A stretch of DNA of 64,000 nt from Peronospora farinosa (taxonomy: Eukaryota; Oomycota; Peronosporomycetes; Peronosporales; Peronosporaceae): NCBI GenBank assembly GCA_947646735.1, contig CANTFK010000905.1, forward strand, positions 51,224 through 115,223, given 5' to 3'. Position 1 is the stretch's first letter; the number at the start of each line of letters is the position of its first letter. This document shows, piece after piece, positions 1 through 64,000 of the stretch. The position numbers were made by a program, and so were the translations under genes. The notes under the pieces are model-generated. The model had not been told where the DNA came from, ran no database searches, and saw only the letters and a list, made by a program, of their open reading frames with translations.

Positions 1-843
1 CTACTGTGCCGCATTGAATACTGCCATGCCAAGAACTTTATTCACCGAGATGTGAAGCCAGATAACTTTTTGATTGGTCTGGGTAAACGTGCCCAGATTG
101 TCCACGTCATTGACTTTGGTCTGGCCAAGAAGTACCGTGATCCCAAAACGCACCAACACATTCCGTACCGTGAAAACAAGAACCTCACGGGTACAGCTCG
201 TTACGCCTCTATCAACACTCACGTTGGTATTGAGCAGAGTCGTCGTGATGACCTCGAGTCTCTCGGTTACGTGTACATGTACTTCATCCGTGGTTCCCTA
301 CCGTGGCAGGGTCTCAAGGCTAATACAAAGAAGCAGAAATACGAGAAGATTATGGAAAAGAAGATGAACACGCCCATTGAGGTGCTCTGCAAGGGCTACC
401 CAGCTGAGTTCCGTGCCTACTTTGAGTATTGTCGTGCTCTGCGCTTTGATGACAAACCTGACTACGCTTACCTCAAGCGTCTGTTTAAGGAGCTTTTCTT
501 CCGCAAGGGCTTCCAGTTTGACGCTATGTTCGACTGGACTGTCCTCAACCTGCGTAGCGGCCGTCGGGAGCGCACCAGCGGCGAGGGCACCGCTCGCGCG
601 GATCCTCGCCAGGAGGCTCCCCGTGATGGCCGTCAGATCGCTTCTCAGGGCCGTGCGTACGTTCGTGATGAGGCGAAGGAGGGCGATGCTCAGCTGCAAG
701 CGCAGCAGTCTTACCGCTCGACTGGCTTCCGTGATGAGAGGCAAGCGGCTATGGACGCAGGCTACCCTGCTCCTCGTGTGGCCACTGGCACCAGCCGTGA
801 CGCTGTCGGTGAAGCGAAGCCGATAAGCCGGCAGCGTTACTGA
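1..843 (+). CDS. Casein kinase 1 family Ser/Thr kinase, 3' part
   Basis: The reading frame is open from base 1, so the gene enters from the left and only its last 280 codons are present. Visible kinase features in order: catalytic loop HRDVKPDNF (about residues 16-24), DFG, and the CK1-specific LTGTARYAS segment followed by [17 protein letters not shown], which replaces the APE motif of other kinases. This combination is diagnostic of casein kinase 1. The kinase fold ends near position 540. The remaining ~100 residues are a basic, Arg/Ala/Gln-rich tail ending ...SRQRY, as in CK1 delta/epsilon-like enzymes whose tails regulate activity. CK1 kinases phosphorylate acidic or primed serines in the cytosol and nucleus. 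The N-terminal lobe with the ATP-binding lysine is outside the window. No intron is needed in the visible part. The call is very secure; the paralog is not assigned. Confidence 0.95.
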
Positions 844-2110
844 GCTGGATTCGTCTAGGAGCATGTTGTGCTGCTGCTGTCAAGTTCTTGGCGGTGGCCG
901 ACGACAATGCCGCTCCAGGCTGATGTGTGTTACATTGAGTGTTATTGGTTGCGAAACCATGACATTTCGTTTGGAAGCACTGCGAAACAATTGAGAAGAA
1001 AACGAAAACGAATGGAAACTGCTGAAGAACACGACGAGAAGTGATGAAGATGACGAGCGAGTGAATGAGCGATGAAGGAAGCACGAACAAACGAAACAAA
1101 ACAAAAAAGGAGAAGATGATGAAACGAAAAGACCTGGCAGCCGCTCATGAGAATGGAAGATGAAGTACCCGATGACTGCGTCGGACGACCTGAGGACTTT
1201 GTAGTTGTAATGAGAAAGAAAAAGAAAAGAAGAAAACAAGAGGATGAAATGGCTGCAGCCACGACGTGCCTCTTCCATTGGAAACAGGATTATGTCATGG
1301 CCCTTCACAATCATGGCGACAAGGCCGCGATCGGATGGCAGGCAATGAGTTTGCGAGGCTTAAACAGGACTTTAGTTTTTCATTGCATTCTGCTTGACAA
1401 TAAATTTGCCTAACAACACCGGACGTGCTTGAGCCTCAATGACGTCGTAGACAGCACAACTGTAGCATATTTAGTTGTCCTTGAAGCTCATCGTAGGTAC
1501 ATTGCGTTGTCGGATGCAGCGATACAAAGTAGTTCCTGGTATATTGAGCACGATACTTGCCAAGACTATGCCCACATCATGGGTTGCTCGCATGGTGCTA
1601 AAGTATTTGAAATTAACCTGCCGTTTAGATCGATGTCGACGTTTTATGAATTCACATGCTGCATGGAAGATGTCCACTTGTTCTTGAATGTGTGCGTACA
1701 ATTCCATTGCATTAAGCAGCGCCATCATCAGAGGAGTTTGCTTAGAACCAAGAGACAATATAAAGGATCCGTGTGCCACATCACCTTAACAGACTGTCAC
1801 AAGTTACAACCTGCGTAGCATTAGTTCGGAACACACAGATTGGTAGCCTTAAACGATAAGTTCCATCCAAGTTATTGCAGGTGTTGCACAGGTTCATAAT
1901 TTCTTCATTTTCTCGTCCTTGGTGAAGATATTCAAGCCTAAAGTAATAGGTAACATCACGAGCTTTGACGACTTCAAGAGCTTAAACGAACTAACAAATC
2001 GGTCAAGTCTGTGAGTAAAATATTTCGTGATGAGTTATACAACAGATCTTGCAGAACTTTACAATCGTGCAGCTCCAAGAATGTCGCAATCTTCCTCTCT
2101 CCTACCAAAC
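844..2110. other. Intergenic stretch with one unassigned minus-strand open frame
   Basis: The first ~550 bases after the CK1 stop are purine-rich and look like 3' UTR and spacer. On the minus strand, 1779 to 1471 is open for about 100 codons (SKQTPLMMALLNAMELYAHI near its start) and shows protein-like composition. A second open stretch precedes it at about 2110-1985. Possible splice signals link such pieces, so a small intron-containing or decayed minus-strand gene is possible, but I could not assemble a consistent model or recognise a family. Confidence 0.25.
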
Positions 2111-2657
2111 CTAAATGTCGTTCATGTCGTTCGCGTTTTTTGAATGAGCCGGCTTGTACGTTTCAATCCCCTTTCCAGCACCTTGCATGGCCTCCTTCTG
2201 TGTGTATTGCTTCTGAGCAACATCTTTCAATCTATACAACAAGTAATCAACAGTCAGCTCAATTTCAATAGAACTACGTAGTAAAGTCTCTGTAACCTCC
2301 ATACCTCCGTTTGTGCACTTTAGTTTTCAAATGCACGTCCCGTGTCTTCGTGTCGATAAAGTGACGACCGCATGGTGTGCAGTAGAACTGACCCAGACTA
2401 TTTACCAATATTCACATATAAACATTGCAACACTTAACATAACGTTATAACAGAAATAACACCAGCTAAACAACGCACCCTGGTAGGTCCTCATCCATTT
2501 CAAAGGTTAAATGCTTGCCCGTTACTTTCTCCACACGCAGATCATCTTGGATCTGGTCGACATCACGTGCGCGGTTTTTAGTGGCGTGTCCACGCTTGTA
2601 CTGCTTTTTCTTGGCGTGTGCGCGCGCTCGGCCTGCTCCTGATCGGCCTGTACCCAT
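2111..2657 (-). CDS. BUD20/ZNF593-like zinc-finger ribosome-export factor
   Basis: Three exons on the minus strand: 2657-2479, 2397-2305 and 2231-2111, joined by GT-AG introns of 81 and 73 nt. The joined frame gives 130 residues with no leftover base. The basic N-terminus ([20 protein letters not shown]) is followed by an acidic [11 protein letters not shown] linker and one C2H2 finger spaced C-x2-C-x12-H-x5-H (CTPCGRHF...H...H). The tail [14 protein letters not shown] is typical of the family. BUD20 and ZNF593 bind pre-60S particles in the nucleus and help export the large ribosomal subunit. The first intron splits the GLGQ motif, and splicing restores it, which is good evidence for the model. 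The start is 135 bp downstream of the stop of the ELMO-domain gene on the same strand. Confidence 0.9.
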
Positions 2658-2792
2658 GTCAAGTAGTCGTCGCTTTTAAACGTTTTGTATCGAATTGTTA
2701 AACACGAGCGATTGGATGGCAGGAAAAAGGGTCGTAACTGTTATAGTTTTTTTTTGTTTTTATTCTCACACGTCGCAGAATTATTATCAGAG

Positions 2793-4199
2793 TCAGTAGT
2801 AGAACGACTGGAGCTGCAACTCGTGACGAATGTCATTCTTAAGAGATTGAAAGATGGACGGGAACGCCATCACATCACGTGGATTTGTGTCCACCCATAG
2901 CTGGTTAAAGCGAGTGAAAATTGTGGCTGTAGAGATAAAAAGCACAAGTTTTTTCAATAGATAAAAACAACGTCGTAACTGTGTAAATGCGATTCAATGA
3001 ACGTACCGTAAAAGTCGTGGAGCTGTATCAGACCGGCGTTCAAGTCGTCATCTTGATCATTTGCTGCACCATTATCAGCAAGACGATACAACTTCATATC
3101 AAGCAAATGCTCATCAATCAGCTCGATCAAGAAGGCTGTCACGTTGATTCCTGTTACAGCGAACGGGTACCAGCGCGTCGGATGATTCGACTCCTTCAAG
3201 GCACTGGAAACACCGCATATAACCATCATAGACACACATCATTAAGACGTTTCATCTTCTACAATAGCACAGTGACCACGCATCCACTACCGTTGAGCTT
3301 CAACTTTGTAAGTCTTTGTAAAGTAGTTGAGTTGCACAAGCGAGAAGACGCCCATGCTTCTGAAATCCGACATCGGATCAGTTCCTATTTTCAACCAAAA
3401 CACAAAGTTACAGCATGAATCTGCTCTTTCCCACTGTAAAGAAAAGTTCGTTAAACGTACCTTGAAAGCCAATCTCTCCCCACTCTTTTGTAATGCGTCC
3501 ACCTTTACGACGCACGTTCGGTTTTAAATTCGTCCACAATTGCTCGAGCATCTCTTCATGCTCTTGCTTCAATGAATTGTACGCTTCATTCTTCAGTGTA
3601 TACACACGCGCGTATACTTTGTTTACATAATTGCATCGATAAAGACACGAGCGCATGTTGGCCATTAGCCTAAAGCAAAAAAAAAGAATCTCATCCACTC
3701 ATCAGTCAATCAATTGTCTCCCAATCTCTCTTCAGTTCAACAGCCTTCCACGTACGTTGCATCATGTTCATCTATCTCTGCCTTTATTGCCACATTGTGC
3801 AATGTCACGTCCATCTACACGTATTCATAGTAATATAAATGAGTATAAAGTACCTTATCCACTTTCATCTACGTGATATCACGTACCGGGAATGGCTTCA
3901 AGTCAAACACGACGTTGCAAGTCTGTACCATCCTAGAAGATAGCGCCAGTTCCGTCCGGAAGCGACCGATGCGTGTATATTCGTCTCCACCCATGGAACT
4001 GCATAGTCGTTGCCACTCGTTTTGTCCATAGCACACGTTCCCTATTACATCCAGATAATTAATTAGAGATCAAGTAGATACGTAGCAATCGGATCGAAAG
4101 TATGAACGCACAAATCTTGAGCTTGATCCAGCGCCAAATGCGTACGATAAATGTCGCATTCGCAGCTGCCGCTTGTCGCACTCGTAGCCCCGATGACAT
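2793..4199 (-). CDS. ELMO-domain protein (ELMOD-like Arf-family GAP)
   Basis: Six exons on the minus strand: 4199-4082, 4041-3873, 3669-3461, 3384-3291, 3203-3007 and 2926-2793. All introns have GT...AG ends and phases agree, giving 306 residues, close to human ELMOD1/2. The N-terminus has a hydrophobic stretch (residues ~15-40), as in ELMOD proteins. The ELMO domain spans about residues 105-290. Its signature WGEIGFQGTDPMSDFRSMG (159-177) matches the family consensus W-x3-IGFQ-x3-P-x-TDFRG-x-G, with Ser at the usual Thr and Ser after the key Arg (Arg174). That arginine is needed for GAP activity toward Arf/Arl GTPases in animal ELMODs. HPTRWYPFAVTGIN follows as expected. The donor of intron 2 (CAC|GTAGAT) is the least certain junction. 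The gene is divergent from the CLASP gene. Confidence 0.88.
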
Positions 4200-4477
4200 C
4201 ACGATAAAGAACGAATTAGAATGGATACACTTTGAATATCGTATACGAATACAGTGCTCCCTCTGAATAAGGTACTGTAACAAAAATAAAATACGGATAA
4301 TATTATCTTTTAAATTTGTGGATTTAACCCATCCAAACACATGAAAGAACGGTATGACATTTTAGAGGTAGCACTGTACTTCCTTAGCATCTTTATTTCT
4401 ACCAATCAACAACCGTCAAGATATAAACTATCGAACAACTCAACACCTTCATTACGACCAGCCTTAGGACTTAAGAG
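4200..4477. promoter_or_regulatory. Bidirectional ELMOD/CLASP intergenic promoter region
   Basis: Only 278 bp separate the two start codons of the divergently transcribed ELMO-domain and CLASP genes. Both promoters and 5' leaders must lie here. The sequence is AT-rich. I cannot place a specific core element with confidence. Confidence 0.55.
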
Positions 4478-7400
4478 ATGGAGGACATGGCGTTGCTACT
4501 GGGCTCTTCAGGTGCATTTTCTCTTTTGTATTATATTCAATACTCTTTTATCTTTCTAATGCACTAATTTATATCTCTAACTAACCATTTACAGCTACAA
4601 AACAGCGATTAGCAGGAGTCACGGGTCTCTTGGAGCAATTACGTAAACAAAACGCGGTCCCTGAGGTCTCAGCCATGCTCTTCTCTCATGTATTGCCATG
4701 TTTACGTGATCACAATTCAAAAATTGCTTTGGGTGCGCTGGAAGTGCTCCAGCTGCTGGTCGCTCGTGTGTCAGAGAACACGCTGCGCTCGTCTTTTAAG
4801 CTGTTATGGTCGAGCCTCATGGAACGACTGGGAGACAATAAATTGCACATTCGGGAGAAGGCAGTGGACGTTGTGGTGGAGATTTCTGTCGTGCTGGACG
4901 TGTTGATTGTGCTGGAAAAGCTTCAGCTTTGTATGAAGCATAAGAACTGGCGTACACGCGAGCAGGTACAGAAAACAAGATAGATGCAAAGAGAGAGAGA
5001 GAGGTGCTGATTATTTGCGTTGATGTTTGGGTAGAGTTTGCATGCAGTTTGGAGGTGTTTGGAGGAGCACAAGCTGTTTAAAGAGAGGCAGGACGAGCTG
5101 TTGAAAGATGTAAGTGGTGGTGGACTGAGGCAGGACGAAATGCGATGGATGATAGAGTGAATGTCTTATGGTGCTTTATGTAGGTACTAAAATTGCTGGA
5201 AGACTCATCAAAAGATGTGCGTGATGCAGCAATGGTGACGCTGGAGAAATTTTACACGTATATTGGTCCATCCTTTTTGGTACGGCGTTTTGGAGACTCT
5301 TTAGTAGCTAGAATTGATAATAAACGGCTTTCGTTGTTATTGACAATGTAGAGCGACCTACAGGACAAGGTCATTCGAGCGGGACATATGGCGACGTTGG
5401 AAAAGAGATTTGATCGGATTCCGCTTTGTGGTCAAAATCTCGATTCTGTTGCAAGTGCAGTGTCATCGCACGACGTTGTTTCGGTACGTACAGTTATGCA
5501 CGCACAATCGAAGTGGACTTGTTTGGCGAAAAAGTAATGCTGTGACTTCATTGCAGAAATTTAAGGGTGCTTCCGCTCCTAATAGTGGTGTTACAGATGC
5601 GTTGTCATCGATGTTGTCGTCATACGATCTGCAGGCTACCTCGTCGTCGTCATCATCGGTGGCAAGGTATTTGGAATCCGTACGACATCGAACTTTGAAA
5701 GAGGCAAAGGATGCTGCTGTTTCAGCGGGTAGGGAACGGTCTCCATCGCAAGAATCCTCTGAAAGTAGTACGATCGTTCAAGCTACAAAGTCTTTTGGAG
5801 CAAATAGCGACAATATGGCTGACAAAGAAATTCAAAAGCAAGTTGGAGTGATATTTGACAAGCTTCAGCTTGACAACGAATGGGATAAACGTGTCGATGG
5901 GTTGAAGATGCTCCAGAAACTAACAAATCGATGCACCAAAGCGTCGAACAGCGAAGCTGCTATCACATCCCTATCTCAGGCTCTACGCCCAATTCGTGAG
6001 AGATTGTGCGAACAAGTTACCGATTTGCGGTCATCTGTGTCCAGAGAAGCTTGCGAGACAATCCAAACCCTCGCAAAAACGCTTCGTGACGAGTTCAATG
6101 CTCATGCAGAGATTTGCTTAGGTAATCTACTCAAAGCAACGTACGTGACAATCCAGGTGATCTCGACCGCAGCGGATACAACGATTCGAACCATGATCAA
6201 AAGTACAAGCAACGGCTATACGCGAGTGATCCCCAAGTAAGTTGACATAAATTGTCTGTAGAAAGTGACGCTACCGCTGACGCCTTACTCTCCAGATTGA
6301 TCGAGTGTGCGAAATCTCGGAACCATGTGTTGCGATACAATGCGGTGTGCTACTTAACTCTGACCCTTCAGCAATGGAGCATCAGTGTTCTCAGCAAGTA
6401 CGTATTGCAATGTTGTTTGTGTTTTGAAGCTTGGCCGAGACCAACTGGTGCGATGGTGTGTATCAGGCACTCGGATTTGTTTGTGCCGATAATGCCAGCT
6501 ATTTTACGAGATGCGCTGGGCGATGTGCGTGCGCAGTCAAGAAAATGTTACTGGTCTTTTCACTATCTCTTTCCGGTACGTTTGCTACGATTAAAGCAGT
6601 GCCTGCTATACTAACGCTACTTCTTTACATTCAGAACGAGGCTGAAAGTGTTTTTGCTCGCTTGGATGGATCAACGCAAAAGAATTTGAAAGACGATTCC
6701 TCAAAATTTACGGCAAAAACGGCGCGCCAGACGGATTATACTTTGCTAGATACACCAGTGTCACAAAGTGGCGATGTTGAGCTTTCGGCGCTTCGATCTA
6801 CCAACGCGCCTCAGCCACCAATTAGCGCCCCTGCAGCATTCTTTTCGGTAACCTCCAGTAATGATGAACAGCACGACATTGCCTCAGAAGAATCGGCTGC
6901 CGGAAAACAACCTAGGCGGATATTTGGAGGAAGCTCAAGTGAGCTTGAAGTGGATGCTGCTGAGAAAGGCACAAAAACTTCGCGAATGCTTACACAGGGC
7001 CCAATGCGTATTGGACTTGCAGCGAAATCTTCAGCCTCGAAGGGTGGTTCTGTTTCAACGAATGAAGCGAAAAAGAGCGCTGCGACGGGTCCGCTTCGAG
7101 TGCGGTATGCACCAAACTCGTTGCAGCCAACGAATGAAGCGGTTGAGAGCATGTACGCATCGCGACAAGAATCATCGACTGCCGAATTTCACACCAGTTT
7201 GAAGCAGGTCTCAAAGGTGCAACGAGTTCAGCGTGCAGTAGAAGCTCAAGCTCCGGCTTCGATGGATATTGACGCGAGTGAAGTTGCTGGTCCAAAACGA
7301 TTTCCAATTGCATCTATGCCATCACCAACTGCGTCAAATGTATCGAGCCCCAGGCCTAATGTCTCATCGAGGGGCGATTCAGGCGACAATAAACTTAAAC

Positions 7401-9400
7401 GAGTAGCACCCATCAAATCATTTGAACGACCCAAGGTTGCGCCGTTGCTAGTTGCAGATCAGCTTGAGGAAGCACTTCGGAACATCGAAAGCACATCGTG
7501 GTCAAATAGATTGGAAGCTGCTAAATATATTGGGAAATTGCTACAGAAGCGTGACGAGCAGACCACCAGCGGTACAAGTGGAGATCGCAAGGTGGACCAC
7601 CGGATCTTGATGGCGTTTATGAAGCATTTGAGTGATGCTCACTATCGCGTCTCACAGTGCGTGCTGAAGAACTTTTTGCCACTGCTAAAGCTATTCAACG
7701 ACAACCAGATACTCATTCCTCATTTGAAGACCATTCTGTCAAAGCTGTTCCAAAAGTTTATCGACACGAAGGAATCCGTGCGGGTGGTTGCTAAAGAGAA
7801 TTTGGAACACATTGCATCGACATTTGATAGCTCGACACTGGCTGCAACAGTGATATCAATACTTGGAGATGGAAGCAATATGAAAGTCAAAGCCGCGATG
7901 TGTCACTATTTGCGCGACCTGTTGCCTAAAGCGGAAGGATATATGAGTAACGGTGCTAACAACAGTCACATGAGGTCATTTCTGCTCAAGATCGCTTTAC
8001 TCATGGATGCTGACGTCCCAGTTTCTGTTTCATCGGCGTGTGGTGAACTAGTCTCAGTTAGTGCTCAGCATTACGGTCCGGAGATGGAGGCAGCACTAGG
8101 ATTGCTTCCCCCATCGAAGCGTTTGGTTGTTGCCAAGGTGCTCCAGTCCAAAAGAATTGGTCTCAACAATAGCAACTCTCAGAAGCCACCACTTTCGTCA
8201 GCCCCGCGCCCTTCTCAATTACAGAATGTGGATAATGACAACCAGAGCACGACGAAGCACCTAGCATCTAAAGTAGAGAGAAGCCGCAAGCGACCAGAGT
8301 CACCGAACGTGGATTTATTCAGCTCTTCTCGACAGAGCAGCCAAAAGCGGATCAACACAACGTTTCAATCAACCACCGAGGATCAGATGATCGATGCTCA
8401 GACAATCAGCCCAGCAGGTACTCGACAAGTTAGCGAGGTAGTTGTCAATACGTCATTGCCTGAGAGGATATCACTCTTTAGTGAGTTGCGTCCATCCGGC
8501 GGAGCTTGTGTGGATAAGTGTGGAACCCAACTCGAAGACATCCTTTGCATCCTCGAGCAACAGAATTTATCGGAGGCAGAGATGAAGCACGCACTTTACG
8601 AGGTAAGCTTCTTCTTGTTTGTCGTCGTAAAGAGCGATCAACTGACGTCTTGGTATACACAGACTTTGCATTTTATCAAGACTGGATCATCCGACACCTG
8701 GGATCGCTGTTTCGGCCGGCTACTTTTACTGCTACTAGATGCTGCTACCGGAAAAAACGTAAGTGCATTGAAGGTGTTACAGAAGCTTGTGGTAGCGCAG
8801 CCTTCTCGGGCACAACTGTTTTTTGAGCTGCTTCTTCAACGTTTAATAGACGCAATGGGCAACGAAAGCGATGTGGTGAGTCCGATCGGTCAAGAAAAAG
8901 GCTTACGACTTGTTTCAATTTAACATTGTGTGTTTCGTAATTGTATCGAGCAGGCTGGTCACTTGATTGAGCGCATTTTGCACAATGTAGTGAGCACGGC
9001 CGACGACAAGCAGCAGTCACTAGCAACACTCATTCCGCTACTTTCAAGCAGAGAGCCACCAGCGTTACAAGTGGTACTGCGTCTTATCAAGGTGTGCTTG
9101 CAACAATGCGAACGAAACTCATTTGAAGACGTGACGTTCTTGCGCAAGGATGACATGGTCGATCAAACTTTGAGCGTCCTGGCAAAGTGTCTCAACCACT
9201 CGAGCTCGAATGTTCGGAAAAATGCAGTGGACTGCCTGGTCGCCTTTCATTTTGCAGTCATGGAAGATGGTCCAATTGTCCCCACATTTCTCGCTACAAA
9301 AGTCGACGATACCCAGCAACGACTTGTAGAGATTTTCATCGATCGTGCCAAGATGGAACGACATCACATTGGACGATTATCCATTGACCGACCGACTTAG
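4478..9400 (+). CDS. CLASP-like TOG/HEAT microtubule-associated protein
   Basis: Eleven exons: 4478-4511, 4595-4965, 5035-5109, 5184-5279, 5352-5483, 5557-6202, 6262-6397, 6467-6575, 6635-8602, 8663-8875, 8954-9400. The join is an exact multiple of three and encodes about 1,408 residues, the size of CLASP/Stu1 proteins. TOG-like HEAT arrays lie at the N-terminus (residues ~1-235), around 350-530 (ending RAQSRKCYWSFHYLFP, a typical CLASP TOG2 feature) and at ~800-1040. Serine-rich basic linkers separate them. A helical C-terminal domain (~1150-1408) fits the kinetochore/GCC-binding region. CLASPs stabilise microtubule plus ends by promoting rescue. The junction 6202/6262 is uncertain: an alternative donor at 6237 would keep a family-like GYTRVIPK segment but leaves a 25-nt intron and a stop. 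An AATAAA lies just after the stop, near 9417. Confidence 0.88.
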
Positions 9401-9610
9401 TTGTAACGAGAGCGCTAAATAAATTATTTTCGACAGTATACGTAAATCTCTCAATAGACTGTATAATTATGACACTATAATTCTATAATAAGTATCATTT
9501 ATAACAGGATATACATTGATAAGAATTTCTATTTCTAACTGATCTGAAGAGCTCCTCAGTTATGCAAAAGTCTTGTATTCTATCAGACAGTTTTTTTTTC
9601 GTGATCCAAT

Positions 9611-10204
9611 ATGGTATTAACTCATGAGACTCATTATGTCTATCCATTCCATTGGGACGTCGTCACTCGTGCCTTTTGGAATAAATATCCTAATGAACAT
9701 CTTGCACATGTGGAACGTGTCGATGTATTGGATCGAAGAATAGACAAAGAAGGAAGACTCGTGACTACGCGACTGGCTAAAGTGACACAAAAGAATGTAC
9801 CCACCTGGGTTCGCTCTGTTTTGGGGGATTCTACCTACGTTTTTGAGGAGACAATATGTGATCCGCAGCAAAAGAGGCTCGTACTCCAATCTACAAATCT
9901 TTCGCTGCGGTCCGTGGCCACTGTCGAGGAGACGTGTGTGTATTCAGTGCATCCGGAGAATGACCAGAAAACGTTGTACGAGGCTGAGGCGAAAGTGACG
10001 GCTTTTGTACCGCTACTGAATCGAAAACTTGAGAGTTTTTCGGTCAGTCGAGGTGCCGACACGGCGGCAAAAGGCATCAGGGCAGTCGAGGAAATTTGCA
10101 ATGATATTTATGAAGGAACCTTTCAGCCGGCTCTCTGTGAGGCTGCTAAAGACTTGGTGGCTGTAAAGACGACGGAGAAAGACACATGTGCAGCAAAGCA
10201 GTAG
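9611..10204 (+). CDS. PRELI/MSF1 domain protein (Ups/PRELID lipid transfer)
   Basis: Single exon, 197 residues. The PRELI/MSF1 domain fills residues 1-175: it opens with a short beta strand (ETHYVYPFHWDVVTRAFWNKYPN), continues through HVERVDVLDRRID and the strongly typical stretch ending VPTWVRSVLG, and closes with an amphipathic helix (GADTAAKGIRAVEEI). Yeast Ups1/Ups2 and human PRELID proteins act in the mitochondrial intermembrane space with Mdm35/TRIAP1, moving phosphatidic acid or phosphatidylserine between membranes. There is no clear presequence, which is normal for the family. The gene is 210 bp downstream of the CLASP stop and convergent with the PPP4R1-like gene. Family call is secure; which lipid is carried cannot be told. 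Confidence 0.92.
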   Translation: MVLTHETHYVYPFHWDVVTRAFWNKYPNEHLAHVERVDVLDRRIDKEGRLVTTRLAKVTQKNVPTWVRSVLGDSTYVFEETICDPQQKRLVLQSTNLSLRSVATVEETCVYSVHPENDQKTLYEAEAKVTAFVPLLNRKLESFSVSRGADTAAKGIRAVEEICNDIYEGTFQPALCEAAKDLVAVKTTEKDTCAAKQ

Positions 10205-10455
10205 ACAGTGAGCCATAGAATCGAATCTGCGCTCACTTTGTTATTTGCAAAACTGGACTCGAGTTTCAATATGTTTAATGCGAGGACGACATTTCTATCT
10301 GTTGAGACAAATGAGGATATGCTCTTGTTGTTTCGTGCTTTCGTTGACTTTGACTTCGACTTGTCGTCAATTTGGATGGACAGATTCGTTTTCCAAGCTG
10401 AGGATGTAGGCGACATGTGGCGTCTTGATTGTCAAGTTACCCGCTGAATGCACTT

Positions 10456-13028
10456 TTAAGTAGCGAGGCTTGTGTCTGTATGTGTTGAACTTGCCAACTC
10501 TCCATTAGTTTTGGAGTGAGGCTCTTCCGTTGTCATCGCAGTCGACGAGCTAGATAACTCGTCAGATGGCGACTCCTGGTCAGAAACCAACGATGCCCGG
10601 TGAGCACCTTTTATCGGTGCTGTTACCTGTGATGAAGTCGGCAGAAGAACTGAAATCTCTGTAGCCGCGCCTTCTAACACTACCAGAGCTTTGGCAATGT
10701 CAGGTTTTACTTCTTTCTCTTCAGCTATCTTAGCTTTCACCTCTTTCACCTCTTTCACCTTGGCTTCAACTACCTCAGGTTCACCCACTTTCCCATCAGG
10801 TACCATTGATACAGTCTCCAGTGTTTCTGCTTCAGCCTCGGAACTGCCTTCTATTTCCTTCTCAGCATCTAACCTGGTTGCTGAGGCTTCCATTGCCTCT
10901 TTGCTCGTTGCCTCCACATCTTCTTTAGCCTGTGCCTCGAGTAGTACTTTTACTCGTTCAGACAGAACAACAGCAAGCGCGTCGACATTACTGAATGTCG
11001 TAGCAGTCAAAATACCTCGTAAGATGTCTGGACACTCAGGGTGTTCTCGGCACAACTGTTGATGTTTGATCGCCGTTGCGGCGAATACTATTCGGACATT
11101 TGACACTGGATCCAGTGCCAATGTGAAAAACACGGCTGCCAGTTTAGACGAAAAAAAGTCGCGAGCGGCGTTAGTCAGCGCTATGTCCTCCTGAGCTTCG
11201 CTTTCATCATGCTTGGCAATCAGGAAAGAGGCACAGATTTTTACAAAACACTGTCTGTCCTTATAATGTGAAGAGTGTGCAAGGGTCTCGAATTTATCAA
11301 CAACAGCAATCAACCACTCCGCATTCGAGTTTAAACGTGCCACTAACAACGGGCAAGCCTGTAAATAATGTACACAGCAGCACAAACATGTCAGTGCATC
11401 GTAATTTTTGCGGTAAGAACCTCATATAAGTCATCGGCGTACATGATAGCTTTGTTCTCGCACTACAGCGACCGGGTCTGTAACGAGCTTGAACACTAGG
11501 GGGTGAATCACCGAAAATGTCGCCTCAGGTGTGAAAGTGTGGCACAGCTGCGCTAGCTGGCCACTCAGAACTTCGCGAAAGCGCCATTTGGTGGTATTAT
11601 CGAATGAGTTGAATTCCGCGAGCACGGGTAAATAGCTTTCACGAAATGATGGAGATACATTCTCCAAAAAGTCAGCAAAGTGCAGCATCGCACCTAGCCG
11701 AACATCTTGTACGTCATGAAGATAACTGTCAAACGCTGTAGCTAGCTGGGTTTCTGTTATACCCTGGCCTAAAATTCGTGCCAGCTCGTGCAAAGAATAC
11801 GCAAATGACCGCCGAATTTTCCAATATGTGTCGCTATGCAGCCGCTCGAAAATCGGAGATAACTTTCGCCAGTTTGTGGCGCCCAGGATACTTGCTACCG
11901 CCGGGAAGTTATATGCACAATGAAACTTGATATCTACCTCGCCACTGCCACCAAGCTGTGATGCCGCTGTCGTTGCCATGCTCGCAAAGTGCTCCACCAG
12001 TTCATCTGTAACCTGATCTTTTTCCAATGCCGCCAAAAATGGCCCCAAACTTTGGTACGCTGCCATGCGAACCCACCGCGACGAGTCAATTACAAAACTC
12101 TCAAACATCGGTATCAATATTGGTCCACGGTCTGTTGGTGCCAGCGCGAGTGCAACATTTACAAAACACTCGGCACAAGCTTTTCGCACACCCCAAATGT
12201 CATCCTTGGCTAGTCGTTGAAACGCTGGAATCAGCCTTTCCCGACTAAGTTCCATACCTGCCGTCTTGCAAACATTAGAAAAGCTAAGTGCCGTTGATTT
12301 GCGTACTCGAAACACCGGATCTTCCGACAATGAAATAAGTTCAGGTACACAAAACTGTTGACACAATTCCGGTCCAAAATGTTCGGCCAATTCATTGTAC
12401 AATGTCACGGCTGAAATTCGAAATTGTTCATTGTCGTCGTCATGTGCCAGAGGCAGTACGATCGTTAGTACGTGCTGTCCCTGGTCCTCCAACTTGACAA
12501 GTGCTGCCATATCTACAAGACTCTCACTTGCAGCTGAGCGAACCTCGTGCTGCTCGTCCGATACGAGCTTTGTCACCAATGGAATAAGTTTATCCAGTAA
12601 CACTTTGTAGCCAATTTGAGGCTCCGTCTCGACTAGAAACTGACACAAGAGCGGGAATTGCAACGCCACGTGCTGTCGTACAACGTACTCAACGTCACAC
12701 ACCAGTGGTTCCAGCAATGGCAGTAGCTGGTCACATGTGGCTTGAAACCCCACGGAACGCGCCGTTTCGTGCAACATTTTGACATGAATAACGCGCTGTA
12801 ATGCAATGTTACTGCACACGTACTTGGTGACACGCTGCAAGTCACTAAGACTATCATCAATTGCTAGATCTTCAAACGTTGGACCATTTGCCAACTCGGC
12901 CTCTTTTGCACGAAGCTCTTCATCGCTCTGTGCGTCATTTTGAATTGAATTAAGTTAGCTTTAGAAATGAATTGAGATTTCGTCCACTGCGATTCATTTT
13001 TGACTTGACATACCAATTCGTAGTCCAT
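10456..13028 (-). CDS. PPP4R1-like HEAT-repeat phosphatase regulatory subunit
   Basis: Three exons on the minus strand: 13028-13014, 12927-11443 and 11358-10456, 800 residues. The first exon codes only MDYEL; its donor TTG|GTATGT and the acceptor CAG|AGC restore MDYELSDEEL in frame. Residues ~20-510 are tandem HEAT repeats of the PP2A-A/PPP4R1 type (for example DDIWGVRKACAECFVNVA). Residues ~585-800 are low complexity: an acidic/Lys region with repeated VKEVK-like units, then a Ser/Thr-rich end. In animals PPP4R1 scaffolds the PP4 catalytic subunit to substrates. The low-complexity tail is probably lineage-specific. A PP2A A-subunit assignment is less likely, because the protein has additional C-terminal sequence and the N-terminus fits PPP4R1 better. 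Confidence 0.8.
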
Positions 13029-14379
13029 GGAACGAGATGAGACGAGTACAGTGCAAACTGGGAGAAAGCAAAGATGTACAGGATGCAACTGGATGCAAGA
13101 ATGTGCTGGTTACGACCGAAAGGAACAAAGCGAACGACAGAGCGAAGCAGACCAACGGCGGCGGCTGCGCTTGTTAGTTGTTCCCCCCTCGGAAATAAGG
13201 AGTATTTCCAGTTCGAATGTAACGGGAAGGTTGCACCAAAACTGGAGTTTTGTAGATAGAGGGTTTTATACACTAAACGGTGGCTGTCGGACCTTTTTGT
13301 CGTTTTTGCCACCGAAAAAGTCAGCAGCTCCTACAACACATGAGCCCACTGTATATCATGTTTACTGACATTGCGACTTTAAAGATAGAGGACTTTAAAA
13401 TAGAGGACTTTATAAAGAGATGGTCATTGTAGTTAAAGCATCTTATTATTTGAATATGACTTGCTCCTATTGTCGCTAGTTATGGGCAAAAGTAAAAATC
13501 GCCTTAGCACTCAGTAAAGTCCAAAGGATCTAATGCAACGTTATCATCATATCTGTATAGAAAAATCACGTAGTTCATAACCAGAATCAGTGCAAGCTCA
13601 CGTGCTCATTCCACACTGATAATACATAAAACATTAGAGAAAAAGAGCATTCCAGTGTTTGTATCATTGGCATTTAGACACACGTGAACGGCTGTCAATC
13701 AACTTGTTCTTAGAGAGGAAAAGCGGATTTACTGGTAGCTTTTTATTCGTGACAAGGACGCTACATTGTCCATTTCAAGTCCAACTAGCTCATTATGGAC
13801 GCTCAGATGGACACTATTGAACCAGGCGACGACAAGTGCAGATTGCGTCTTGGACGAACAACCAGCTGATTTTTGACGGAAGATGTTAAGCAATTTGCAA
13901 GCTCAAACGTAAGCTGACAATAGTGCTAAACAGACACGAGACAAGTACGACTTGAACACTATGATTTAGATCTAAAGTTCACAGCCACCATCTTGCAACG
14001 TCCAGAACAAGCTTAAACAAATTTCGTACGCTAGGCTTCAAGGCAGTCGATATGGAGTTGTTTGTTTCGTAACAATGATTGACAAAGCGACACAGTGGGC
14101 TAAAATGAGGCAACTATAATGAGCTAGCACTGCTTGACTACTGCGAGCAGCACCGGTAGACCTTTAGTGGATGAGATGCCAGAGACTTTGCTGTGGTTTT
14201 GCTCTAATTTCCTTTTGTGTTAAGTGTCGGTAAAGAACCTATACGATGAGCGGACGGAGCTGCAGAGCGAGTGGGAAATGCTAACGACCCAGGCATGTGC
14301 GAAACAGAGCTCCGTACCAGGCATCTAGCTACTGGATTCTGCTCCTGCTATGACTATGTCGCGCGTTAAGGAGACACAC
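13029..14379. other. Intergenic stretch without a recognisable gene
   Basis: This lies between the PPP4R1-like start and the HIS7 stop. It holds the PPP4R1-like promoter on its left side. Near 13380-13420 a short direct repeat (ATAGAGGACTTTA, two copies) is visible. I see no frame with family similarity. Confidence 0.5.
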
Positions 14380-16091
14380 TTACAGACGCACATCAATATT
14401 GTCTGTACACAATTGCACTTTGACGTCTTGAATAGCCACCTCTTTGCGGTGAAAGATACCAGCAGCAAGAGCAGCGTCACAGTTTGTCTTCTCAAAGACC
14501 TCCGTAAAGTGTTCCGGCTTGCCGGCACCACTGGACGCAATGACGGGAATACGCACCGACTTCTTCACTAGCGAGATCAGGTCCAGATCGTACCCGGCCT
14601 TCTGACCATCCATATCCACGCAGTTCAACAATAGCTCACCGGCGCCAAGTGCCTCGACAGCTTGGGCCAGCTGCACCACGTCAAGATCGCGAGTTTCACG
14701 GCCGCCGCGCACCGTCATCTGGTACCAGCAATACTCTTCGCCATTAGGTCCGGATCGCGACAGCTTCACGACCTTGTGGCCCTTAGCATTCTCATCGTAG
14801 AATGATGCCACATACACCCGCTTTGGGTCCATAGACACCACGACAGCCTGGTTGCCGTACACGGCGGATATGGTCTCGATGGAGCTCGACCCATCGCCTT
14901 TGCCGCCATTAGCGTAGTACTTTTCAGCCGTGTACACGGCGTCGCTCCCAATAGAAACCTTATCAGCTCCCGAGCGAAAGTACAGCGCCGCTACATCCAA
15001 TGCTGAGTGGATCTTCTGCTGGTCGTCCACGTACTCACGGATACCGCCACCAATCGTGAGTGGCACGAACACGCACTCAGAACTCGCCTCCAGTACCTGA
15101 ACCATTGGCAGGTTTCCCATCGGCTGCTCACGGAAGCTCGTAATGTTAAGGAATGCCACCTCATCAGCTCCTTCTGTAAAGTACCGTTTGCACAAATCTA
15201 CAGGTCGACCCATGTTGCGGATGTTGCCTACTTTTGCAATTTTAGAGCTCTCCCGTACGTCGTATTGGTCTCCTTTCGTCACCACCAGATCTCCCTGGTC
15301 ATTTGCTCGCACATCCAGACACCTAAAAACTCACCACAAAACTCTCATTACCATCAACATGACACTCCAACTCCAAAAATCACGTACGCGATGATCCGTT
15401 TCGACAGCGTCGTCCGTGGTGCCGTAGCCGCCGTCGTCAACGGTACATCATGGCCCTTCATCTCTTTATTCTCTAAAAAGCCTTTCAAAATAGCAATCCC
15501 CACTGCTCCACTCTTTTCCGGATGAAATTGCGTCGCCATCACGTTGCCCTTTTGCACAGCACTCACAAACTCCGATGCTCCATAATTGGTTGTGGTCAGC
15601 ACCCAATCCGCGTTTTTCTCCGTCTTTATGACTCGAAACGAGTGCACAAAATAGACTTTCGCTTTCTCTGTGGCCACAGGAAGCGTTGAAAAAAGCATCG
15701 ACTTCTTCCAGGCCGTTAGTCCATTCCAGCCAATGTGTGGCACAACCACGTCGTCCGATGGAAAACGAACCACTTTACCCTTGATTATACCAAGTCCCTT
15801 GAGTTCCGGACACTCCTCCGACCCTTCAAATAGTGTCTGCATACCCAAACAAATGCCCAGGAAGCGTCGATTCGCTGCCACATACGCACGAAGCTCGTCA
15901 ATGTAGCCACTAGTTTTAAGAAATTTCATTGCAGCACGGAAATTGCCGACCCCTGGAAAGATAAGCACTTGAGCCGTACGAATATCCTCTGCACATGTCA
16001 CATCTTTTACGGAGTGACCGACGGCACGGATAGCATTCTTTAGACTGCGCACATTACCAGCCCCATAGTCGAGCACCGTCACCTCGACCAT
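14380..16091 (-). CDS. HIS7: Imidazole glycerol phosphate synthase (HisH-HisF fusion)
   Basis: Two exons on the minus strand, 16091-15388 and 15322-14380, with a 65-nt intron placed so that RIIA|CLDVRA is restored; 548 residues, like yeast His7. The N-terminal half is the class I glutamine amidotransferase (HisH): PGVG (46-49, oxyanion region), nucleophile Cys81 in GICLGMQ, and His190/Glu192 in FHPEKS. After a short linker the HisF (beta/alpha)8 barrel starts near residue 231, with catalytic Asp238 in CLDVR and phosphate-binding loops such as LTIGGGI and ASSGAG. The enzyme uses ammonia from glutamine to convert PRFAR into imidazole glycerol phosphate and AICAR, linking histidine and purine synthesis. 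All catalytic residues I looked for are present. The fusion is standard in fungi, plants and oomycetes. Confidence 0.97.
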
Positions 16092-16616
16092 TGTTTTTTA
16101 AACTTGTTTGATTGGGTTTGATTGGTGGAGAAATAGACAACCTATAATTTAGAATAAACCAGGACGAATTCATAGAGCGACGTCACGACTTGACCTGCTA
16201 TTTTGCTGACTCAGTTTAGTATTTTGCATCGATGGAAAGAGTTTGATTGACATCTGTAGTCTCCGGCTGGAGTGTTCCGTAGAAACATGGTATACAGAAA
16301 CATGAAATGGATTCAAAGCCAATAATAATGTTGATAGACAAAAGAATGACTTCTTTACCGCATGACTGCTGGAATCGCCTGGTAATTGACATTTGTACGA
16401 TATGCGAGTACATGACAGTCGTGCTTTCTTATCCTGCCTGGTCAACCGATAGATACGGTGTTGATCGACGAAATGATAAAGCTACTGCATCAACCACTGC
16501 TACATTGAGACAGATTGCAAAAGGCTTTTGCAAGATGGAGCTCACTCTCTTTTTTGCTTTGTAATTCACCTCAAAGCGCGTGATTCCTGTCAAAGACCAA
16601 GACTTGATCAAGAAAC
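16092..16616. other. Divergent intergenic region HIS7 / membrane protein
   Basis: This 525-bp AT-rich stretch separates two divergent start codons and must contain both promoters. Overlapping short open frames on both strands look accidental. Confidence 0.5.
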
Positions 16617-17246
16617 ATGAAAGTGATAACCTTTTACGCGGCCTTCCTGACCGTCACCGTTCAAGCTGGTAATATGGTGAATGCCGTGCAGCTTTCGGCA
16701 CCAGCACAGGACGACAGTGCAAACGTTGTTTTTGCAACGCCTGCGCCCACAACATTTGCTCCGACCCCTGCACCGACCAACTTCAGTGATCCAACATTGA
16801 CCCCTACGGCGGCACCGACGGGGCGTGCCGGCCTTACGCCAAAGAAAACATCTTCCAATGGTGACGATGCAACACAATCGACCAAATCTGCAGGTACTGT
16901 AGGGACTGCGTACTCAACCGAAGGCACGGTCGGGGTAGCGTACGTTACTACACGAGCGGAATATGAAGCTGAGAAGAATGCCAGCAACGACTCTGGCAGC
17001 AGCGTTACGATCCCTATTGTGATCATTGGCTGCTTGGTCGGAGTGCTCGCTGTGGTGGCTGCTGGTGTGGCTAGGAGGAAGCGTAAGGCGGTCGTTGTAG
17101 AAGAAGGAAATGACGAAACGAACTACTCTAATTCTGTCCACACACCCGTCGCGGCCAAGACAAAAAACTTCCGTGCTATTTACACACCCGACGCGGCAGA
17201 GCACGAGACGGAGTGCTCTGACGCCATCAACGGACATGGCGTGTAA
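16617..17246 (+). CDS. Secretory single-pass membrane protein with Thr/Pro-rich ectodomain
   Basis: Single exon, 209 residues. The N-terminus MKVITFYAAFLTVTVQA is a signal peptide. The ectodomain (about residues 25-125) is rich in Thr, Pro, Ala and Ser with repeated PTxAPTPAPT-like motifs, so it is probably heavily O-glycosylated. A transmembrane helix (VTIPIVIIGCLVGVLAVVAAGV, cut here after Val) spans about residues 129-150. RRKRK follows as a stop-transfer signal, so the orientation is type I. The ~55-residue cytoplasmic tail is acidic and has several Tyr residues. The architecture resembles oomycete cell-surface/wall-associated proteins, but I recognise no named family. Confidence 0.75.
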   Translation: MKVITFYAAFLTVTVQAGNMVNAVQLSAPAQDDSANVVFATPAPTTFAPTPAPTNFSDPTLTPTAAPTGRAGLTPKKTSSNGDDATQSTKSAGTVGTAYSTEGTVGVAYVTTRAEYEAEKNASNDSGSSVTIPIVIIGCLVGVLAVVAAGVARRKRKAVVVEEGNDETNYSNSVHTPVAAKTKNFRAIYTPDAAEHETECSDAINGHGV

Positions 17247-18048
17247 GTTGCGCATCGATGCAAGTGTTGTAAGACGATTTGCATTAGTCAAGCAGTAAAG
17301 GATCGAACTTTACCTGTAAGGACGACAAATAATGCCAGCTATATTCTGATATTCATATGGCCTCTTGTCGCTAGCTGTTAGTCGTTTGATTACGTAGAGT
17401 TAATGAGTTTGATGCGAGATCTCTACAAGACGTGGATGTACAAGTGCGGTAGATTGTAATTCCAATTGAAATCTCCATTTTGTATTGGAGCACTGCTGTG
17501 CTAGGCTATAAGATATCGATTAGGGTCCGTACTATGACCTAATGTCATACAATTTTTGTGAAGGACTTCTTCATAGCCCTGAAGACAGCCGTCAAGGTAC
17601 ACAAACTGGGCGCCTTAACGGGAGTCCGGGGCGGTATACGACCCCGGGATCATCATTAAACATAAGTCATCTATAAAGCTGTAGGAGTGAAAATGTGTCC
17701 TTGGAGGAATTTGCGCATGGCTAACTAGTCTATCAATTATTTTCTCAGTTTGATCTTGATGAGGTTACAGCTTGAAACAAAGAATATCATGTACAATCTA
17801 GAACCACGATAGGTGTGCTACATGATCTGCTCGGCCTTTGACATCTGCGCGTGAATTATTAGCATTCCTTTCCTTCGTGACGTCTTCAATGATAGTATCT
17901 GGTCGAGATTGTGAGGTGATAACAATTTGCTATCATTAGTTCCCTCTTCTTTAGTTCAATTCCGCAGCAAGCAACGTAGCTGTCTTTTCTCATAGGATTC
18001 GCCGTTGTCGAAGTACTACTCGACGCTCTTAAGGTAATCACATGCAGC

Positions 18049-18120
18049 TGTGCTACTTTCGACGACTTTGTTGTCGACTCGGTATGGCGAGTCGACAACA
18101 AAGTCGTCGAAAGTAGCACA
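18049..18120. repeat. Perfect 33-bp inverted repeat (hairpin)
   Basis: The arm 18049-18081 is exactly complementary to 18088-18120, with a 6-nt loop (GTATGG). Inside each arm is GTCGAC. The arms extend to the mismatch at 18048/18121. It lies in a gene-poor region. It could be the centre of an inverted duplication, a small foldback element, or a source of hairpin RNA. Confidence 0.9.
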
Positions 18121-21100
18121 ATGGGAGTTCCTAAACTCGTCCGTCGAAAAATTTCATGTTAATGAAGTGGTCAGCTACAGAATGATCAATTGCTGCCCCA
18201 GCTCCGCCACTGTTACCCAAATTCGCTTTTTCTCGAACGCGGCTTGATTTCGCCAAAAGCATTTTTTGCTTTCGCCACTTTGGTCAAGTGGATGTCTCGT
18301 CATTCGGCGGAGTCTCGTCATTCAATGGATGTTTAAAGCGCTATATCCATGAGGAAGAGTAATCACGTCGAGCGACAACTTAGTGAACACCTTTGGATAT
18401 ACAGCTTGCGTGTTAACGTTACGTGTTACGCATTCAGACGAATAAAGACTCCTAGTACCAATTTGAACCTCGAAAAGAGTATAAGGGTGTATTGCGATCC
18501 AGCCAAAAGATAGCGATCATTGCACTTGGTGTTGCAAGGCTTGATCGACCAGAGCATTCTCAACTCTCTCCTAGTAGCATTGAATGTTTCCTGCAGTATT
18601 AGCGATCAAAACCGGGTCAGTGCCCGAATATATACCGGGTCATACGCCATGTCAGGGTCTTTATCAATCGAGATCCGCGAGCAAAACTGCAAAAGCGACA
18701 GCTCATGATTCGATGGAAGCTACAGCTCTCTAGTGACGACGTAGATCCGAAGATGGTATGTCAATTCGGCGATAACTTTGTGTTTGATCTCAATGGGACT
18801 TCCTAGACAACAAAAATCACGACATCCCCAGCGGCGTACCAATCTGCTTCATCTGTATATCTGCATGACAGCGGTTCTCTTTCGCAGGATCCTCGGTAAT
18901 TGTGTAGGGCTGGCCAAATTTCTGGAGCAGAAAGCATTAACACTCTAACTAGTTTTTATGTACATGTGTCGACCTATCATGGCTGTCTTCTCGTACAACG
19001 TGCCGTTGCCACAATGTATCTCCAGCCCTTTGAAATGGTCCTATGCGCTTCAGGTGTGGCACGTAGTCCAAAAAGGTAGAACTTTGTTCGCAAAGATTTC
19101 CAGCTACTTGCTTCCAACTCTTACGCGGATATGTACGTCCTCATTAGGAACATCCATGATTGCCAACACAATTTCTTCGAGCGCAGCATCCAAATCATGG
19201 TAGGCATCGTCCAATATTGGCAACAACTCCTGAAAATCAGCCAAGTCGCCTTGGTAACCTAACAAACGAGTAAAACGGCTCTATATATACTGGGATCTTG
19301 TGTATCAGCACATGCTGCCCTAACTAAACAGCAGAAGCCACGCTAGGAACAACATATATCGCAACCACAGAAATAAATAATGCTTACTATCAACAACTTA
19401 CTCTTTCCCGAAGTAATTTCTGGTCAAATCGACTGCTATTTATCCTTTGGTGTTCCACCGAAGGTCTTAGCTGCGTATGTTTGCGCTCGGCATCTTCCCG
19501 ACGTCACTGTTGACGATTGCCCACTCTCCTTCCAAGCACAAAGCACCTGGAAAGTTCAAATTACATTTAATAGAGTAGACTTCGTTGCACTAGTCGCGTT
19601 CGTTTCTAGACATAAGACATTAGATTGCAACGAATGCAATTGCGTTGCTTTCTTCCGAAGAAAAGGCACCTTAAAGCGATGATCGTTCCGTGCTCGATTC
19701 ACATTTACTTGAAGTTTTCGTTTTCTAGTCAAGTTTCGAGGTGTGAGGAGCGGAAACCAGAAGATTTGGATGCTGGCACCATGGTCAAAGTATCAATAAT
19801 AACAATGGGGGGAGTCGACGAAGATGACGGTACGTCCAAGGGTACCATCCAACTATCGTCGGGTAGACGAATTTACGAATTTGACGCGTCTTGTATGGCT
19901 GATAAACCAAGAAGTTCCGTCGACGTAAAGATATCACTGGTGTATTCCTCCACGAAGCTCAGTATTGCCTCGAAGGCGCGCATATCGTCTTCTTCCCTAT
20001 TGACTCCATTTCCAGTCGTTTTAGGCAAGTTTTGGCTGTTTAGCTAGCACTGAAGCGTGATCGTGGCTGCCAATTGACTGACTAACCTATGTATAAGTAT
20101 TATTCTTATTTGATATCAACAACCATTGTGGGAGCAACAAGCCCAGTACTCTCACGTTTTGCATGTTTCCTCCTATGTCACTGTTGTCAGCGACCCCTCA
20201 TCAAGCACTGTGGCGAGTTCAAAAAATTGTGTAACGGTTTTCTTCGACGCTGTAGCCATTTGTCTTCTCTTGTTACACCCGCAGCTTCCGATAGAAGCTA
20301 CAGAAGCCTACTTCGTGCACCTGTTGCGATACGTTATCGAGACATAGGCCAACTTAAATCAAAGCTTGTTCCGATTTGGATCAGCTTATACTTATCTGCT
20401 GTTTTTTGAAGGATGAGACGTGGCAACCGGCCCAGTTTCAGGCAAACATCTGCCCCCTGATACGCATGAAATCAATGAAGTACCACTTCATTGACGCCTA
20501 TGTAGTAGTGGCGTTGACGTTCAAAAGCTTAGATAAAGTGCATTTGGCAGTCAAAACCAGCATAGGAACTGTCAACAAGCAAAGGAGATCAAATAGATCA
20601 AACAAGTAGTTTACATATTCTTCCACGACTTGTAAAGGTGGCCTTGTATGTGGCGTATCCTCCAGCAGGTCGTCCTCGAATATCTAGTACCCTCTGTGAT
20701 CAGTCTATATATACTTGATTTGACTATAACGCGAAACGGTATGAGGTAAATAGGAAGAGCTTTCGACTCGAATCCAAGAGCAGTCCTGCAGCATGATAAA
20801 TTTGTCTAGAAGTATGGCTGGGCAGGGACGTAGCCTCAATGTAGAACTAATACGTCACTCGCCAATGTGACAAAGATACGCTCGAGATGAACGCGGCGAT
20901 ATTATATTCCGCGTTTAGATAGCGCCTATAGCCCGGCGAAGGCGAAAGTAGTAGTGGGAATTTCAATTTGTAGAAGTCTTTGAGGAGTGTGCTGGTCGAG
21001 ATTCTGATCCAGCGTTAAAAAAGCCAGAAACTAGCGACTTCTGCTTCTGAGGCATCTTGCTCAGCCCAGAATGCTGCCGATTCCGTCGCGTTTTCTTTCA

Positions 21101-22061
21101 CACCACGACGCAAGCTCAGCTGTTCACGCAGCTAACAATAGAGAAGTGATTGTAAAAGAACCTCAAAGATCCTCCGCCTTGAACACCGGCGTCTTTTGTC
21201 GCTATCTATTGGCGCCAAGTATTACTAGTGCAAGCCGATGCACTTGTCAGCGAACGTGTTTAACATCGCCAAAGCACGACTATGATAGTGTCTTTAGCAA
21301 GTGAGTTGCTAGTAACGATTATTATGCTATGCTTACCGCAACCTAAGCGGATGTCAACACATCACCCGCTGCTTGACAGCTTCAAGCTTTCGATCATAAT
21401 GAGAGTGGCTTCTCCCAGTTTGTTGCCAAGTTAATATAGTTCTCAAATATGCGCTTTGACGCTCAGTACCTTCGCGTCGTTTTTGTTGTACCTGAGCCTC
21501 CATGAGGGACAAATCATTGAGGCGACTAACTTTGTCGGAAGCTTTGCTATCGCAGCTGCAGCGGCAACAGTTTCTGGGCAATTCGTGCTAGCTCTCTCGA
21601 CAAATATGTGCAGACGAGATCGAATCGAGTCTATTGCTTTCTCTATGATAGAAACGCACAAAAGTTTGCAAATTATGGGCCTCAACACTTGTTGCAATAG
21701 TCTCAATACGGCGACGCTTTGTCATTTCTTCTATAAGATGGAGTCTCTCTGACAAACGAAGGCAACAACGATAGAGTTGTAAGGAATGCTATAAGGATAT
21801 CTGGATTCGACATAGATAGCTGTATTTGAAATGATTTTTTTCGAGTTTAACCTATGTCTACTGTAGCTCTTACTCGAATAGATCGATATCTTTATGATTA
21901 TGTACATTTTAGCTAGTTTGAGTGCAGCCTGAGCTGCAAATCACTGGTGATTACAAACCATATCTGATCGGGAGTCTGGACCAGACCGTATGAAACTAAT
22001 ACTGTATCCGATACTGCGCCACCCATGCCGCTCATTGCTAAAATAGACGAGAGAAGTGCAA

Positions 22062-22105
22062 GCATTTTCTCAATTGAAGCCAAGCATTTTCTCAATTGAA
22101 AGCCA
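22062..22105. repeat. Imperfect ~22-bp tandem duplication
   Basis: AGCATTTTCTCAATTGAA occurs twice in tandem, separated by GCCA, directly in front of the Cys-rich membrane protein frame. It may mark a small rearrangement at this gene's 5' end. Confidence 0.75.
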
Positions 22106-22108
22106 AGT

Positions 22109-22648
22109 ATGACCACTCCATCAGTTCTGCGTCAACTTTTCTCGTTTAATGACGAAACAGTTATATGCTCGTCCGTTAGTATTGAAGGTTACGGCACCTA
22201 CTGCGTCAAACAAGAAGGACCTGTATGCGGTGCAACGCAAGGCAATTGTCCTATAAAAGGAGTCAGTGCAACCAAGGACTGCACTACGACATCACAGACG
22301 TATTTGACTGGCTGCACTGCACCGGTGAACGCGCAGTGTGTGTTTAGAGGTACCAATAATTGGGTCTGCGTTTTTAAAGAAGACCCCAATGCTGACGGTG
22401 CTAAGTCTGAGGAAGTGGCTCAAGTCGAGTCGCTATCTACGTCACCTGACCAATCGCTGCAAGCATCTACCCAGTCTCCCGGTGGTTCCATGCTATCGGG
22501 GGTCGGCATCTCGCTTAACGTGGCCGTTGTTGTTGCCTGTTGTGTCCTCGCTTTCGTAGGACTGGTGCTTGTTAAAAAGAGACGCAATCGTCAGCGATTA
22601 GACAGCTACACGCTGTCGGAAAGGGATATATCAATTGTAACGCTGTAA
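22109..22648 (+). CDS. Cys-rich single-pass membrane protein, N-terminus doubtful
   Basis: Open for 179 codons. Residues ~15-90 form a Cys-rich module with about ten cysteines (CSSVSIEGYGTYC, GPVCG, GNCPIKG, DCTTTSQTYLTGC). This is similar in style to oomycete secreted YC.../CP.KG modules, followed by a Ser-rich linker. A transmembrane helix lies at about 133-153 (LNVAVVVACCVLAFVGLVLV), then KKRRNR as stop-transfer and a short tail. A signal peptide is expected but the present start (MTTPSVLRQLF...) does not supply one. A signal-peptide-like frame (MLALLSSILAMSG) lies immediately upstream in the opposite orientation, and 22062-22105 contains a ~24-bp tandem duplication. The gene may have lost or inverted its 5' end, or an upstream exon was missed. 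Confidence 0.5.
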   Translation: MTTPSVLRQLFSFNDETVICSSVSIEGYGTYCVKQEGPVCGATQGNCPIKGVSATKDCTTTSQTYLTGCTAPVNAQCVFRGTNNWVCVFKEDPNADGAKSEEVAQVESLSTSPDQSLQASTQSPGGSMLSGVGISLNVAVVVACCVLAFVGLVLVKKRRNRQRLDSYTLSERDISIVTL

Positions 22649-23030
22649 ATAGTAATGCTGTAGTCGTTACAGTTGGACTTTTATCAATATTCATTCACTT
22701 ATAAAAGTACGTCAATATGTTTTGCCGTGGCATTGCCATTGTTTTTGCTTGCAAATGCTTTAACACGCATGCTCAAATATCTTGTGGTCAGTCGCATGAG
22801 TGACAGGAATCATTTTATCTGTAGGTTTTTTGTTGTTGATCGTGCAGCTGGTCGTATCGCGTTATAATTGGTCTGTAACAGAAGGCGTCATTCTCTCACC
22901 TAGTGTCCCGGGGCCTGATGCAATCAACTTTTTCTTGAGCCCCACGCTTTGATCTTCATAGACTTATTCTTGACTTTATCATTGACAAAGCACCTGACCA
23001 TTTGCCACGTGGCTATCTGCGTTATCTACA
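22649..23030. other. Intergenic, nothing recognisable
   Basis: Spacer between the Cys-rich membrane protein and the histidine phosphatase gene. No gene or repeat is seen. Confidence 0.5.
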
Positions 23031-23839
23031 ATGTCTCCATATCGCCAGCACCCCGCCAACTTTCAGCTGCAGCATGACCTTACCAACAACAGAGGCCTTT
23101 CAATGACCCAGCAACTGCCGCCAGTGTTGGAAGGATACTCCCGATTGTATCTATGCCGTCATGGCCAGACAGGTTAGTATGAAGGATGACGTCTGATCCC
23201 ATCTATGATGACTTAACTAACCAATTAATTGCTTCATAGATTTCAACTGCCAACGCAAACTCCAAGGTCGAGGCGTTAACATGCAGTTAAATGCCAATGG
23301 TTTGGACCAAGCCAAGTATCTGGCAAAAGCCATGAAGGACGTGCCTTTGAGTGGCATTTACAGCAGCTCTTTAACGCGAGCTTTCCAGACAGCAGACGCC
23401 GTCGCTAAGTTTCACCCAGAGATTCAAGTGGAGTCGTTTAGCGAGGTAGAAGAGATGAACTTTGGTGAGCTCGAGGGCCATTCGATGGAAATACACGACG
23501 ATCAGATCCGCTCCATGTTTAAAAGGTGGGAGAAGGGCGAGTTCAATGCTTCTTGGCCTGGTGGGGAGAGTCCGATGGACGTGGTCAATCGTGGCGTGAA
23601 AAAAATCACCGAGGTGATGAGCACCACTCTACCCAAGGAACAAGTGTTGATGGTCACGCACGGTCGCTTTAAATAAAATTGTTCTGGCGCAAATGCTTCA
23701 CGGTACCTTAATCCACATGACGGAGATCCACCAGGACAACACGTGCGTGAACGTCATCGACTTTGACCACGCAACGCAGACATACTGCGCTATGGCGCTC
23801 AACAACATCAACCACTTGCCTTCACCACCATCAGTGTAA
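23031..23839 (+). pseudogene. Histidine phosphatase (phosphoglycerate mutase-like), frameshifted
   Basis: Exon 1 is 23031-23172; a 67-nt GT-AG intron splits RHGQT|DFN, and exon 2 begins at 23240. The catalytic phospho-accepting His44 sits in LCRHGQTDFN. The acid region EMNFGELEGHS and the second catalytic His188 in VTHGR are present. Just after VTHGRF an extra A in 23671-23673 brings TAA (23674-23676) into frame. Without it the frame continues FNKIVLAQMLHGTLI... to a natural stop at 23837-23839, about 246 residues. The continuation is clearly coding and conserved-looking, so the break is either a recent mutation or an assembly error at a short A run. Family members remove phosphate from sugar phosphates or phosphoproteins; the substrate is not evident. 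Confidence 0.85.
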
Positions 23840-24742
23840 ACCGATGAGTGTTTTGTGAGGAAATGGATTTTTTAGTGCAAAGCACTGGCTTACGAGGAAG
23901 AAAGGATGCAGATACTATTGCTAGCAAGACAGCGGTGAGTGTATACCACAAAATGTGAAAGCCACCTCGTGGTCATGGCAGCTCCAACACTAAATGCTGT
24001 TGCTCATTTTAATACTTACGCGGGAGACATTCGACGCGCACATTCACAACTCTAGAATAATGATATCTTTAGTCCTTATCACAGGCTCACTCAGCTTTTG
24101 GCAGAATGGTGACAGCGCTTTGTTATCTGGCAGCAATGCAGTGGTGGATTATGCACAACAGTGGACGAAATCAGCGGCTGCCAAATCAAATCTTGATTGG
24201 ATATGAAAGCTGCGAGCAAATAGCTACAAGCTCTTTTCTTGGAAGCACGACAAGCGCTGTAACTGATATGAAACGATTGGCCGATGAGATGGTGTAAACC
24301 TGTACAATTTGTAATGCAATTTGGTCACGTGGCTGCTGACCAGCTGAAACAATCCATTGCTTTCGATGGTGCGTCGAGAAGCCCTTAATGATTGTGTCGA
24401 TCAACCCCACGGCACCATCCTGACTACTACATCAATAAATGCTGCTCAGTCTAGAAGGCCACCAAAGGGTACATGGTCTTCGCCTGGAAGGCTTAGGACG
24501 ACGGAACCTGCTGATAGAATGGCGGCAAGAAAAGCGACGACTGAAGCGCATTCTGTAAGCAACAAGCAAATGTCAATCACAATATTGTTAAGAAATTGTC
24601 TCGGATAGAAACGCGCAGACGTCCTGTTCTTTAAGGCCTATCACCACAAGCTGTTCTTGCCAATGACAACTCACCACCATGTACGGAGCAGCCATCTTTA
24701 CAACCAAAGCAGCACGGAGATAGCTCGTCACTAACTACCTAT
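23840..24742. other. Intergenic, no recognisable gene
   Basis: This 0.9-kb stretch lies between the convergent ends of the histidine phosphatase and CCT4 genes. Short open frames around 23994-24300 and 24357-24608 overlap each other on both strands and show no motifs. Confidence 0.45.
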
Positions 24743-26443
24743 TTACCGGACCATCACGATGTCGTCAATCTTGAGGATCATGCGCACGCACTCGGTAGCC
24801 AGCGAGATCTCACTTGTGCTCACCAAGAGAGGCTGCAGCACGTTGAGCTCATACATATCACCAATAGCGCCCTTGCGCACGTTGATGCCCGTGCTCGTGT
24901 GCCCCTGTGCGTGTTTAGCGCGCAGCTCCGTGACAATTCCAATCGGGTGGAGGCCAGCGTTCTCTGCGAGTGTGTACGGTATGACTTCCATCGCATCGGC
25001 AAAGGACTGCAAACAGTAACTAGCCGTGCCCTCCAGCGTACGGCCGTAAGCAGACAGCTTTTGGGCCACCTGGATCTCAGGAGCACCGCCACCGCAGATC
25101 AAAAAGCGTTTCTTGACCAGCGAGCGGACTACACACAGAGCGTCGTGTAGCGATCGCCCGGCTTCCTCAAGAACCAGTTTATTGGAACCGCGCACAAGGA
25201 TCGACATGGTTTTTCCTGGGTTGATGATCTCTGTGATCTTGACAACCTTGTGGCCGCCCACTGACTCTTCCTGCACTAGACCTGCCGTGCCCAGCTTTTC
25301 CGGAGTCAAGTATTCGATGTTAGCCACGGGCAGGCATCCCAGTGTCGTAGCAATGTGCTCAATGTCATTGCGCTCAATGTCCGTGATGACGCGAATGCCC
25401 ATCTTGGCCAAGAAATGCAGCGACAAGTCGTTGGTGGCGTCACGCAAGATACTCTTCTGGATGAGTAGCACATTAGCCCCTGATTTTTTCACCTTCTTGC
25501 AAAGGTTCAATATGTACTTGCGCTCTTCACGCAGAATGCGATCCATCGCAGCATAGTCATTGATGACTACATTACTCTCCATGTCTGCTTTTGGCGCCGA
25601 AAGACAGAACTGAATTAGTGCAATTTTGGCGTTTTCAATGGTGGTAGAGCCCGATCCAGTAGCTGTCTTGTCAAAGCCCTTGCTAAACACGAGTCCTTCT
25701 ACGAGCTCCGAGTCGTCAATCGTGCCTCCGAGTTGTTTGACCACGCGCACCGTGTTCAGGTCGACGTTGGTAGCTGTGGCAATGTCGATGACATTAAGCA
25801 CGGCGTCTACCGCAATGGGAGACAGTCGGTCCGCGTATTCGGAGATGACCTTGGACGACAGCGATGTGTTGACGCAATTGATGAGCTCCTCGCGGTTGGC
25901 GAGCTCCACGGGCTTAGACATCTCCGTCAGGATTTCCTCGGCCTTAACAGCAGCGAGACCGAATGCCTTCGAGATGTTAGTGGGGTGAATACCCTTCATG
26001 AGCAGGTCTTCACAGGCACTGAGCAATGCGCCAGCAATGACACAAACGCTAGTAGTGCCGTCTCCAGCCTCAATATCCTGGGACTTAGACAGATCCACAA
26101 GCATCTTGGCTGTTGGGTGGTACACCTGCATCTGGCTCAAAATTGTGGCGCCATCGTTCGATATAATTACCTCTCCATTACTCTGCTGGATCATCTTGTC
26201 CATGCCACGCGGTCCCAGACTCGTGCGAATAGCGTTCGCGATCGCTGAATAGAGATAGAAATAAAGTTAGAAATAAAGTTAGAAATAGAATCAGCACTTG
26301 AGTAGCTTGAGAACGCCCTGATTTGATTCACGCACGGACGAACCTTTGGCAGCGATAATGTTGGACATACGCACGTCCTTTTCTTTCTGTTTACCGCGCA
26401 GGGTCTCGCCGTTCGGGCGGGCGATCGTTGCAGCGGCTGTCAT
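24743..26443 (-). CDS. CCT4: T-complex chaperonin subunit delta (CCT4)
   Basis: Two exons on the minus strand, 26443-26344 and 26244-24743, with a 99-nt intron; 533 residues, like animal and yeast CCT4 (about 530-540). The splice restores [17 protein letters not shown]. Group II chaperonin motifs are intact: [11 protein letters not shown] (41-51), NDGATIL (63-69), the ATP-hydrolysis motif GDGTTS (94-99, Asp95) and GGGAPE near residue 400. CCT/TRiC is the cytosolic double-ring chaperonin that folds actin, tubulin and WD40 proteins. Delta identity rests on overall sequence, for example [19 protein letters not shown] and the [19 protein letters not shown] stretch. I see no defect. Confidence 0.95.
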
Positions 26444-26850
26444 GGCGTTAAGGATCTCGAAGTAAAGGTGAAAATAATTAGTGGCAATGGATTCGCTCAA
26501 CCCCAAACTTTAATTTTGGAATTTTGGAATACGTTTTAGGATTTACGAGATTGCCAATTTGGATGACATTCGAGCGACATTTGTAATGGATGTTCTTTTG
26601 AGGACAACTGCTCAGATTTGTACATACTTTTTGTAAAACTTTTTGGTAATGAGCGCATTTGCACACGCTTTTACCGATGCTTATAATTTCTGACGAGCAT
26701 ATTATACCTTTCACCTTGTAGCTGCTTAGTAAAGATCCATAACCTGCGGCATATCATGTCCTAATGTACGGAACCACATCATCTTTTTAAGTTTAAGTCT
26801 TGCTTGGCACGCGGTAAGTTGACTTAGCCAAATCCCCACATAAAGATTAA
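26444..26850. other. CCT4 upstream region
   Basis: This AT-rich spacer carries the CCT4 promoter on its left. No gene is recognisable. Confidence 0.45.
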
Positions 26851-27105
26851 ATGCAAGGTGGTGCTGCTTTGCGTTGTGTTGTTACTCGTTCCTTAGCTTA
26901 CACCTTCCAAAACGCTCGCTACGCCGCGCCCAAATGCCAATTGCTAAATGAAGCTATTAATGCTTTAGCTTCTAAGCGGTTTGCAGCATTTGCTAGCCAG
27001 ATAAATGGTGTAGTTGCTATTGTGAGAAAGACTTCCATCGTCGGTAGTATATTATTAACAGCATTAGGAATATGGAAAAATGCAGATAAACCTCTTCTTG
27101 TCTGA
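26851..27105 (+). CDS. Possible small mitochondrial-type protein
   Basis: This is an open frame of 84 codons with ATG. The N-terminus (MQGGAALRCVVTRSLAY...) is rich in Arg, Ala and Ser and lacks acidic residues up to about residue 33, like a matrix-targeting sequence. A hydrophobic segment near the C-terminus (SIVGSILLTALGIW) could span a membrane. I recognise no family. It sits alone between CCT4 and decayed repeats, and could be a chance frame. Confidence 0.35.
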   Translation: MQGGAALRCVVTRSLAYTFQNARYAAPKCQLLNEAINALASKRFAAFASQINGVVAIVRKTSIVGSILLTALGIWKNADKPLLV

Positions 27106-27540
27106 TAAGTAATGATCACAAGCATGTGCTCACTGGCATGAAAATAAACGAGTATTGTTGTGCTTTCCACTATAGTTTGAAGGAGTGTGTGAAACGTGAC
27201 AGGCCATTATTCTGGATCTTCTCCGCTGGCAAGACGCTCGTCCGATATTCTGCTACAAGTCTAAACACAATTGTGACAGAGGTGTGAGATTCTCAAATTA
27301 CGCTACCACGCAAGCCTGTAAGCAATTTGGCTGGTGCTCAGAAACCATTAACTTTTTCCGTGTCCCGCCAAATTCTAGCTCTGAATTTCTTTTTCTAGCC
27401 TCCTTTCTAGCCTTCGTATCTGCTTCCGTTCTACCTTTTTCGCCAAGTGCATCCACGAATTTTAGGTGGTGCTTTGTGCTCTTTCCTACTCAGGCAGTTG
27501 ACCCAATATGATTTTCTGTGACAGCAGACGCTGTATCAGG
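27106..27540. other. Intergenic, nothing recognisable
   Basis: There is no gene with motifs here. It grades into the palindrome-rich repeat region to the right. Confidence 0.4.
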
Positions 27541-28200
27541 GTACCTAGTTACACGTAAACATTAAGTAATATACTTAATGTTTGGTCTAAAAGTATCCAT
27601 GATTACTTTTGACCAGTCACTTGGGTGCGACACAAATGTGATCCACCCTCGTGAATGTAATATCCATTGATGGATTCACATGAGAAGGGATGACGCTAGT
27701 TGAAGCTAGGCATCGCGACGTCTCAGAAGGACGTCAGTTGCGATCTTAAATCTAGATTTAAGATCATGCGACAGGATACGCTTCTAAACAGTCGCGTATC
27801 CGATCTATCTATATATATATATATATAAGCCAATCAGTAGTTAAGTATATATTTAGTTATAATTAATTAAATATAGTTCAGTCTTGAATTTACTTAAACA
27901 AGCACACCACGCACGAGAAGTTGAGAAACTTCTGCGTGACGTCGGTGTTGTAAGCGTTAAGAAGTTCGTTGCACTCTCGCTCAAGCGAGAGGCAACTGGT
28001 GGTACGACTGCTTAAGCAGTCGACCAACCTCCCAACCACCCTCGCACGCGAAGGTAAGACGATATAACCGCTTCCTCGCTTGTGCATAAGGTGTGTGCTC
28101 GTAGTACGAGGCAAATTCATAGAAGTGCCCGTCTACAGACGCCATATGGAGCCCTGCTCCGTCAAACACCAGAAACGACCGCTAGCTGACAATAAAACCT
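27541..28200. repeat. Palindrome-rich repeat, possible LTR or foldback relic
   Basis: Several perfect inverted repeats lie close together: 27557-27568 with 27572-27583 (12-bp arms, 3-nt loop); 27742-27765, a 24-bp perfect palindrome; an 8-bp-arm hairpin CTCTCGCT..AGCGAGAG near 27974-27991; and 28005-28022, an 18-bp perfect palindrome. Between them is a short (TA)n run near 27810-27828. No protein frame is evident. It may be a solo LTR or other non-coding element relic; its borders are not certain. Confidence 0.5.
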
Positions 28201-29189
28201 TTACTCGCTACATGCTTTCCTCTCTACGTTTTTTATTTCTAAAACGCCTCTGATCACTTTTGAGAAATGCAAGCGTTAACTGAGTGAAAGCTGACGGCGA
28301 TAACCCAGAACATTTAGTACGTGCGGCAATCTGGATGGAAGTTGGTCTTAATGGATCCTCGAGAGATATGCGATATCAGAGCTGAACAGACGTACATATA
28401 GAAACTGCAGTCGAAGCTATTGATTGGATGCGCAATGGCAAAAGTGTAGGAGTGAGTTATAATGAGGCCCTTTGTTCGCAACCAAATTTTGATCTCTGAG
28501 CTACTTGTACCGGGCGATATGCCCGCGGTCACTCGTACCCGTGATTACGTGGTACTTGACGGGGAGTATTGAGTACGTATGGTGGAGACTTTTCAATATA
28601 ACACCACGATTAGATAACCATAAATATTGCATAGGATGTATTTTGATACTTGCCCTTACGGAGGTATATATTGGGGGCGTAAAGGTTAGGGTAAACGGTA
28701 AAGCCCAGGCTGTAGCCCAGGGGCTATAGCCTAGGGTTATGCCAGCCTGTAATAGCCTGTGGGAATCCATAATAACGCCTGGATACCAAAAACTCAGCAG
28801 AGTCTTTTATGCTTAAAGCCCAAGCAGCGAGTTGAGCCAAGGGTTACTGTTTGGTCGTTACAAATAACTCTTCTCTTACCCATGTTTCGATAGGAATAAC
28901 TGCAATGGAAATGACTATTGAAGACGCTTTTTAAATTGTTGATTATTATTGGGAAACGGCTCTTTTCCATTTCCCTAGGTGTTCTCTCAACATTGTCATA
29001 TTCATATCTCAATACAGAGCTCCCTCCGTTAAGTTATGATTACGGTTTGGACGACAATACACATAACTTTAAAGAGCTTGTAAGGTATCGGATGATGTGT
29101 ATTGTACATATGAGAACATTTAATAAAACTGGACCTGCATCCCCACATTCCGCTAAAACAAAACAAGATCCGGTATGCGCGGAGATATC
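28201..29189. other. Non-coding decayed repeat DNA
   Basis: No intact frame is seen. Near 28700-28760 there is an imperfect short repetition of AGCCCAGG/TAGCCTGGG-type words. It probably belongs to the repeat debris leading into the gypsy fragment. Confidence 0.35.
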
Positions 29190-29830
29190 GAGTGTAAGGC
29201 TTCAGGTTTATCCCCATTACGGGCAAAGGCGTTGAGCAAGCTTCAGTCGTGGCCCTCCCATGCAGTCTTAGATGTAAAAGGAGACTGGAATCAGAGCGTG
29301 GACCAGCTGGCCAGCGCAGCTTTGCACCAGCAGAAGAGATCGGGTCGATATCAAAGGGAGAGTGGCCAGGTCTAAAAGCGATCGATCGGCTTCCAGAGGT
29401 GCTGTTCCCTAAAGACTGGAATCTATCTGTCAAGATAAGTGCGGTGACGCGGTCACGGTACCCCGTCAGTTTATCTGGAGAAGTTAGCAAGAAGACGTGA
29501 AACAACTACTCCGGGTGGATCGAATCCGAGATGCGCAGGAAGAAGAGAGCTGGGTGCGAGATTTGAAGACATATTTGAAGGGAGACTAGGGTAACCTATC
29601 TGTGGAATCTGCTCGAGCTTGCAGTAAAATGTCCGGAGAGTGAACAGGGGGTGCTATTTTACTTCCCCGGCCAGAGAATCTATGGAGACGACCGATATAT
29701 AACTGCCAGATTGGTGATAAACGAGAGTCTCCAGGCCGACGTCCTTCATCAGTCTAGAGGGCGGTCATCAGGGGATCGACGTACCTACCATCGAATCCGG
29801 CAATACTGTCATTAAGGAGGTCTATTTCGG
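29190..29830 (+). pseudogene. Dead Ty3/gypsy polyprotein fragment (RNase H end to integrase start)
   Basis: Translated pieces in shifting plus-strand frames line up in order with oomycete Ty3/gypsy pol. ALSKLQSWPSHAVLDVKGDW then NQSVDQLASAALHQQK (about 29230-29340) resembles the RNase H C-terminus. LKAIDRLPEVLFP and KISAVTRSR follow in another frame (about 29370-29460), then RVDRIRDAQEEESWVRDLKTYLKGD (about 29513-29590, ending at a stop), which resembles the linker before the integrase zinc domain. Frameshifts and stops break the reading every 100-200 bp, so it cannot be expressed as a polyprotein. Both ends are lost. The call rests on family resemblance recalled without a search. Confidence 0.6.
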
Positions 29831-29839
29831 AGTGTAATG

Positions 29840-30633
29840 GGGCAGCCTATTGCATAAGTAGATATAGAAATAATACATAATTACATAAGTAGGCATAAGG
29901 CAGTATCCGATTAGCGGATACTGCGCGTCAATTTATTACTGGTTTATTATTGGGGTGCCAGACCCAATAATTAGCCAATAATAAACTGACTTTCATATTG
30001 AGTGGTTTCCATGAGCTAGGGAACATATTCGCACTTACTGCGAATTAAAAACAAAACAAAAATAAAACAGAGTTACATTTACGAGTTAATTAAGAGTGCT
30101 TCCTCAACGCCCTTTTAGTGTAAGATGGTAACGGGTCCTTAGCCCGTCACAAAAAGTTGGCTGGGTCTGATCCCTCTGTACGATCGAAATACCAGTATAC
30201 CACGCAGCGAGTTTAAGGAAGGTGCCTGAAGAAGGGTTGTTTAAGAATTCTTAGGATTACATCGGCCGTCGCTCATCCGTACGAAGATTAAGTCGATTAC
30301 GTCCCGCCATGCTCAAATTGCCCGAGCCCGACTGTTTTTCCGCGCGTTGTAGTACGATGCGAGAAACGAGTTCGAACGAGCCTGGTCTTTCTTGATTCAC
30401 AAACAGTGAGTCGCCTCCCAGAGCGCTTGGTTATGTTCTTCCTCGGACTAATTGTATATCTTGACCAACTTTACAAAAACCAGTCTACCCGGCTGAAAGG
30501 ATATAGGCGGAAGCCAGACCTTGGTAGCTATTTTAGGCTTGGCAGCCAGCAGTATCTATACTATGGAGGGACTGACCAACGAAGACTTCCATATGGGGGG
30601 GGGGCGATCTACGTTTCCGTCAGGTGGACTTAA
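29840..30633. other. Non-coding repeat DNA with hairpins
   Basis: Two inverted repeats are clear: 29901-29909 with 29915-29923 (CAGTATCCG / CGGATACTG) and 29942-29953 with 29975-29986 (GTTTATTATTGG / CCAATAATAAAC). These resemble the palindrome style seen at 27.5-28.0 kb. No coding frame is recognisable. Confidence 0.45.
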
Positions 30634-31246
30634 TTACCCCCACGGCAGATCTAGATGGTCGAACACGTCATTGGGCGTCATCGTGGCAACGCACCAAGAG
30701 TTGACCAGATAGACCGACCAGGTCTGCCACGAGAAGGGAATAACGACTATGAAGGTAGTCAATGGTTCACCGTAGGTGGTCCACCAGCGCCTTTTCGTGC
30801 TGAAAGGCGTCGCGGAGCTGGGCCCCCAGTCGGAAGTTGTCGTGTAACTATCTTTCCAGACGCTCACACCGGACAGGCAAGTCAGCAGCAGGAGGGGAGA
30901 TCGCAGCTAGCCTACCCTCGCAGGCTTTAACTCGGTGAGATTTTGCATCCACGTTGACTTTCAGGTCATGCAGATCTTCGCGCACCCCAAAAAGGTCAAC
31001 AAACGTGGAAGACGAATTGTCAAGCGAGGAGGCCAATAAGGCAGAAGCGTCGGTCGAATCTTCTGTAGAAGGAGAAGCGGCGACAGGCTGTTCATCAACG
31101 TAAGGGGTCTGGTTACAACTTAAGAGCAACAGCAGTGACACGGACGGTTCGACCAAGGACGATTTTTTGGACAAAAGGATAAACGGAAATGCGACCCCCC
31201 TCCCCCCCGACATTCGGCAGCCTTGGCAAATCTGATTTCTTATCAT
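30634..31246 (-). pseudogene. Frame-broken coding relic, probably transposon-derived
   Basis: On the minus strand an open frame of 132 codons (31246-30848) contains a charged helical stretch (VREDLHDLKVNVDAKSHRVK, then ACEGRLAAISP). Coding-like sequence (SDWGPSSATPFSTKRRWW) then continues in another frame down to 30634. The switch near 30850-30867 indicates a frameshift. Composition suggests a gag-like or other repeat-borne protein, but I cannot name the family. Confidence 0.35.
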
Positions 31247-31756
31247 TCAACCTCTAAATTCACTCTAGCTTAAATATGCGTCAGCAAGAATTTTGTTATT
31301 TCAGGCTTTAAAATAACCACAAATCTAACTTAACAAAATATAACAACCATCATTACATTAGCGGACCCAATGCACCCTTCAGCCCTTTCTGCAATTTGCT
31401 AACAGCTGCGCGAAGTGATGAGTGATGGCGACCTGTTCGAGTGTAGTTGTCCCGACGATTATCGCCCGTCAAAGCATATGATTTTATATTGAAAGGCGAC
31501 CAACAGACGATCCCTCAGACTCACTCGCAGACTCACCCGATTTTGTGCTCCAGTCCGAGCTAGACCAAACGTCAGATCAAAAGCTGAACCTTAACTAGCA
31601 TTGGTGCTTGTGCGCAATGATAACATACAACAATCACATACGATTGTCAGCATATAGCGAAGTCAAGCAATGGACGCTGCTCTCACTTAAGTAACCAACC
31701 GACAAAGCAAACGCAGCATAGTCCACAACATTGAAGCGGCGACGGCAAGAACAAGA

Positions 31757-31828
31757 AGCGCGGGACCGGGATTGAACCAGTGACCCTTCGAGCTGCAATC
31801 GAACGCTCTACCACTGAGCTACCCGCGC
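31757..31828 (-). tRNA. tRNA-Cys(GCA), copy 1
   Basis: The minus strand folds into a full cloverleaf. The acceptor is GCGCGGG (31828-31822) with CCCGCGC (31764-31758), the D arm GCTC/GAGC, the anticodon stem TTCGA/TCGAA, and the loop TTGCAGC with anticodon GCA. The T arm is ACTGG-TTCAATC-CCGGT. The discriminator is U73 (base 31757), the hallmark of tRNA-Cys. Box A (TAGCTCAGTGG) and box B (GGTTCAATCC) promoters are intact. No T4 run follows the 3' end; the nearest weak terminators are TTCTT and TTGTTCTT. Confidence 0.95.
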
Positions 31829-32327
31829 GTCGAAACCGTACTATCTCGACCCCATTCCACAAACGCCTCTTACGCACCTTACACTGTCCACACTGTCCAC
31901 ACGCTCTAACTCGTTCCACGACAGAATGATTTCTACCCCAATGCACCCTCCAAGCCTTTCTGCAATTTGTTAACAGCTGCACGAAGTGATGAGTGATGGC
32001 GACTTGTTCGAGTGTAGTTGTCCCGACGATTATCGCTCGTCAAAGCATAAGATTTCATATTGAAAGGCGACCAACAGACGATCCCTCAGACTCACTCGCA
32101 GACTCACCCGATTTTGTGCTCCAGTCCGAGCTAGACCAAACGTCAGATCAAAAGCTGAACCTTAGCTAGCATTGGTGCTTGTGCGCAATGATAACATACA
32201 ACAATCACATACGATTGTCAGCATATAGCGAAGTCAAGCAATGGACGCTGCTCTCACTTAAGTAACCAACCGACAAAGCAAACGCAGCATAGTCCACAAC
32301 ATTGAAGCGGCGACGGCAAGAACAAGA

Positions 32328-32399
32328 AGCGCGGGACCGGGATTGAACCAGTGACCCTTCGAGCTGCAATCGAACGCTCTACCACTGAGCTACCCGCGC
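32328..32399 (-). tRNA. tRNA-Cys(GCA), copy 2
   Basis: Identical to copy 1 over its full length, 571 bp to its right. Confidence 0.95.
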
Positions 32400-32898
32400 G
32401 TCGAAACCGTACTATCTCGACCCCATTCCACAAACGCCTCTTACGCACCTTACACTGTCCACACTGTCCACACGCTCTAACTCGTTCCACGACAGAATGA
32501 TTTCTACCCCAATGCACCCTCCAAGCCTTTCTGCAATTTGTTAACAGCTGCACGAAGTGATGAGTGATGGCGACCTGTTCGAGTGTAGTTGTCCCGACGA
32601 TTATCGCTCGTCAAAGCATAAGATTTCATATTGAAAACCGACCAACAGACGATCCCTCAGACTCACTCGCAGACTCACCCGATTTTGTGCTCCAGTCCGA
32701 GCTAGACCAAACGTCAGATCAAAAGCTGAACCTTAACTAGCATTGGTGCTTGTGCGCAATGATAACATACAACAATCACATACGATTGTCAGCACATAGC
32801 GAAGTCAAGCAATGGACGCGGCTCTCACTTAAGTAACCAACCGACAAAGCAAACGCAGCATAGTCCACAACATTGAAGCGGCGACGGCAAGAACAAGA

Positions 32899-32970
32899 AG
32901 CGCGGGACCGGGATTGAACCAGTGACCCTTCGAGCTGCAATCGAACGCTCTACCACTGAGCTACCCGCGC
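32899..32970 (-). tRNA. tRNA-Cys(GCA), copy 3, abutted by SINE 1
   Basis: The tRNA sequence is intact, but its 5' flank is replaced from the very next base (32971) by SINE 1. Confidence 0.93.
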
Positions 32971-33248
32971 AACCCCGGTGGCGTGGGGTAGTGGATTAAG
33001 CTTCTGGTCCTCACGGTGTGGATTGCGGGTTCGAGCCCCACACCGGACATCTTCGTAATCGAACCACACATGGAGAGCGGTCGGCTCCATGCTAAATAAT
33101 AACCGACCCCAATAACCGTAACGGTATAATACTAATAATAGAGGAAAAAGAATAGAAAAAAAATTCAGCCTTAGCGAGCTGTGTAATATCTTAGCCATAG
33201 CCGAGAAGGTATAGGTTGTGTAAAAAGGTAATATACAACTAACTTAAA
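32971..33248 (+). mobile_element. SINE 1, tRNA-derived head, inserted at tRNA-Cys 5' end
   Basis: A 278-bp element nearly identical to SINE 2. Its 5' part looks tRNA-derived: CCGGTG (acceptor-like) pairs with CACCGG about 65 bases later. GGGGTAGTGGATTAAGC resembles box A/D-arm sequence, and GCGGGTTCGAGCCCC gives a good box B/T-arm, so polymerase III transcription is plausible. No protein frame is present. The 3' tail GGTAATATACAACTAACTT resembles the 3' end of the LINEs here (GTAATATAGACAACCTTT). It lies exactly between an intact tRNA-Cys and a second copy of the 16-bp tRNA 5' sequence. Confidence 0.85.
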
Positions 33249-33265
33249 ACTGAGCTACAGCGCGC
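33249..33265. repeat. Target-site duplicate between SINE 1 and LINE 1
   Basis: ACTGAGCTACAGCGCGC is a slightly altered copy of the 16-bp target ACTGAGCTACCCGCGC (tRNA-Cys nt 16-1). It serves as the right duplicate of SINE 1 and the left duplicate of LINE 1. Confidence 0.85.
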
Positions 33266-33363
33266 ACTTCTCAATTTGCCGGCTACCCCACAAGTCGACT
33301 CTTCAGAAGAACCCTCTCTCGCCCGCCGCTCCCGCCGCCCCCCTCTGTCCAAGCTTTTCCGCT

Positions 33364-36162
33364 ATGTTCGCTCCCACGAATCCAACTTCGGCCACAGCTG
33401 CCAACCCAGCCAATGCCGCTCGTCATCATGGTTCCGGGAAAGAATCCAGTGAGAAGCCTGCCTCGTCTGTTCCCCCGTCGTCCTCAACCCATGGCTCTGA
33501 CCAATCAGAAGCGTGGATTCGTGGAACGGGAGGGAACGGTTCGGTGTCGCAAGACTCTGAACCCACCCCAGGTTCAAGTGCAAGTTCAAGTTCAACGCGC
33601 GAAAATTTGGGATCTGGTTTTCAACCCACCCCAAGTTCAAGTTCAAGTCCAAGTGCAAGTGCAAGTGCAAGTGCAAGTGCAAGTCGACCAAAATTGGGAT
33701 CCGGTTCCGAACCCACCCCAACTGCAAGTTCAACTTGCAAACATTTGGGAAGTGATTTCGAAACTGGAGAAAATTCCAGCTTCAACCCATCTTCGGAGGG
33801 ACTTCCAGGACTGGATGAAGCGACCACCCCAGGTGGTACTTTAACCGAGAATCCGCCTGACACCACCACTGACGATGGGGATGTCGTCATGGTGGAAGGA
33901 GGTACTGTGGAAGCGCCAGCCGAAGACACACGTCCGACCATGGCCGAGCTGCTCCGGCAGCACGAACACCTCCGACGCGACCGAGCTGTGATCGAAGCAG
34001 CCCGCAAGCGCGTCGAGACCCCGAAGCCTCTTGCTGTGGACATCGAGGCGATTGAGCGCCAGTATGCTGCTGGTCACGACTGGTCGCTCATCGCTTCAAG
34101 AATGGAACAAGCGCGTCCCTATCAGCTACCGAGAGCCAAGTTTGACATGGTGATCGAGACTGGTAGAGCGCTTGCGAAGACTTCCGTCCACAAGATACTG
34201 GCGTCGCTTGCCGGTCCGGATCATGGAAACAGTGAGCTCGAAGAGCTGTACAAGCAATTCGAGATTGGCCAGATTTCCAAGATGCCGGGAGGCAACTTGC
34301 GCGTCAAGGTCAAGTCGAAAGAAGCCTGTGTGCGCTTGGAGCGCACCAAGGTGAATATCCTTGGAGGTGTGTTCACCTTCAAGGAGTTCGACATCCTTGG
34401 CGACAAGTACTACTTGGATATTTCCAATGTAGACTGCGACATGGATACGGATATGATCCTGCACCGACTGTTCCTTCTTGGATGCAAGCCGGTATACGAC
34501 ACCTTCCGTGAAGTGAACATGCCGACTGGAGTCACGTCTGCGACATGGCGGGTGTACTTCCTGTCGAGATCGTGCCCTCCAGCTTTGATCATCAACAACT
34601 GTGTGTGTGATCAGCTGGTCTTCGACAACAAGCTTCATCCTGCTCACGGGAAAAATGCGCCGTTCAGCTCAGAGCGAATGCCATTTGGCTATCGCTCGCA
34701 CCACGGAATCGATCTGGGCACGCAAGATAGCGTCTTTCCGCCACCTGAGCCTGCGTCCGAGCCAGATCGCCAGCAGCAGCAACAACACCAGCAATACCAA
34801 CAACCGAAGACGTACGCGCAAGCTGCGAATGCGAATGCGAATGCGAAGCCCAAGCCGATGCCCAAACAAACCTCGCTGCAGAGGGCAGTCGAGGACGCGA
34901 AAAAACGGGAAGGTCAGCTCCAGAAAGGAGCTCAGCATGGCAAGCCACCCGCTGCCAATCAGCTCACCAAGCTTCAAGGAAGCAACTCGGATGCGCTCTC
35001 GATCTCGACGTTCAACGGATCCAACGGCAAGATCACTCCCCCAGGGAGTCCGAAAGCTACAGCCAAGCCGAAGCTGTTGTTGACCACCGGAGCCAGCGAT
35101 GGCTTCATCGATGCGTCCAACAAGAAGAAACGCGGCCGCAACGCGATCGACTTCTCCAACATGTTGGTGAAGCAGTCCACGCAGCCCTTGAATGGCATCG
35201 CCACCTCCAACTACTTTCAAGCGCTCCAGTCGATGGAGGTCAAGTTCGAATCGAAGAACTTGACTGCTGACAAACAGTATGGAGTCCGCTATCAGGTTGT
35301 CCCTGCGGATGTGAAGCGTCCCGACGAATTGAAGACCTCGACCGAGTCTGCTTTCTTCGTCGAGAAGCACCACACGAAGATCAAGAAAGCAGCAAAGGCG
35401 TCGCCGGTCCTCGAAGTGACCGAGGCGATGATCAACGACGAGAACACGGCGCTTCTCAACACCCTCCCTGACTGTCTTGCGAAAGCGGACAAGAAGGTCG
35501 ACGGCGTGTGCAAGCTGCTCGAGAACGCCACGAATCCTGACCACATCACGAAGAAAGCGGTCGAGTGTCCGCTCGCCTTCAACAGCGCATTGGCGTTGAA
35601 GATGGCTGGAAGCGGACACGAGATCGCAGAACTGGCGCAACTTCACGCGATCAACCGCGTGTTCTGTGCGACGCAGCCCAATGAAGACACCACGTTCAGC
35701 ACGAAGTGGAAGAAGCTGATGGGATCGGCAGTTCCGTCGAAGCGTAGCGACATTTTCAAGACGTGTGCGAAGTGGTGGACGTCGTCCGACTCGATCAAGG
35801 AGCTGTCTCGCTCGTCCAAGGCTTTGGGCATGTTCGAGCTCATGCTCATGTCGATCGCGCCGACGATCTTCAACAACGACCACTGGATCCAGTACCTCAC
35901 GGGTCAGCCCGTCGAGTGGATCCCAGCACACAACACGCGACTTCTCCACGTGAACACCCTCCTTCGTCTCTTGCGGTCCGAGCTCGGTGCGCACTGTATG
36001 CAGCAGTGGAGTGAAGTGCAGTGGCAAGGTCACCTTCTGGACGACCTCGAGTCGCTTCAGAAGCTTGACGGGTTCTACAAAGAAGACGCTTCGGTGTTGC
36101 AGCTTCAAGTCGTTGAAGGTGGAGTTGCGATGGTAGCGGGCGGATTGGCCACTCGTTGCTAA
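33364..36162 (+). CDS. LINE 1 ORF1 protein
   Basis: 932 codons from the first ATG in the element. Residues ~45-130 are Ser/Pro/Ala-rich, with a run of alternating Ser-Ala (about 92-107) encoded by an AGTGCA microsatellite. Residues ~200-470 form the best-conserved block against the divergent LINE 2 (for example NLRVKVKSKEAC...LERTKVNILGGV and KPVYDTFREVN), probably an RNA-binding fold. A short Gln-rich patch follows at ~465-480, then a conserved C-terminal half rich in Trp and His (WWTSSD, NDHWIQY). I see no CCHC zinc knuckle. By analogy with other LINEs it should bind the element RNA, but this is inference. Confidence 0.85.
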   Translation: MFAPTNPTSATAANPANAARHHGSGKESSEKPASSVPPSSSTHGSDQSEAWIRGTGGNGSVSQDSEPTPGSSASSSSTRENLGSGFQPTPSSSSSPSASASASASASRPKLGSGSEPTPTASSTCKHLGSDFETGENSSFNPSSEGLPGLDEATTPGGTLTENPPDTTTDDGDVVMVEGGTVEAPAEDTRPTMAELLRQHEHLRRDRAVIEAARKRVETPKPLAVDIEAIERQYAAGHDWSLIASRMEQARPYQLPRAKFDMVIETGRALAKTSVHKILASLAGPDHGNSELEELYKQFEIGQISKMPGGNLRVKVKSKEACVRLERTKVNILGGVFTFKEFDILGDKYYLDISNVDCDMDTDMILHRLFLLGCKPVYDTFREVNMPTGVTSATWRVYFLSRSCPPALIINNCVCDQLVFDNKLHPAHGKNAPFSSERMPFGYRSHHGIDLGTQDSVFPPPEPASEPDRQQQQQHQQYQQPKTYAQAANANANAKPKPMPKQTSLQRAVEDAKKREGQLQKGAQHGKPPAANQLTKLQGSNSDALSISTFNGSNGKITPPGSPKATAKPKLLLTTGASDGFIDASNKKKRGRNAIDFSNMLVKQSTQPLNGIATSNYFQALQSMEVKFESKNLTADKQYGVRYQVVPADVKRPDELKTSTESAFFVEKHHTKIKKAAKASPVLEVTEAMINDENTALLNTLPDCLAKADKKVDGVCKLLENATNPDHITKKAVECPLAFNSALALKMAGSGHEIAELAQLHAINRVFCATQPNEDTTFSTKWKKLMGSAVPSKRSDIFKTCAKWWTSSDSIKELSRSSKALGMFELMLMSIAPTIFNNDHWIQYLTGQPVEWIPAHNTRLLHVNTLLRLLRSELGAHCMQQWSEVQWQGHLLDDLESLQKLDGFYKEDASVLQLQVVEGGVAMVAGGLATRC

Positions 36163-36211
36163 ACCTTCCTCGACGTCACAACCGACGTGGAGCAACATCA
36201 GTGTTCTGACT

Positions 36212-39200
36212 GTGAACACTAATGGCATCAAGAAGAATGGCCACCTATTTATCGAGAGCATGCTCTCCAAGTACTCAATGGCGTGCGTCCAAGAAACCAA
36301 GTTCGGCGACAGCACCCATCTTTCCAATTTCAAGTTCCACCTCGACTCGAGCTTCAAGCACAAGGTCTTCGTGGACGACCCCAACTCACAGCTGCATCGA
36401 CCCACGCGAGGACGGAGCAATGGAGTGTTGACTGTGCTCCGCTCTGACTTCCCTGGCTTCGACTCGGCTGTTGAATTTCCAAGTCTGTCGGTTCCCGGAC
36501 GCTACCTCGTCGTGAAAGTAATGGTTGAGAGTGCTCCCATCTACATTCACAACGTGTATGCGCCTGTGGACCGCCAAGAAAAGCAACAATTCTTCTCGAG
36601 CTTGGCGACCGAGGAGTTCGAAGATCAAGCGACGCATTTTGTGTTGGGCGATCTCAACACTCCCCTGGACCCGAGACTTGATTCTTCCAACCCCGACTTG
36701 CGCTACGATCCCAGCCGGTCCAGTTGCCTCGAATGGTTGGCGAAGCTGGGTGTCGTCGATGCATGGCGGATCCACTTCGACACCAAGCGTGTGTTCACTG
36801 GTCCTCTTCCTCGGAAGAATCGGCTGGACTACATCTTGCTGTCAGAGTCTTTCTACGACCGCTTCTACGACACCTCCAAGTACTTCCTGCCGATGCATGC
36901 TGGAGACCACCTTGCTCACAGTGTGAGTTTCAGGTCTGGCTCGCAGCTGCATGGACGAGGGTACTGGAAGTTCCCCCGCTATCTGCTGGAATACCCAGTG
37001 GTGGTGTCTGCGATCGAGAAAGAAGCCGAGCTGGTCCGAGACAAGCTACGCACCACGTCCAACCCAGGCAAGATCTGGGAGGAATGGAAGGCGAGCATCA
37101 AGACCCAACTCCAAGACGTGCAGAAGAAGCTCCGGATGCAAGACTCTCAAGCTGTCGAAGAAGCTCGCGTGCAGTTGGATCAAGCTGCGGCAAGGTATCG
37201 CACAGCAGGAAGCGATTCGAATCGAGACCACTTCGACGAAGCCATGAGGAACTATAAGGAGACGGTCACGCGGACGAGCCAATACAACCAAGACACTGCA
37301 TTCGACTTCCAAGCCGCCAACTCCGAGAAATCGACCAAGCACTTCTTCCGTCCGCTGGACACGAGCTTGAGACGAGTCTCGATCGAAGAGGTGATGACAC
37401 CGGGTGGAAGTGTCTCGACGAACCCTCACGAGATCTCTCTCCGCTTCCTGGAGCACTGGGGGTCCGAGATGGGAGACCCCAACAGTCCGACAGGGAGAGC
37501 TCCTCCACCCGACGATGGCATGCAGCGCAAGCTTCTCGACTCGATTGTCTGCTTCGTCACGGAGACTGACCGTGCGATCTTGGACGCACCGGTCACTTCT
37601 TCGGACCTTGCGAGCGCGATCCGACACATGAAAGCGTCGTCAGCACCCGGCATGGACGGATTGACCGCTGGTTTCTACCAGGTGGCTCCGGACGTGTTCG
37701 GAGAGTGCTTGAGCATCGTGTTCAACGAACGTCTCAAGCGTGGCGTGCTGCTCCCGTCTCAGCGCAAGTCTGCAGTCGTGCTTCTGCACAAGAAGGGTTC
37801 GAGAGCAGAGCCTGGCAACTACCGACCCATCGCACTGGTGCAAGTCGATGTGAAGGTGCTGTCCAAGGCTCTGACGTATCGACTCCAGCAAGTGATCGCC
37901 GACTTGATCCATCCCGACCAGAAGGGCTTCGTCAAGGGTCGCTCAATTCACCACCATGTGCGGTTCCTCGCGGACCTCCAAGACTTGACAACGAGTCGCG
38001 ATGAAGAAGCGTACGCGATGTTCTTGGACTTCCAGAAGGCGTTCGATCGAGTGAACTGGGACTACATGTTCCGGCTGCTCGAGCGAATGAGGTTCGGTTC
38101 AGAGTTTGCTCAGTGGATCAAGCTGCTGTACACCGACCCTCAAGCGCATCTTCTCATCAACCAGAACATCCAGCCTGCGCTGTTTCCGACACGAGGAGTG
38201 AAGCAAGGCGATCCGTTGTCTGCGCTGCTCTTCGTCTTGACCATCGAGCCGCTCGGCAACATGCTGCGTGCGCACGAAGAGTACGGAGTGTGTCTGAATG
38301 CAGACCACACGACGACGAGCACGTTCTTCGCGGACGACTCAACTCTGCTTGCGAGCTCGATACCGAACTTGCAGGCGCAGCTTGACACCGTGGATGAGTA
38401 CTGCAAAGGCTCTGGCGCGAAGCTCAATCTGTCCAAGTCGACGCTGCTAGCACTAAATCGGAACCAGACCTGCCCTTCGCTCCCCGGAGTGCAAGTGCTG
38501 GGTCGTGCGGAGACGGTGAAGTACCTTGGCATCCCGTTTGGGCAGTCGTCGGTGGATGACGACCTCGTGGAGTTCCTCGAGCAGCGCTTCTACGACGGCT
38601 TCAAGATGTGGTACCGGCGCGCAAGGACGCTTCGTGGGCGACTTCTGGTCGCTCAAACGATGGTGCTCTCCCGCTTGTGGCACTACACACAACATGTGTC
38701 AATCCCAGCAACAGTCGTGAAGCGATGGCAGTCGATGCTGAATCGGTTCGTGCTGAGTCGAAAGCACGACCGAGACGCGTCGTACATCCAGCTGATCCCA
38801 AGCGAGTTCCTGTATCAGCGACGGAGTGAAGGTGGTTTGGGAATCCCAAGCCTGGAAGCACATCTCAAGCGCCAGCGTCTTCAGCTGCTTCTGCAGTTCA
38901 TACGGGCTGCGAGAGTGACGGAAGCGCGGAACTGGACGACAGCGAGCTGTGAGTTGCTCCAACTGGTTCTTCCTCGCACCGGTGGCTACAACGCACTCGA
39001 CTTCCTCGTGGTCTCTCCACTCCGACATGGCGACATGATCAAGTGGAGACTGACTTCAACCTGGTGGAGAGCGACGTGGACGTGGTGGTACAAGATCCGG
39101 TGGGAAGTCACGTGGCAAGACCTTCCTTTTGAGGAGCGCGCTTGGTACGGTCTCCGACAGCCGATCTGGTTCCATTCGGATGCAGAGCTTCATTTCGAGC

Positions 39201-40291
39201 AGACTCCGCGGACTCACACCTGCGTGGCGCATCGGCGGTGCATTGGGATGGTGGTCGAGCCACAGCGGAGTTTCCGGCTGCACGTGTCACGAGTCTTTGG
39301 TGTGCGGTCGCTCGTTGACTTCATGCGTGAAAGCTGTGCTTGGCCGTCGCAGCAAGATTTCGTCCAGCGCCACCTTGACTTCACGCTTGCATCTGTCTCC
39401 CCTGGACAACAGGCAAAGTGGCTGCGAGTGTTGTACAAGGAAGCGACTCAGATCGTCGAGCGACTTGGCGCGACGCAGCTTGTTCTGCAGGCTTCGAGCA
39501 GTGCACGGCGACTTCTTCCCCATCTGGGTTGCAATAGCGACGCGAAGGTGTGCTTGATCCCAGCGATCCCGAGATCTGCGCTGCTGCGTGTGGTGTGGAC
39601 GCCAAAACCACCGACGAAGCCACATCCGATGACTGTGCACTCGCAGCGAGTTGGCGACGAGCAGATCAAAGCGTACGTCAAGTTCAGCAAGCACCTGCGC
39701 AAGATCCTGCTCCCTGTGTTCGAAGATCTGCAGTTCCGCCTCGCGTTTCGACTCCTACCGGTTCGATCGCGGTTCTGGTTCCTGCAGCAGTCGAACCCAC
39801 GCATCATATACTGCATCCGAGACAGGTGCGACGCAGTCGAGACAGAGCAGCACTTGTTCTTCGAATGTTCACTCGCGACAAGACTGTGGGAACACTTTGG
39901 GAACATCATGGCGCCGTTCGTCCGATCTCAACTGACATGGGTCATGATAGCGACAGCAAGGAAACCAGTCGTGCGAGACGAATGGAAGGAGTGTGAAGAC
40001 ATCATCGGAGATGTATGGCACACGCTCCGCGCGGTGACACTCCACTTCATCTGGTCCGACCGCAATCGGTGTCTGTTCGACGGAAGACAGCCCACACCGA
40101 CGACATCAGCAACGATGGTCATCTTCACCACAGCCAGCGCGCACTTTCGGCACAACCTGAGGAGGCGCTACGATGACGATGAGAGCGCATCACTGGAGAA
40201 GGCGCTTATCAAGATGAGGAAGTATCCGCCTTTTGGAGATTTTGCAACGGCGCACCCCGCCATGTTCCCAGTCCGTCACCTCCAACAGTAG
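36212..40291 (+). CDS. LINE 1 ORF2: APE endonuclease-reverse transcriptase
   Basis: 1,360 codons counted from GTG at 36212; the frame is open from 36137, but no ATG occurs before residue 17. Numbering from the GTG: endonuclease (exonuclease-endonuclease-phosphatase fold) motifs NTNGI (2-6), QETK (27-30), NVYAPVDRQEK, LGDLNTP, RLDYILLS and GDHLAHS. Reverse transcriptase follows, with PGMDGLTAGFYQ (~478), RPIALVQVDVK, FLDFQKAFDRVNWDYM, RGVKQGDPLSALLF and catalytic FADD (~706). The C-terminal domain has a C-x4-C-x7-H-x4-C motif at ~1201-1219 (CIRDRC...H...C), as in L1/Tx1-type ORF2 proteins. All catalytic motifs seen are intact. The endonuclease presumably dictates the tRNA-Cys site. How translation starts is unclear. 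Confidence 0.93.
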   Translation: MNTNGIKKNGHLFIESMLSKYSMACVQETKFGDSTHLSNFKFHLDSSFKHKVFVDDPNSQLHRPTRGRSNGVLTVLRSDFPGFDSAVEFPSLSVPGRYLVVKVMVESAPIYIHNVYAPVDRQEKQQFFSSLATEEFEDQATHFVLGDLNTPLDPRLDSSNPDLRYDPSRSSCLEWLAKLGVVDAWRIHFDTKRVFTGPLPRKNRLDYILLSESFYDRFYDTSKYFLPMHAGDHLAHSVSFRSGSQLHGRGYWKFPRYLLEYPVVVSAIEKEAELVRDKLRTTSNPGKIWEEWKASIKTQLQDVQKKLRMQDSQAVEEARVQLDQAAARYRTAGSDSNRDHFDEAMRNYKETVTRTSQYNQDTAFDFQAANSEKSTKHFFRPLDTSLRRVSIEEVMTPGGSVSTNPHEISLRFLEHWGSEMGDPNSPTGRAPPPDDGMQRKLLDSIVCFVTETDRAILDAPVTSSDLASAIRHMKASSAPGMDGLTAGFYQVAPDVFGECLSIVFNERLKRGVLLPSQRKSAVVLLHKKGSRAEPGNYRPIALVQVDVKVLSKALTYRLQQVIADLIHPDQKGFVKGRSIHHHVRFLADLQDLTTSRDEEAYAMFLDFQKAFDRVNWDYMFRLLERMRFGSEFAQWIKLLYTDPQAHLLINQNIQPALFPTRGVKQGDPLSALLFVLTIEPLGNMLRAHEEYGVCLNADHTTTSTFFADDSTLLASSIPNLQAQLDTVDEYCKGSGAKLNLSKSTLLALNRNQTCPSLPGVQVLGRAETVKYLGIPFGQSSVDDDLVEFLEQRFYDGFKMWYRRARTLRGRLLVAQTMVLSRLWHYTQHVSIPATVVKRWQSMLNRFVLSRKHDRDASYIQLIPSEFLYQRRSEGGLGIPSLEAHLKRQRLQLLLQFIRAARVTEARNWTTASCELLQLVLPRTGGYNALDFLVVSPLRHGDMIKWRLTSTWWRATWTWWYKIRWEVTWQDLPFEERAWYGLRQPIWFHSDAELHFEQTPRTHTCVAHRRCIGMVVEPQRSFRLHVSRVFGVRSLVDFMRESCAWPSQQDFVQRHLDFTLASVSPGQQAKWLRVLYKEATQIVERLGATQLVLQASSSARRLLPHLGCNSDAKVCLIPAIPRSALLRVVWTPKPPTKPHPMTVHSQRVGDEQIKAYVKFSKHLRKILLPVFEDLQFRLAFRLLPVRSRFWFLQQSNPRIIYCIRDRCDAVETEQHLFFECSLATRLWEHFGNIMAPFVRSQLTWVMIATARKPVVRDEWKECEDIIGDVWHTLRAVTLHFIWSDRNRCLFDGRQPTPTTSATMVIFTTASAHFRHNLRRRYDDDESASLEKALIKMRKYPPFGDFATAHPAMFPVRHLQQ

Positions 40292-40497
40292 CCACTGCTC
40301 CTGCGTCTATTCACACACATCGGAATCATCCACACTCGCACATCACGCAAGAAACAACTTGCACGCTATTCCCAAGAAACATGAAACATAGCAACTGTAC
40401 AGTATATTTATTAGAAAAACAGCAGTAGTTTCTATACATAGCTAGGTAGATTGAGTAGTCACTTCGTCTAAATTCTAGTAATATAGACAACCTTTCA

Positions 40498-40513
40498 ACT
40501 GAGCTACCCGCGC
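40498..40513. repeat. Target-site duplicate right of LINE 1
   Basis: ACTGAGCTACCCGCGC equals tRNA-Cys nt 16-1 read on the plus strand, followed by the normal unit spacer (GTCGAAACCG). Confidence 0.92.
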
Positions 40514-41077
40514 GTCGAAACCGTACTATCTCGACCCCATTCCACAAACGCCTCTTACGCACCTTACACTGTCCACACTGTCCACACGCTCTAACTCGTT
40601 CCACGACAGAATGATTTCTACCCCAATGCACCCTCCAAGCCTTTCTGCAATTTGTTAACAGCTGCACGAAGTGATGAGTGATGGCGACCTGTTCAGTGTA
40701 GTTGTCCCGACGATTATCGCTCGTCAAAGCATAAGATTTCATATTGAAAGGCGACCAACAGACGATCCGTCAGACTCACTCGCAGACTCACCCGATTTTG
40801 TGCTCCAGTCCGAGCTAGACCAAACGTCAGATCAAAAGCTGAACCTTAACTAGCATTGTGCTTGTGCGCAATGATAACATACAACAATCACATACGATTG
40901 TCAGCACATAGCGAAGTCAACAATGGACGCGGCTCTCACTTAAGTAACCAAGACAAAGCAAACGCAGCATAGTCCACAACATTGAAGGGCGACGGCAAGA
41001 ACAAGAAGGCGGGACCGGGATTGAACCAGTGACCCTTCGAGCTGCAATCGAACGCTCTACCACTGAGCTATCCGCGC
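40514..41077. repeat. tRNA-Cys array unit between LINE 1 and LINE 2, degenerate
   Basis: One 571-bp unit with seven missing bases, all G or C, compared with its neighbours. Examples are GTTCAGTG for GTTCGAGTG, CAACAATGG for CAAGCAATGG, and CCAAGACAAAG lacking CC. It contains the damaged tRNA copy 4. Confidence 0.9.
41007..41077 (-). pseudogene. Damaged tRNA-Cys, copy 4, abutted by LINE 2
   Basis: One base is missing in the 3' acceptor strand (AAGGCGGG for AAGCGCGGG) and position 41071 is T for C, so the acceptor stem no longer pairs properly. The anticodon arm and T arm are unchanged. Confidence 0.85.
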
Positions 41078-41163
41078 ACTTCTCAATTTGCCGGCTACTA
41101 CACAAGTCGACTCACAAGAAGAACCCAACCCCTCCCATCTCTGCTTTCTCTCCGCCTTTCCCC

Positions 41164-43731
41164 ATGGAACAGCCTGCCATCTCCTCCCAGCCTCTCGCTG
41201 ACCAGATGGAAACTGTCGCATCTGGTGCCCATCCCAAGAGCTCTCCTGGTCCCACTGTGTGCCCATCCTCATTTGAAAATTTGGATGGGTCGCGATCGCT
41301 CTCTGAAGAATTTTCGGCTTCTCTACCAGTTGCATCCACGTCTACGTCCACGGCTGAAACATCCGTTTCGTCTGCTCTTGAGCTGGTCGGCCATGATTAC
41401 TCCGCGGACGTGTCGATGGTGGATGCGCTGGCTGAGCGTGCCCTGCATCAGCAAGTGGACGAGTCGATGGAGTCTGCGGTGCCACCACCCGTTGCCACCA
41501 CGTCGCCACCAGCGGATCCACGACCGGCACTGGCAGACGTGCTGTCACAACACGACCACCTTCGTCGCGACCGTGCTGACAACGATGCTGCGCGACGTCG
41601 AGTGGAGACCCCAAAGCCACTCGCTTGCGATATTGAATGGATCGAGCGCCAGTACGCCGCTGGTGGCGATTGGTCGTTCATCGCGTCTCGCATGGATCAA
41701 GCTCGGCCGTATGTGCTTCCTCGCGCCAAGTACGACATGGTGATCGAGACTGGACGGACGCTTGCCAAGACTCCGCTCCAGAAAATTATGTCTTCGCTTT
41801 CGGGCAGAAACCATGGCAACGACTTTCTCGAAGACCTCTACAGCCGCTACGAGATAGGCCAGATCTCAAAGCTTCCCGGTGGCAATCTTCGAATGAAGGT
41901 GAAATCGAAGGAAGCTTGTCTGCAACTCGAACGGACGAAGGTGAACATCCTCGGTGGGGTCTACCTGTTCAAGGAGTTTGACATCCTTGGCGGCAAGTAC
42001 TTCATCGACATCTCTAATGTCGACTCTGACACGGATACGGATTTGATCATGCAGCGCTTGTTCCTGCTAGGGTGCAAGCCAGTGTATGACACCTTTCGAG
42101 AAGTGAACCTCGCGACTGGTATCACGTCTGCGACTTGGCGTGTGTACTTCTTGTCAAGTTCATGTCCCAGTGCCTTGTTGGTGAACGGCAGCGTCTGTGA
42201 CCAAGTGTTGTTTGAGAATAAGCTGCACCCGGCACACGGGAAGAACGCTCCTTTCCAGTCTGAGCGTCTGCCGTTTGGCTTTCGCTCGCAACACGGAATC
42301 GATTTGGGCACGACTGACGACGTCTTTCCGCCGTCTGCACCTGTGCCCGAGCCACCTCAGCATCATCACCAACCTCTAACACGGACGTACGCGCAAGCTG
42401 TAAATGCACCTGCACGACCGACGGCGATAACCAAGCAAACCTCGCTTCAAAAGGCAGTTGAGGATGCGAAGAAACGGGATGGCCAGCTCCACCATGGAGC
42501 TCAGCATGGCAAGCCATCGGCTGCCAATCAGCTCGCGATAATTCCAGGAAACACTTCGGGTGCGTTGTCAATCTCGACTTTCAGCGGATCTAACGGCAAA
42601 ATTACTCCCCCTGGGAGTCCTAGAGCCAAGAATAAGCCCACGCTTTTGCTACCCAACGGCTCGAACGATGGCTTCGTCGCTCCGCCTAACAGAAAAAAAC
42701 GCAATCGCAACGCGGTTGACTTCTCCAACATGCTTGTCAAGCAATCCGCGCAGCCGCTTGACGGCATTGCCACCTCCAACTACTTCCTCGCCTTGCAGAC
42801 GATGGAGGCCAAGTTTGAATTACGAGACTTGACTACTGATAAGCAGTATGGAGTCCGTCATCAGGTACTACCTGTGGAAGTAAAGCGCCCTGACGTCATG
42901 AAGACTTCGACCGAGTCTTCGTTCTTCGTGGAAAAGCATCACACCAAGATCAGGAGAGCGGCAAAAGCCTCCTCGGTCCTTGAAGTGGCTGAGTCAATGC
43001 TAAATGACGAGAACACGGCGCTTCTTAACATCCTCCCTGACTGTCTTACCTCTGCAGACACGCAGGTTGATGGAGTAGGCCAGCTCCTCGAACACGTCAC
43101 CAATCCTGACCACATCACCAAGTCGGCGACCACTTCGCCTCTCGCCTTCAACAGTGCTATGTCGCTGAAAATGGTCGGCAATGGAAAGGAGATCGCTGAA
43201 GTCGCCCAGTTGCATGTCATTAACCGCGTGCTGTGTGCGACTCGTCCAAAGTATGACACCACCTTCAGTACGAAGTGGAAAAAACACATGAAGACGGCAG
43301 TACCTTCCAAGCGTGGTGATATCTTCAAGATGTGCGCTGCCTGGTGGACATCTTCGGATGAGATCACGGAACTTTCCCGTGCGACGAAGGCTTTGGGCTT
43401 GTTCGAGCTCATGCTCATGTCCATCGCACCAATTATCTTCTCCAACGATCACTGGATCCAGTATATTACGGGTCAAGCAGTTGAGTGGATTCCAGCGCAT
43501 AACACACGGCTGCTTCACCCCAACACCCTCCTATGCCTGTTGCGATCCGAGCTTGGTGCTCACTGCATGCAGCACTGGCGGGAGGTCCAGTGGCAGGGGC
43601 CTCTTCTGGACGATTTGGAAAAACTTCGAGAGCTTGACGGGTTCTACCCGGCAGACTCTTCGGTGTTGCAGCTTCAAGTCGTTGAAGGAGGAGTTGTGCT
43701 GGTAGCAGGGGGTTTGGCCACTCGCTGCTAA
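41164..43731 (+). CDS. LINE 2 ORF1 protein
   Basis: 855 codons from ATG at 41164. It lacks the Ser-Ala microsatellite region of LINE 1 and has a shorter, unrelated-looking N-terminal ~120 residues. From about residue 125 (HDHLRRDRADNDAARRRVE) onward it aligns throughout with LINE 1 ORF1. The frame is open leftwards through the 5' leader into the tRNA, without a stop. Conservation of the rest of the protein despite many nucleotide changes indicates selection. Confidence 0.85.
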   Translation: MEQPAISSQPLADQMETVASGAHPKSSPGPTVCPSSFENLDGSRSLSEEFSASLPVASTSTSTAETSVSSALELVGHDYSADVSMVDALAERALHQQVDESMESAVPPPVATTSPPADPRPALADVLSQHDHLRRDRADNDAARRRVETPKPLACDIEWIERQYAAGGDWSFIASRMDQARPYVLPRAKYDMVIETGRTLAKTPLQKIMSSLSGRNHGNDFLEDLYSRYEIGQISKLPGGNLRMKVKSKEACLQLERTKVNILGGVYLFKEFDILGGKYFIDISNVDSDTDTDLIMQRLFLLGCKPVYDTFREVNLATGITSATWRVYFLSSSCPSALLVNGSVCDQVLFENKLHPAHGKNAPFQSERLPFGFRSQHGIDLGTTDDVFPPSAPVPEPPQHHHQPLTRTYAQAVNAPARPTAITKQTSLQKAVEDAKKRDGQLHHGAQHGKPSAANQLAIIPGNTSGALSISTFSGSNGKITPPGSPRAKNKPTLLLPNGSNDGFVAPPNRKKRNRNAVDFSNMLVKQSAQPLDGIATSNYFLALQTMEAKFELRDLTTDKQYGVRHQVLPVEVKRPDVMKTSTESSFFVEKHHTKIRRAAKASSVLEVAESMLNDENTALLNILPDCLTSADTQVDGVGQLLEHVTNPDHITKSATTSPLAFNSAMSLKMVGNGKEIAEVAQLHVINRVLCATRPKYDTTFSTKWKKHMKTAVPSKRGDIFKMCAAWWTSSDEITELSRATKALGLFELMLMSIAPIIFSNDHWIQYITGQAVEWIPAHNTRLLHPNTLLCLLRSELGAHCMQHWREVQWQGPLLDDLEKLRELDGFYPADSSVLQLQVVEGGVVLVAGGLATRC

Positions 43732-43777
43732 GGTCTTCTCAGCCTCAACATCTTGGAGCAATATTAGTGCTCTCACT

Positions 43778-46700
43778 GTGAACACTAATGGAATTAAACA
43801 GAACGGACATCTCTTTATCGAGAAGTTGATCTCTAAGTACTCAGTATCGTGTGTCCAAGAGACCAAGTTCGGCGACAGTACGCACCTGGCCACTTTCAAG
43901 TTTCACCTCGACTCGTGTTTCGAGCACAAGATCTTTGTGGACGACCCCAACTCCCAGCTACATCGGCCGACGCGAGGGCGGCGCAATGGAGTTCTCACAA
44001 TACTCCGCTCTGACTTCCCAGGCTTCGATTCGGCTGTCGCTGTCCCAAGTGTGTCCATCCCCGGCCGCTATCTCGTCGTGAAAGTGATGGTCGAGGGGGC
44101 TCCCATTTACGTGCACAATGTCTATGCACCTGTGGACAGACAGGAAAAACAACAATTTTTCTCCAGCTTGGTCACCGAGGAGTTCGACGACCACGCTACT
44201 CACTTCGTGTTGGGCGACCTGAACACTCCCCTAGACCCACGACTCGACTCTTCCAGTCCTGACTTGCGCTACGATCCGGGCCGTTCCAGCTGTCTTGAGT
44301 GGCTGGCACGGCTAGGTGTTGTTGATGCATGGCGGATCCACTACGATAATAAGCGGGTGTTCACTGGGCCTCTTCCCCGGAAAAACCGGCTGGACTACAT
44401 CATGCTGTCGAAGTCTTTCTGCGATCGCTTCTACCGTAACTCCGTGTATTTCACGCCACAGCATGCTGGCGATCACCTTGCTCACAGTGTAACTTTTCGG
44501 TCCGGCACTCAGCTGCATGGTCGTGGATATTGGAAGTTTCCTCTCTACTTACTGGAATATCCGATGGTGGTGTCAGCTATCGAGAGAGAAGCAGAATCTG
44601 TCCGGGCTGTACTGCGCACCGCGTCTAATCCGGGAAAGGTCTGGGAGAAGTGGAAAGCGAGCATCAAGTCCCAGCTTCAAGCCGTTCAGAAGAGGCTCCG
44701 GCAGCAAGACACTCAAGCTATCGATGAGGCTAGGATCCAACTTGATCACGCTGCTGCTTGTTATCGTGTCGCTTCCAGTGATTCGACCCACGAACACTTT
44801 GACGAAGCAATGCGTAATTACCGCGAGACAGTCACTCGGACTAGCCAGTACAACCAAGACACTGCCTTCGACTTCCAAGCAGCAAATTCTGAGAAATCGT
44901 CCAAGCACTTCTTCCGTCCGCTGGATACGAGCTTGAGACGGGTCTCGATCGAGGAGGTGGTGACACCGACTGGTACTGTCTCATCGAATCCTCACGAGAT
45001 CTCTCTCCGTTTCCTGGAACACTGGGGTTCAGAGATGGGAGACCCCGCCAGTCCAGCAGGACGCGCTTCTCCACCTGGTGCTGTCATTCAACGCAAGCTT
45101 CTCGACTCAGTTACCCGCACTGTCTCGGAGGTAGACCACAATATCCTTAACGCACCAGTCTCAGCTGATGAGTTGGCGAGTGCGATCCGGCACATGAAAG
45201 CGACTTCATCTCCTGGCATGGACGGATTGACGGCTGGTTTCTACCAGGTGGCTCCTGACATATTTGGTGAATGCTTGTCCATTGTTTTCAGCGCGTTGCT
45301 TCATTGCGGCGCACTGCTACCTTCGCAGCGTAAGTCGGCGGTAGTTCTTCTCCACAAGAAAGGGTCGCGGGCTGAACCTGGTAACTATAGACCTATTGCT
45401 CTCGTGCAGGTCGACGTGAAAGTCCTGTCGAAGGCACTGACCTACCGACTGCAACACGTTATCCCCGACTTGGTCCATCCGGACCAGAAAGGGTTTGTCA
45501 AAGGCAGGTCCATCCACCACCACATACGCTTTCTAGCTGACTTGCAAGACCTTGTGACAAGCCAGGACGAAGAAGCGTATGCGCTGTTTCTAGATTTCGA
45601 GAAGGCTTTTGATCGCGTCAACTGGGACTATATGTTCCGCCTGCTCGAGAAAATGGGTTTCGATAAGCAGTTTACGCAATGGATCCGGCTTCTCTACACG
45701 AATCCTCAAGCTCATCTCGTCATCAACCAGAACATTCAACCCGCGCTGTATCCGACTCGTGGGGTAAAACAGGGCGATCCGTTGTCTGCTCTTCTATTCA
45801 TCTTGACCATTGAACCTCTTGGCAATATGCTGCGGTCCCACGAGGAATATGGCGTGTGTATAAACGCAGACCACACCGCCACGAGCACGTTCTTTGCCGA
45901 CGACTCGACGCTTCTAAGTAACTCGATTGCGCACCTGCAAGCCCAGCTTGTCGTTGTGGCGGAGTACTGCGACGGTTCAGGTGCCAAGCTCAACCTATCC
46001 AAGTCTACGCTGCTAGCGCTGAACAGGAACCACGACTGTCCTTTACTCCCTGGTGTTTACGTATTGGGCCGTGTGGAGACGGTGAAATACCTAGGTATTC
46101 CGTTCGGGCAGTCATCGGTTGATCACGTTCTCGTGGATTCGCTCGAGCAACGCTTCTACGATGGCTTTAAACTGTGGTATCGACGGGCACGGACGCTTCG
46201 GGGTCGCCTATTAGTCGCTCAAACCATGATACTCTCTCGTCTGTGGCATTACACCCAGCACGTCTCCATTCCACGGACTATTGTGAAGCGGTGGCAGTCC
46301 ATGCTGAACAAGTTTGTGCTCTGTCGAAAGCACGATCGTCATGAGTCGCACGTTCAGTTGATCCCAACCGATTTCCTGTACCAGCGCCGTGGCGATGGTG
46401 GGCTGGGTGTACCAAGCCTGGCAGCCCATCTCAAGCGCCAGCGTCTCCAATTCCTTCTTCAGTTTATCAGCGCCGCGACAACGACACATATTCGGAACTG
46501 GACGACAGCGAGTTCCGAACTGCTGAAGCTACTTCTTCCTTGCACGGATCGGTCAAGTGCCTTGGACTTCCTCTCCATCTCTCCGTTGCGCCATGGGAAA
46601 CTAATCCGATGGTGGCTGGCTTCTGCATGGTGGAAAGCGACGTGGACATCATGGTACAAGATCCGGTGGACATTCACATGGCATGACCTTCCTCCTTGTG

Positions 46701-47869
46701 AGCGCGCATTGTATGGTCTTCACCAGCCAATATGGTTCCACTCGGACGCCATGTTGCACTATGAGAGATCTTCGCGAACAACCACGGGCACAGCGCATCG
46801 TCGATGCATTGGTATGGTAGTCGAACCGCAACGGAGCTTCCGGCTACATGTGTCCAGAGTCTTCCGAGTGCGGTCGCTTGCTGACTTTATGCGCGATGGG
46901 GGTGTTTGGCCGTCGCGGCAAGACTTTGTGCAACGCCACATCGACTTCACACTTGGTTCAGTGCTGCCTGGACGACAGGCACATTGGCTGCGCGTGCTAT
47001 ACGTGGAGGCAACTCAGATCGTTGCGAGACTCGGAGCGACGCATATGGTTTTACAGCCAGAGAGCAGTCGACGCCACCCTCTTCCATATCTTGGTTGCAG
47101 CAGTGGCGATAAGGTGTGCTTCATGCCATCAATCCCGAAGTCTGCGCTGCTTCGCATCGTGTGGTCACCACAGCCACCGACAAAGCAGCATCCGATGACA
47201 ATCCACTCCCAGCGTTTTGATGTGGGGATGATCCGGACTTACGTGAAGTACAGCAAGCACCTGCAGAAGATCTTGCTCCCCGTGTTTGCAGATCTTCAAT
47301 TTCGCCTAGCGTTCCGTCTTCTGCCAGTCCGCTCGCGCTTCTGGTTCCTGGAGGCGGCCAACCCGAGCATTCGTCTTTGCGTTCGTGTTGGGTGCGGCGC
47401 CATCGAGACCGAGCAGCATTTGTTCTTCGATTGCACACTCGCAGTCCAGCTCTGGGAGCATGCTCACCGACTGATGTCGCCTTTCTTCCGGCTACGCGCG
47501 ACATGGTTAGACATTGTGCTATCAAGAAAGCTACACGTCCATGACGAGTGGATGACCAGCGCGGAGGTGGTCTACGACGTCTGGCACACGCTTCGCGCGG
47601 TGACGCTCCACTTCCTCTGGAACGACCGCAACAGATGCCTCTTCGATGGGAGGCAACCCACGCCTACGCTTCCAGCCATGCAGGTCATCTTGACAACTGC
47701 TAGCGCACATTTCCGACACCGACTTCGTCGTTGTTACGATCCTGACCAACGGGCAAGGCAGCAAGCTCTTCTTGCTCGGATGTCACGAAATCAACTCTTC
47801 CACGACTTTCTCAGTCAGAATTCAACGGCACTGCAAGTCCGCCAGCGTGAGCTGCTCCCCCACGACTAG
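43778..47869 (+). CDS. LINE 2 ORF2: endonuclease-reverse transcriptase
   Basis: 1,364 codons counted from GTG at 43778; the frame is open from 43706 and, as in LINE 1, there is no upstream ATG. Endonuclease motifs NTNGI, QETK, LGDLNTP and GDHLAHS are present. The RT motifs PGMDGLTAGFYQ, FLDFEKAFDRVNWDYM, RGVKQGDPLSALLF and FADD are also present, as is the C-x4-C-x7-H-x4-C motif (CVRVGC...H...C). No internal break is seen. Confidence 0.92.
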   Translation: MNTNGIKQNGHLFIEKLISKYSVSCVQETKFGDSTHLATFKFHLDSCFEHKIFVDDPNSQLHRPTRGRRNGVLTILRSDFPGFDSAVAVPSVSIPGRYLVVKVMVEGAPIYVHNVYAPVDRQEKQQFFSSLVTEEFDDHATHFVLGDLNTPLDPRLDSSSPDLRYDPGRSSCLEWLARLGVVDAWRIHYDNKRVFTGPLPRKNRLDYIMLSKSFCDRFYRNSVYFTPQHAGDHLAHSVTFRSGTQLHGRGYWKFPLYLLEYPMVVSAIEREAESVRAVLRTASNPGKVWEKWKASIKSQLQAVQKRLRQQDTQAIDEARIQLDHAAACYRVASSDSTHEHFDEAMRNYRETVTRTSQYNQDTAFDFQAANSEKSSKHFFRPLDTSLRRVSIEEVVTPTGTVSSNPHEISLRFLEHWGSEMGDPASPAGRASPPGAVIQRKLLDSVTRTVSEVDHNILNAPVSADELASAIRHMKATSSPGMDGLTAGFYQVAPDIFGECLSIVFSALLHCGALLPSQRKSAVVLLHKKGSRAEPGNYRPIALVQVDVKVLSKALTYRLQHVIPDLVHPDQKGFVKGRSIHHHIRFLADLQDLVTSQDEEAYALFLDFEKAFDRVNWDYMFRLLEKMGFDKQFTQWIRLLYTNPQAHLVINQNIQPALYPTRGVKQGDPLSALLFILTIEPLGNMLRSHEEYGVCINADHTATSTFFADDSTLLSNSIAHLQAQLVVVAEYCDGSGAKLNLSKSTLLALNRNHDCPLLPGVYVLGRVETVKYLGIPFGQSSVDHVLVDSLEQRFYDGFKLWYRRARTLRGRLLVAQTMILSRLWHYTQHVSIPRTIVKRWQSMLNKFVLCRKHDRHESHVQLIPTDFLYQRRGDGGLGVPSLAAHLKRQRLQFLLQFISAATTTHIRNWTTASSELLKLLLPCTDRSSALDFLSISPLRHGKLIRWWLASAWWKATWTSWYKIRWTFTWHDLPPCERALYGLHQPIWFHSDAMLHYERSSRTTTGTAHRRCIGMVVEPQRSFRLHVSRVFRVRSLADFMRDGGVWPSRQDFVQRHIDFTLGSVLPGRQAHWLRVLYVEATQIVARLGATHMVLQPESSRRHPLPYLGCSSGDKVCFMPSIPKSALLRIVWSPQPPTKQHPMTIHSQRFDVGMIRTYVKYSKHLQKILLPVFADLQFRLAFRLLPVRSRFWFLEAANPSIRLCVRVGCGAIETEQHLFFDCTLAVQLWEHAHRLMSPFFRLRATWLDIVLSRKLHVHDEWMTSAEVVYDVWHTLRAVTLHFLWNDRNRCLFDGRQPTPTLPAMQVILTTASAHFRHRLRRCYDPDQRARQQALLARMSRNQLFHDFLSQNSTALQVRQRELLPHD

Positions 47870-48083
47870 CTGACGAATTCTTCGGCGTGAGAAAACTTCC
47901 GATTCCTGAATATTTTGAAAATTTTCTTTTCAAATTTTTTTTGAAAATATGTCAATTTTCAATTTTCAAAAAAAAAACAAAAAAACAAAAAAACAAAACC
48001 GTACAATAGAGTATTATAGCATAAATTAGCCAGGTAGGTTGATTAGTCCCCTGTCTATACCATAAAATATAGACAACCTTTCA

Positions 48084-48099
48084 ACTGAGCTACCCGCGC
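48084..48099. repeat. Target-site duplicate right of LINE 2
   Basis: ACTGAGCTACCCGCGC, identical to the duplicate after LINE 1. LINE 2 plus these 16 bp accounts exactly for the excess spacing between tRNA copies 4 and 5. Confidence 0.92.
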
Positions 48100-48598
48100 G
48101 TCGAAACCGTACTATCTCGACCCCATTCCACAAACGCCTCTTACGCACCTTACACTGTCCACACTGTCCACACGCTCTAACTCGTTCCACGACAGAATGA
48201 TTTCTACCCCAATGCACCCTCCAAGCCTTTCTGCAATGTGTTAACAGCTGCACGAAGTGATGAGTGATGGCGACCTGTTCGAGTGTAGTTGTCCCGACGA
48301 TTATCGCTCGTCAAAGCATATGATTTCATATTGAAAGGCGACCAACAGACGAACCCTCAGACTCACTCGCAGACTCACCCGATTTTGTGCTCCAGTCCGA
48401 GCTAGACCAAACGTCAGATCAAAAGCTGAACCTTAACTAGCATTGGTGCTTGTGCGCAATGATAACATACAACAATCACATACGATTGTCAGCACATAGC
48501 GAAGTCAAGCAATGGACGCGGCTCTCACTTAAGTAACCAACCGACAAAGCAAACGCAGCATAGTCCACAACATTGAAGCGGCGACGGCAAGAACAAGA

Positions 48599-48670
48599 AG
48601 CGCGGGACCGGGATTGAACCAGTGACCCTTCGAGCTGCAATCGAACGCTCTACCACTGAGCTACCCGCGC
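48599..48670 (-). tRNA. tRNA-Cys(GCA), copy 5
   Basis: Intact sequence, the first full gene right of LINE 2. Confidence 0.95.
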
Positions 48671-49169
48671 GTCGAAACCGTACTATCTCGACCCCATTCC
48701 ACAAACGCCTCTTACGCACCTTACACTGTCCACACTGTCCACACGCTCTAACTCGTTCCACGACAGAATGATTTCTACCCCAATGCACCCTCCAAGCCTT
48801 TCTGCAATGTGTTAACAGCTGCACGAAGTGATGAGTGATGGCGACCTGTTCGAGTGTAGTTGTCCCGACGATTATCGCTCGTCAAAGCATAAGATTTCAT
48901 ATTGAAAGGCGACCAACAGACGATCCGTCAGACTCACTCGCAGACTCACCCGATTTTGTGCTCCAGTCCGAGCTAGACCAAACGTCAGATCAAAAGCTGA
49001 ACCTTAACTAGCATTGGTGCTTGTGCGCAATGATAACATACAATAATCACATACGATTGTCAGCACATAGCGAAGTCAAGCAATGGACGCGGCTCTCACT
49101 TAAGTAACCAACCGACAAAGCAAACGCAGCATAGTCCACAACATTGAAGCGGCGACGGCAAGAACAAGA

Positions 49170-49241
49170 AGCGCGGGACCGGGATTGAACCAGTGACCCT
49201 TCGAGCTGCAATCGAACGCTCTACCACTGAGCTACCCGCGC
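49170..49241 (-). tRNA. tRNA-Cys(GCA), copy 6
   Basis: Intact, 571 bp after copy 5. Confidence 0.95.
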
Positions 49242-49740
49242 GTCGAAACCGTACTATCTCGACCCCATTCCACAAACGCCTCTTACGCACCTTACACTGT
49301 CCACACTGTCCACACGCTCTAACTCGTTCCACGACAGAATGATTTCTACCCCAATGCACCCTCCAAGCCTTTCTGCAATTTGTTAACAGCTGCACGAAGT
49401 GATGAGTGATGGCGACCTGTTCGAGTGTAGTTGTCCCGACGATTATCGCTCGTCAAAGCATAAGATTTCATATTGAAAGGCGACCAACAGACGATCCGTC
49501 AGACTCACTCGCAGACTCACCCGATTTTGTGCTCCAGTCCGAGCTAGACCAAACGTCAGATCAAAAGCTGAACCTTAACTAGCATTGGTGCTTGTGCGCA
49601 ATGATAACATACAACAATCACATACGATTGTCAGCACATAGCGAAGACAAGCAATGGACGCGGCTCTCACTTAAGTAACCAACCGACAAAGCAAACGCAG
49701 CATAGTCCACAACATTGAAGCGGCGACGGCAAGAACAAGA

Positions 49741-49812
49741 AGCGCGGGACCGGGATTGAACCAGTGACCCTTCGAGCTGCAATCGAACGCTCTACCACTG
49801 AGCTACCCGCGC
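49741..49812 (-). tRNA. tRNA-Cys(GCA), copy 7
   Basis: Intact, 571 bp after copy 6. Confidence 0.95.
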
Positions 49813-50311
49813 GTCGAAACCGTACTATCTCGACCCCATTCCACAAACGCCTCTTACGCACCTTACACTGTCCACACTGTCCACACGCTCTAACTCGTTC
49901 CACGACAGAATGATTTCTACCCCAATGCACCCTCCAAGCCTTTCTGCAATTTGTTAACAGCTGCACGAAGTGATGAGTGATGGCGACCTGTTCGAGTGTA
50001 GTTGTCCCGACGATTATCGCTCGTCAAAGCATAAGATTTCATATTGAAAGGCGACCAACAGACGATCCGTCAGACTCACTCGCAGACTCACCCGATTTTG
50101 TGCTCCAGTCCGAGCTAGACCAAACGTCAGATCAAAAGCTGAACCTTAACTAGCATTGGTGCTTGTGCGCAATGATAACATACAATAATCACATACGATT
50201 GTCAGCACATAGCGAAGTCAAGCAATGGACGCGGCTCTCACTTAAGTAACCAACCGACAAAGCAAACGCAGCATAGTCCACAACATTGAAGCGGCGACGG
50301 CAAGAACAAGA

Positions 50312-50383
50312 AGCGCGGGACCGGGATTGAACCAGTGACCCTTCGAGCTGCAATCGAACGCTCTACCACTGAGCTACCCGCGC
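50312..50383 (-). tRNA. tRNA-Cys(GCA), copy 8, abutted by SINE 2
   Basis: Intact sequence; SINE 2 begins at the base next to its 5' end. Confidence 0.94.
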
Positions 50384-50659
50384 GACCCCGGTGGCGTGGG
50401 GTAGTGGATTAAGCTTCTGGTCCTCACGGTGTGGATTGCGGGTTCGAGCCCCACACCGGACATCTTCGTAATCGAACCACACATGGAGAGCGGTCGGCTC
50501 CATGCTAAATAATAACCGACCCCAATAACCGTAACGGTATAATACTAATAATAGAGGAAAAAGAATAGAAAAAAATTCAGCCTTAGCGAGCTGTGTAATA
50601 TCTTAGCCATAGCCGAGAAGGTATAGGTTGTGTAAAAGGTAATATACAACTAACTTAAA
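50384..50659 (+). mobile_element. SINE 2, same family and site as SINE 1
   Basis: 276 bp, differing from SINE 1 mainly in A-run lengths and in the first base (GACCCCGG instead of AACCCCGG). It is inserted in the same orientation and at the same nucleotide of a different tRNA-Cys copy, and the right-hand duplicate is unmutated, so this is the cleaner example. Its length plus 16 bp explains the spacing between tRNA copies 8 and 9 exactly. Confidence 0.88.
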
Positions 50660-50675
50660 ACTGAGCTACCCGCGC
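50660..50675. repeat. Target-site duplicate right of SINE 2
   Basis: ACTGAGCTACCCGCGC, followed by GTCGAAACCG spacer. The same 16 bases follow the LINEs. Confidence 0.92.
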
Positions 50676-51174
50676 GTCGAAACCGTACTATCTCGACCCC
50701 ATTCCACAAACGCCTCTTACGCACCTTACACTGTCCACACTGTCCACACGCTCTAACTCGTTCCACGACAGAATGATTTCTACCCCAATGCACCCTCCAA
50801 GCCTTTCTGCAATTTGTTAACAGCTGCACGAAGTGATGAGTGATGGCGACCTGTTCGAGTGTAGTTGTCCCGACGATTATCGCTCGTCAAAGCATAAGAT
50901 TTCATATTGAAAGGCGACCAACAGACGATCCGTCAGACTCACTCGCAGACTCACCCGATTTTGTGCTCCAGTCCGAGCTAGACCAAACGTCAGATCAAAA
51001 GCTGAACCTTAACTAGCATTGGTGCTTGTGCGCAATGATAACATACAATAATCACATACGATTGTCAGCACATAGCGAAGACAAGCAATGGACGCGGCTC
51101 TCACTTAAGTAACCAACCGACAAAGCAAACGCAGCATAGTTCACAACATTGACGCGGCGACGGCAAGAACAAGA

Positions 51175-51246
51175 AGCGCGGGACCGGGATTGAACCAGTG
51201 ACCCTTCGAGCTGCAATCGAACGCTCTACCACTGAGCTACCCGCGC
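51175..51246 (-). tRNA. tRNA-Cys(GCA), copy 9
   Basis: Intact; its 3' flank carries the variant GTTCACAACATTGACGCGG shared with copy 17. Confidence 0.95.
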
Positions 51247-51745
51247 GTCGAAACCGTACTATCTCGACCCCATTCCACAAACGCCTCTTACGCACCTTAC
51301 ACTGTCCACACTGTCCACACGCTCTAACTCGTTCCACGACAGAATGATTTCTACCCCAATGCACCCTCCAAGCCTTTCTGCAATTTGTTAACAGCTGCAC
51401 GAAGTGATGAGTGATGGCGACCTGTTCGAGTGTAGTTGTCCCGACGATTATCGCTCGTCAAAGCATAAGATTTCATATTGAAAGGCGACCAACAGACGAT
51501 CCGTCAGACTCACTCGCAGACTCACCCGATTTTGTGCTCCAGTCCGAGCTAGACCAAACGTCAGATCAAAAGCTGAACCTTAACTAGCATTGGTGCTTGT
51601 GCGCAATGATAACATACAACAATCACATACGATTGTCAGCACATAGCGAAGTCAAGCAATGGACGCGGCTCTCACTTAAGTAACCAACCGACAAAGCAAA
51701 CGCAGCATAGTCCACAACATTGAAGCGGCGACGGCAAGAACAAGA

Positions 51746-51817
51746 AGCGCGGGACCGGGATTGAACCAGTGACCCTTCGAGCTGCAATCGAACGCTCTAC
51801 CACTGAGCTACCCGCGC
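51746..51817 (-). tRNA. tRNA-Cys(GCA), copy 10
   Basis: Intact; its upstream spacer has the extra C that makes the next interval 572 bp. Confidence 0.95.
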
Positions 51818-52317
51818 GTCGAAACCGTACTATCTCGACCCCATTCCACAAACGCCTCTTACGCACCTTACACTGTCCCACACTGTCCACACGCTCTAAC
51901 TCGTTCCACGACAGAATGATTTCTACCCCAATGCACCCTCCAAGCCTTTCTGCAATTTGTTAACAGCTGCACGAAGTGATGAGTGATGGCGACCTGTTCG
52001 AGTGTAGTTGTCCCGACGATTATCGCTCGTCAAAGCATAAGATTTCATATTGAAAGGCGACCAACAGACGATCCGTCAGACTCACTCGCAGACTCACCCG
52101 ATTTTGTGCTCCAGTCCGAGCTAGACCAAACGTCAGATCAAAAGCTGAACCTTAACTAGCATTGGTGCTTGTGCGCAATGATAACATACAATAATCACAT
52201 ACGATTGTCAGCACATAGCGAAGACAAGCAATGGACGCGGCTCTCACTTAAGTAACCAACCGACAAAGCAAACGCAGCATAGTCCACAACATTGAAGCGG
52301 CGACGGCAAGAACAAGA

Positions 52318-52389
52318 AGCGCGGGACCGGGATTGAACCAGTGACCCTTCGAGCTGCAATCGAACGCTCTACCACTGAGCTACCCGCGC
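52318..52389 (-). tRNA. tRNA-Cys(GCA), copy 11
   Basis: Intact, 572 bp after copy 10. Confidence 0.95.
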
Positions 52390-52888
52390 GTCGAAACCGT
52401 ACTATCTCGACCCCATTCCACAAACGCCTCTTACGCACCTTACACTGTCCACACTGTCCACACGCTCTAACTCGTTCCACGACAGAATGATTTCTACCCC
52501 AATGCACCCTCCAAGCCTTTCTGCAATTTGTTAACAGCTGCACGAAGTGATGAGTGATGGCGACCTGTTCGAGTGTAGTTGTCCCGACGATTATCGCTCG
52601 TCAAAGCATAAGATTTCATATTGAAAGGCGACCAACAGACGATCCGTCAGACTCACTCGCAGACTCACCCGATTTTGTGCTCCAGTCCGAGCTAGACCAA
52701 ACGTCAGATCAAAAGCTGAACCTTAACTAGCATTGGTGCTTGTGCGCAATGATAACATACAACAATCACATACGATTGTCAGCACATAGCGAAGACAAGC
52801 AATGGACGCGGCTCTCACTTAAGTAACCAACCGACAAAGCAAACGCAGCATAGTCCACAACATTGAAGCGGCGACGGCAAGAACAAGA

Positions 52889-52960
52889 AGCGCGGGACCG
52901 GGATTGAACCAGTGACCCTTCGAGCTGCAATCGAACGCTCTACCACTGAGCTACCCGCGC
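52889..52960 (-). tRNA. tRNA-Cys(GCA), copy 12
   Basis: Intact, 571 bp after copy 11. Confidence 0.95.
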
Positions 52961-53459
52961 GTCGAAACCGTACTATCTCGACCCCATTCCACAAACGCCT
53001 CTTACGCACCTTACACTGTCCACACTGTCCACACGCTCTAACTCGTTCCACGACAGAATGATTTCTACCCCAATGCACCCTCCAAGCCTTTCTGCAATTT
53101 GTTAACAGCTGCACGAAGTGATGAGTGATGGCGACCTGTTCGAGTGTAGTTGTCCCGACGATTATCGCTCGTCAAAGCATAAGATTTCATATTGAAAGGC
53201 GACCAACAGACGATCCGTCAGACTCACTCGCAGACTCACCCGATTTTGTGCTCCAGTCCGAGCTAGACCAAACGTCAGATCAAAAGCTGAACCTTAACTA
53301 GCATTGGTGCTTGTGCGCAATGATAACATACAACAATCACATACGATTGTCAGCACATAGCGAAGTCAAGCAATGGACGCGGCTCTCACTTAAGTAACCA
53401 ACCGACAAAGCAAACGCAGCATAGTCCACAACATTGAAGCGGCGACGGCAAGAACAAGA

Positions 53460-53531
53460 AGCGCGGGACCGGGATTGAACCAGTGACCCTTCGAGCTGCA
53501 ATCGAACGCTCTACCACTGAGCTACCCGCGC
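53460..53531 (-). tRNA. tRNA-Cys(GCA), copy 13
   Basis: Intact, 571 bp after copy 12. Confidence 0.95.
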
Positions 53532-54030
53532 GTCGAAACCGTACTATCTCGACCCCATTCCACAAACGCCTCTTACGCACCTTACACTGTCCACACTGTC
53601 CACACGCTCTAACTCGTTCCACGACAGAATGATTTCTACCCCAATGCACCCTCCAAGCCTTTCTGCAATTTGTTAACAGCTGCACGAAGTGATGAGTGAT
53701 GGCGACCTGTTCGAGTGTAGTTGTCCCGACGATTATCGCTCGTCAAAGCATAAGATTTCATATTGAAAGGCGACCAACAGACGATCCGTCAGACTCACTC
53801 GCAGACTCACCCGATTTTGTGCTCCAGTCCGAGCTAGACCAAACGTCAGATCAAAAGCTGAACCTTAACTAGCATTGGTGCTTGTGCGCAATGATAACAT
53901 ACAACAATCACATACGATTGTCAGCACATAGCGAAGTCAAGCAATGGACGCGGCTCTCACTTAAGTAACCAACCGACAAAGCAAACGCAGCATAGTCCAC
54001 AACATTGAAGCGGCGACGGCAAGAACAAGA

Positions 54031-54102
54031 AGCGCGGGACCGGGATTGAACCAGTGACCCTTCGAGCTGCAATCGAACGCTCTACCACTGAGCTACCCGC
54101 GC
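54031..54102 (-). tRNA. tRNA-Cys(GCA), copy 14
   Basis: Intact, 571 bp after copy 13. Confidence 0.95.
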
Positions 54103-54601
54103 GTCGAAACCGTACTATCTCGACCCCATTCCACAAACGCCTCTTACGCACCTTACACTGTCCACACTGTCCACACGCTCTAACTCGTTCCACGACAGAA
54201 TGATTTCTACCCCAATGCACCCTCCAAGCCTTTCTGCAATTTGTTAACAGCTGCACGAAGTGATGAGTGATGGCGACCTGTTCGAGTGTAGTTGTCCCGA
54301 CGATTATCGCTCGTCAAAGCATAAGATTTCATATTGAAAGGCGACCAACAGACGATCCGTCAGACTCACTCGCAGACTCACCCGATTTTGTGCTCCAGTC
54401 CGAGCTAGACCAAACGTCAGATCAAAAGCTGAACCTTAACTAGCATTGGTGCTTGTGCGCAATGATAACATACAACAATCACATACGATTGTCAGCACAT
54501 AGCGAAGTCAAGCAATGGACGCGGCTCTCACTTAAGTAACCAACCGACAAAGCAAACGCAGCATAGTCCACAACATTGAAGCGGCGACGGCAAGAACAAG
54601 A

Positions 54602-54673
54602 AGCGCGGGACCGGGATTGAACCAGTGACCCTTCGAGCTGCAATCGAACGCTCTACCACTGAGCTACCCGCGC
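54602..54673 (-). tRNA. tRNA-Cys(GCA), copy 15
   Basis: Intact, 571 bp after copy 14. Confidence 0.95.
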
Positions 54674-55172
54674 GTCGAAACCGTACTATCTCGACCCCAT
54701 TCCACAAACGCCTCTTACGCACCTTACACTGTCCACACTGTCCACACGCTCTAACTCGTTCCACGACAGAATGATTTCTACCCCAATGCACCCTCCAAGC
54801 CTTTCTGCAATTTGTTAACAGCTGCACGAAGTGATGAGTGATGGCGACCTGTTCGAGTGTAGTTGTCCCGACGATTATCGCTCGTCAAAGCATAAGATTT
54901 CATATTGAAAGGCGACCAACAGACGATCCGTCAGACTCACTCGCAGACTCACCCGATTTTGTGCTCCAGTCCGAGCTAGACCAAACGTCAGATCAAAAGC
55001 TGAACCTTAACTAGCATTGGTGCTTGTGCGCAATGATAACATACAACAATCACATACGATTGTCAGCACATAGCGAAGTCAAGCAATGGACGCGGCTCTC
55101 ACTTAAGTAACCAACCGACAAAGCAAACGCAGCATAGTCCACAACATTGAAGCGGCGACGGCAAGAACAAGA

Positions 55173-55244
55173 AGCGCGGGACCGGGATTGAACCAGTGAC
55201 CCTTCGAGCTGCAATCGAACGCTCTACCACTGAGCTACCCGCGC
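55173..55244 (-). tRNA. tRNA-Cys(GCA), copy 16
   Basis: Intact, 571 bp after copy 15. Confidence 0.95.
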
Positions 55245-55743
55245 GTCGAAACCGTACTATCTCGACCCCATTCCACAAACGCCTCTTACGCACCTTACAC
55301 TGTCCACACTGTCCACACGCTCTAACTCGTTCCACGACAGAATGATTTCTACCCCAATGCACCCTCCAAGCCTTTCTGCAATTTGTTAACAGCTGCACGA
55401 AGTGATGAGTGATGGCGACCTGTTCGAGTGTAGTTGTCCCGACGATTATCGCTCGTCAAAGCATAAGATTTCATATTGAAAGGCGACCAACAGACGATCC
55501 GTCAGACTCACTCGCAGACTCACCCGATTTTGTGCTCCAGTCCGAGCTAGACCAAACGTCAGATCAAAAGCTGAACCTTAACTAGCATTGGTGCTTGTGC
55601 GCAATGATAACATACAATAATCACATACGATTGTCAGCACATAGCGAAGTCAAGCAATGGACGCGGCTCTCACTTAAGTAACCAACTGACAAAGCAAACG
55701 CAGCATAGTTCACAACATTGACGCGGCGACGGCAAGAACAAGA

Positions 55744-55815
55744 AGCGCGGGACCGGGATTGAACCAGTGACCCTTCGAGCTGCAATCGAACGCTCTACCA
55801 CTGAGCTACCCGCGC
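55744..55815 (-). tRNA. tRNA-Cys(GCA), copy 17
   Basis: Intact; the flanking variant GTTCACAACATTGACGCGG matches copy 9. Confidence 0.95.
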
Positions 55816-56314
55816 GTCGAAACCGTACTATCTCGACCCCATTCCACAAACGCCTCTTACGCACCTTACACTGTCCACACTGTCCACACGCTCTAACTCG
55901 TTCCACGACAGAATGATTTCTACCCCAATGCACCCTCCAAGCCTTTCTGCAATTTGTTAACAGCTGCACGAAGTGATGAGTGATGGCGACCTGTTCGAGT
56001 GTAGTTGTCCCGACGATTATCGCTCGTCAAAGCATAAGATTTCATATTGAAAGGCGACCAACAGACGATCCGTCAGACTCACTCGCAGACTCACCCGATT
56101 TTGTGCTCCAGTCCGAGCTAGACCAAACGTCAGATCAAAAGCTGAACCTTAACTAGCATTGGTGCTTGTGCGCAATGATAACATACAATAATCACATACG
56201 ATTGTCAGCACATAGCGAAGACAAGCAATGGACGCGGCTCTCACTTAAGTAACCAACCGACAAAGCAAACGCAGCATAGTCCACAACATTGAAGCGGCGA
56301 CGGCAAGAACAAGA

Positions 56315-56386
56315 AGCGCGGGACCGGGATTGAACCAGTGACCCTTCGAGCTGCAATCGAACGCTCTACCACTGAGCTACCCGCGC
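56315..56386 (-). tRNA. tRNA-Cys(GCA), copy 18, abutted by LINE 3
   Basis: Intact from acceptor to discriminator; LINE 3 starts at the next base (56387), so its 5' leader is now the antisense of the LINE 5' end. Confidence 0.95.
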
Positions 56387-56484
56387 ACTTCTCAATTTGC
56401 CGGCTACCCCACAAGTCGACTCTTCAGAAGAACCCTCTCTCGCCCGCCGCTCCCGCCGCCCCCCTCTGTCCAAGCTTTTCCGCT

Positions 56485-59283
56485 ATGTTCGCTCCCACGA
56501 ATCCAACCTCGGCCACAGCTGCCAACCCAGCCAATGCCGCTCGTCATCATGGTTCCGGGAAAGAATCCAGTGAGAAGCCTGCCTCGTCTGTTCCCCCGTC
56601 GTCCTCAACCCATGGCTCTGACCAATCAGAAGCGTGGATTCGTGGAACGGGAGGGAACGGTTCGGTGTCGCAAGACTCTGAACCCACCCCAGGTTCAAGT
56701 GCAAGTTCAAGTTCAACGCGCGAAAATTTGGGATCTGGTTTTCAACCCACCCCAAGTTCAAGTTCAAGTCCAAGTGCAAGTGCAAGTGCAAGTGCAAGTG
56801 CAAGTCGACCAAAATTGGGATCCGGTTCCGAACCCACCCCAACTGCAAGTTCAACTTGCAAACATTTGGGAAGTGATTTCGAAACTGGAGAAAATTCCAG
56901 CTTCAACCCATCTTCGGAGGGACTTCCAGGACTGGATGAAGCGACCACCCCAGGTGGTACTTTAACCGAGAATCCGCCTGACACCACCACTGACGATGGG
57001 GATGTCGTCATGGTGGAAGGAGGTACTGTGGAAGCGCCAGCCGAAGACACACGTCCGACCATGGCCGAGCTGCTCCGGCAGCACGAACACCTCCGACGCG
57101 ACCGAGCTGTGATCGAAGCAGCCCGCAAGCGCGTCGAGACCCCGAAGCCTCTTGCTGTGGACATCGAGGCGATTGAGCGCCAGTATGCTGCTGGTCACGA
57201 CTGGTCGCTCATCGCTTCAAGAATGGAACAAGCGCGTCCCTATCAGCTACCGAGAGCCAAGTTTGACATGGTGATCGAGACTGGTAGAGCGCTTGCGAAG
57301 ACTTCCGTCCACAAGATACTGGCGTCGCTTGCCGGTCCGGATCATGGAAACAGTGAGCTCGAAGAGCTGTACAAGCAATTCGAGATTGGCCAGATTTCCA
57401 AGATGCCGGGAGGCAACTTGCGCGTCAAGGTCAAGTCGAAAGAAGCCTGTGTGCGCTTGGAGCGCACCAAGGTGAATATCCTTGGCGGTGTGTTCACCTT
57501 CAAGGAGTTCGACATCCTTGGCGACAAGTACTACTTGGATATTTCCAATGTAGACTGCGACATGGATACGGATATGATCCTGCACCGACTGTTCCTTCTT
57601 GGATGCAAGCCGGTATACGACACCTTCCGTGAAGTGAACATGCCGACTGGAGTCACGTCTGCGACATGGCGGGTGTACTTCCTGTCGAGATCGTGCCCTC
57701 CAGCTTTGATCATCAACAACTGTGTGTGTGATCAGCTGGTCTTCGACAACAAGCTTCATCCTGCTCACGGGAAAAATGCGCCGTTCAGCTCAGAGCGAAT
57801 GCCATTTGGCTATCGCTCGCACCACGGAATCGATCTGGGCACGCAAGATAGCGTCTTTCCGCCACCTGAGCCTGCGTCCGAGCCAGATCGCCAGCAGCAC
57901 CAACAACACCAGCAATACCAACAACCGAAGACGTACGCGCAAGCTGCGAATGCGAATGCGAATGCGAAGCCCAAGCCGATGCCCAAACAAACCTCGCTGC
58001 AGAGGGCAGTCGAGGACGCGAAAAAACGGGAAGGTCAGCTCCAGAAAGGAGCTCAGCATGGCAAGCCACCCGCTGCCAATCAGCTCACCAAGCTTCAAGG
58101 AAGCAACTCGGATGCGCTCTCGATCTCGACGTTCAACGGATCCAACGGCAAGATCACTCCCCCAGGGAGTCCGAAAGCTACAGCCAAGCCGAAGCTGTTG
58201 TTGACCACCGGAGCCAGCGATGGCTTCATCGATGCGTCCAACAAGAAGAAACGCGGCCGCAACGCGATCGACTTCTCCAACATGTTGGTGAAGCAGTCCA
58301 CGCAGCCCTTGAATGGCATCGCCACCTCCAACTACTTTCAAGCGCTCCAGTCGATGGAGGTCAAGTTCGAATCGAAGAACTTGACTGCTGACAAACAGTA
58401 TGGAGTCCGCTATCAGGTTGTCCCTGCGGATGTGAAGCGTCCCGACGAATTGAAGACCTCGACCGAGTCTGCTTTCTTCGTCGAGAAGCACCACACGAAG
58501 ATCAAGAAAGCAGCAAAGGCGTCGCCGGTCCTCGAAGTGACCGAGGCGATGATCAACGACGAGAACACGGCGCTTCTCAACACCCTCCCTGACTGTCTTG
58601 CGAAAGCGGACAAGAAGGTCGACGGCGTGTGCAAGCTGCTCGAGAACGCCACGAATCCTGACCACATCACGAAGAAAGCGGTCGAGTGTCCGCTCGCCTT
58701 CAACAGCGCATTGGCGTTGAAGATGGCTGGAAGCGGACACGAGATCGCAGAACTGGCGCAACTTCACGCGATCAACCGCGTGTTCTGTGCGACGCAGCCC
58801 AATGAAGACACCACGTTCAGCACGAAGTGGAAGAAGCTGATGGGATCGGCAGTTCCGTCGAAGCGTAGCGACATTTTCAAGACGTGTGCGAAGTGGTGGA
58901 CGTCGTCCGACTCGATCAAGGAGCTGTCTCGCTCGTCCAAGGCTTTGGGCATGTTCGAGCTCATGCTCATGTCGATCGCGCCGACGATCTTCAACAACGA
59001 CCACTGGATCCAGTACCTCACGGGTCAGCCCGTCGAGTGGATCCCAGCACACAACACGCGACTTCTCCACGTGAACACCCTCCTTCGTCTCTTGCGGTCC
59101 GAGCTCGGTGCGCACTGTATGCAGCAGTGGAGTGAAGTGCAGTGGCAAGGTCACCTTCTGGACGACCTCGAGTCGCTTCAGAAGCTTGACGGGTTCTACA
59201 AAGAAGACGCTTCGGTGTTGCAGCTTCAAGTCGTTGAAGGTGGAGTTGCGATGGTAGCGGGCGGATTGGCCACTCGTTGCTAA
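56485..59283 (+). CDS. LINE 3 ORF1 protein
   Basis: 932 codons. It corresponds base for base to LINE 1 ORF1, with one Gln-to-His change in the Gln-rich patch (codon at 57898-57900) among the differences seen. The ATG at 56485 is preferred over the upstream GTG inside the tRNA at 56338, because it matches the LINE 1 start. Confidence 0.86.
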   Translation: MFAPTNPTSATAANPANAARHHGSGKESSEKPASSVPPSSSTHGSDQSEAWIRGTGGNGSVSQDSEPTPGSSASSSSTRENLGSGFQPTPSSSSSPSASASASASASRPKLGSGSEPTPTASSTCKHLGSDFETGENSSFNPSSEGLPGLDEATTPGGTLTENPPDTTTDDGDVVMVEGGTVEAPAEDTRPTMAELLRQHEHLRRDRAVIEAARKRVETPKPLAVDIEAIERQYAAGHDWSLIASRMEQARPYQLPRAKFDMVIETGRALAKTSVHKILASLAGPDHGNSELEELYKQFEIGQISKMPGGNLRVKVKSKEACVRLERTKVNILGGVFTFKEFDILGDKYYLDISNVDCDMDTDMILHRLFLLGCKPVYDTFREVNMPTGVTSATWRVYFLSRSCPPALIINNCVCDQLVFDNKLHPAHGKNAPFSSERMPFGYRSHHGIDLGTQDSVFPPPEPASEPDRQQHQQHQQYQQPKTYAQAANANANAKPKPMPKQTSLQRAVEDAKKREGQLQKGAQHGKPPAANQLTKLQGSNSDALSISTFNGSNGKITPPGSPKATAKPKLLLTTGASDGFIDASNKKKRGRNAIDFSNMLVKQSTQPLNGIATSNYFQALQSMEVKFESKNLTADKQYGVRYQVVPADVKRPDELKTSTESAFFVEKHHTKIKKAAKASPVLEVTEAMINDENTALLNTLPDCLAKADKKVDGVCKLLENATNPDHITKKAVECPLAFNSALALKMAGSGHEIAELAQLHAINRVFCATQPNEDTTFSTKWKKLMGSAVPSKRSDIFKTCAKWWTSSDSIKELSRSSKALGMFELMLMSIAPTIFNNDHWIQYLTGQPVEWIPAHNTRLLHVNTLLRLLRSELGAHCMQQWSEVQWQGHLLDDLESLQKLDGFYKEDASVLQLQVVEGGVAMVAGGLATRC

Positions 59284-59332
59284 ACCTTCCTCGACGTCAC
59301 AACCGACGTGGAGCAACATCAGTGTTCTGACT

Positions 59333-62300
59333 GTGAACACTAATGGCATCAAGAAGAATGGCCACCTATTTATCGAGAGCATGCTCTCCAAGTACTCAAT
59401 GGCGTGCGTCCAAGAAACCAAGTTCGGCGACAGCACCCATCTTTCCAATTTCAAGTTCCACCTCGACTCGAGCTTCAAGCACAAGGTCTTCGTGGACGAC
59501 CCCAACTCACAGCTGCATCGACCCACGCGAGGACGGAGCAATGGAGTGTTGACTGTGCTCCGCTCTGACTTCCCTGGCTTCGACTCGGCTGTTGAATTTC
59601 CAAGTCTGTCGGTTCCCGGACGCTACCTCGTCGTGAAAGTAATGGTTGAGAGTGCTCCCATCTACATTCACAACGTGTATGCGCCTGTGGACCGCCAAGA
59701 AAAGCAACAATTCTTCTCGAGCTTGGCGACCGAGGAGTTCGAAGATCAAGCGACGCATTTTGTGTTGGGCGATCTCAACACTCCCCTGGACCCGAGACTT
59801 GATTCTTCCAACCCCGACTTGCGCTACGATCCCAGCCGGTCCAGTTGCCTCGAATGGTTGGCGAAGCTGGGTGTCGTCGATGCATGGCGGATCCACTTCG
59901 ACACCAAGCGTGTGTTCACTGGTCCTCTTCCTCGGAAGAATCGGCTGGACTACATCTTGCTGTCAGAGTCTTTCTACGACCGCTTCTACGACACCTCCAA
60001 GTACTTCCTGCCGATGCATGCTGGAGACCACCTTGCTCACAGTGTGAGTTTCAGGTCTGGCTCGCAGCTGCATGGACGAGGGTACTGGAAGTTCCCCCGC
60101 TATCTGCTGGAATACCCAGTGGTGGTGTCTGCGATCGAGAAAGAAGCCGAGCTGGTCCGAGACAAGCTACGCACCACGTCCAACCCAGGCAAGATCTGGG
60201 AGGAATGGAAGGCGAGCATCAAGACCCAACTCCAAGACGTGCAGAAGAAGCTCCGGATGCAAGACTCTCAAGCTGTCGAAGAAGCTCGCGTGCAGTTGGA
60301 TCAAGCTGCGGCAAGGTATCGCACAGCAGGAAGCGATTCGAATCGAGACCACTTCGACGAAGCCATGAGGAACTATAAGGAGACGGTCACGCGGACGAGC
60401 CAATACAACCAAGACACTGCATTCGACTTCCAAGCCGCCAACTCCGAGAAATCGACCAAGCACTTCTTCCGTCCGCTGGACACGAGCTTGAGACGAGTCT
60501 CGATCGAAGAGGTGATGACACCGGGTGGAAGTGTCTCGACGAACCCTCACGAGATCTCTCTCCGCTTCCTGGAGCACTGGGGGTCCGAGATGGGAGACCC
60601 CAACAGTCCGACAGGGAGAGCTCCTCCACCCGACGATGGCATGCAGCGCAAGCTTCTCGACTCGATTGTCTGCTTCGTCACGGAGACTGACCGTGCGATC
60701 TTGGACGCACCGGTCACTTCTTCGGACCTTGCGAGCGCGATCCGACACATGAAAGCGTCGTCAGCACCCGGCATGGACGGATTGACCGCTGGTTTCTACC
60801 AGGTGGCTCCGGACGTGTTCGGAGAGTGCTTGAGCATCGTGTTCAACGAACGTCTCAAGCGTGGCGTGCTGCTCCCGTCTCAGCGCAAGTCTGCAGTCGT
60901 GCTTCTGCACAAGAAGGGTTCGAGAGCAGAGCCTGGCAACTACCGACCCATCGCACTGGTGCAAGTCGATGTGAAGGTGCTGTCCAAGGCTCTGACGTAT
61001 CGACTCCAGCAAGTGATCGCCGACTTGATCCATCCCGACCAGAAGGGCTTCGTCAAGGGTCGCTCAATTCACCACCATGTGCGGTTCCTCGCGGACCTCC
61101 AAGACTTGACAACGAGTCGCGATGAAGAAGCGTACGCGATGTTCTTGGACTTCCAGAAGGCGTTCGATCGAGTGAACTGGGACTACATGTTCCGGCTGCT
61201 CGAGCGAATGAGGTTCGGTTCAGAGTTTGCTCAGTGGATCAAGCTGCTGTACACCGACCCTCAAGCGCATCTTCTCATCAACCAGAACATCCAGCCTGCG
61301 CTGTTTCCGACACGAGGAGTGAAGCAAGGCGATCCGTTGTCTGCGCTGCTCTTCGTCTTGACCATCGAGCCGCTCGGCAACATGCTGCGTGCGCACGAAG
61401 AGTACGGAGTGTGTCTGAATGCAGACCACACGACGACGAGCACGTTCTTCGCGGACGACTCAACTCTGCTTGCGAGCTCGATACCGAACTTGCAGGCGCA
61501 GCTTGACACCGTGGATGAGTACTGCAAAGGCTCTGGCGCGAAGCTCAATCTGTCCAAGTCGACGCTGCTAGCACTAAATCGGAACCAGACCTGCCCTTCG
61601 CTCCCCGGAGTGCAAGTGCTGGGTCGTGCGGAGACGGTGAAGTACCTTGGCATCCCGTTTGGGCAGTCGTCGGTGGATGACGACCTCGTGGAGTTCCTCG
61701 AGCAGCGCTTCTACGACGGCTTCAAGATGTGGTACCGGCGCGCAAGGACGCTTCGTGGGCGACTTCTGGTCGCTCAAACGATGGTGCTCTCCCGCTTGTG
61801 GCACTACACACAACATGTGTCAATCCCAGCAACAGTCGTGAAGCGATGGCAGTCGATGCTGAATCGGTTCGTGCTGAGTCGAAAGCACGACCGAGACGCG
61901 TCGTACATCCAGCTGATCCCAAGCGAGTTCCTGTATCAGCGACGGAGTGAAGGTGGTTTGGGAATCCCAAGCCTGGAAGCACATCTCAAGCGCCAGCGTC
62001 TTCAGCTGCTTCTGCAGTTCATACGGGCTGCGAGAGTGACGGAAGCGCGGAACTGGACGACAGCGAGCTGTGAGTTGCTCCAACTGGTTCTTCCTCGCAC
62101 CGGTGGCTACAACGCACTCGACTTCCTCGTGGTCTCTCCACTCCGACATGGCGACATGATCAAGTGGAGACTGACTTCAACCTGGTGGAGAGCGACGTGG
62201 ACGTGGTGGTACAAGATCCGGTGGGAAGTCACGTGGCAAGACCTTCCTTTTGAGGAGCGCGCTTGGTACGGTCTCCGACAGCCGATCTGGTTCCATTCGG

Positions 62301-63412
62301 ATGCAGAGCTTCATTTCGAGCAGACTCCGCGGACTCACACCTGCGTGGCGCATCGGCGGTGCATTGGGATGGTGGTCGAGCCACAGCGGAGTTTCCGGCT
62401 GCACGTGTCACGAGTCTTTGGTGTGCGGTCGCTCGTTGACTTCATGCGTGAAAGCTGTGCTTGGCCGTCGCAGCAAGATTTCGTCCAGCGCCACCTTGAC
62501 TTCACGCTTGCATCTGTCTCCCCTGGACAACAGGCAAAGTGGCTGCGAGTGTTGTACAAGGAAGCGACTCAGATCGTCGAGCGACTTGGCGCGACGCAGC
62601 TTGTTCTGCAGGCTTCGAGCAGTGCACGGCGACTTCTTCCCCATCTGGGTTGCAATAGCGACGCGAAGGTGTGCTTGATCCCAGCGATCCCGAGATCTGC
62701 GCTGCTGCGTGTGGTGTGGACGCCAAAACCACCGACGAAGCCACATCCGATGACTGTGCACTCGCAGCGAGTTGGCGACGAGCAGATCAAAGCGTACGTC
62801 AAGTTCAGCAAGCACCTGCGCAAGATCCTGCTCCCTGTGTTCGAAGATCTGCAGTTCCGCCTCGCGTTTCGACTCCTACCGGTTCGATCGCGGTTCTGGT
62901 TCCTGCAGCAGTCGAACCCACGCATCATATACTGCATCCGAGACAGGTGCGACGCAGTCGAGACAGAGCAGCACTTGTTCTTCGAATGTTCACTCGCGAC
63001 AAGACTGTGGGAACACTTTGGGAACATCATGGCGCCGTTCGTCCGATCTCAACTGACATGGGTCATGATAGCGACAGCAAGGAAACCAGTCGTGCGAGAC
63101 GAATGGAAGGAGTGTGAAGACATCATCGGAGATGTATGGCACACGCTCCGCACGGTGACACTCCACTTCATCTGGTCCGACCGCAATCGGTGTCTGTTCG
63201 ACGGAAGACAGCCCACACCGACGACATCAGCAACGATGGTCATCTTCACCACAGCCAGCGCGCACTTTCGGCACAACCTGAGGAGGCGCTACGATGACGA
63301 TGAGAGCGCATCACTGGAGAAGGCGCTTATCAAGATGAGGAAGTATCCGCCTTTTGGAGATTTTGCAACGGCGCACCCCGCCATGTTCCCAGTCCGTCAC
63401 CTCCAACAGTAG
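59333..63412 (+). CDS. LINE 3 ORF2: endonuclease-reverse transcriptase
   Basis: 1,360 codons counted from GTG at 59333, and the frame is open from 59258 without ATG. It has the same motifs as LINE 1 ORF2, with an Ala-to-Thr change encoded at 63152 (HTLRTVTLHF). Intact endonuclease, RT and Cys/His motifs suggest a competent enzyme. Confidence 0.93.
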   Translation: MNTNGIKKNGHLFIESMLSKYSMACVQETKFGDSTHLSNFKFHLDSSFKHKVFVDDPNSQLHRPTRGRSNGVLTVLRSDFPGFDSAVEFPSLSVPGRYLVVKVMVESAPIYIHNVYAPVDRQEKQQFFSSLATEEFEDQATHFVLGDLNTPLDPRLDSSNPDLRYDPSRSSCLEWLAKLGVVDAWRIHFDTKRVFTGPLPRKNRLDYILLSESFYDRFYDTSKYFLPMHAGDHLAHSVSFRSGSQLHGRGYWKFPRYLLEYPVVVSAIEKEAELVRDKLRTTSNPGKIWEEWKASIKTQLQDVQKKLRMQDSQAVEEARVQLDQAAARYRTAGSDSNRDHFDEAMRNYKETVTRTSQYNQDTAFDFQAANSEKSTKHFFRPLDTSLRRVSIEEVMTPGGSVSTNPHEISLRFLEHWGSEMGDPNSPTGRAPPPDDGMQRKLLDSIVCFVTETDRAILDAPVTSSDLASAIRHMKASSAPGMDGLTAGFYQVAPDVFGECLSIVFNERLKRGVLLPSQRKSAVVLLHKKGSRAEPGNYRPIALVQVDVKVLSKALTYRLQQVIADLIHPDQKGFVKGRSIHHHVRFLADLQDLTTSRDEEAYAMFLDFQKAFDRVNWDYMFRLLERMRFGSEFAQWIKLLYTDPQAHLLINQNIQPALFPTRGVKQGDPLSALLFVLTIEPLGNMLRAHEEYGVCLNADHTTTSTFFADDSTLLASSIPNLQAQLDTVDEYCKGSGAKLNLSKSTLLALNRNQTCPSLPGVQVLGRAETVKYLGIPFGQSSVDDDLVEFLEQRFYDGFKMWYRRARTLRGRLLVAQTMVLSRLWHYTQHVSIPATVVKRWQSMLNRFVLSRKHDRDASYIQLIPSEFLYQRRSEGGLGIPSLEAHLKRQRLQLLLQFIRAARVTEARNWTTASCELLQLVLPRTGGYNALDFLVVSPLRHGDMIKWRLTSTWWRATWTWWYKIRWEVTWQDLPFEERAWYGLRQPIWFHSDAELHFEQTPRTHTCVAHRRCIGMVVEPQRSFRLHVSRVFGVRSLVDFMRESCAWPSQQDFVQRHLDFTLASVSPGQQAKWLRVLYKEATQIVERLGATQLVLQASSSARRLLPHLGCNSDAKVCLIPAIPRSALLRVVWTPKPPTKPHPMTVHSQRVGDEQIKAYVKFSKHLRKILLPVFEDLQFRLAFRLLPVRSRFWFLQQSNPRIIYCIRDRCDAVETEQHLFFECSLATRLWEHFGNIMAPFVRSQLTWVMIATARKPVVRDEWKECEDIIGDVWHTLRTVTLHFIWSDRNRCLFDGRQPTPTTSATMVIFTTASAHFRHNLRRRYDDDESASLEKALIKMRKYPPFGDFATAHPAMFPVRHLQQ

Positions 63413-63618
63413 CCACTGCTCCTGCGTCTATTCACACACATCGGAATCATCCACACTCGCACATCACGCAAGAAACAACTTGCACGCTATTCCCAAGAAA
63501 CATGAAACATAGCAACTGTACAGTATATTTATTAGAAAAACAGCAGTAGTTTCTATACATAGCTAGGTAGATTGAGTAGTCACTTCGTCTAAATTCTAGT
63601 AATATAGACAACCTTTCA

Positions 63619-63634
63619 ACTGAGCTACCCGCGC
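63619..63634. repeat. Target-site duplicate right of LINE 3
   Basis: ACTGAGCTACCCGCGC, as after the other insertions. Confidence 0.92.
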
Positions 63635-64000
63635 GTCGAAACCGTACTATCTCGACCCCATTCCACAAACGCCTCTTACGCACCTTACACTGTCCACACT
63701 GTCCACACGCTCTAACTCGTTCCACGACAGAATGATTTCTACCCCAATGCACCCTCCAAGCCTTTCTGCAATTTGTTAACAGCTGCACGAAGTGATGAGT
63801 GATGGCGACCTGTTCGAGTGTAGTTGTCCCGACGATTATCGCTCGTCAAAGCATAAGATTTCATATTGAAAGGCGACCAACAGACGATCCGTCAGACTCA
63901 CTCGCAGACTCACCCGATTTTGTGCTCCAGTCCGAGCTAGACCAAACGTCAGATCAAAAGCTGAACCTTAACTAGCATTGGTGCTTGTGCGCAATGATAA
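63635..64000. repeat. tRNA-Cys array continues to window end
   Basis: 366 bp of normal unit spacer follow the LINE 3 duplicate, with no tRNA yet reached. The array therefore extends beyond the window; the next tRNA-Cys would be expected to start about 135 bp further on. Confidence 0.9.

What the first reader, a model, noticed from the sequence alone, without database searches (positions are those of the whole stretch)
32899..63634. Site-specific LINE family that targets the tRNA-Cys gene 5' end and leaves the tRNA intact
Three of three LINEs insert in the same orientation at the same nucleotide, directly against nt 1 of a tRNA-Cys(GCA) gene, with a 16-bp duplication equal to tRNA nt 1-16. The junctions imply a first nick on the tRNA-sense strand after GCGCGGGTAGCTCAGT (inside box A, just before the conserved GG) and second-strand cleavage flush with nt 1. 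Because the duplicated segment is the tRNA 5' end, a full tRNA is rebuilt on the left of each insert. This is a harm-avoiding strategy that differs from insertion at a distance upstream of tRNA genes, as in the Dictyostelium TRE elements. tRNA spacing arithmetic confirms 16 bp exactly (LINE 2: 7,006 + 16).
Basis: partly seen in the sequence, partly recalled or inferred. Interest (0 to 1): 0.92.

Follow-up and report, generated by a model that had tools for sequence, protein, structure and literature searches.

The report
LINEs inserting at tRNA-gene starts
In a downy-mildew-like oomycete genome, a family of jumping genes and a short companion element land at exactly the first letter of many different tRNA genes and, by copying the first 16 letters, leave a whole tRNA gene behind that can be used as a landing site again.

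Summary
The observation largely holds and extends genome-wide, with corrections. In the 46.85-Mb genome, 30 of 30 tabulated full 5' ends lie at tRNA nucleotide 1 or an equivalent copy (26 at called tRNA genes, 3 at copies of nt 1-16 left by another element, 1 at a Met/Tyr chimeric gene), and 34 of 35 3' ends meet the complement of box A (TAGCTCAGT). Targets are not only tRNA-Cys: Phe, Lys, Ala, Thr, Trp, Ile and Tyr genes are hit too; neighbouring His and Ser genes lacking the motif are not. Spread over eight gene types excludes amplification of one insertion for the family, though LINE 1 and LINE 3 may be related. Rebuilt tRNAs are re-used, giving stacks up to three deep. All three Ala insertions carry a non-Ala 'GT', and three duplications differ from their target in ways found once in the genome: the element RNA may carry a copy of its target. 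Best reading: an oomycete L1-group LINE nicking box A after nt 16. New variant of target-specific LINEs; activity untested.

The parts
31757..64000 (-). tandem array of tRNA-Cys(GCA) genes, 571-bp unit, interrupted by the elements; all 21 exact genome copies of GCGCGGGTAGCTCAGT lie here
32899..32970 (-). intact tRNA-Cys against which SINE 1 is inserted (nt 1 = 32970)
32971..33248 (+). SINE copy 1 (tRNA-like head), stacked between the tRNA and LINE 1
33249..33265 (.). 17-bp altered duplication (ACTGAGCTACAGCGCGC) between SINE 1 and LINE 1; occurs once in the genome
33266..40497 (+). LINE 1, subfamily A, full length 7,232 bp
33364..36162 (+). LINE 1 ORF1 (932 aa; weak RRM-like fold in residues 254-431)
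36137..40291 (+). LINE 1 ORF2 open frame: APE endonuclease + reverse transcriptase + CCHC motif
40498..40513 (.). right 16-bp copy of tRNA nt 1-16 after LINE 1
41005..41077 (-). tRNA-Cys rebuilt at LINE 2, acceptor stem since altered
41078..48083 (+). LINE 2, subfamily B, full length 7,006 bp (ORF1 41164-43731, ORF2 43778-47869)
48084..48099 (.). right 16-bp copy after LINE 2
50312..50383 (-). intact tRNA-Cys rebuilt at SINE 2
50384..50659 (+). SINE copy 2, 276 bp
50660..50675 (.). right exact 16-bp copy after SINE 2
56315..56386 (-). intact tRNA-Cys rebuilt at LINE 3
56387..63618 (+). LINE 3, subfamily A, full length 7,232 bp (ORF1 56485-59283, ORF2 59333-63412)
63619..63634 (.). right exact 16-bp copy after LINE 3

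Best explanation
An L1-group (APE-type) LINE lineage of oomycetes, with a SINE-like element that uses the same site, inserts by target-primed reverse transcription at box A of tRNA genes. Its endonuclease nicks the tRNA-sense strand after nt 16 (TAGCTCAGT^) and the other strand is cut flush with nt 1, so the 16-bp duplication rebuilds the tRNA gene next to the element's 5' end. The rebuilt gene is a fresh target, so elements stack with the newest nearest the tRNA. Shown: positions, orientation, duplications, isotype range, stacking, presence of near-identical copies in separate arrays. Inferred: which enzyme cuts, the order of cuts, LINE-driven SINE movement, and that the RNA template carries a read-through copy of the source tRNA's 5' end which pairs with the nicked target.
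For: 30 of 30 complete 5' ends at the site: 26 within 3 nt of nt 1 of a tRNA gene called by ARAGORN, 3 against a 16-17 bp copy left by another element, 1 against a Met/Tyr chimeric tRNA gene. 34 of 35 3' ends followed by ACTGA[GA][CT]TA. 15 LINEs with both ends at full-length spacing (6,966-7,238 bp), all at such sites; 15 of the 32 copies tabulated with two ends have exact 16/16 duplications. Eight isotypes: Cys, Phe, Lys, Ala, Thr, Trp, Ile, Tyr. In the fetched stretches 0 elements at 12 His and 4 Ser genes (GTAGTATAGTGG, TTGGCCGAGTGG) interleaved in the same arrays as hit Ala and Thr/Trp genes. Of 26 element-adjacent tRNA genes, 15 equal the commonest sequence of their array, 5 more differ only in where ARAGORN set the ends, 6 carry real changes. 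APE and RT motifs present (QET, GDLN, GDH, FADD); Pfam and PDB matches are to APE, RT and human L1 ORF2p. Template-carried target: all 46 Ala genes matched read CTCAAATGG, yet 3 of 3 right-hand copies in the Ala array read CTCAGT; three altered duplications occur once each in the genome.
Against: A tRNA-Asn array with the same TAGCTCAGTTGG box A (53 exact motif copies on C74) has no element, so box A is not sufficient or other factors matter. One diverged SINE relic (C257, 77%) is not at the motif. One LINE-B (C248:614250-621246) has Trp on the left and Thr on the right, probably by recombination. SINE and LINE 3' tails are not significantly alike (444 and 159 of 1000 shuffles as good), which weakens the inference that the LINE moves the SINE. 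Altered duplications might also come from mutation or later gene conversion; one of the three (GCCCCGATAGCTCAGT) differs from its Thr target by a single base. LINE 1 and LINE 3 share a 6-bp repeat-length variant that the six other subfamily-A copies compared lack. For copies outside the window only about 2.2 kb at one end and 2.7 kb at the other were read.
Confidence: 0.8

Rival explanations
1. Targeting is by tethering to the Pol III machinery (TFIIIB/TFIIIC), as proposed for TRE5-A and Ty3, and the endonuclease then cuts at the nearest permitted place.
For: All 30 complete 5' ends tabulated are at Pol III genes or copies of their 5' ends; TRE5-A ORF1 binds TFIIIB subunits and TRE5 is an L1-group element in opposite orientation to the tRNA (PMC5911963, passages). 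The empty Asn array shows that sequence alone does not predict occupancy.
Against: The position is exact rather than a window, and lies inside the gene at nt 1/16; interleaved His and Ser genes without the motif are not hit (0 of 12 and 0 of 4; small numbers, and the stretches were chosen around elements).
Confidence: 0.12
2. A single old insertion was multiplied together with the tRNA array by unequal crossing-over or gene conversion.
For: The arrays are tandem and homogenised; LINE 1 and LINE 3 are 99.945% identical and share a 6-bp shorter (TGCGAA)n repeat that the six other subfamily-A copies compared do not have, so for this one pair a common insertion or conversion stays possible.
Against: Same subfamilies in eight different tRNA gene types on several contigs. 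By substitutions LINE 1 is closer to an Ala-array copy (0 over about 4.9 kb of sampled ends) than to LINE 3 (4), and in the 5' 2.2 kb LINE 3 is closer to the C220 Met/Tyr copy (1) than to LINE 1 (3). Spacer variants beside the window insertions differ (only 366 bp after LINE 3 lie in the window). Two subfamilies and a SINE share the site.
Confidence: 0.03
3. The elements spread between tRNA arrays by homologous recombination or gap repair through tRNA sequence at their edges rather than by nicking box A.
For: Altered duplications, a LINE with Trp and Thr flanks and a Met/Tyr chimeric gene at one LINE point to exchange of tRNA sequence.
Against: A 5'-truncated LINE whose left end lies one base from nt 1 of a tRNA copy (C248:623628) and exact 16-bp duplications are what target-primed reverse transcription makes; recombination does not readily explain a constant 16-bp length over several gene types.
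Confidence: 0.05

Closest known systems
TRE5-A / TRE5 elements of Dictyostelium discoideum (L1 group)
   Same: Non-LTR element with APE and RT, upstream of tRNA genes, opposite orientation (PMC5911963, passages).
   Different: TRE5 lies 40-54 bp upstream in a window and TRE5-A ends in oligo(A); here the junction is exact at nt 1, the duplication is the tRNA 5' end itself, and the LINE 3' ends in the window show no oligo(A) tail.
NLTR-A of Dictyostelium purpureum
   Same: Closest in position: 2-6 bp upstream of the mature tRNA (PMC5006619, passages).
   Different: A small window rather than flush with nt 1; carries RNase H, which was not found here.
Dewa and other Tx1-clade target-specific LINEs (Keno, Mutsu)
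   Same: Target-specific LINEs of multicopy small-RNA genes; Tx1-clade elements are APE-type (PMC4640811, passages). That Dewa, Keno and Mutsu belong to this clade is recalled.
   Different: Dewa is reported in the spacer of tRNA-Leu of zebrafish (one passage of PMC3706591; the original 2004 paper not seen); here the site is inside many tRNA isotypes.
Dada DNA transposons in tRNA genes (zebrafish, Perkinsus)
   Same: Three Perkinsus families have TAGCTC of box A as putative duplication (PMC3706591, passages).
   Different: DDE transposase with 6-7 bp duplications inside the tRNA; in Perkinsus each family is restricted to its own tRNA.
Utopia (oomycete and other U2 snRNA-specific LINEs)
   Same: Target-specific LINE in an oomycete, inside gene arrays, several families at one site (PMC4640811, passages).
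   Different: Restriction-like endonuclease, U2 target; here APE and tRNA.

Membership tests
L1-group (APE-type) non-LTR retrotransposon | ORF2 with APE-like endonuclease and reverse transcriptase | tested here: met
   PF03372 and PF00078 above cut-off in both subfamilies; best PDB sequences for LINE 1 ORF2 are human L1 ORF2p, E 1.3e-59, against R2 at 3.9e-24
L1-group (APE-type) non-LTR retrotransposon | C-terminal CCHC motif, no RNase H | tested here: met
   CX4CX7HX4C at residue 1201 of both ORF2s; no RNase H family at E up to 0.1
Tx1 clade | RT groups with Tx1, Keno, Dewa, Mutsu | not tested
   no Tx1-clade reference sequences in hand; the RT tree shows only an oomycete-rich clade apart from the plant rows
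TRE5 | insertion about 40-54 bp upstream of tRNA genes | tested here: not met
   junctions at nt 1 in 26 of 30 5' ends, the other 4 at copied or chimeric nt-1 sites
NLTR-A | 2-6 bp upstream, RNase H domain | tested here: not met
   full-length LINE junctions flush with nt 1 or its copy (one with 1 extra base); no RNase H
Utopia | restriction-like endonuclease, U2 snRNA target | tested here: not met
   APE endonuclease; tRNA target
SINE | tRNA-derived head with Pol III promoter | tested here: inconclusive
   ARAGORN finds a tRNA-like cloverleaf only at relaxed threshold; no Rfam match to the SINE at E up to 1
SINE | 3' tail shared with its partner LINE | tested here: not met
   tail alignments no better than shuffles; but the insertion site is the same

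The most novel reading that the evidence does not exclude
The element carries its own guide: because each insertion duplicates the tRNA 5' end directly behind the element's 3' end, read-through RNA would end with the antisense of box A (about 9-12 nt or more), which pairs with the nicked tRNA strand at the next target. This would explain the templated 'GT' at Ala genes, the altered duplications and the ability to move among eight tRNA isotypes, and would make it a self-renewing, RNA-assisted targeting system. (Probability lowered from 0.35 on checking, because one of the three altered duplications differs from its target by one base only.)
Probability: 0.32. Interest if true: 0.85.

Novelty: new variant of a known kind. 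Interest (0 to 1): 0.74.

Why it matters
It appears to be a LINE family that cuts inside an essential promoter element (box A) and yet restores the gene, so one target can be used repeatedly; the stacks record the order of insertions. It offers an APE-type system with a nucleotide-exact target shared by many tRNA genes, of interest for how APE endonucleases gain specificity, for RNA-target pairing in target-primed reverse transcription, and for targeted gene insertion. It also separates LINE and SINE insertions from the tandem tRNA units of Peronosporaceae, which one study proposes to call SINE-like (PMC11540230, section 9 read).

Tried and rejected

Literature: searches (search 67 failed on its arguments) listed no paper, as far as titles and abstract starts show, that describes a LINE at nt 1 of tRNA genes in oomycetes. 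Lists were capped, only open papers are held, and Repbase and subscription papers were not searchable. The roles of read-through RNA in R1 and SART1 are recalled; for R2 I saw passages of PMC10499050. Passages of PMC2881922 were seen for general TPRT.
Full report
What is in the window. ARAGORN finds 18 tRNA-Cys(GCA) genes on the minus strand, mostly in 571-bp units. The array is broken four times: by a SINE plus LINE 1, by LINE 2, by a lone SINE and by LINE 3. LINE 1 and LINE 3 differ at 4 of 7,232 positions (subfamily A); LINE 2 (subfamily B) is about 75.6% identical in DNA and 77% in ORF2 protein. The window lies in G000:C240 of a 46.85-Mb, 274-contig genome. A database protein of Peronospora farinosa (P0151) matches LINE 1 ORF1 at 100% over 375 + 259 residues, so the host is probably a Peronospora; this is an inference.

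Genome-wide flanks. DNA searches with the LINE-A 3' end, the SINE, the LINE-A 5' end, the LINE-B 5' end and the LINE-B 3' end gave 28, 18, 17, 19 and 26 matches. Loci were cut out for 20 of 28, all 18, all 17, all 19 and none, respectively. From 64 of these loci (L009-L072; the others repeat covered places or, for L082, hold an 80-bp fragment without ends) plus the window I tabulated 30 complete 5' ends and 35 3' ends. Of the 30 5' ends, 26 abut nt 1 of a tRNA gene called by ARAGORN (within 3 nt of its called end), 3 abut a 16-17 bp copy left by another element, and 1 (C220:229519) abuts a chimeric gene made of a Met 5' half and a Tyr intron plus 3' half. SINE 5' ends were probed from their second base and often carry one extra base at the junction. 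Of the 35 3' ends, 34 are followed by ACTGA[GA][CT]TA, the complement of box A; the exception is a 77% relic on C257. Weak or fragmentary matches (fetched: C2, C186, C215, C233, C270, C82; not fetched: C150, C271, a second place on C48) lack complete ends or were not read, and were not counted; a diverged LINE-B tail on C48 was read separately and is followed by ACTGAGCC.

Targets. The hit genes are Cys-GCA (C240), Phe-GAA (C198, C256), Lys-TTT (C229), Ala-AGC (C235), Thr-CGT and Trp-CCA (C248), Ile-AAT (C56) and Tyr-GTA (C220). The commonest sequence of each carries TAGCTCA at nt 8-14. In the fetched stretches, 12 His genes lying next to the Ala genes and 4 Ser genes of the Thr/Ser/Trp array have none; those stretches were chosen around elements, so this is a modest control. 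Against a simple rule, 53 exact motif copies in a tRNA-Asn array on C74 (TAGCTCAGTTGG; two genes read and called Asn) show no element.

State of the rebuilt genes. Of 26 element-adjacent tRNA genes, 15 equal the commonest sequence of their array, 5 differ only in where ARAGORN set the ends, and 6 carry changes: three Phe (nt 7), two Ala and the Cys gene at LINE 2. So insertion leaves a whole tRNA sequence, but some copies have changed since or during insertion.

Duplications and mechanism. Of 32 copies tabulated with two ends, 15 have an exact 16/16 duplication of tRNA nt 1-16. The other 17 are two Ala LINEs sharing 14 bp, an Ala SINE with further changes, LINE 2 and two SINEs with one change, copies in stacks or with altered duplications, a Trp/Thr recombinant, a Lys SINE with a partial match, and truncated or rearranged copies whose left edge was not resolved. 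For a duplication of nt 1-16 with the element in this orientation, target-primed reverse transcription implies a first nick on the tRNA-sense strand after nt 16 and a second cut flush with nt 1 (inference from established TPRT logic). Fifteen LINEs have both ends at full-length spacing, and one 5'-truncated LINE (C248:623628) ends one base from nt 1 of a tRNA copy, as expected for TPRT.

Independence. Near-identical copies in eight gene types cannot come from one array. For the window pair the data disagree. Over the sampled ends (about 2.2 kb 5' and 2.7 kb 3') LINE 1 has 0 substitutions against an Ala-array copy and 1 against a Thr copy, but 4 against LINE 3; in the 5' part LINE 3 has 1 substitution against the C220:229519 copy and 3 against LINE 1. 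Against this, LINE 1 and LINE 3 share a (TGCGAA)n repeat one unit (6 bp) shorter than in the six other subfamily-A copies compared. Spacers beside the window insertions carry different variants. I favour separate insertions for LINE 1 and LINE 3, but a common origin is not excluded. The Lys copy is 9-10% diverged in its 5' part although its 3' part is 99.9% identical, so copies can be mosaic.

Stacking. At least three sites show elements on top of each other: Cys (SINE on LINE-A), Ile (a LINE-B with LINE-A tail on a LINE-B) and Thr (SINE on a truncated LINE-A on a full LINE-A). The order is inferred from the rebuilt tRNA being the only complete target.

Template-carried target. All 46 Ala genes matched by the pattern GGGGATGTAGCTCARNNGG read CTCAAATGG (forms without nt 17 would not match), yet all three right-hand copies next to elements in the Ala array read CTCAGT. 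Three other right-hand copies are altered: GGTCGATGTAGCTCAGT (Ile site), GCGCGCTGTAGCTCAGT (Cys site) and GCCCCGATAGCTCAGT (Thr site); each occurs once in the genome. The first two look like the target's first 5-6 nt joined to a box-A segment of another isotype; the third differs from Thr by one base and could be a plain mutation. I read the set as evidence that the RNA 3' end carries read-through tRNA antisense sequence that pairs with the primer. For R2, RNA with 3' homology to the target makes initiation more precise (PMC10499050, passages). Later gene conversion is an alternative. The Met/Tyr chimera may mean that RNA 5' ends carry tRNA sequence too.

Proteins. ORF2 has APE and RT domains with catalytic motifs and a CCHC motif; best solved relatives are human L1 ORF2p. 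ORF1 has no Pfam match; its model has a weak RRM-like region. Among the 120 listed of 155 relatives of ORF2, those at 70% identity or more over at least 80% of it include proteins named for Globisporangium splendens and Peronospora matthiolae and one whose name is cut off as [Plasmo...; others come from unnamed contigs. ORF1 relatives include Plasmopara halstedii, Phytophthora and Pythium proteins.

Against the known. TRE5, TRE3, NLTR-A, Ty3 (PMC5911963, PMC5006619, passages), Dewa and Dada (PMC3706591, passages) and Utopia (PMC4640811, passages) are the nearest. None of the passages I read describes a LINE with a junction at nt 1 and a duplication of nt 1-16. Tandem tRNA arrays of the same kind are known in Phytophthora infestans (271 tRNA-Cys in a 513-nt unit; PMC9584435, passages) and Peronospora effusa (PMC11540230, passages and section 9).

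Noticed in passing
L050, G000:C220:229519: LINE-A preceded by a chimeric tRNA gene: Met-like 5' half joined to Tyr intron and 3' half; possibly 5' transduction of tRNA sequence.
   Followed up: partly
G000:C198, e.g. 14037, 22644, 23530, 11959: All four tRNA-Phe copies with G instead of A at nt 7 among 19 called on fetched parts of C198 lie beside SINEs (11959 beside a rearranged one); 12 others away from elements and 3 beside elements have A. On C256 one G copy is not beside an element, so the link is not strict. Unexplained.
   Followed up: partly
G000:C74:9-40424: tRNA-Asn array (777-bp unit, 53 exact motif copies) with the full box A motif but no insertion in the searches made.
   Followed up: partly
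G000:C56:14046-21046: LINE-B body with a LINE-A 3' tail, i.e. a chimeric element, with an altered duplication behind it.
   Followed up: partly
G000:C248:614250-621246: LINE-B bridging tRNA-Trp on the left and the upstream flank of tRNA-Thr on the right; C248 also holds elements in both orientations, which suggests recombination between copies.
   Followed up: no
window 36137-36259: ORF2's open frame starts inside the end of ORF1 (another frame, 26-bp overlap) with no ATG until 36259; frameshift or reinitiation likely.
   Followed up: no
window 33266-33314 and 41078-41126: The first 49 bp are about 90% identical between subfamilies A and B although the next few hundred bp did not align by BLAST; they form the new upstream flank of the rebuilt tRNA.
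   Followed up: no
window 40514-41004: The array unit after LINE 1 has eight gap columns against the other units, the last two at the alignment edge; decay or long-read assembly error.
   Followed up: no
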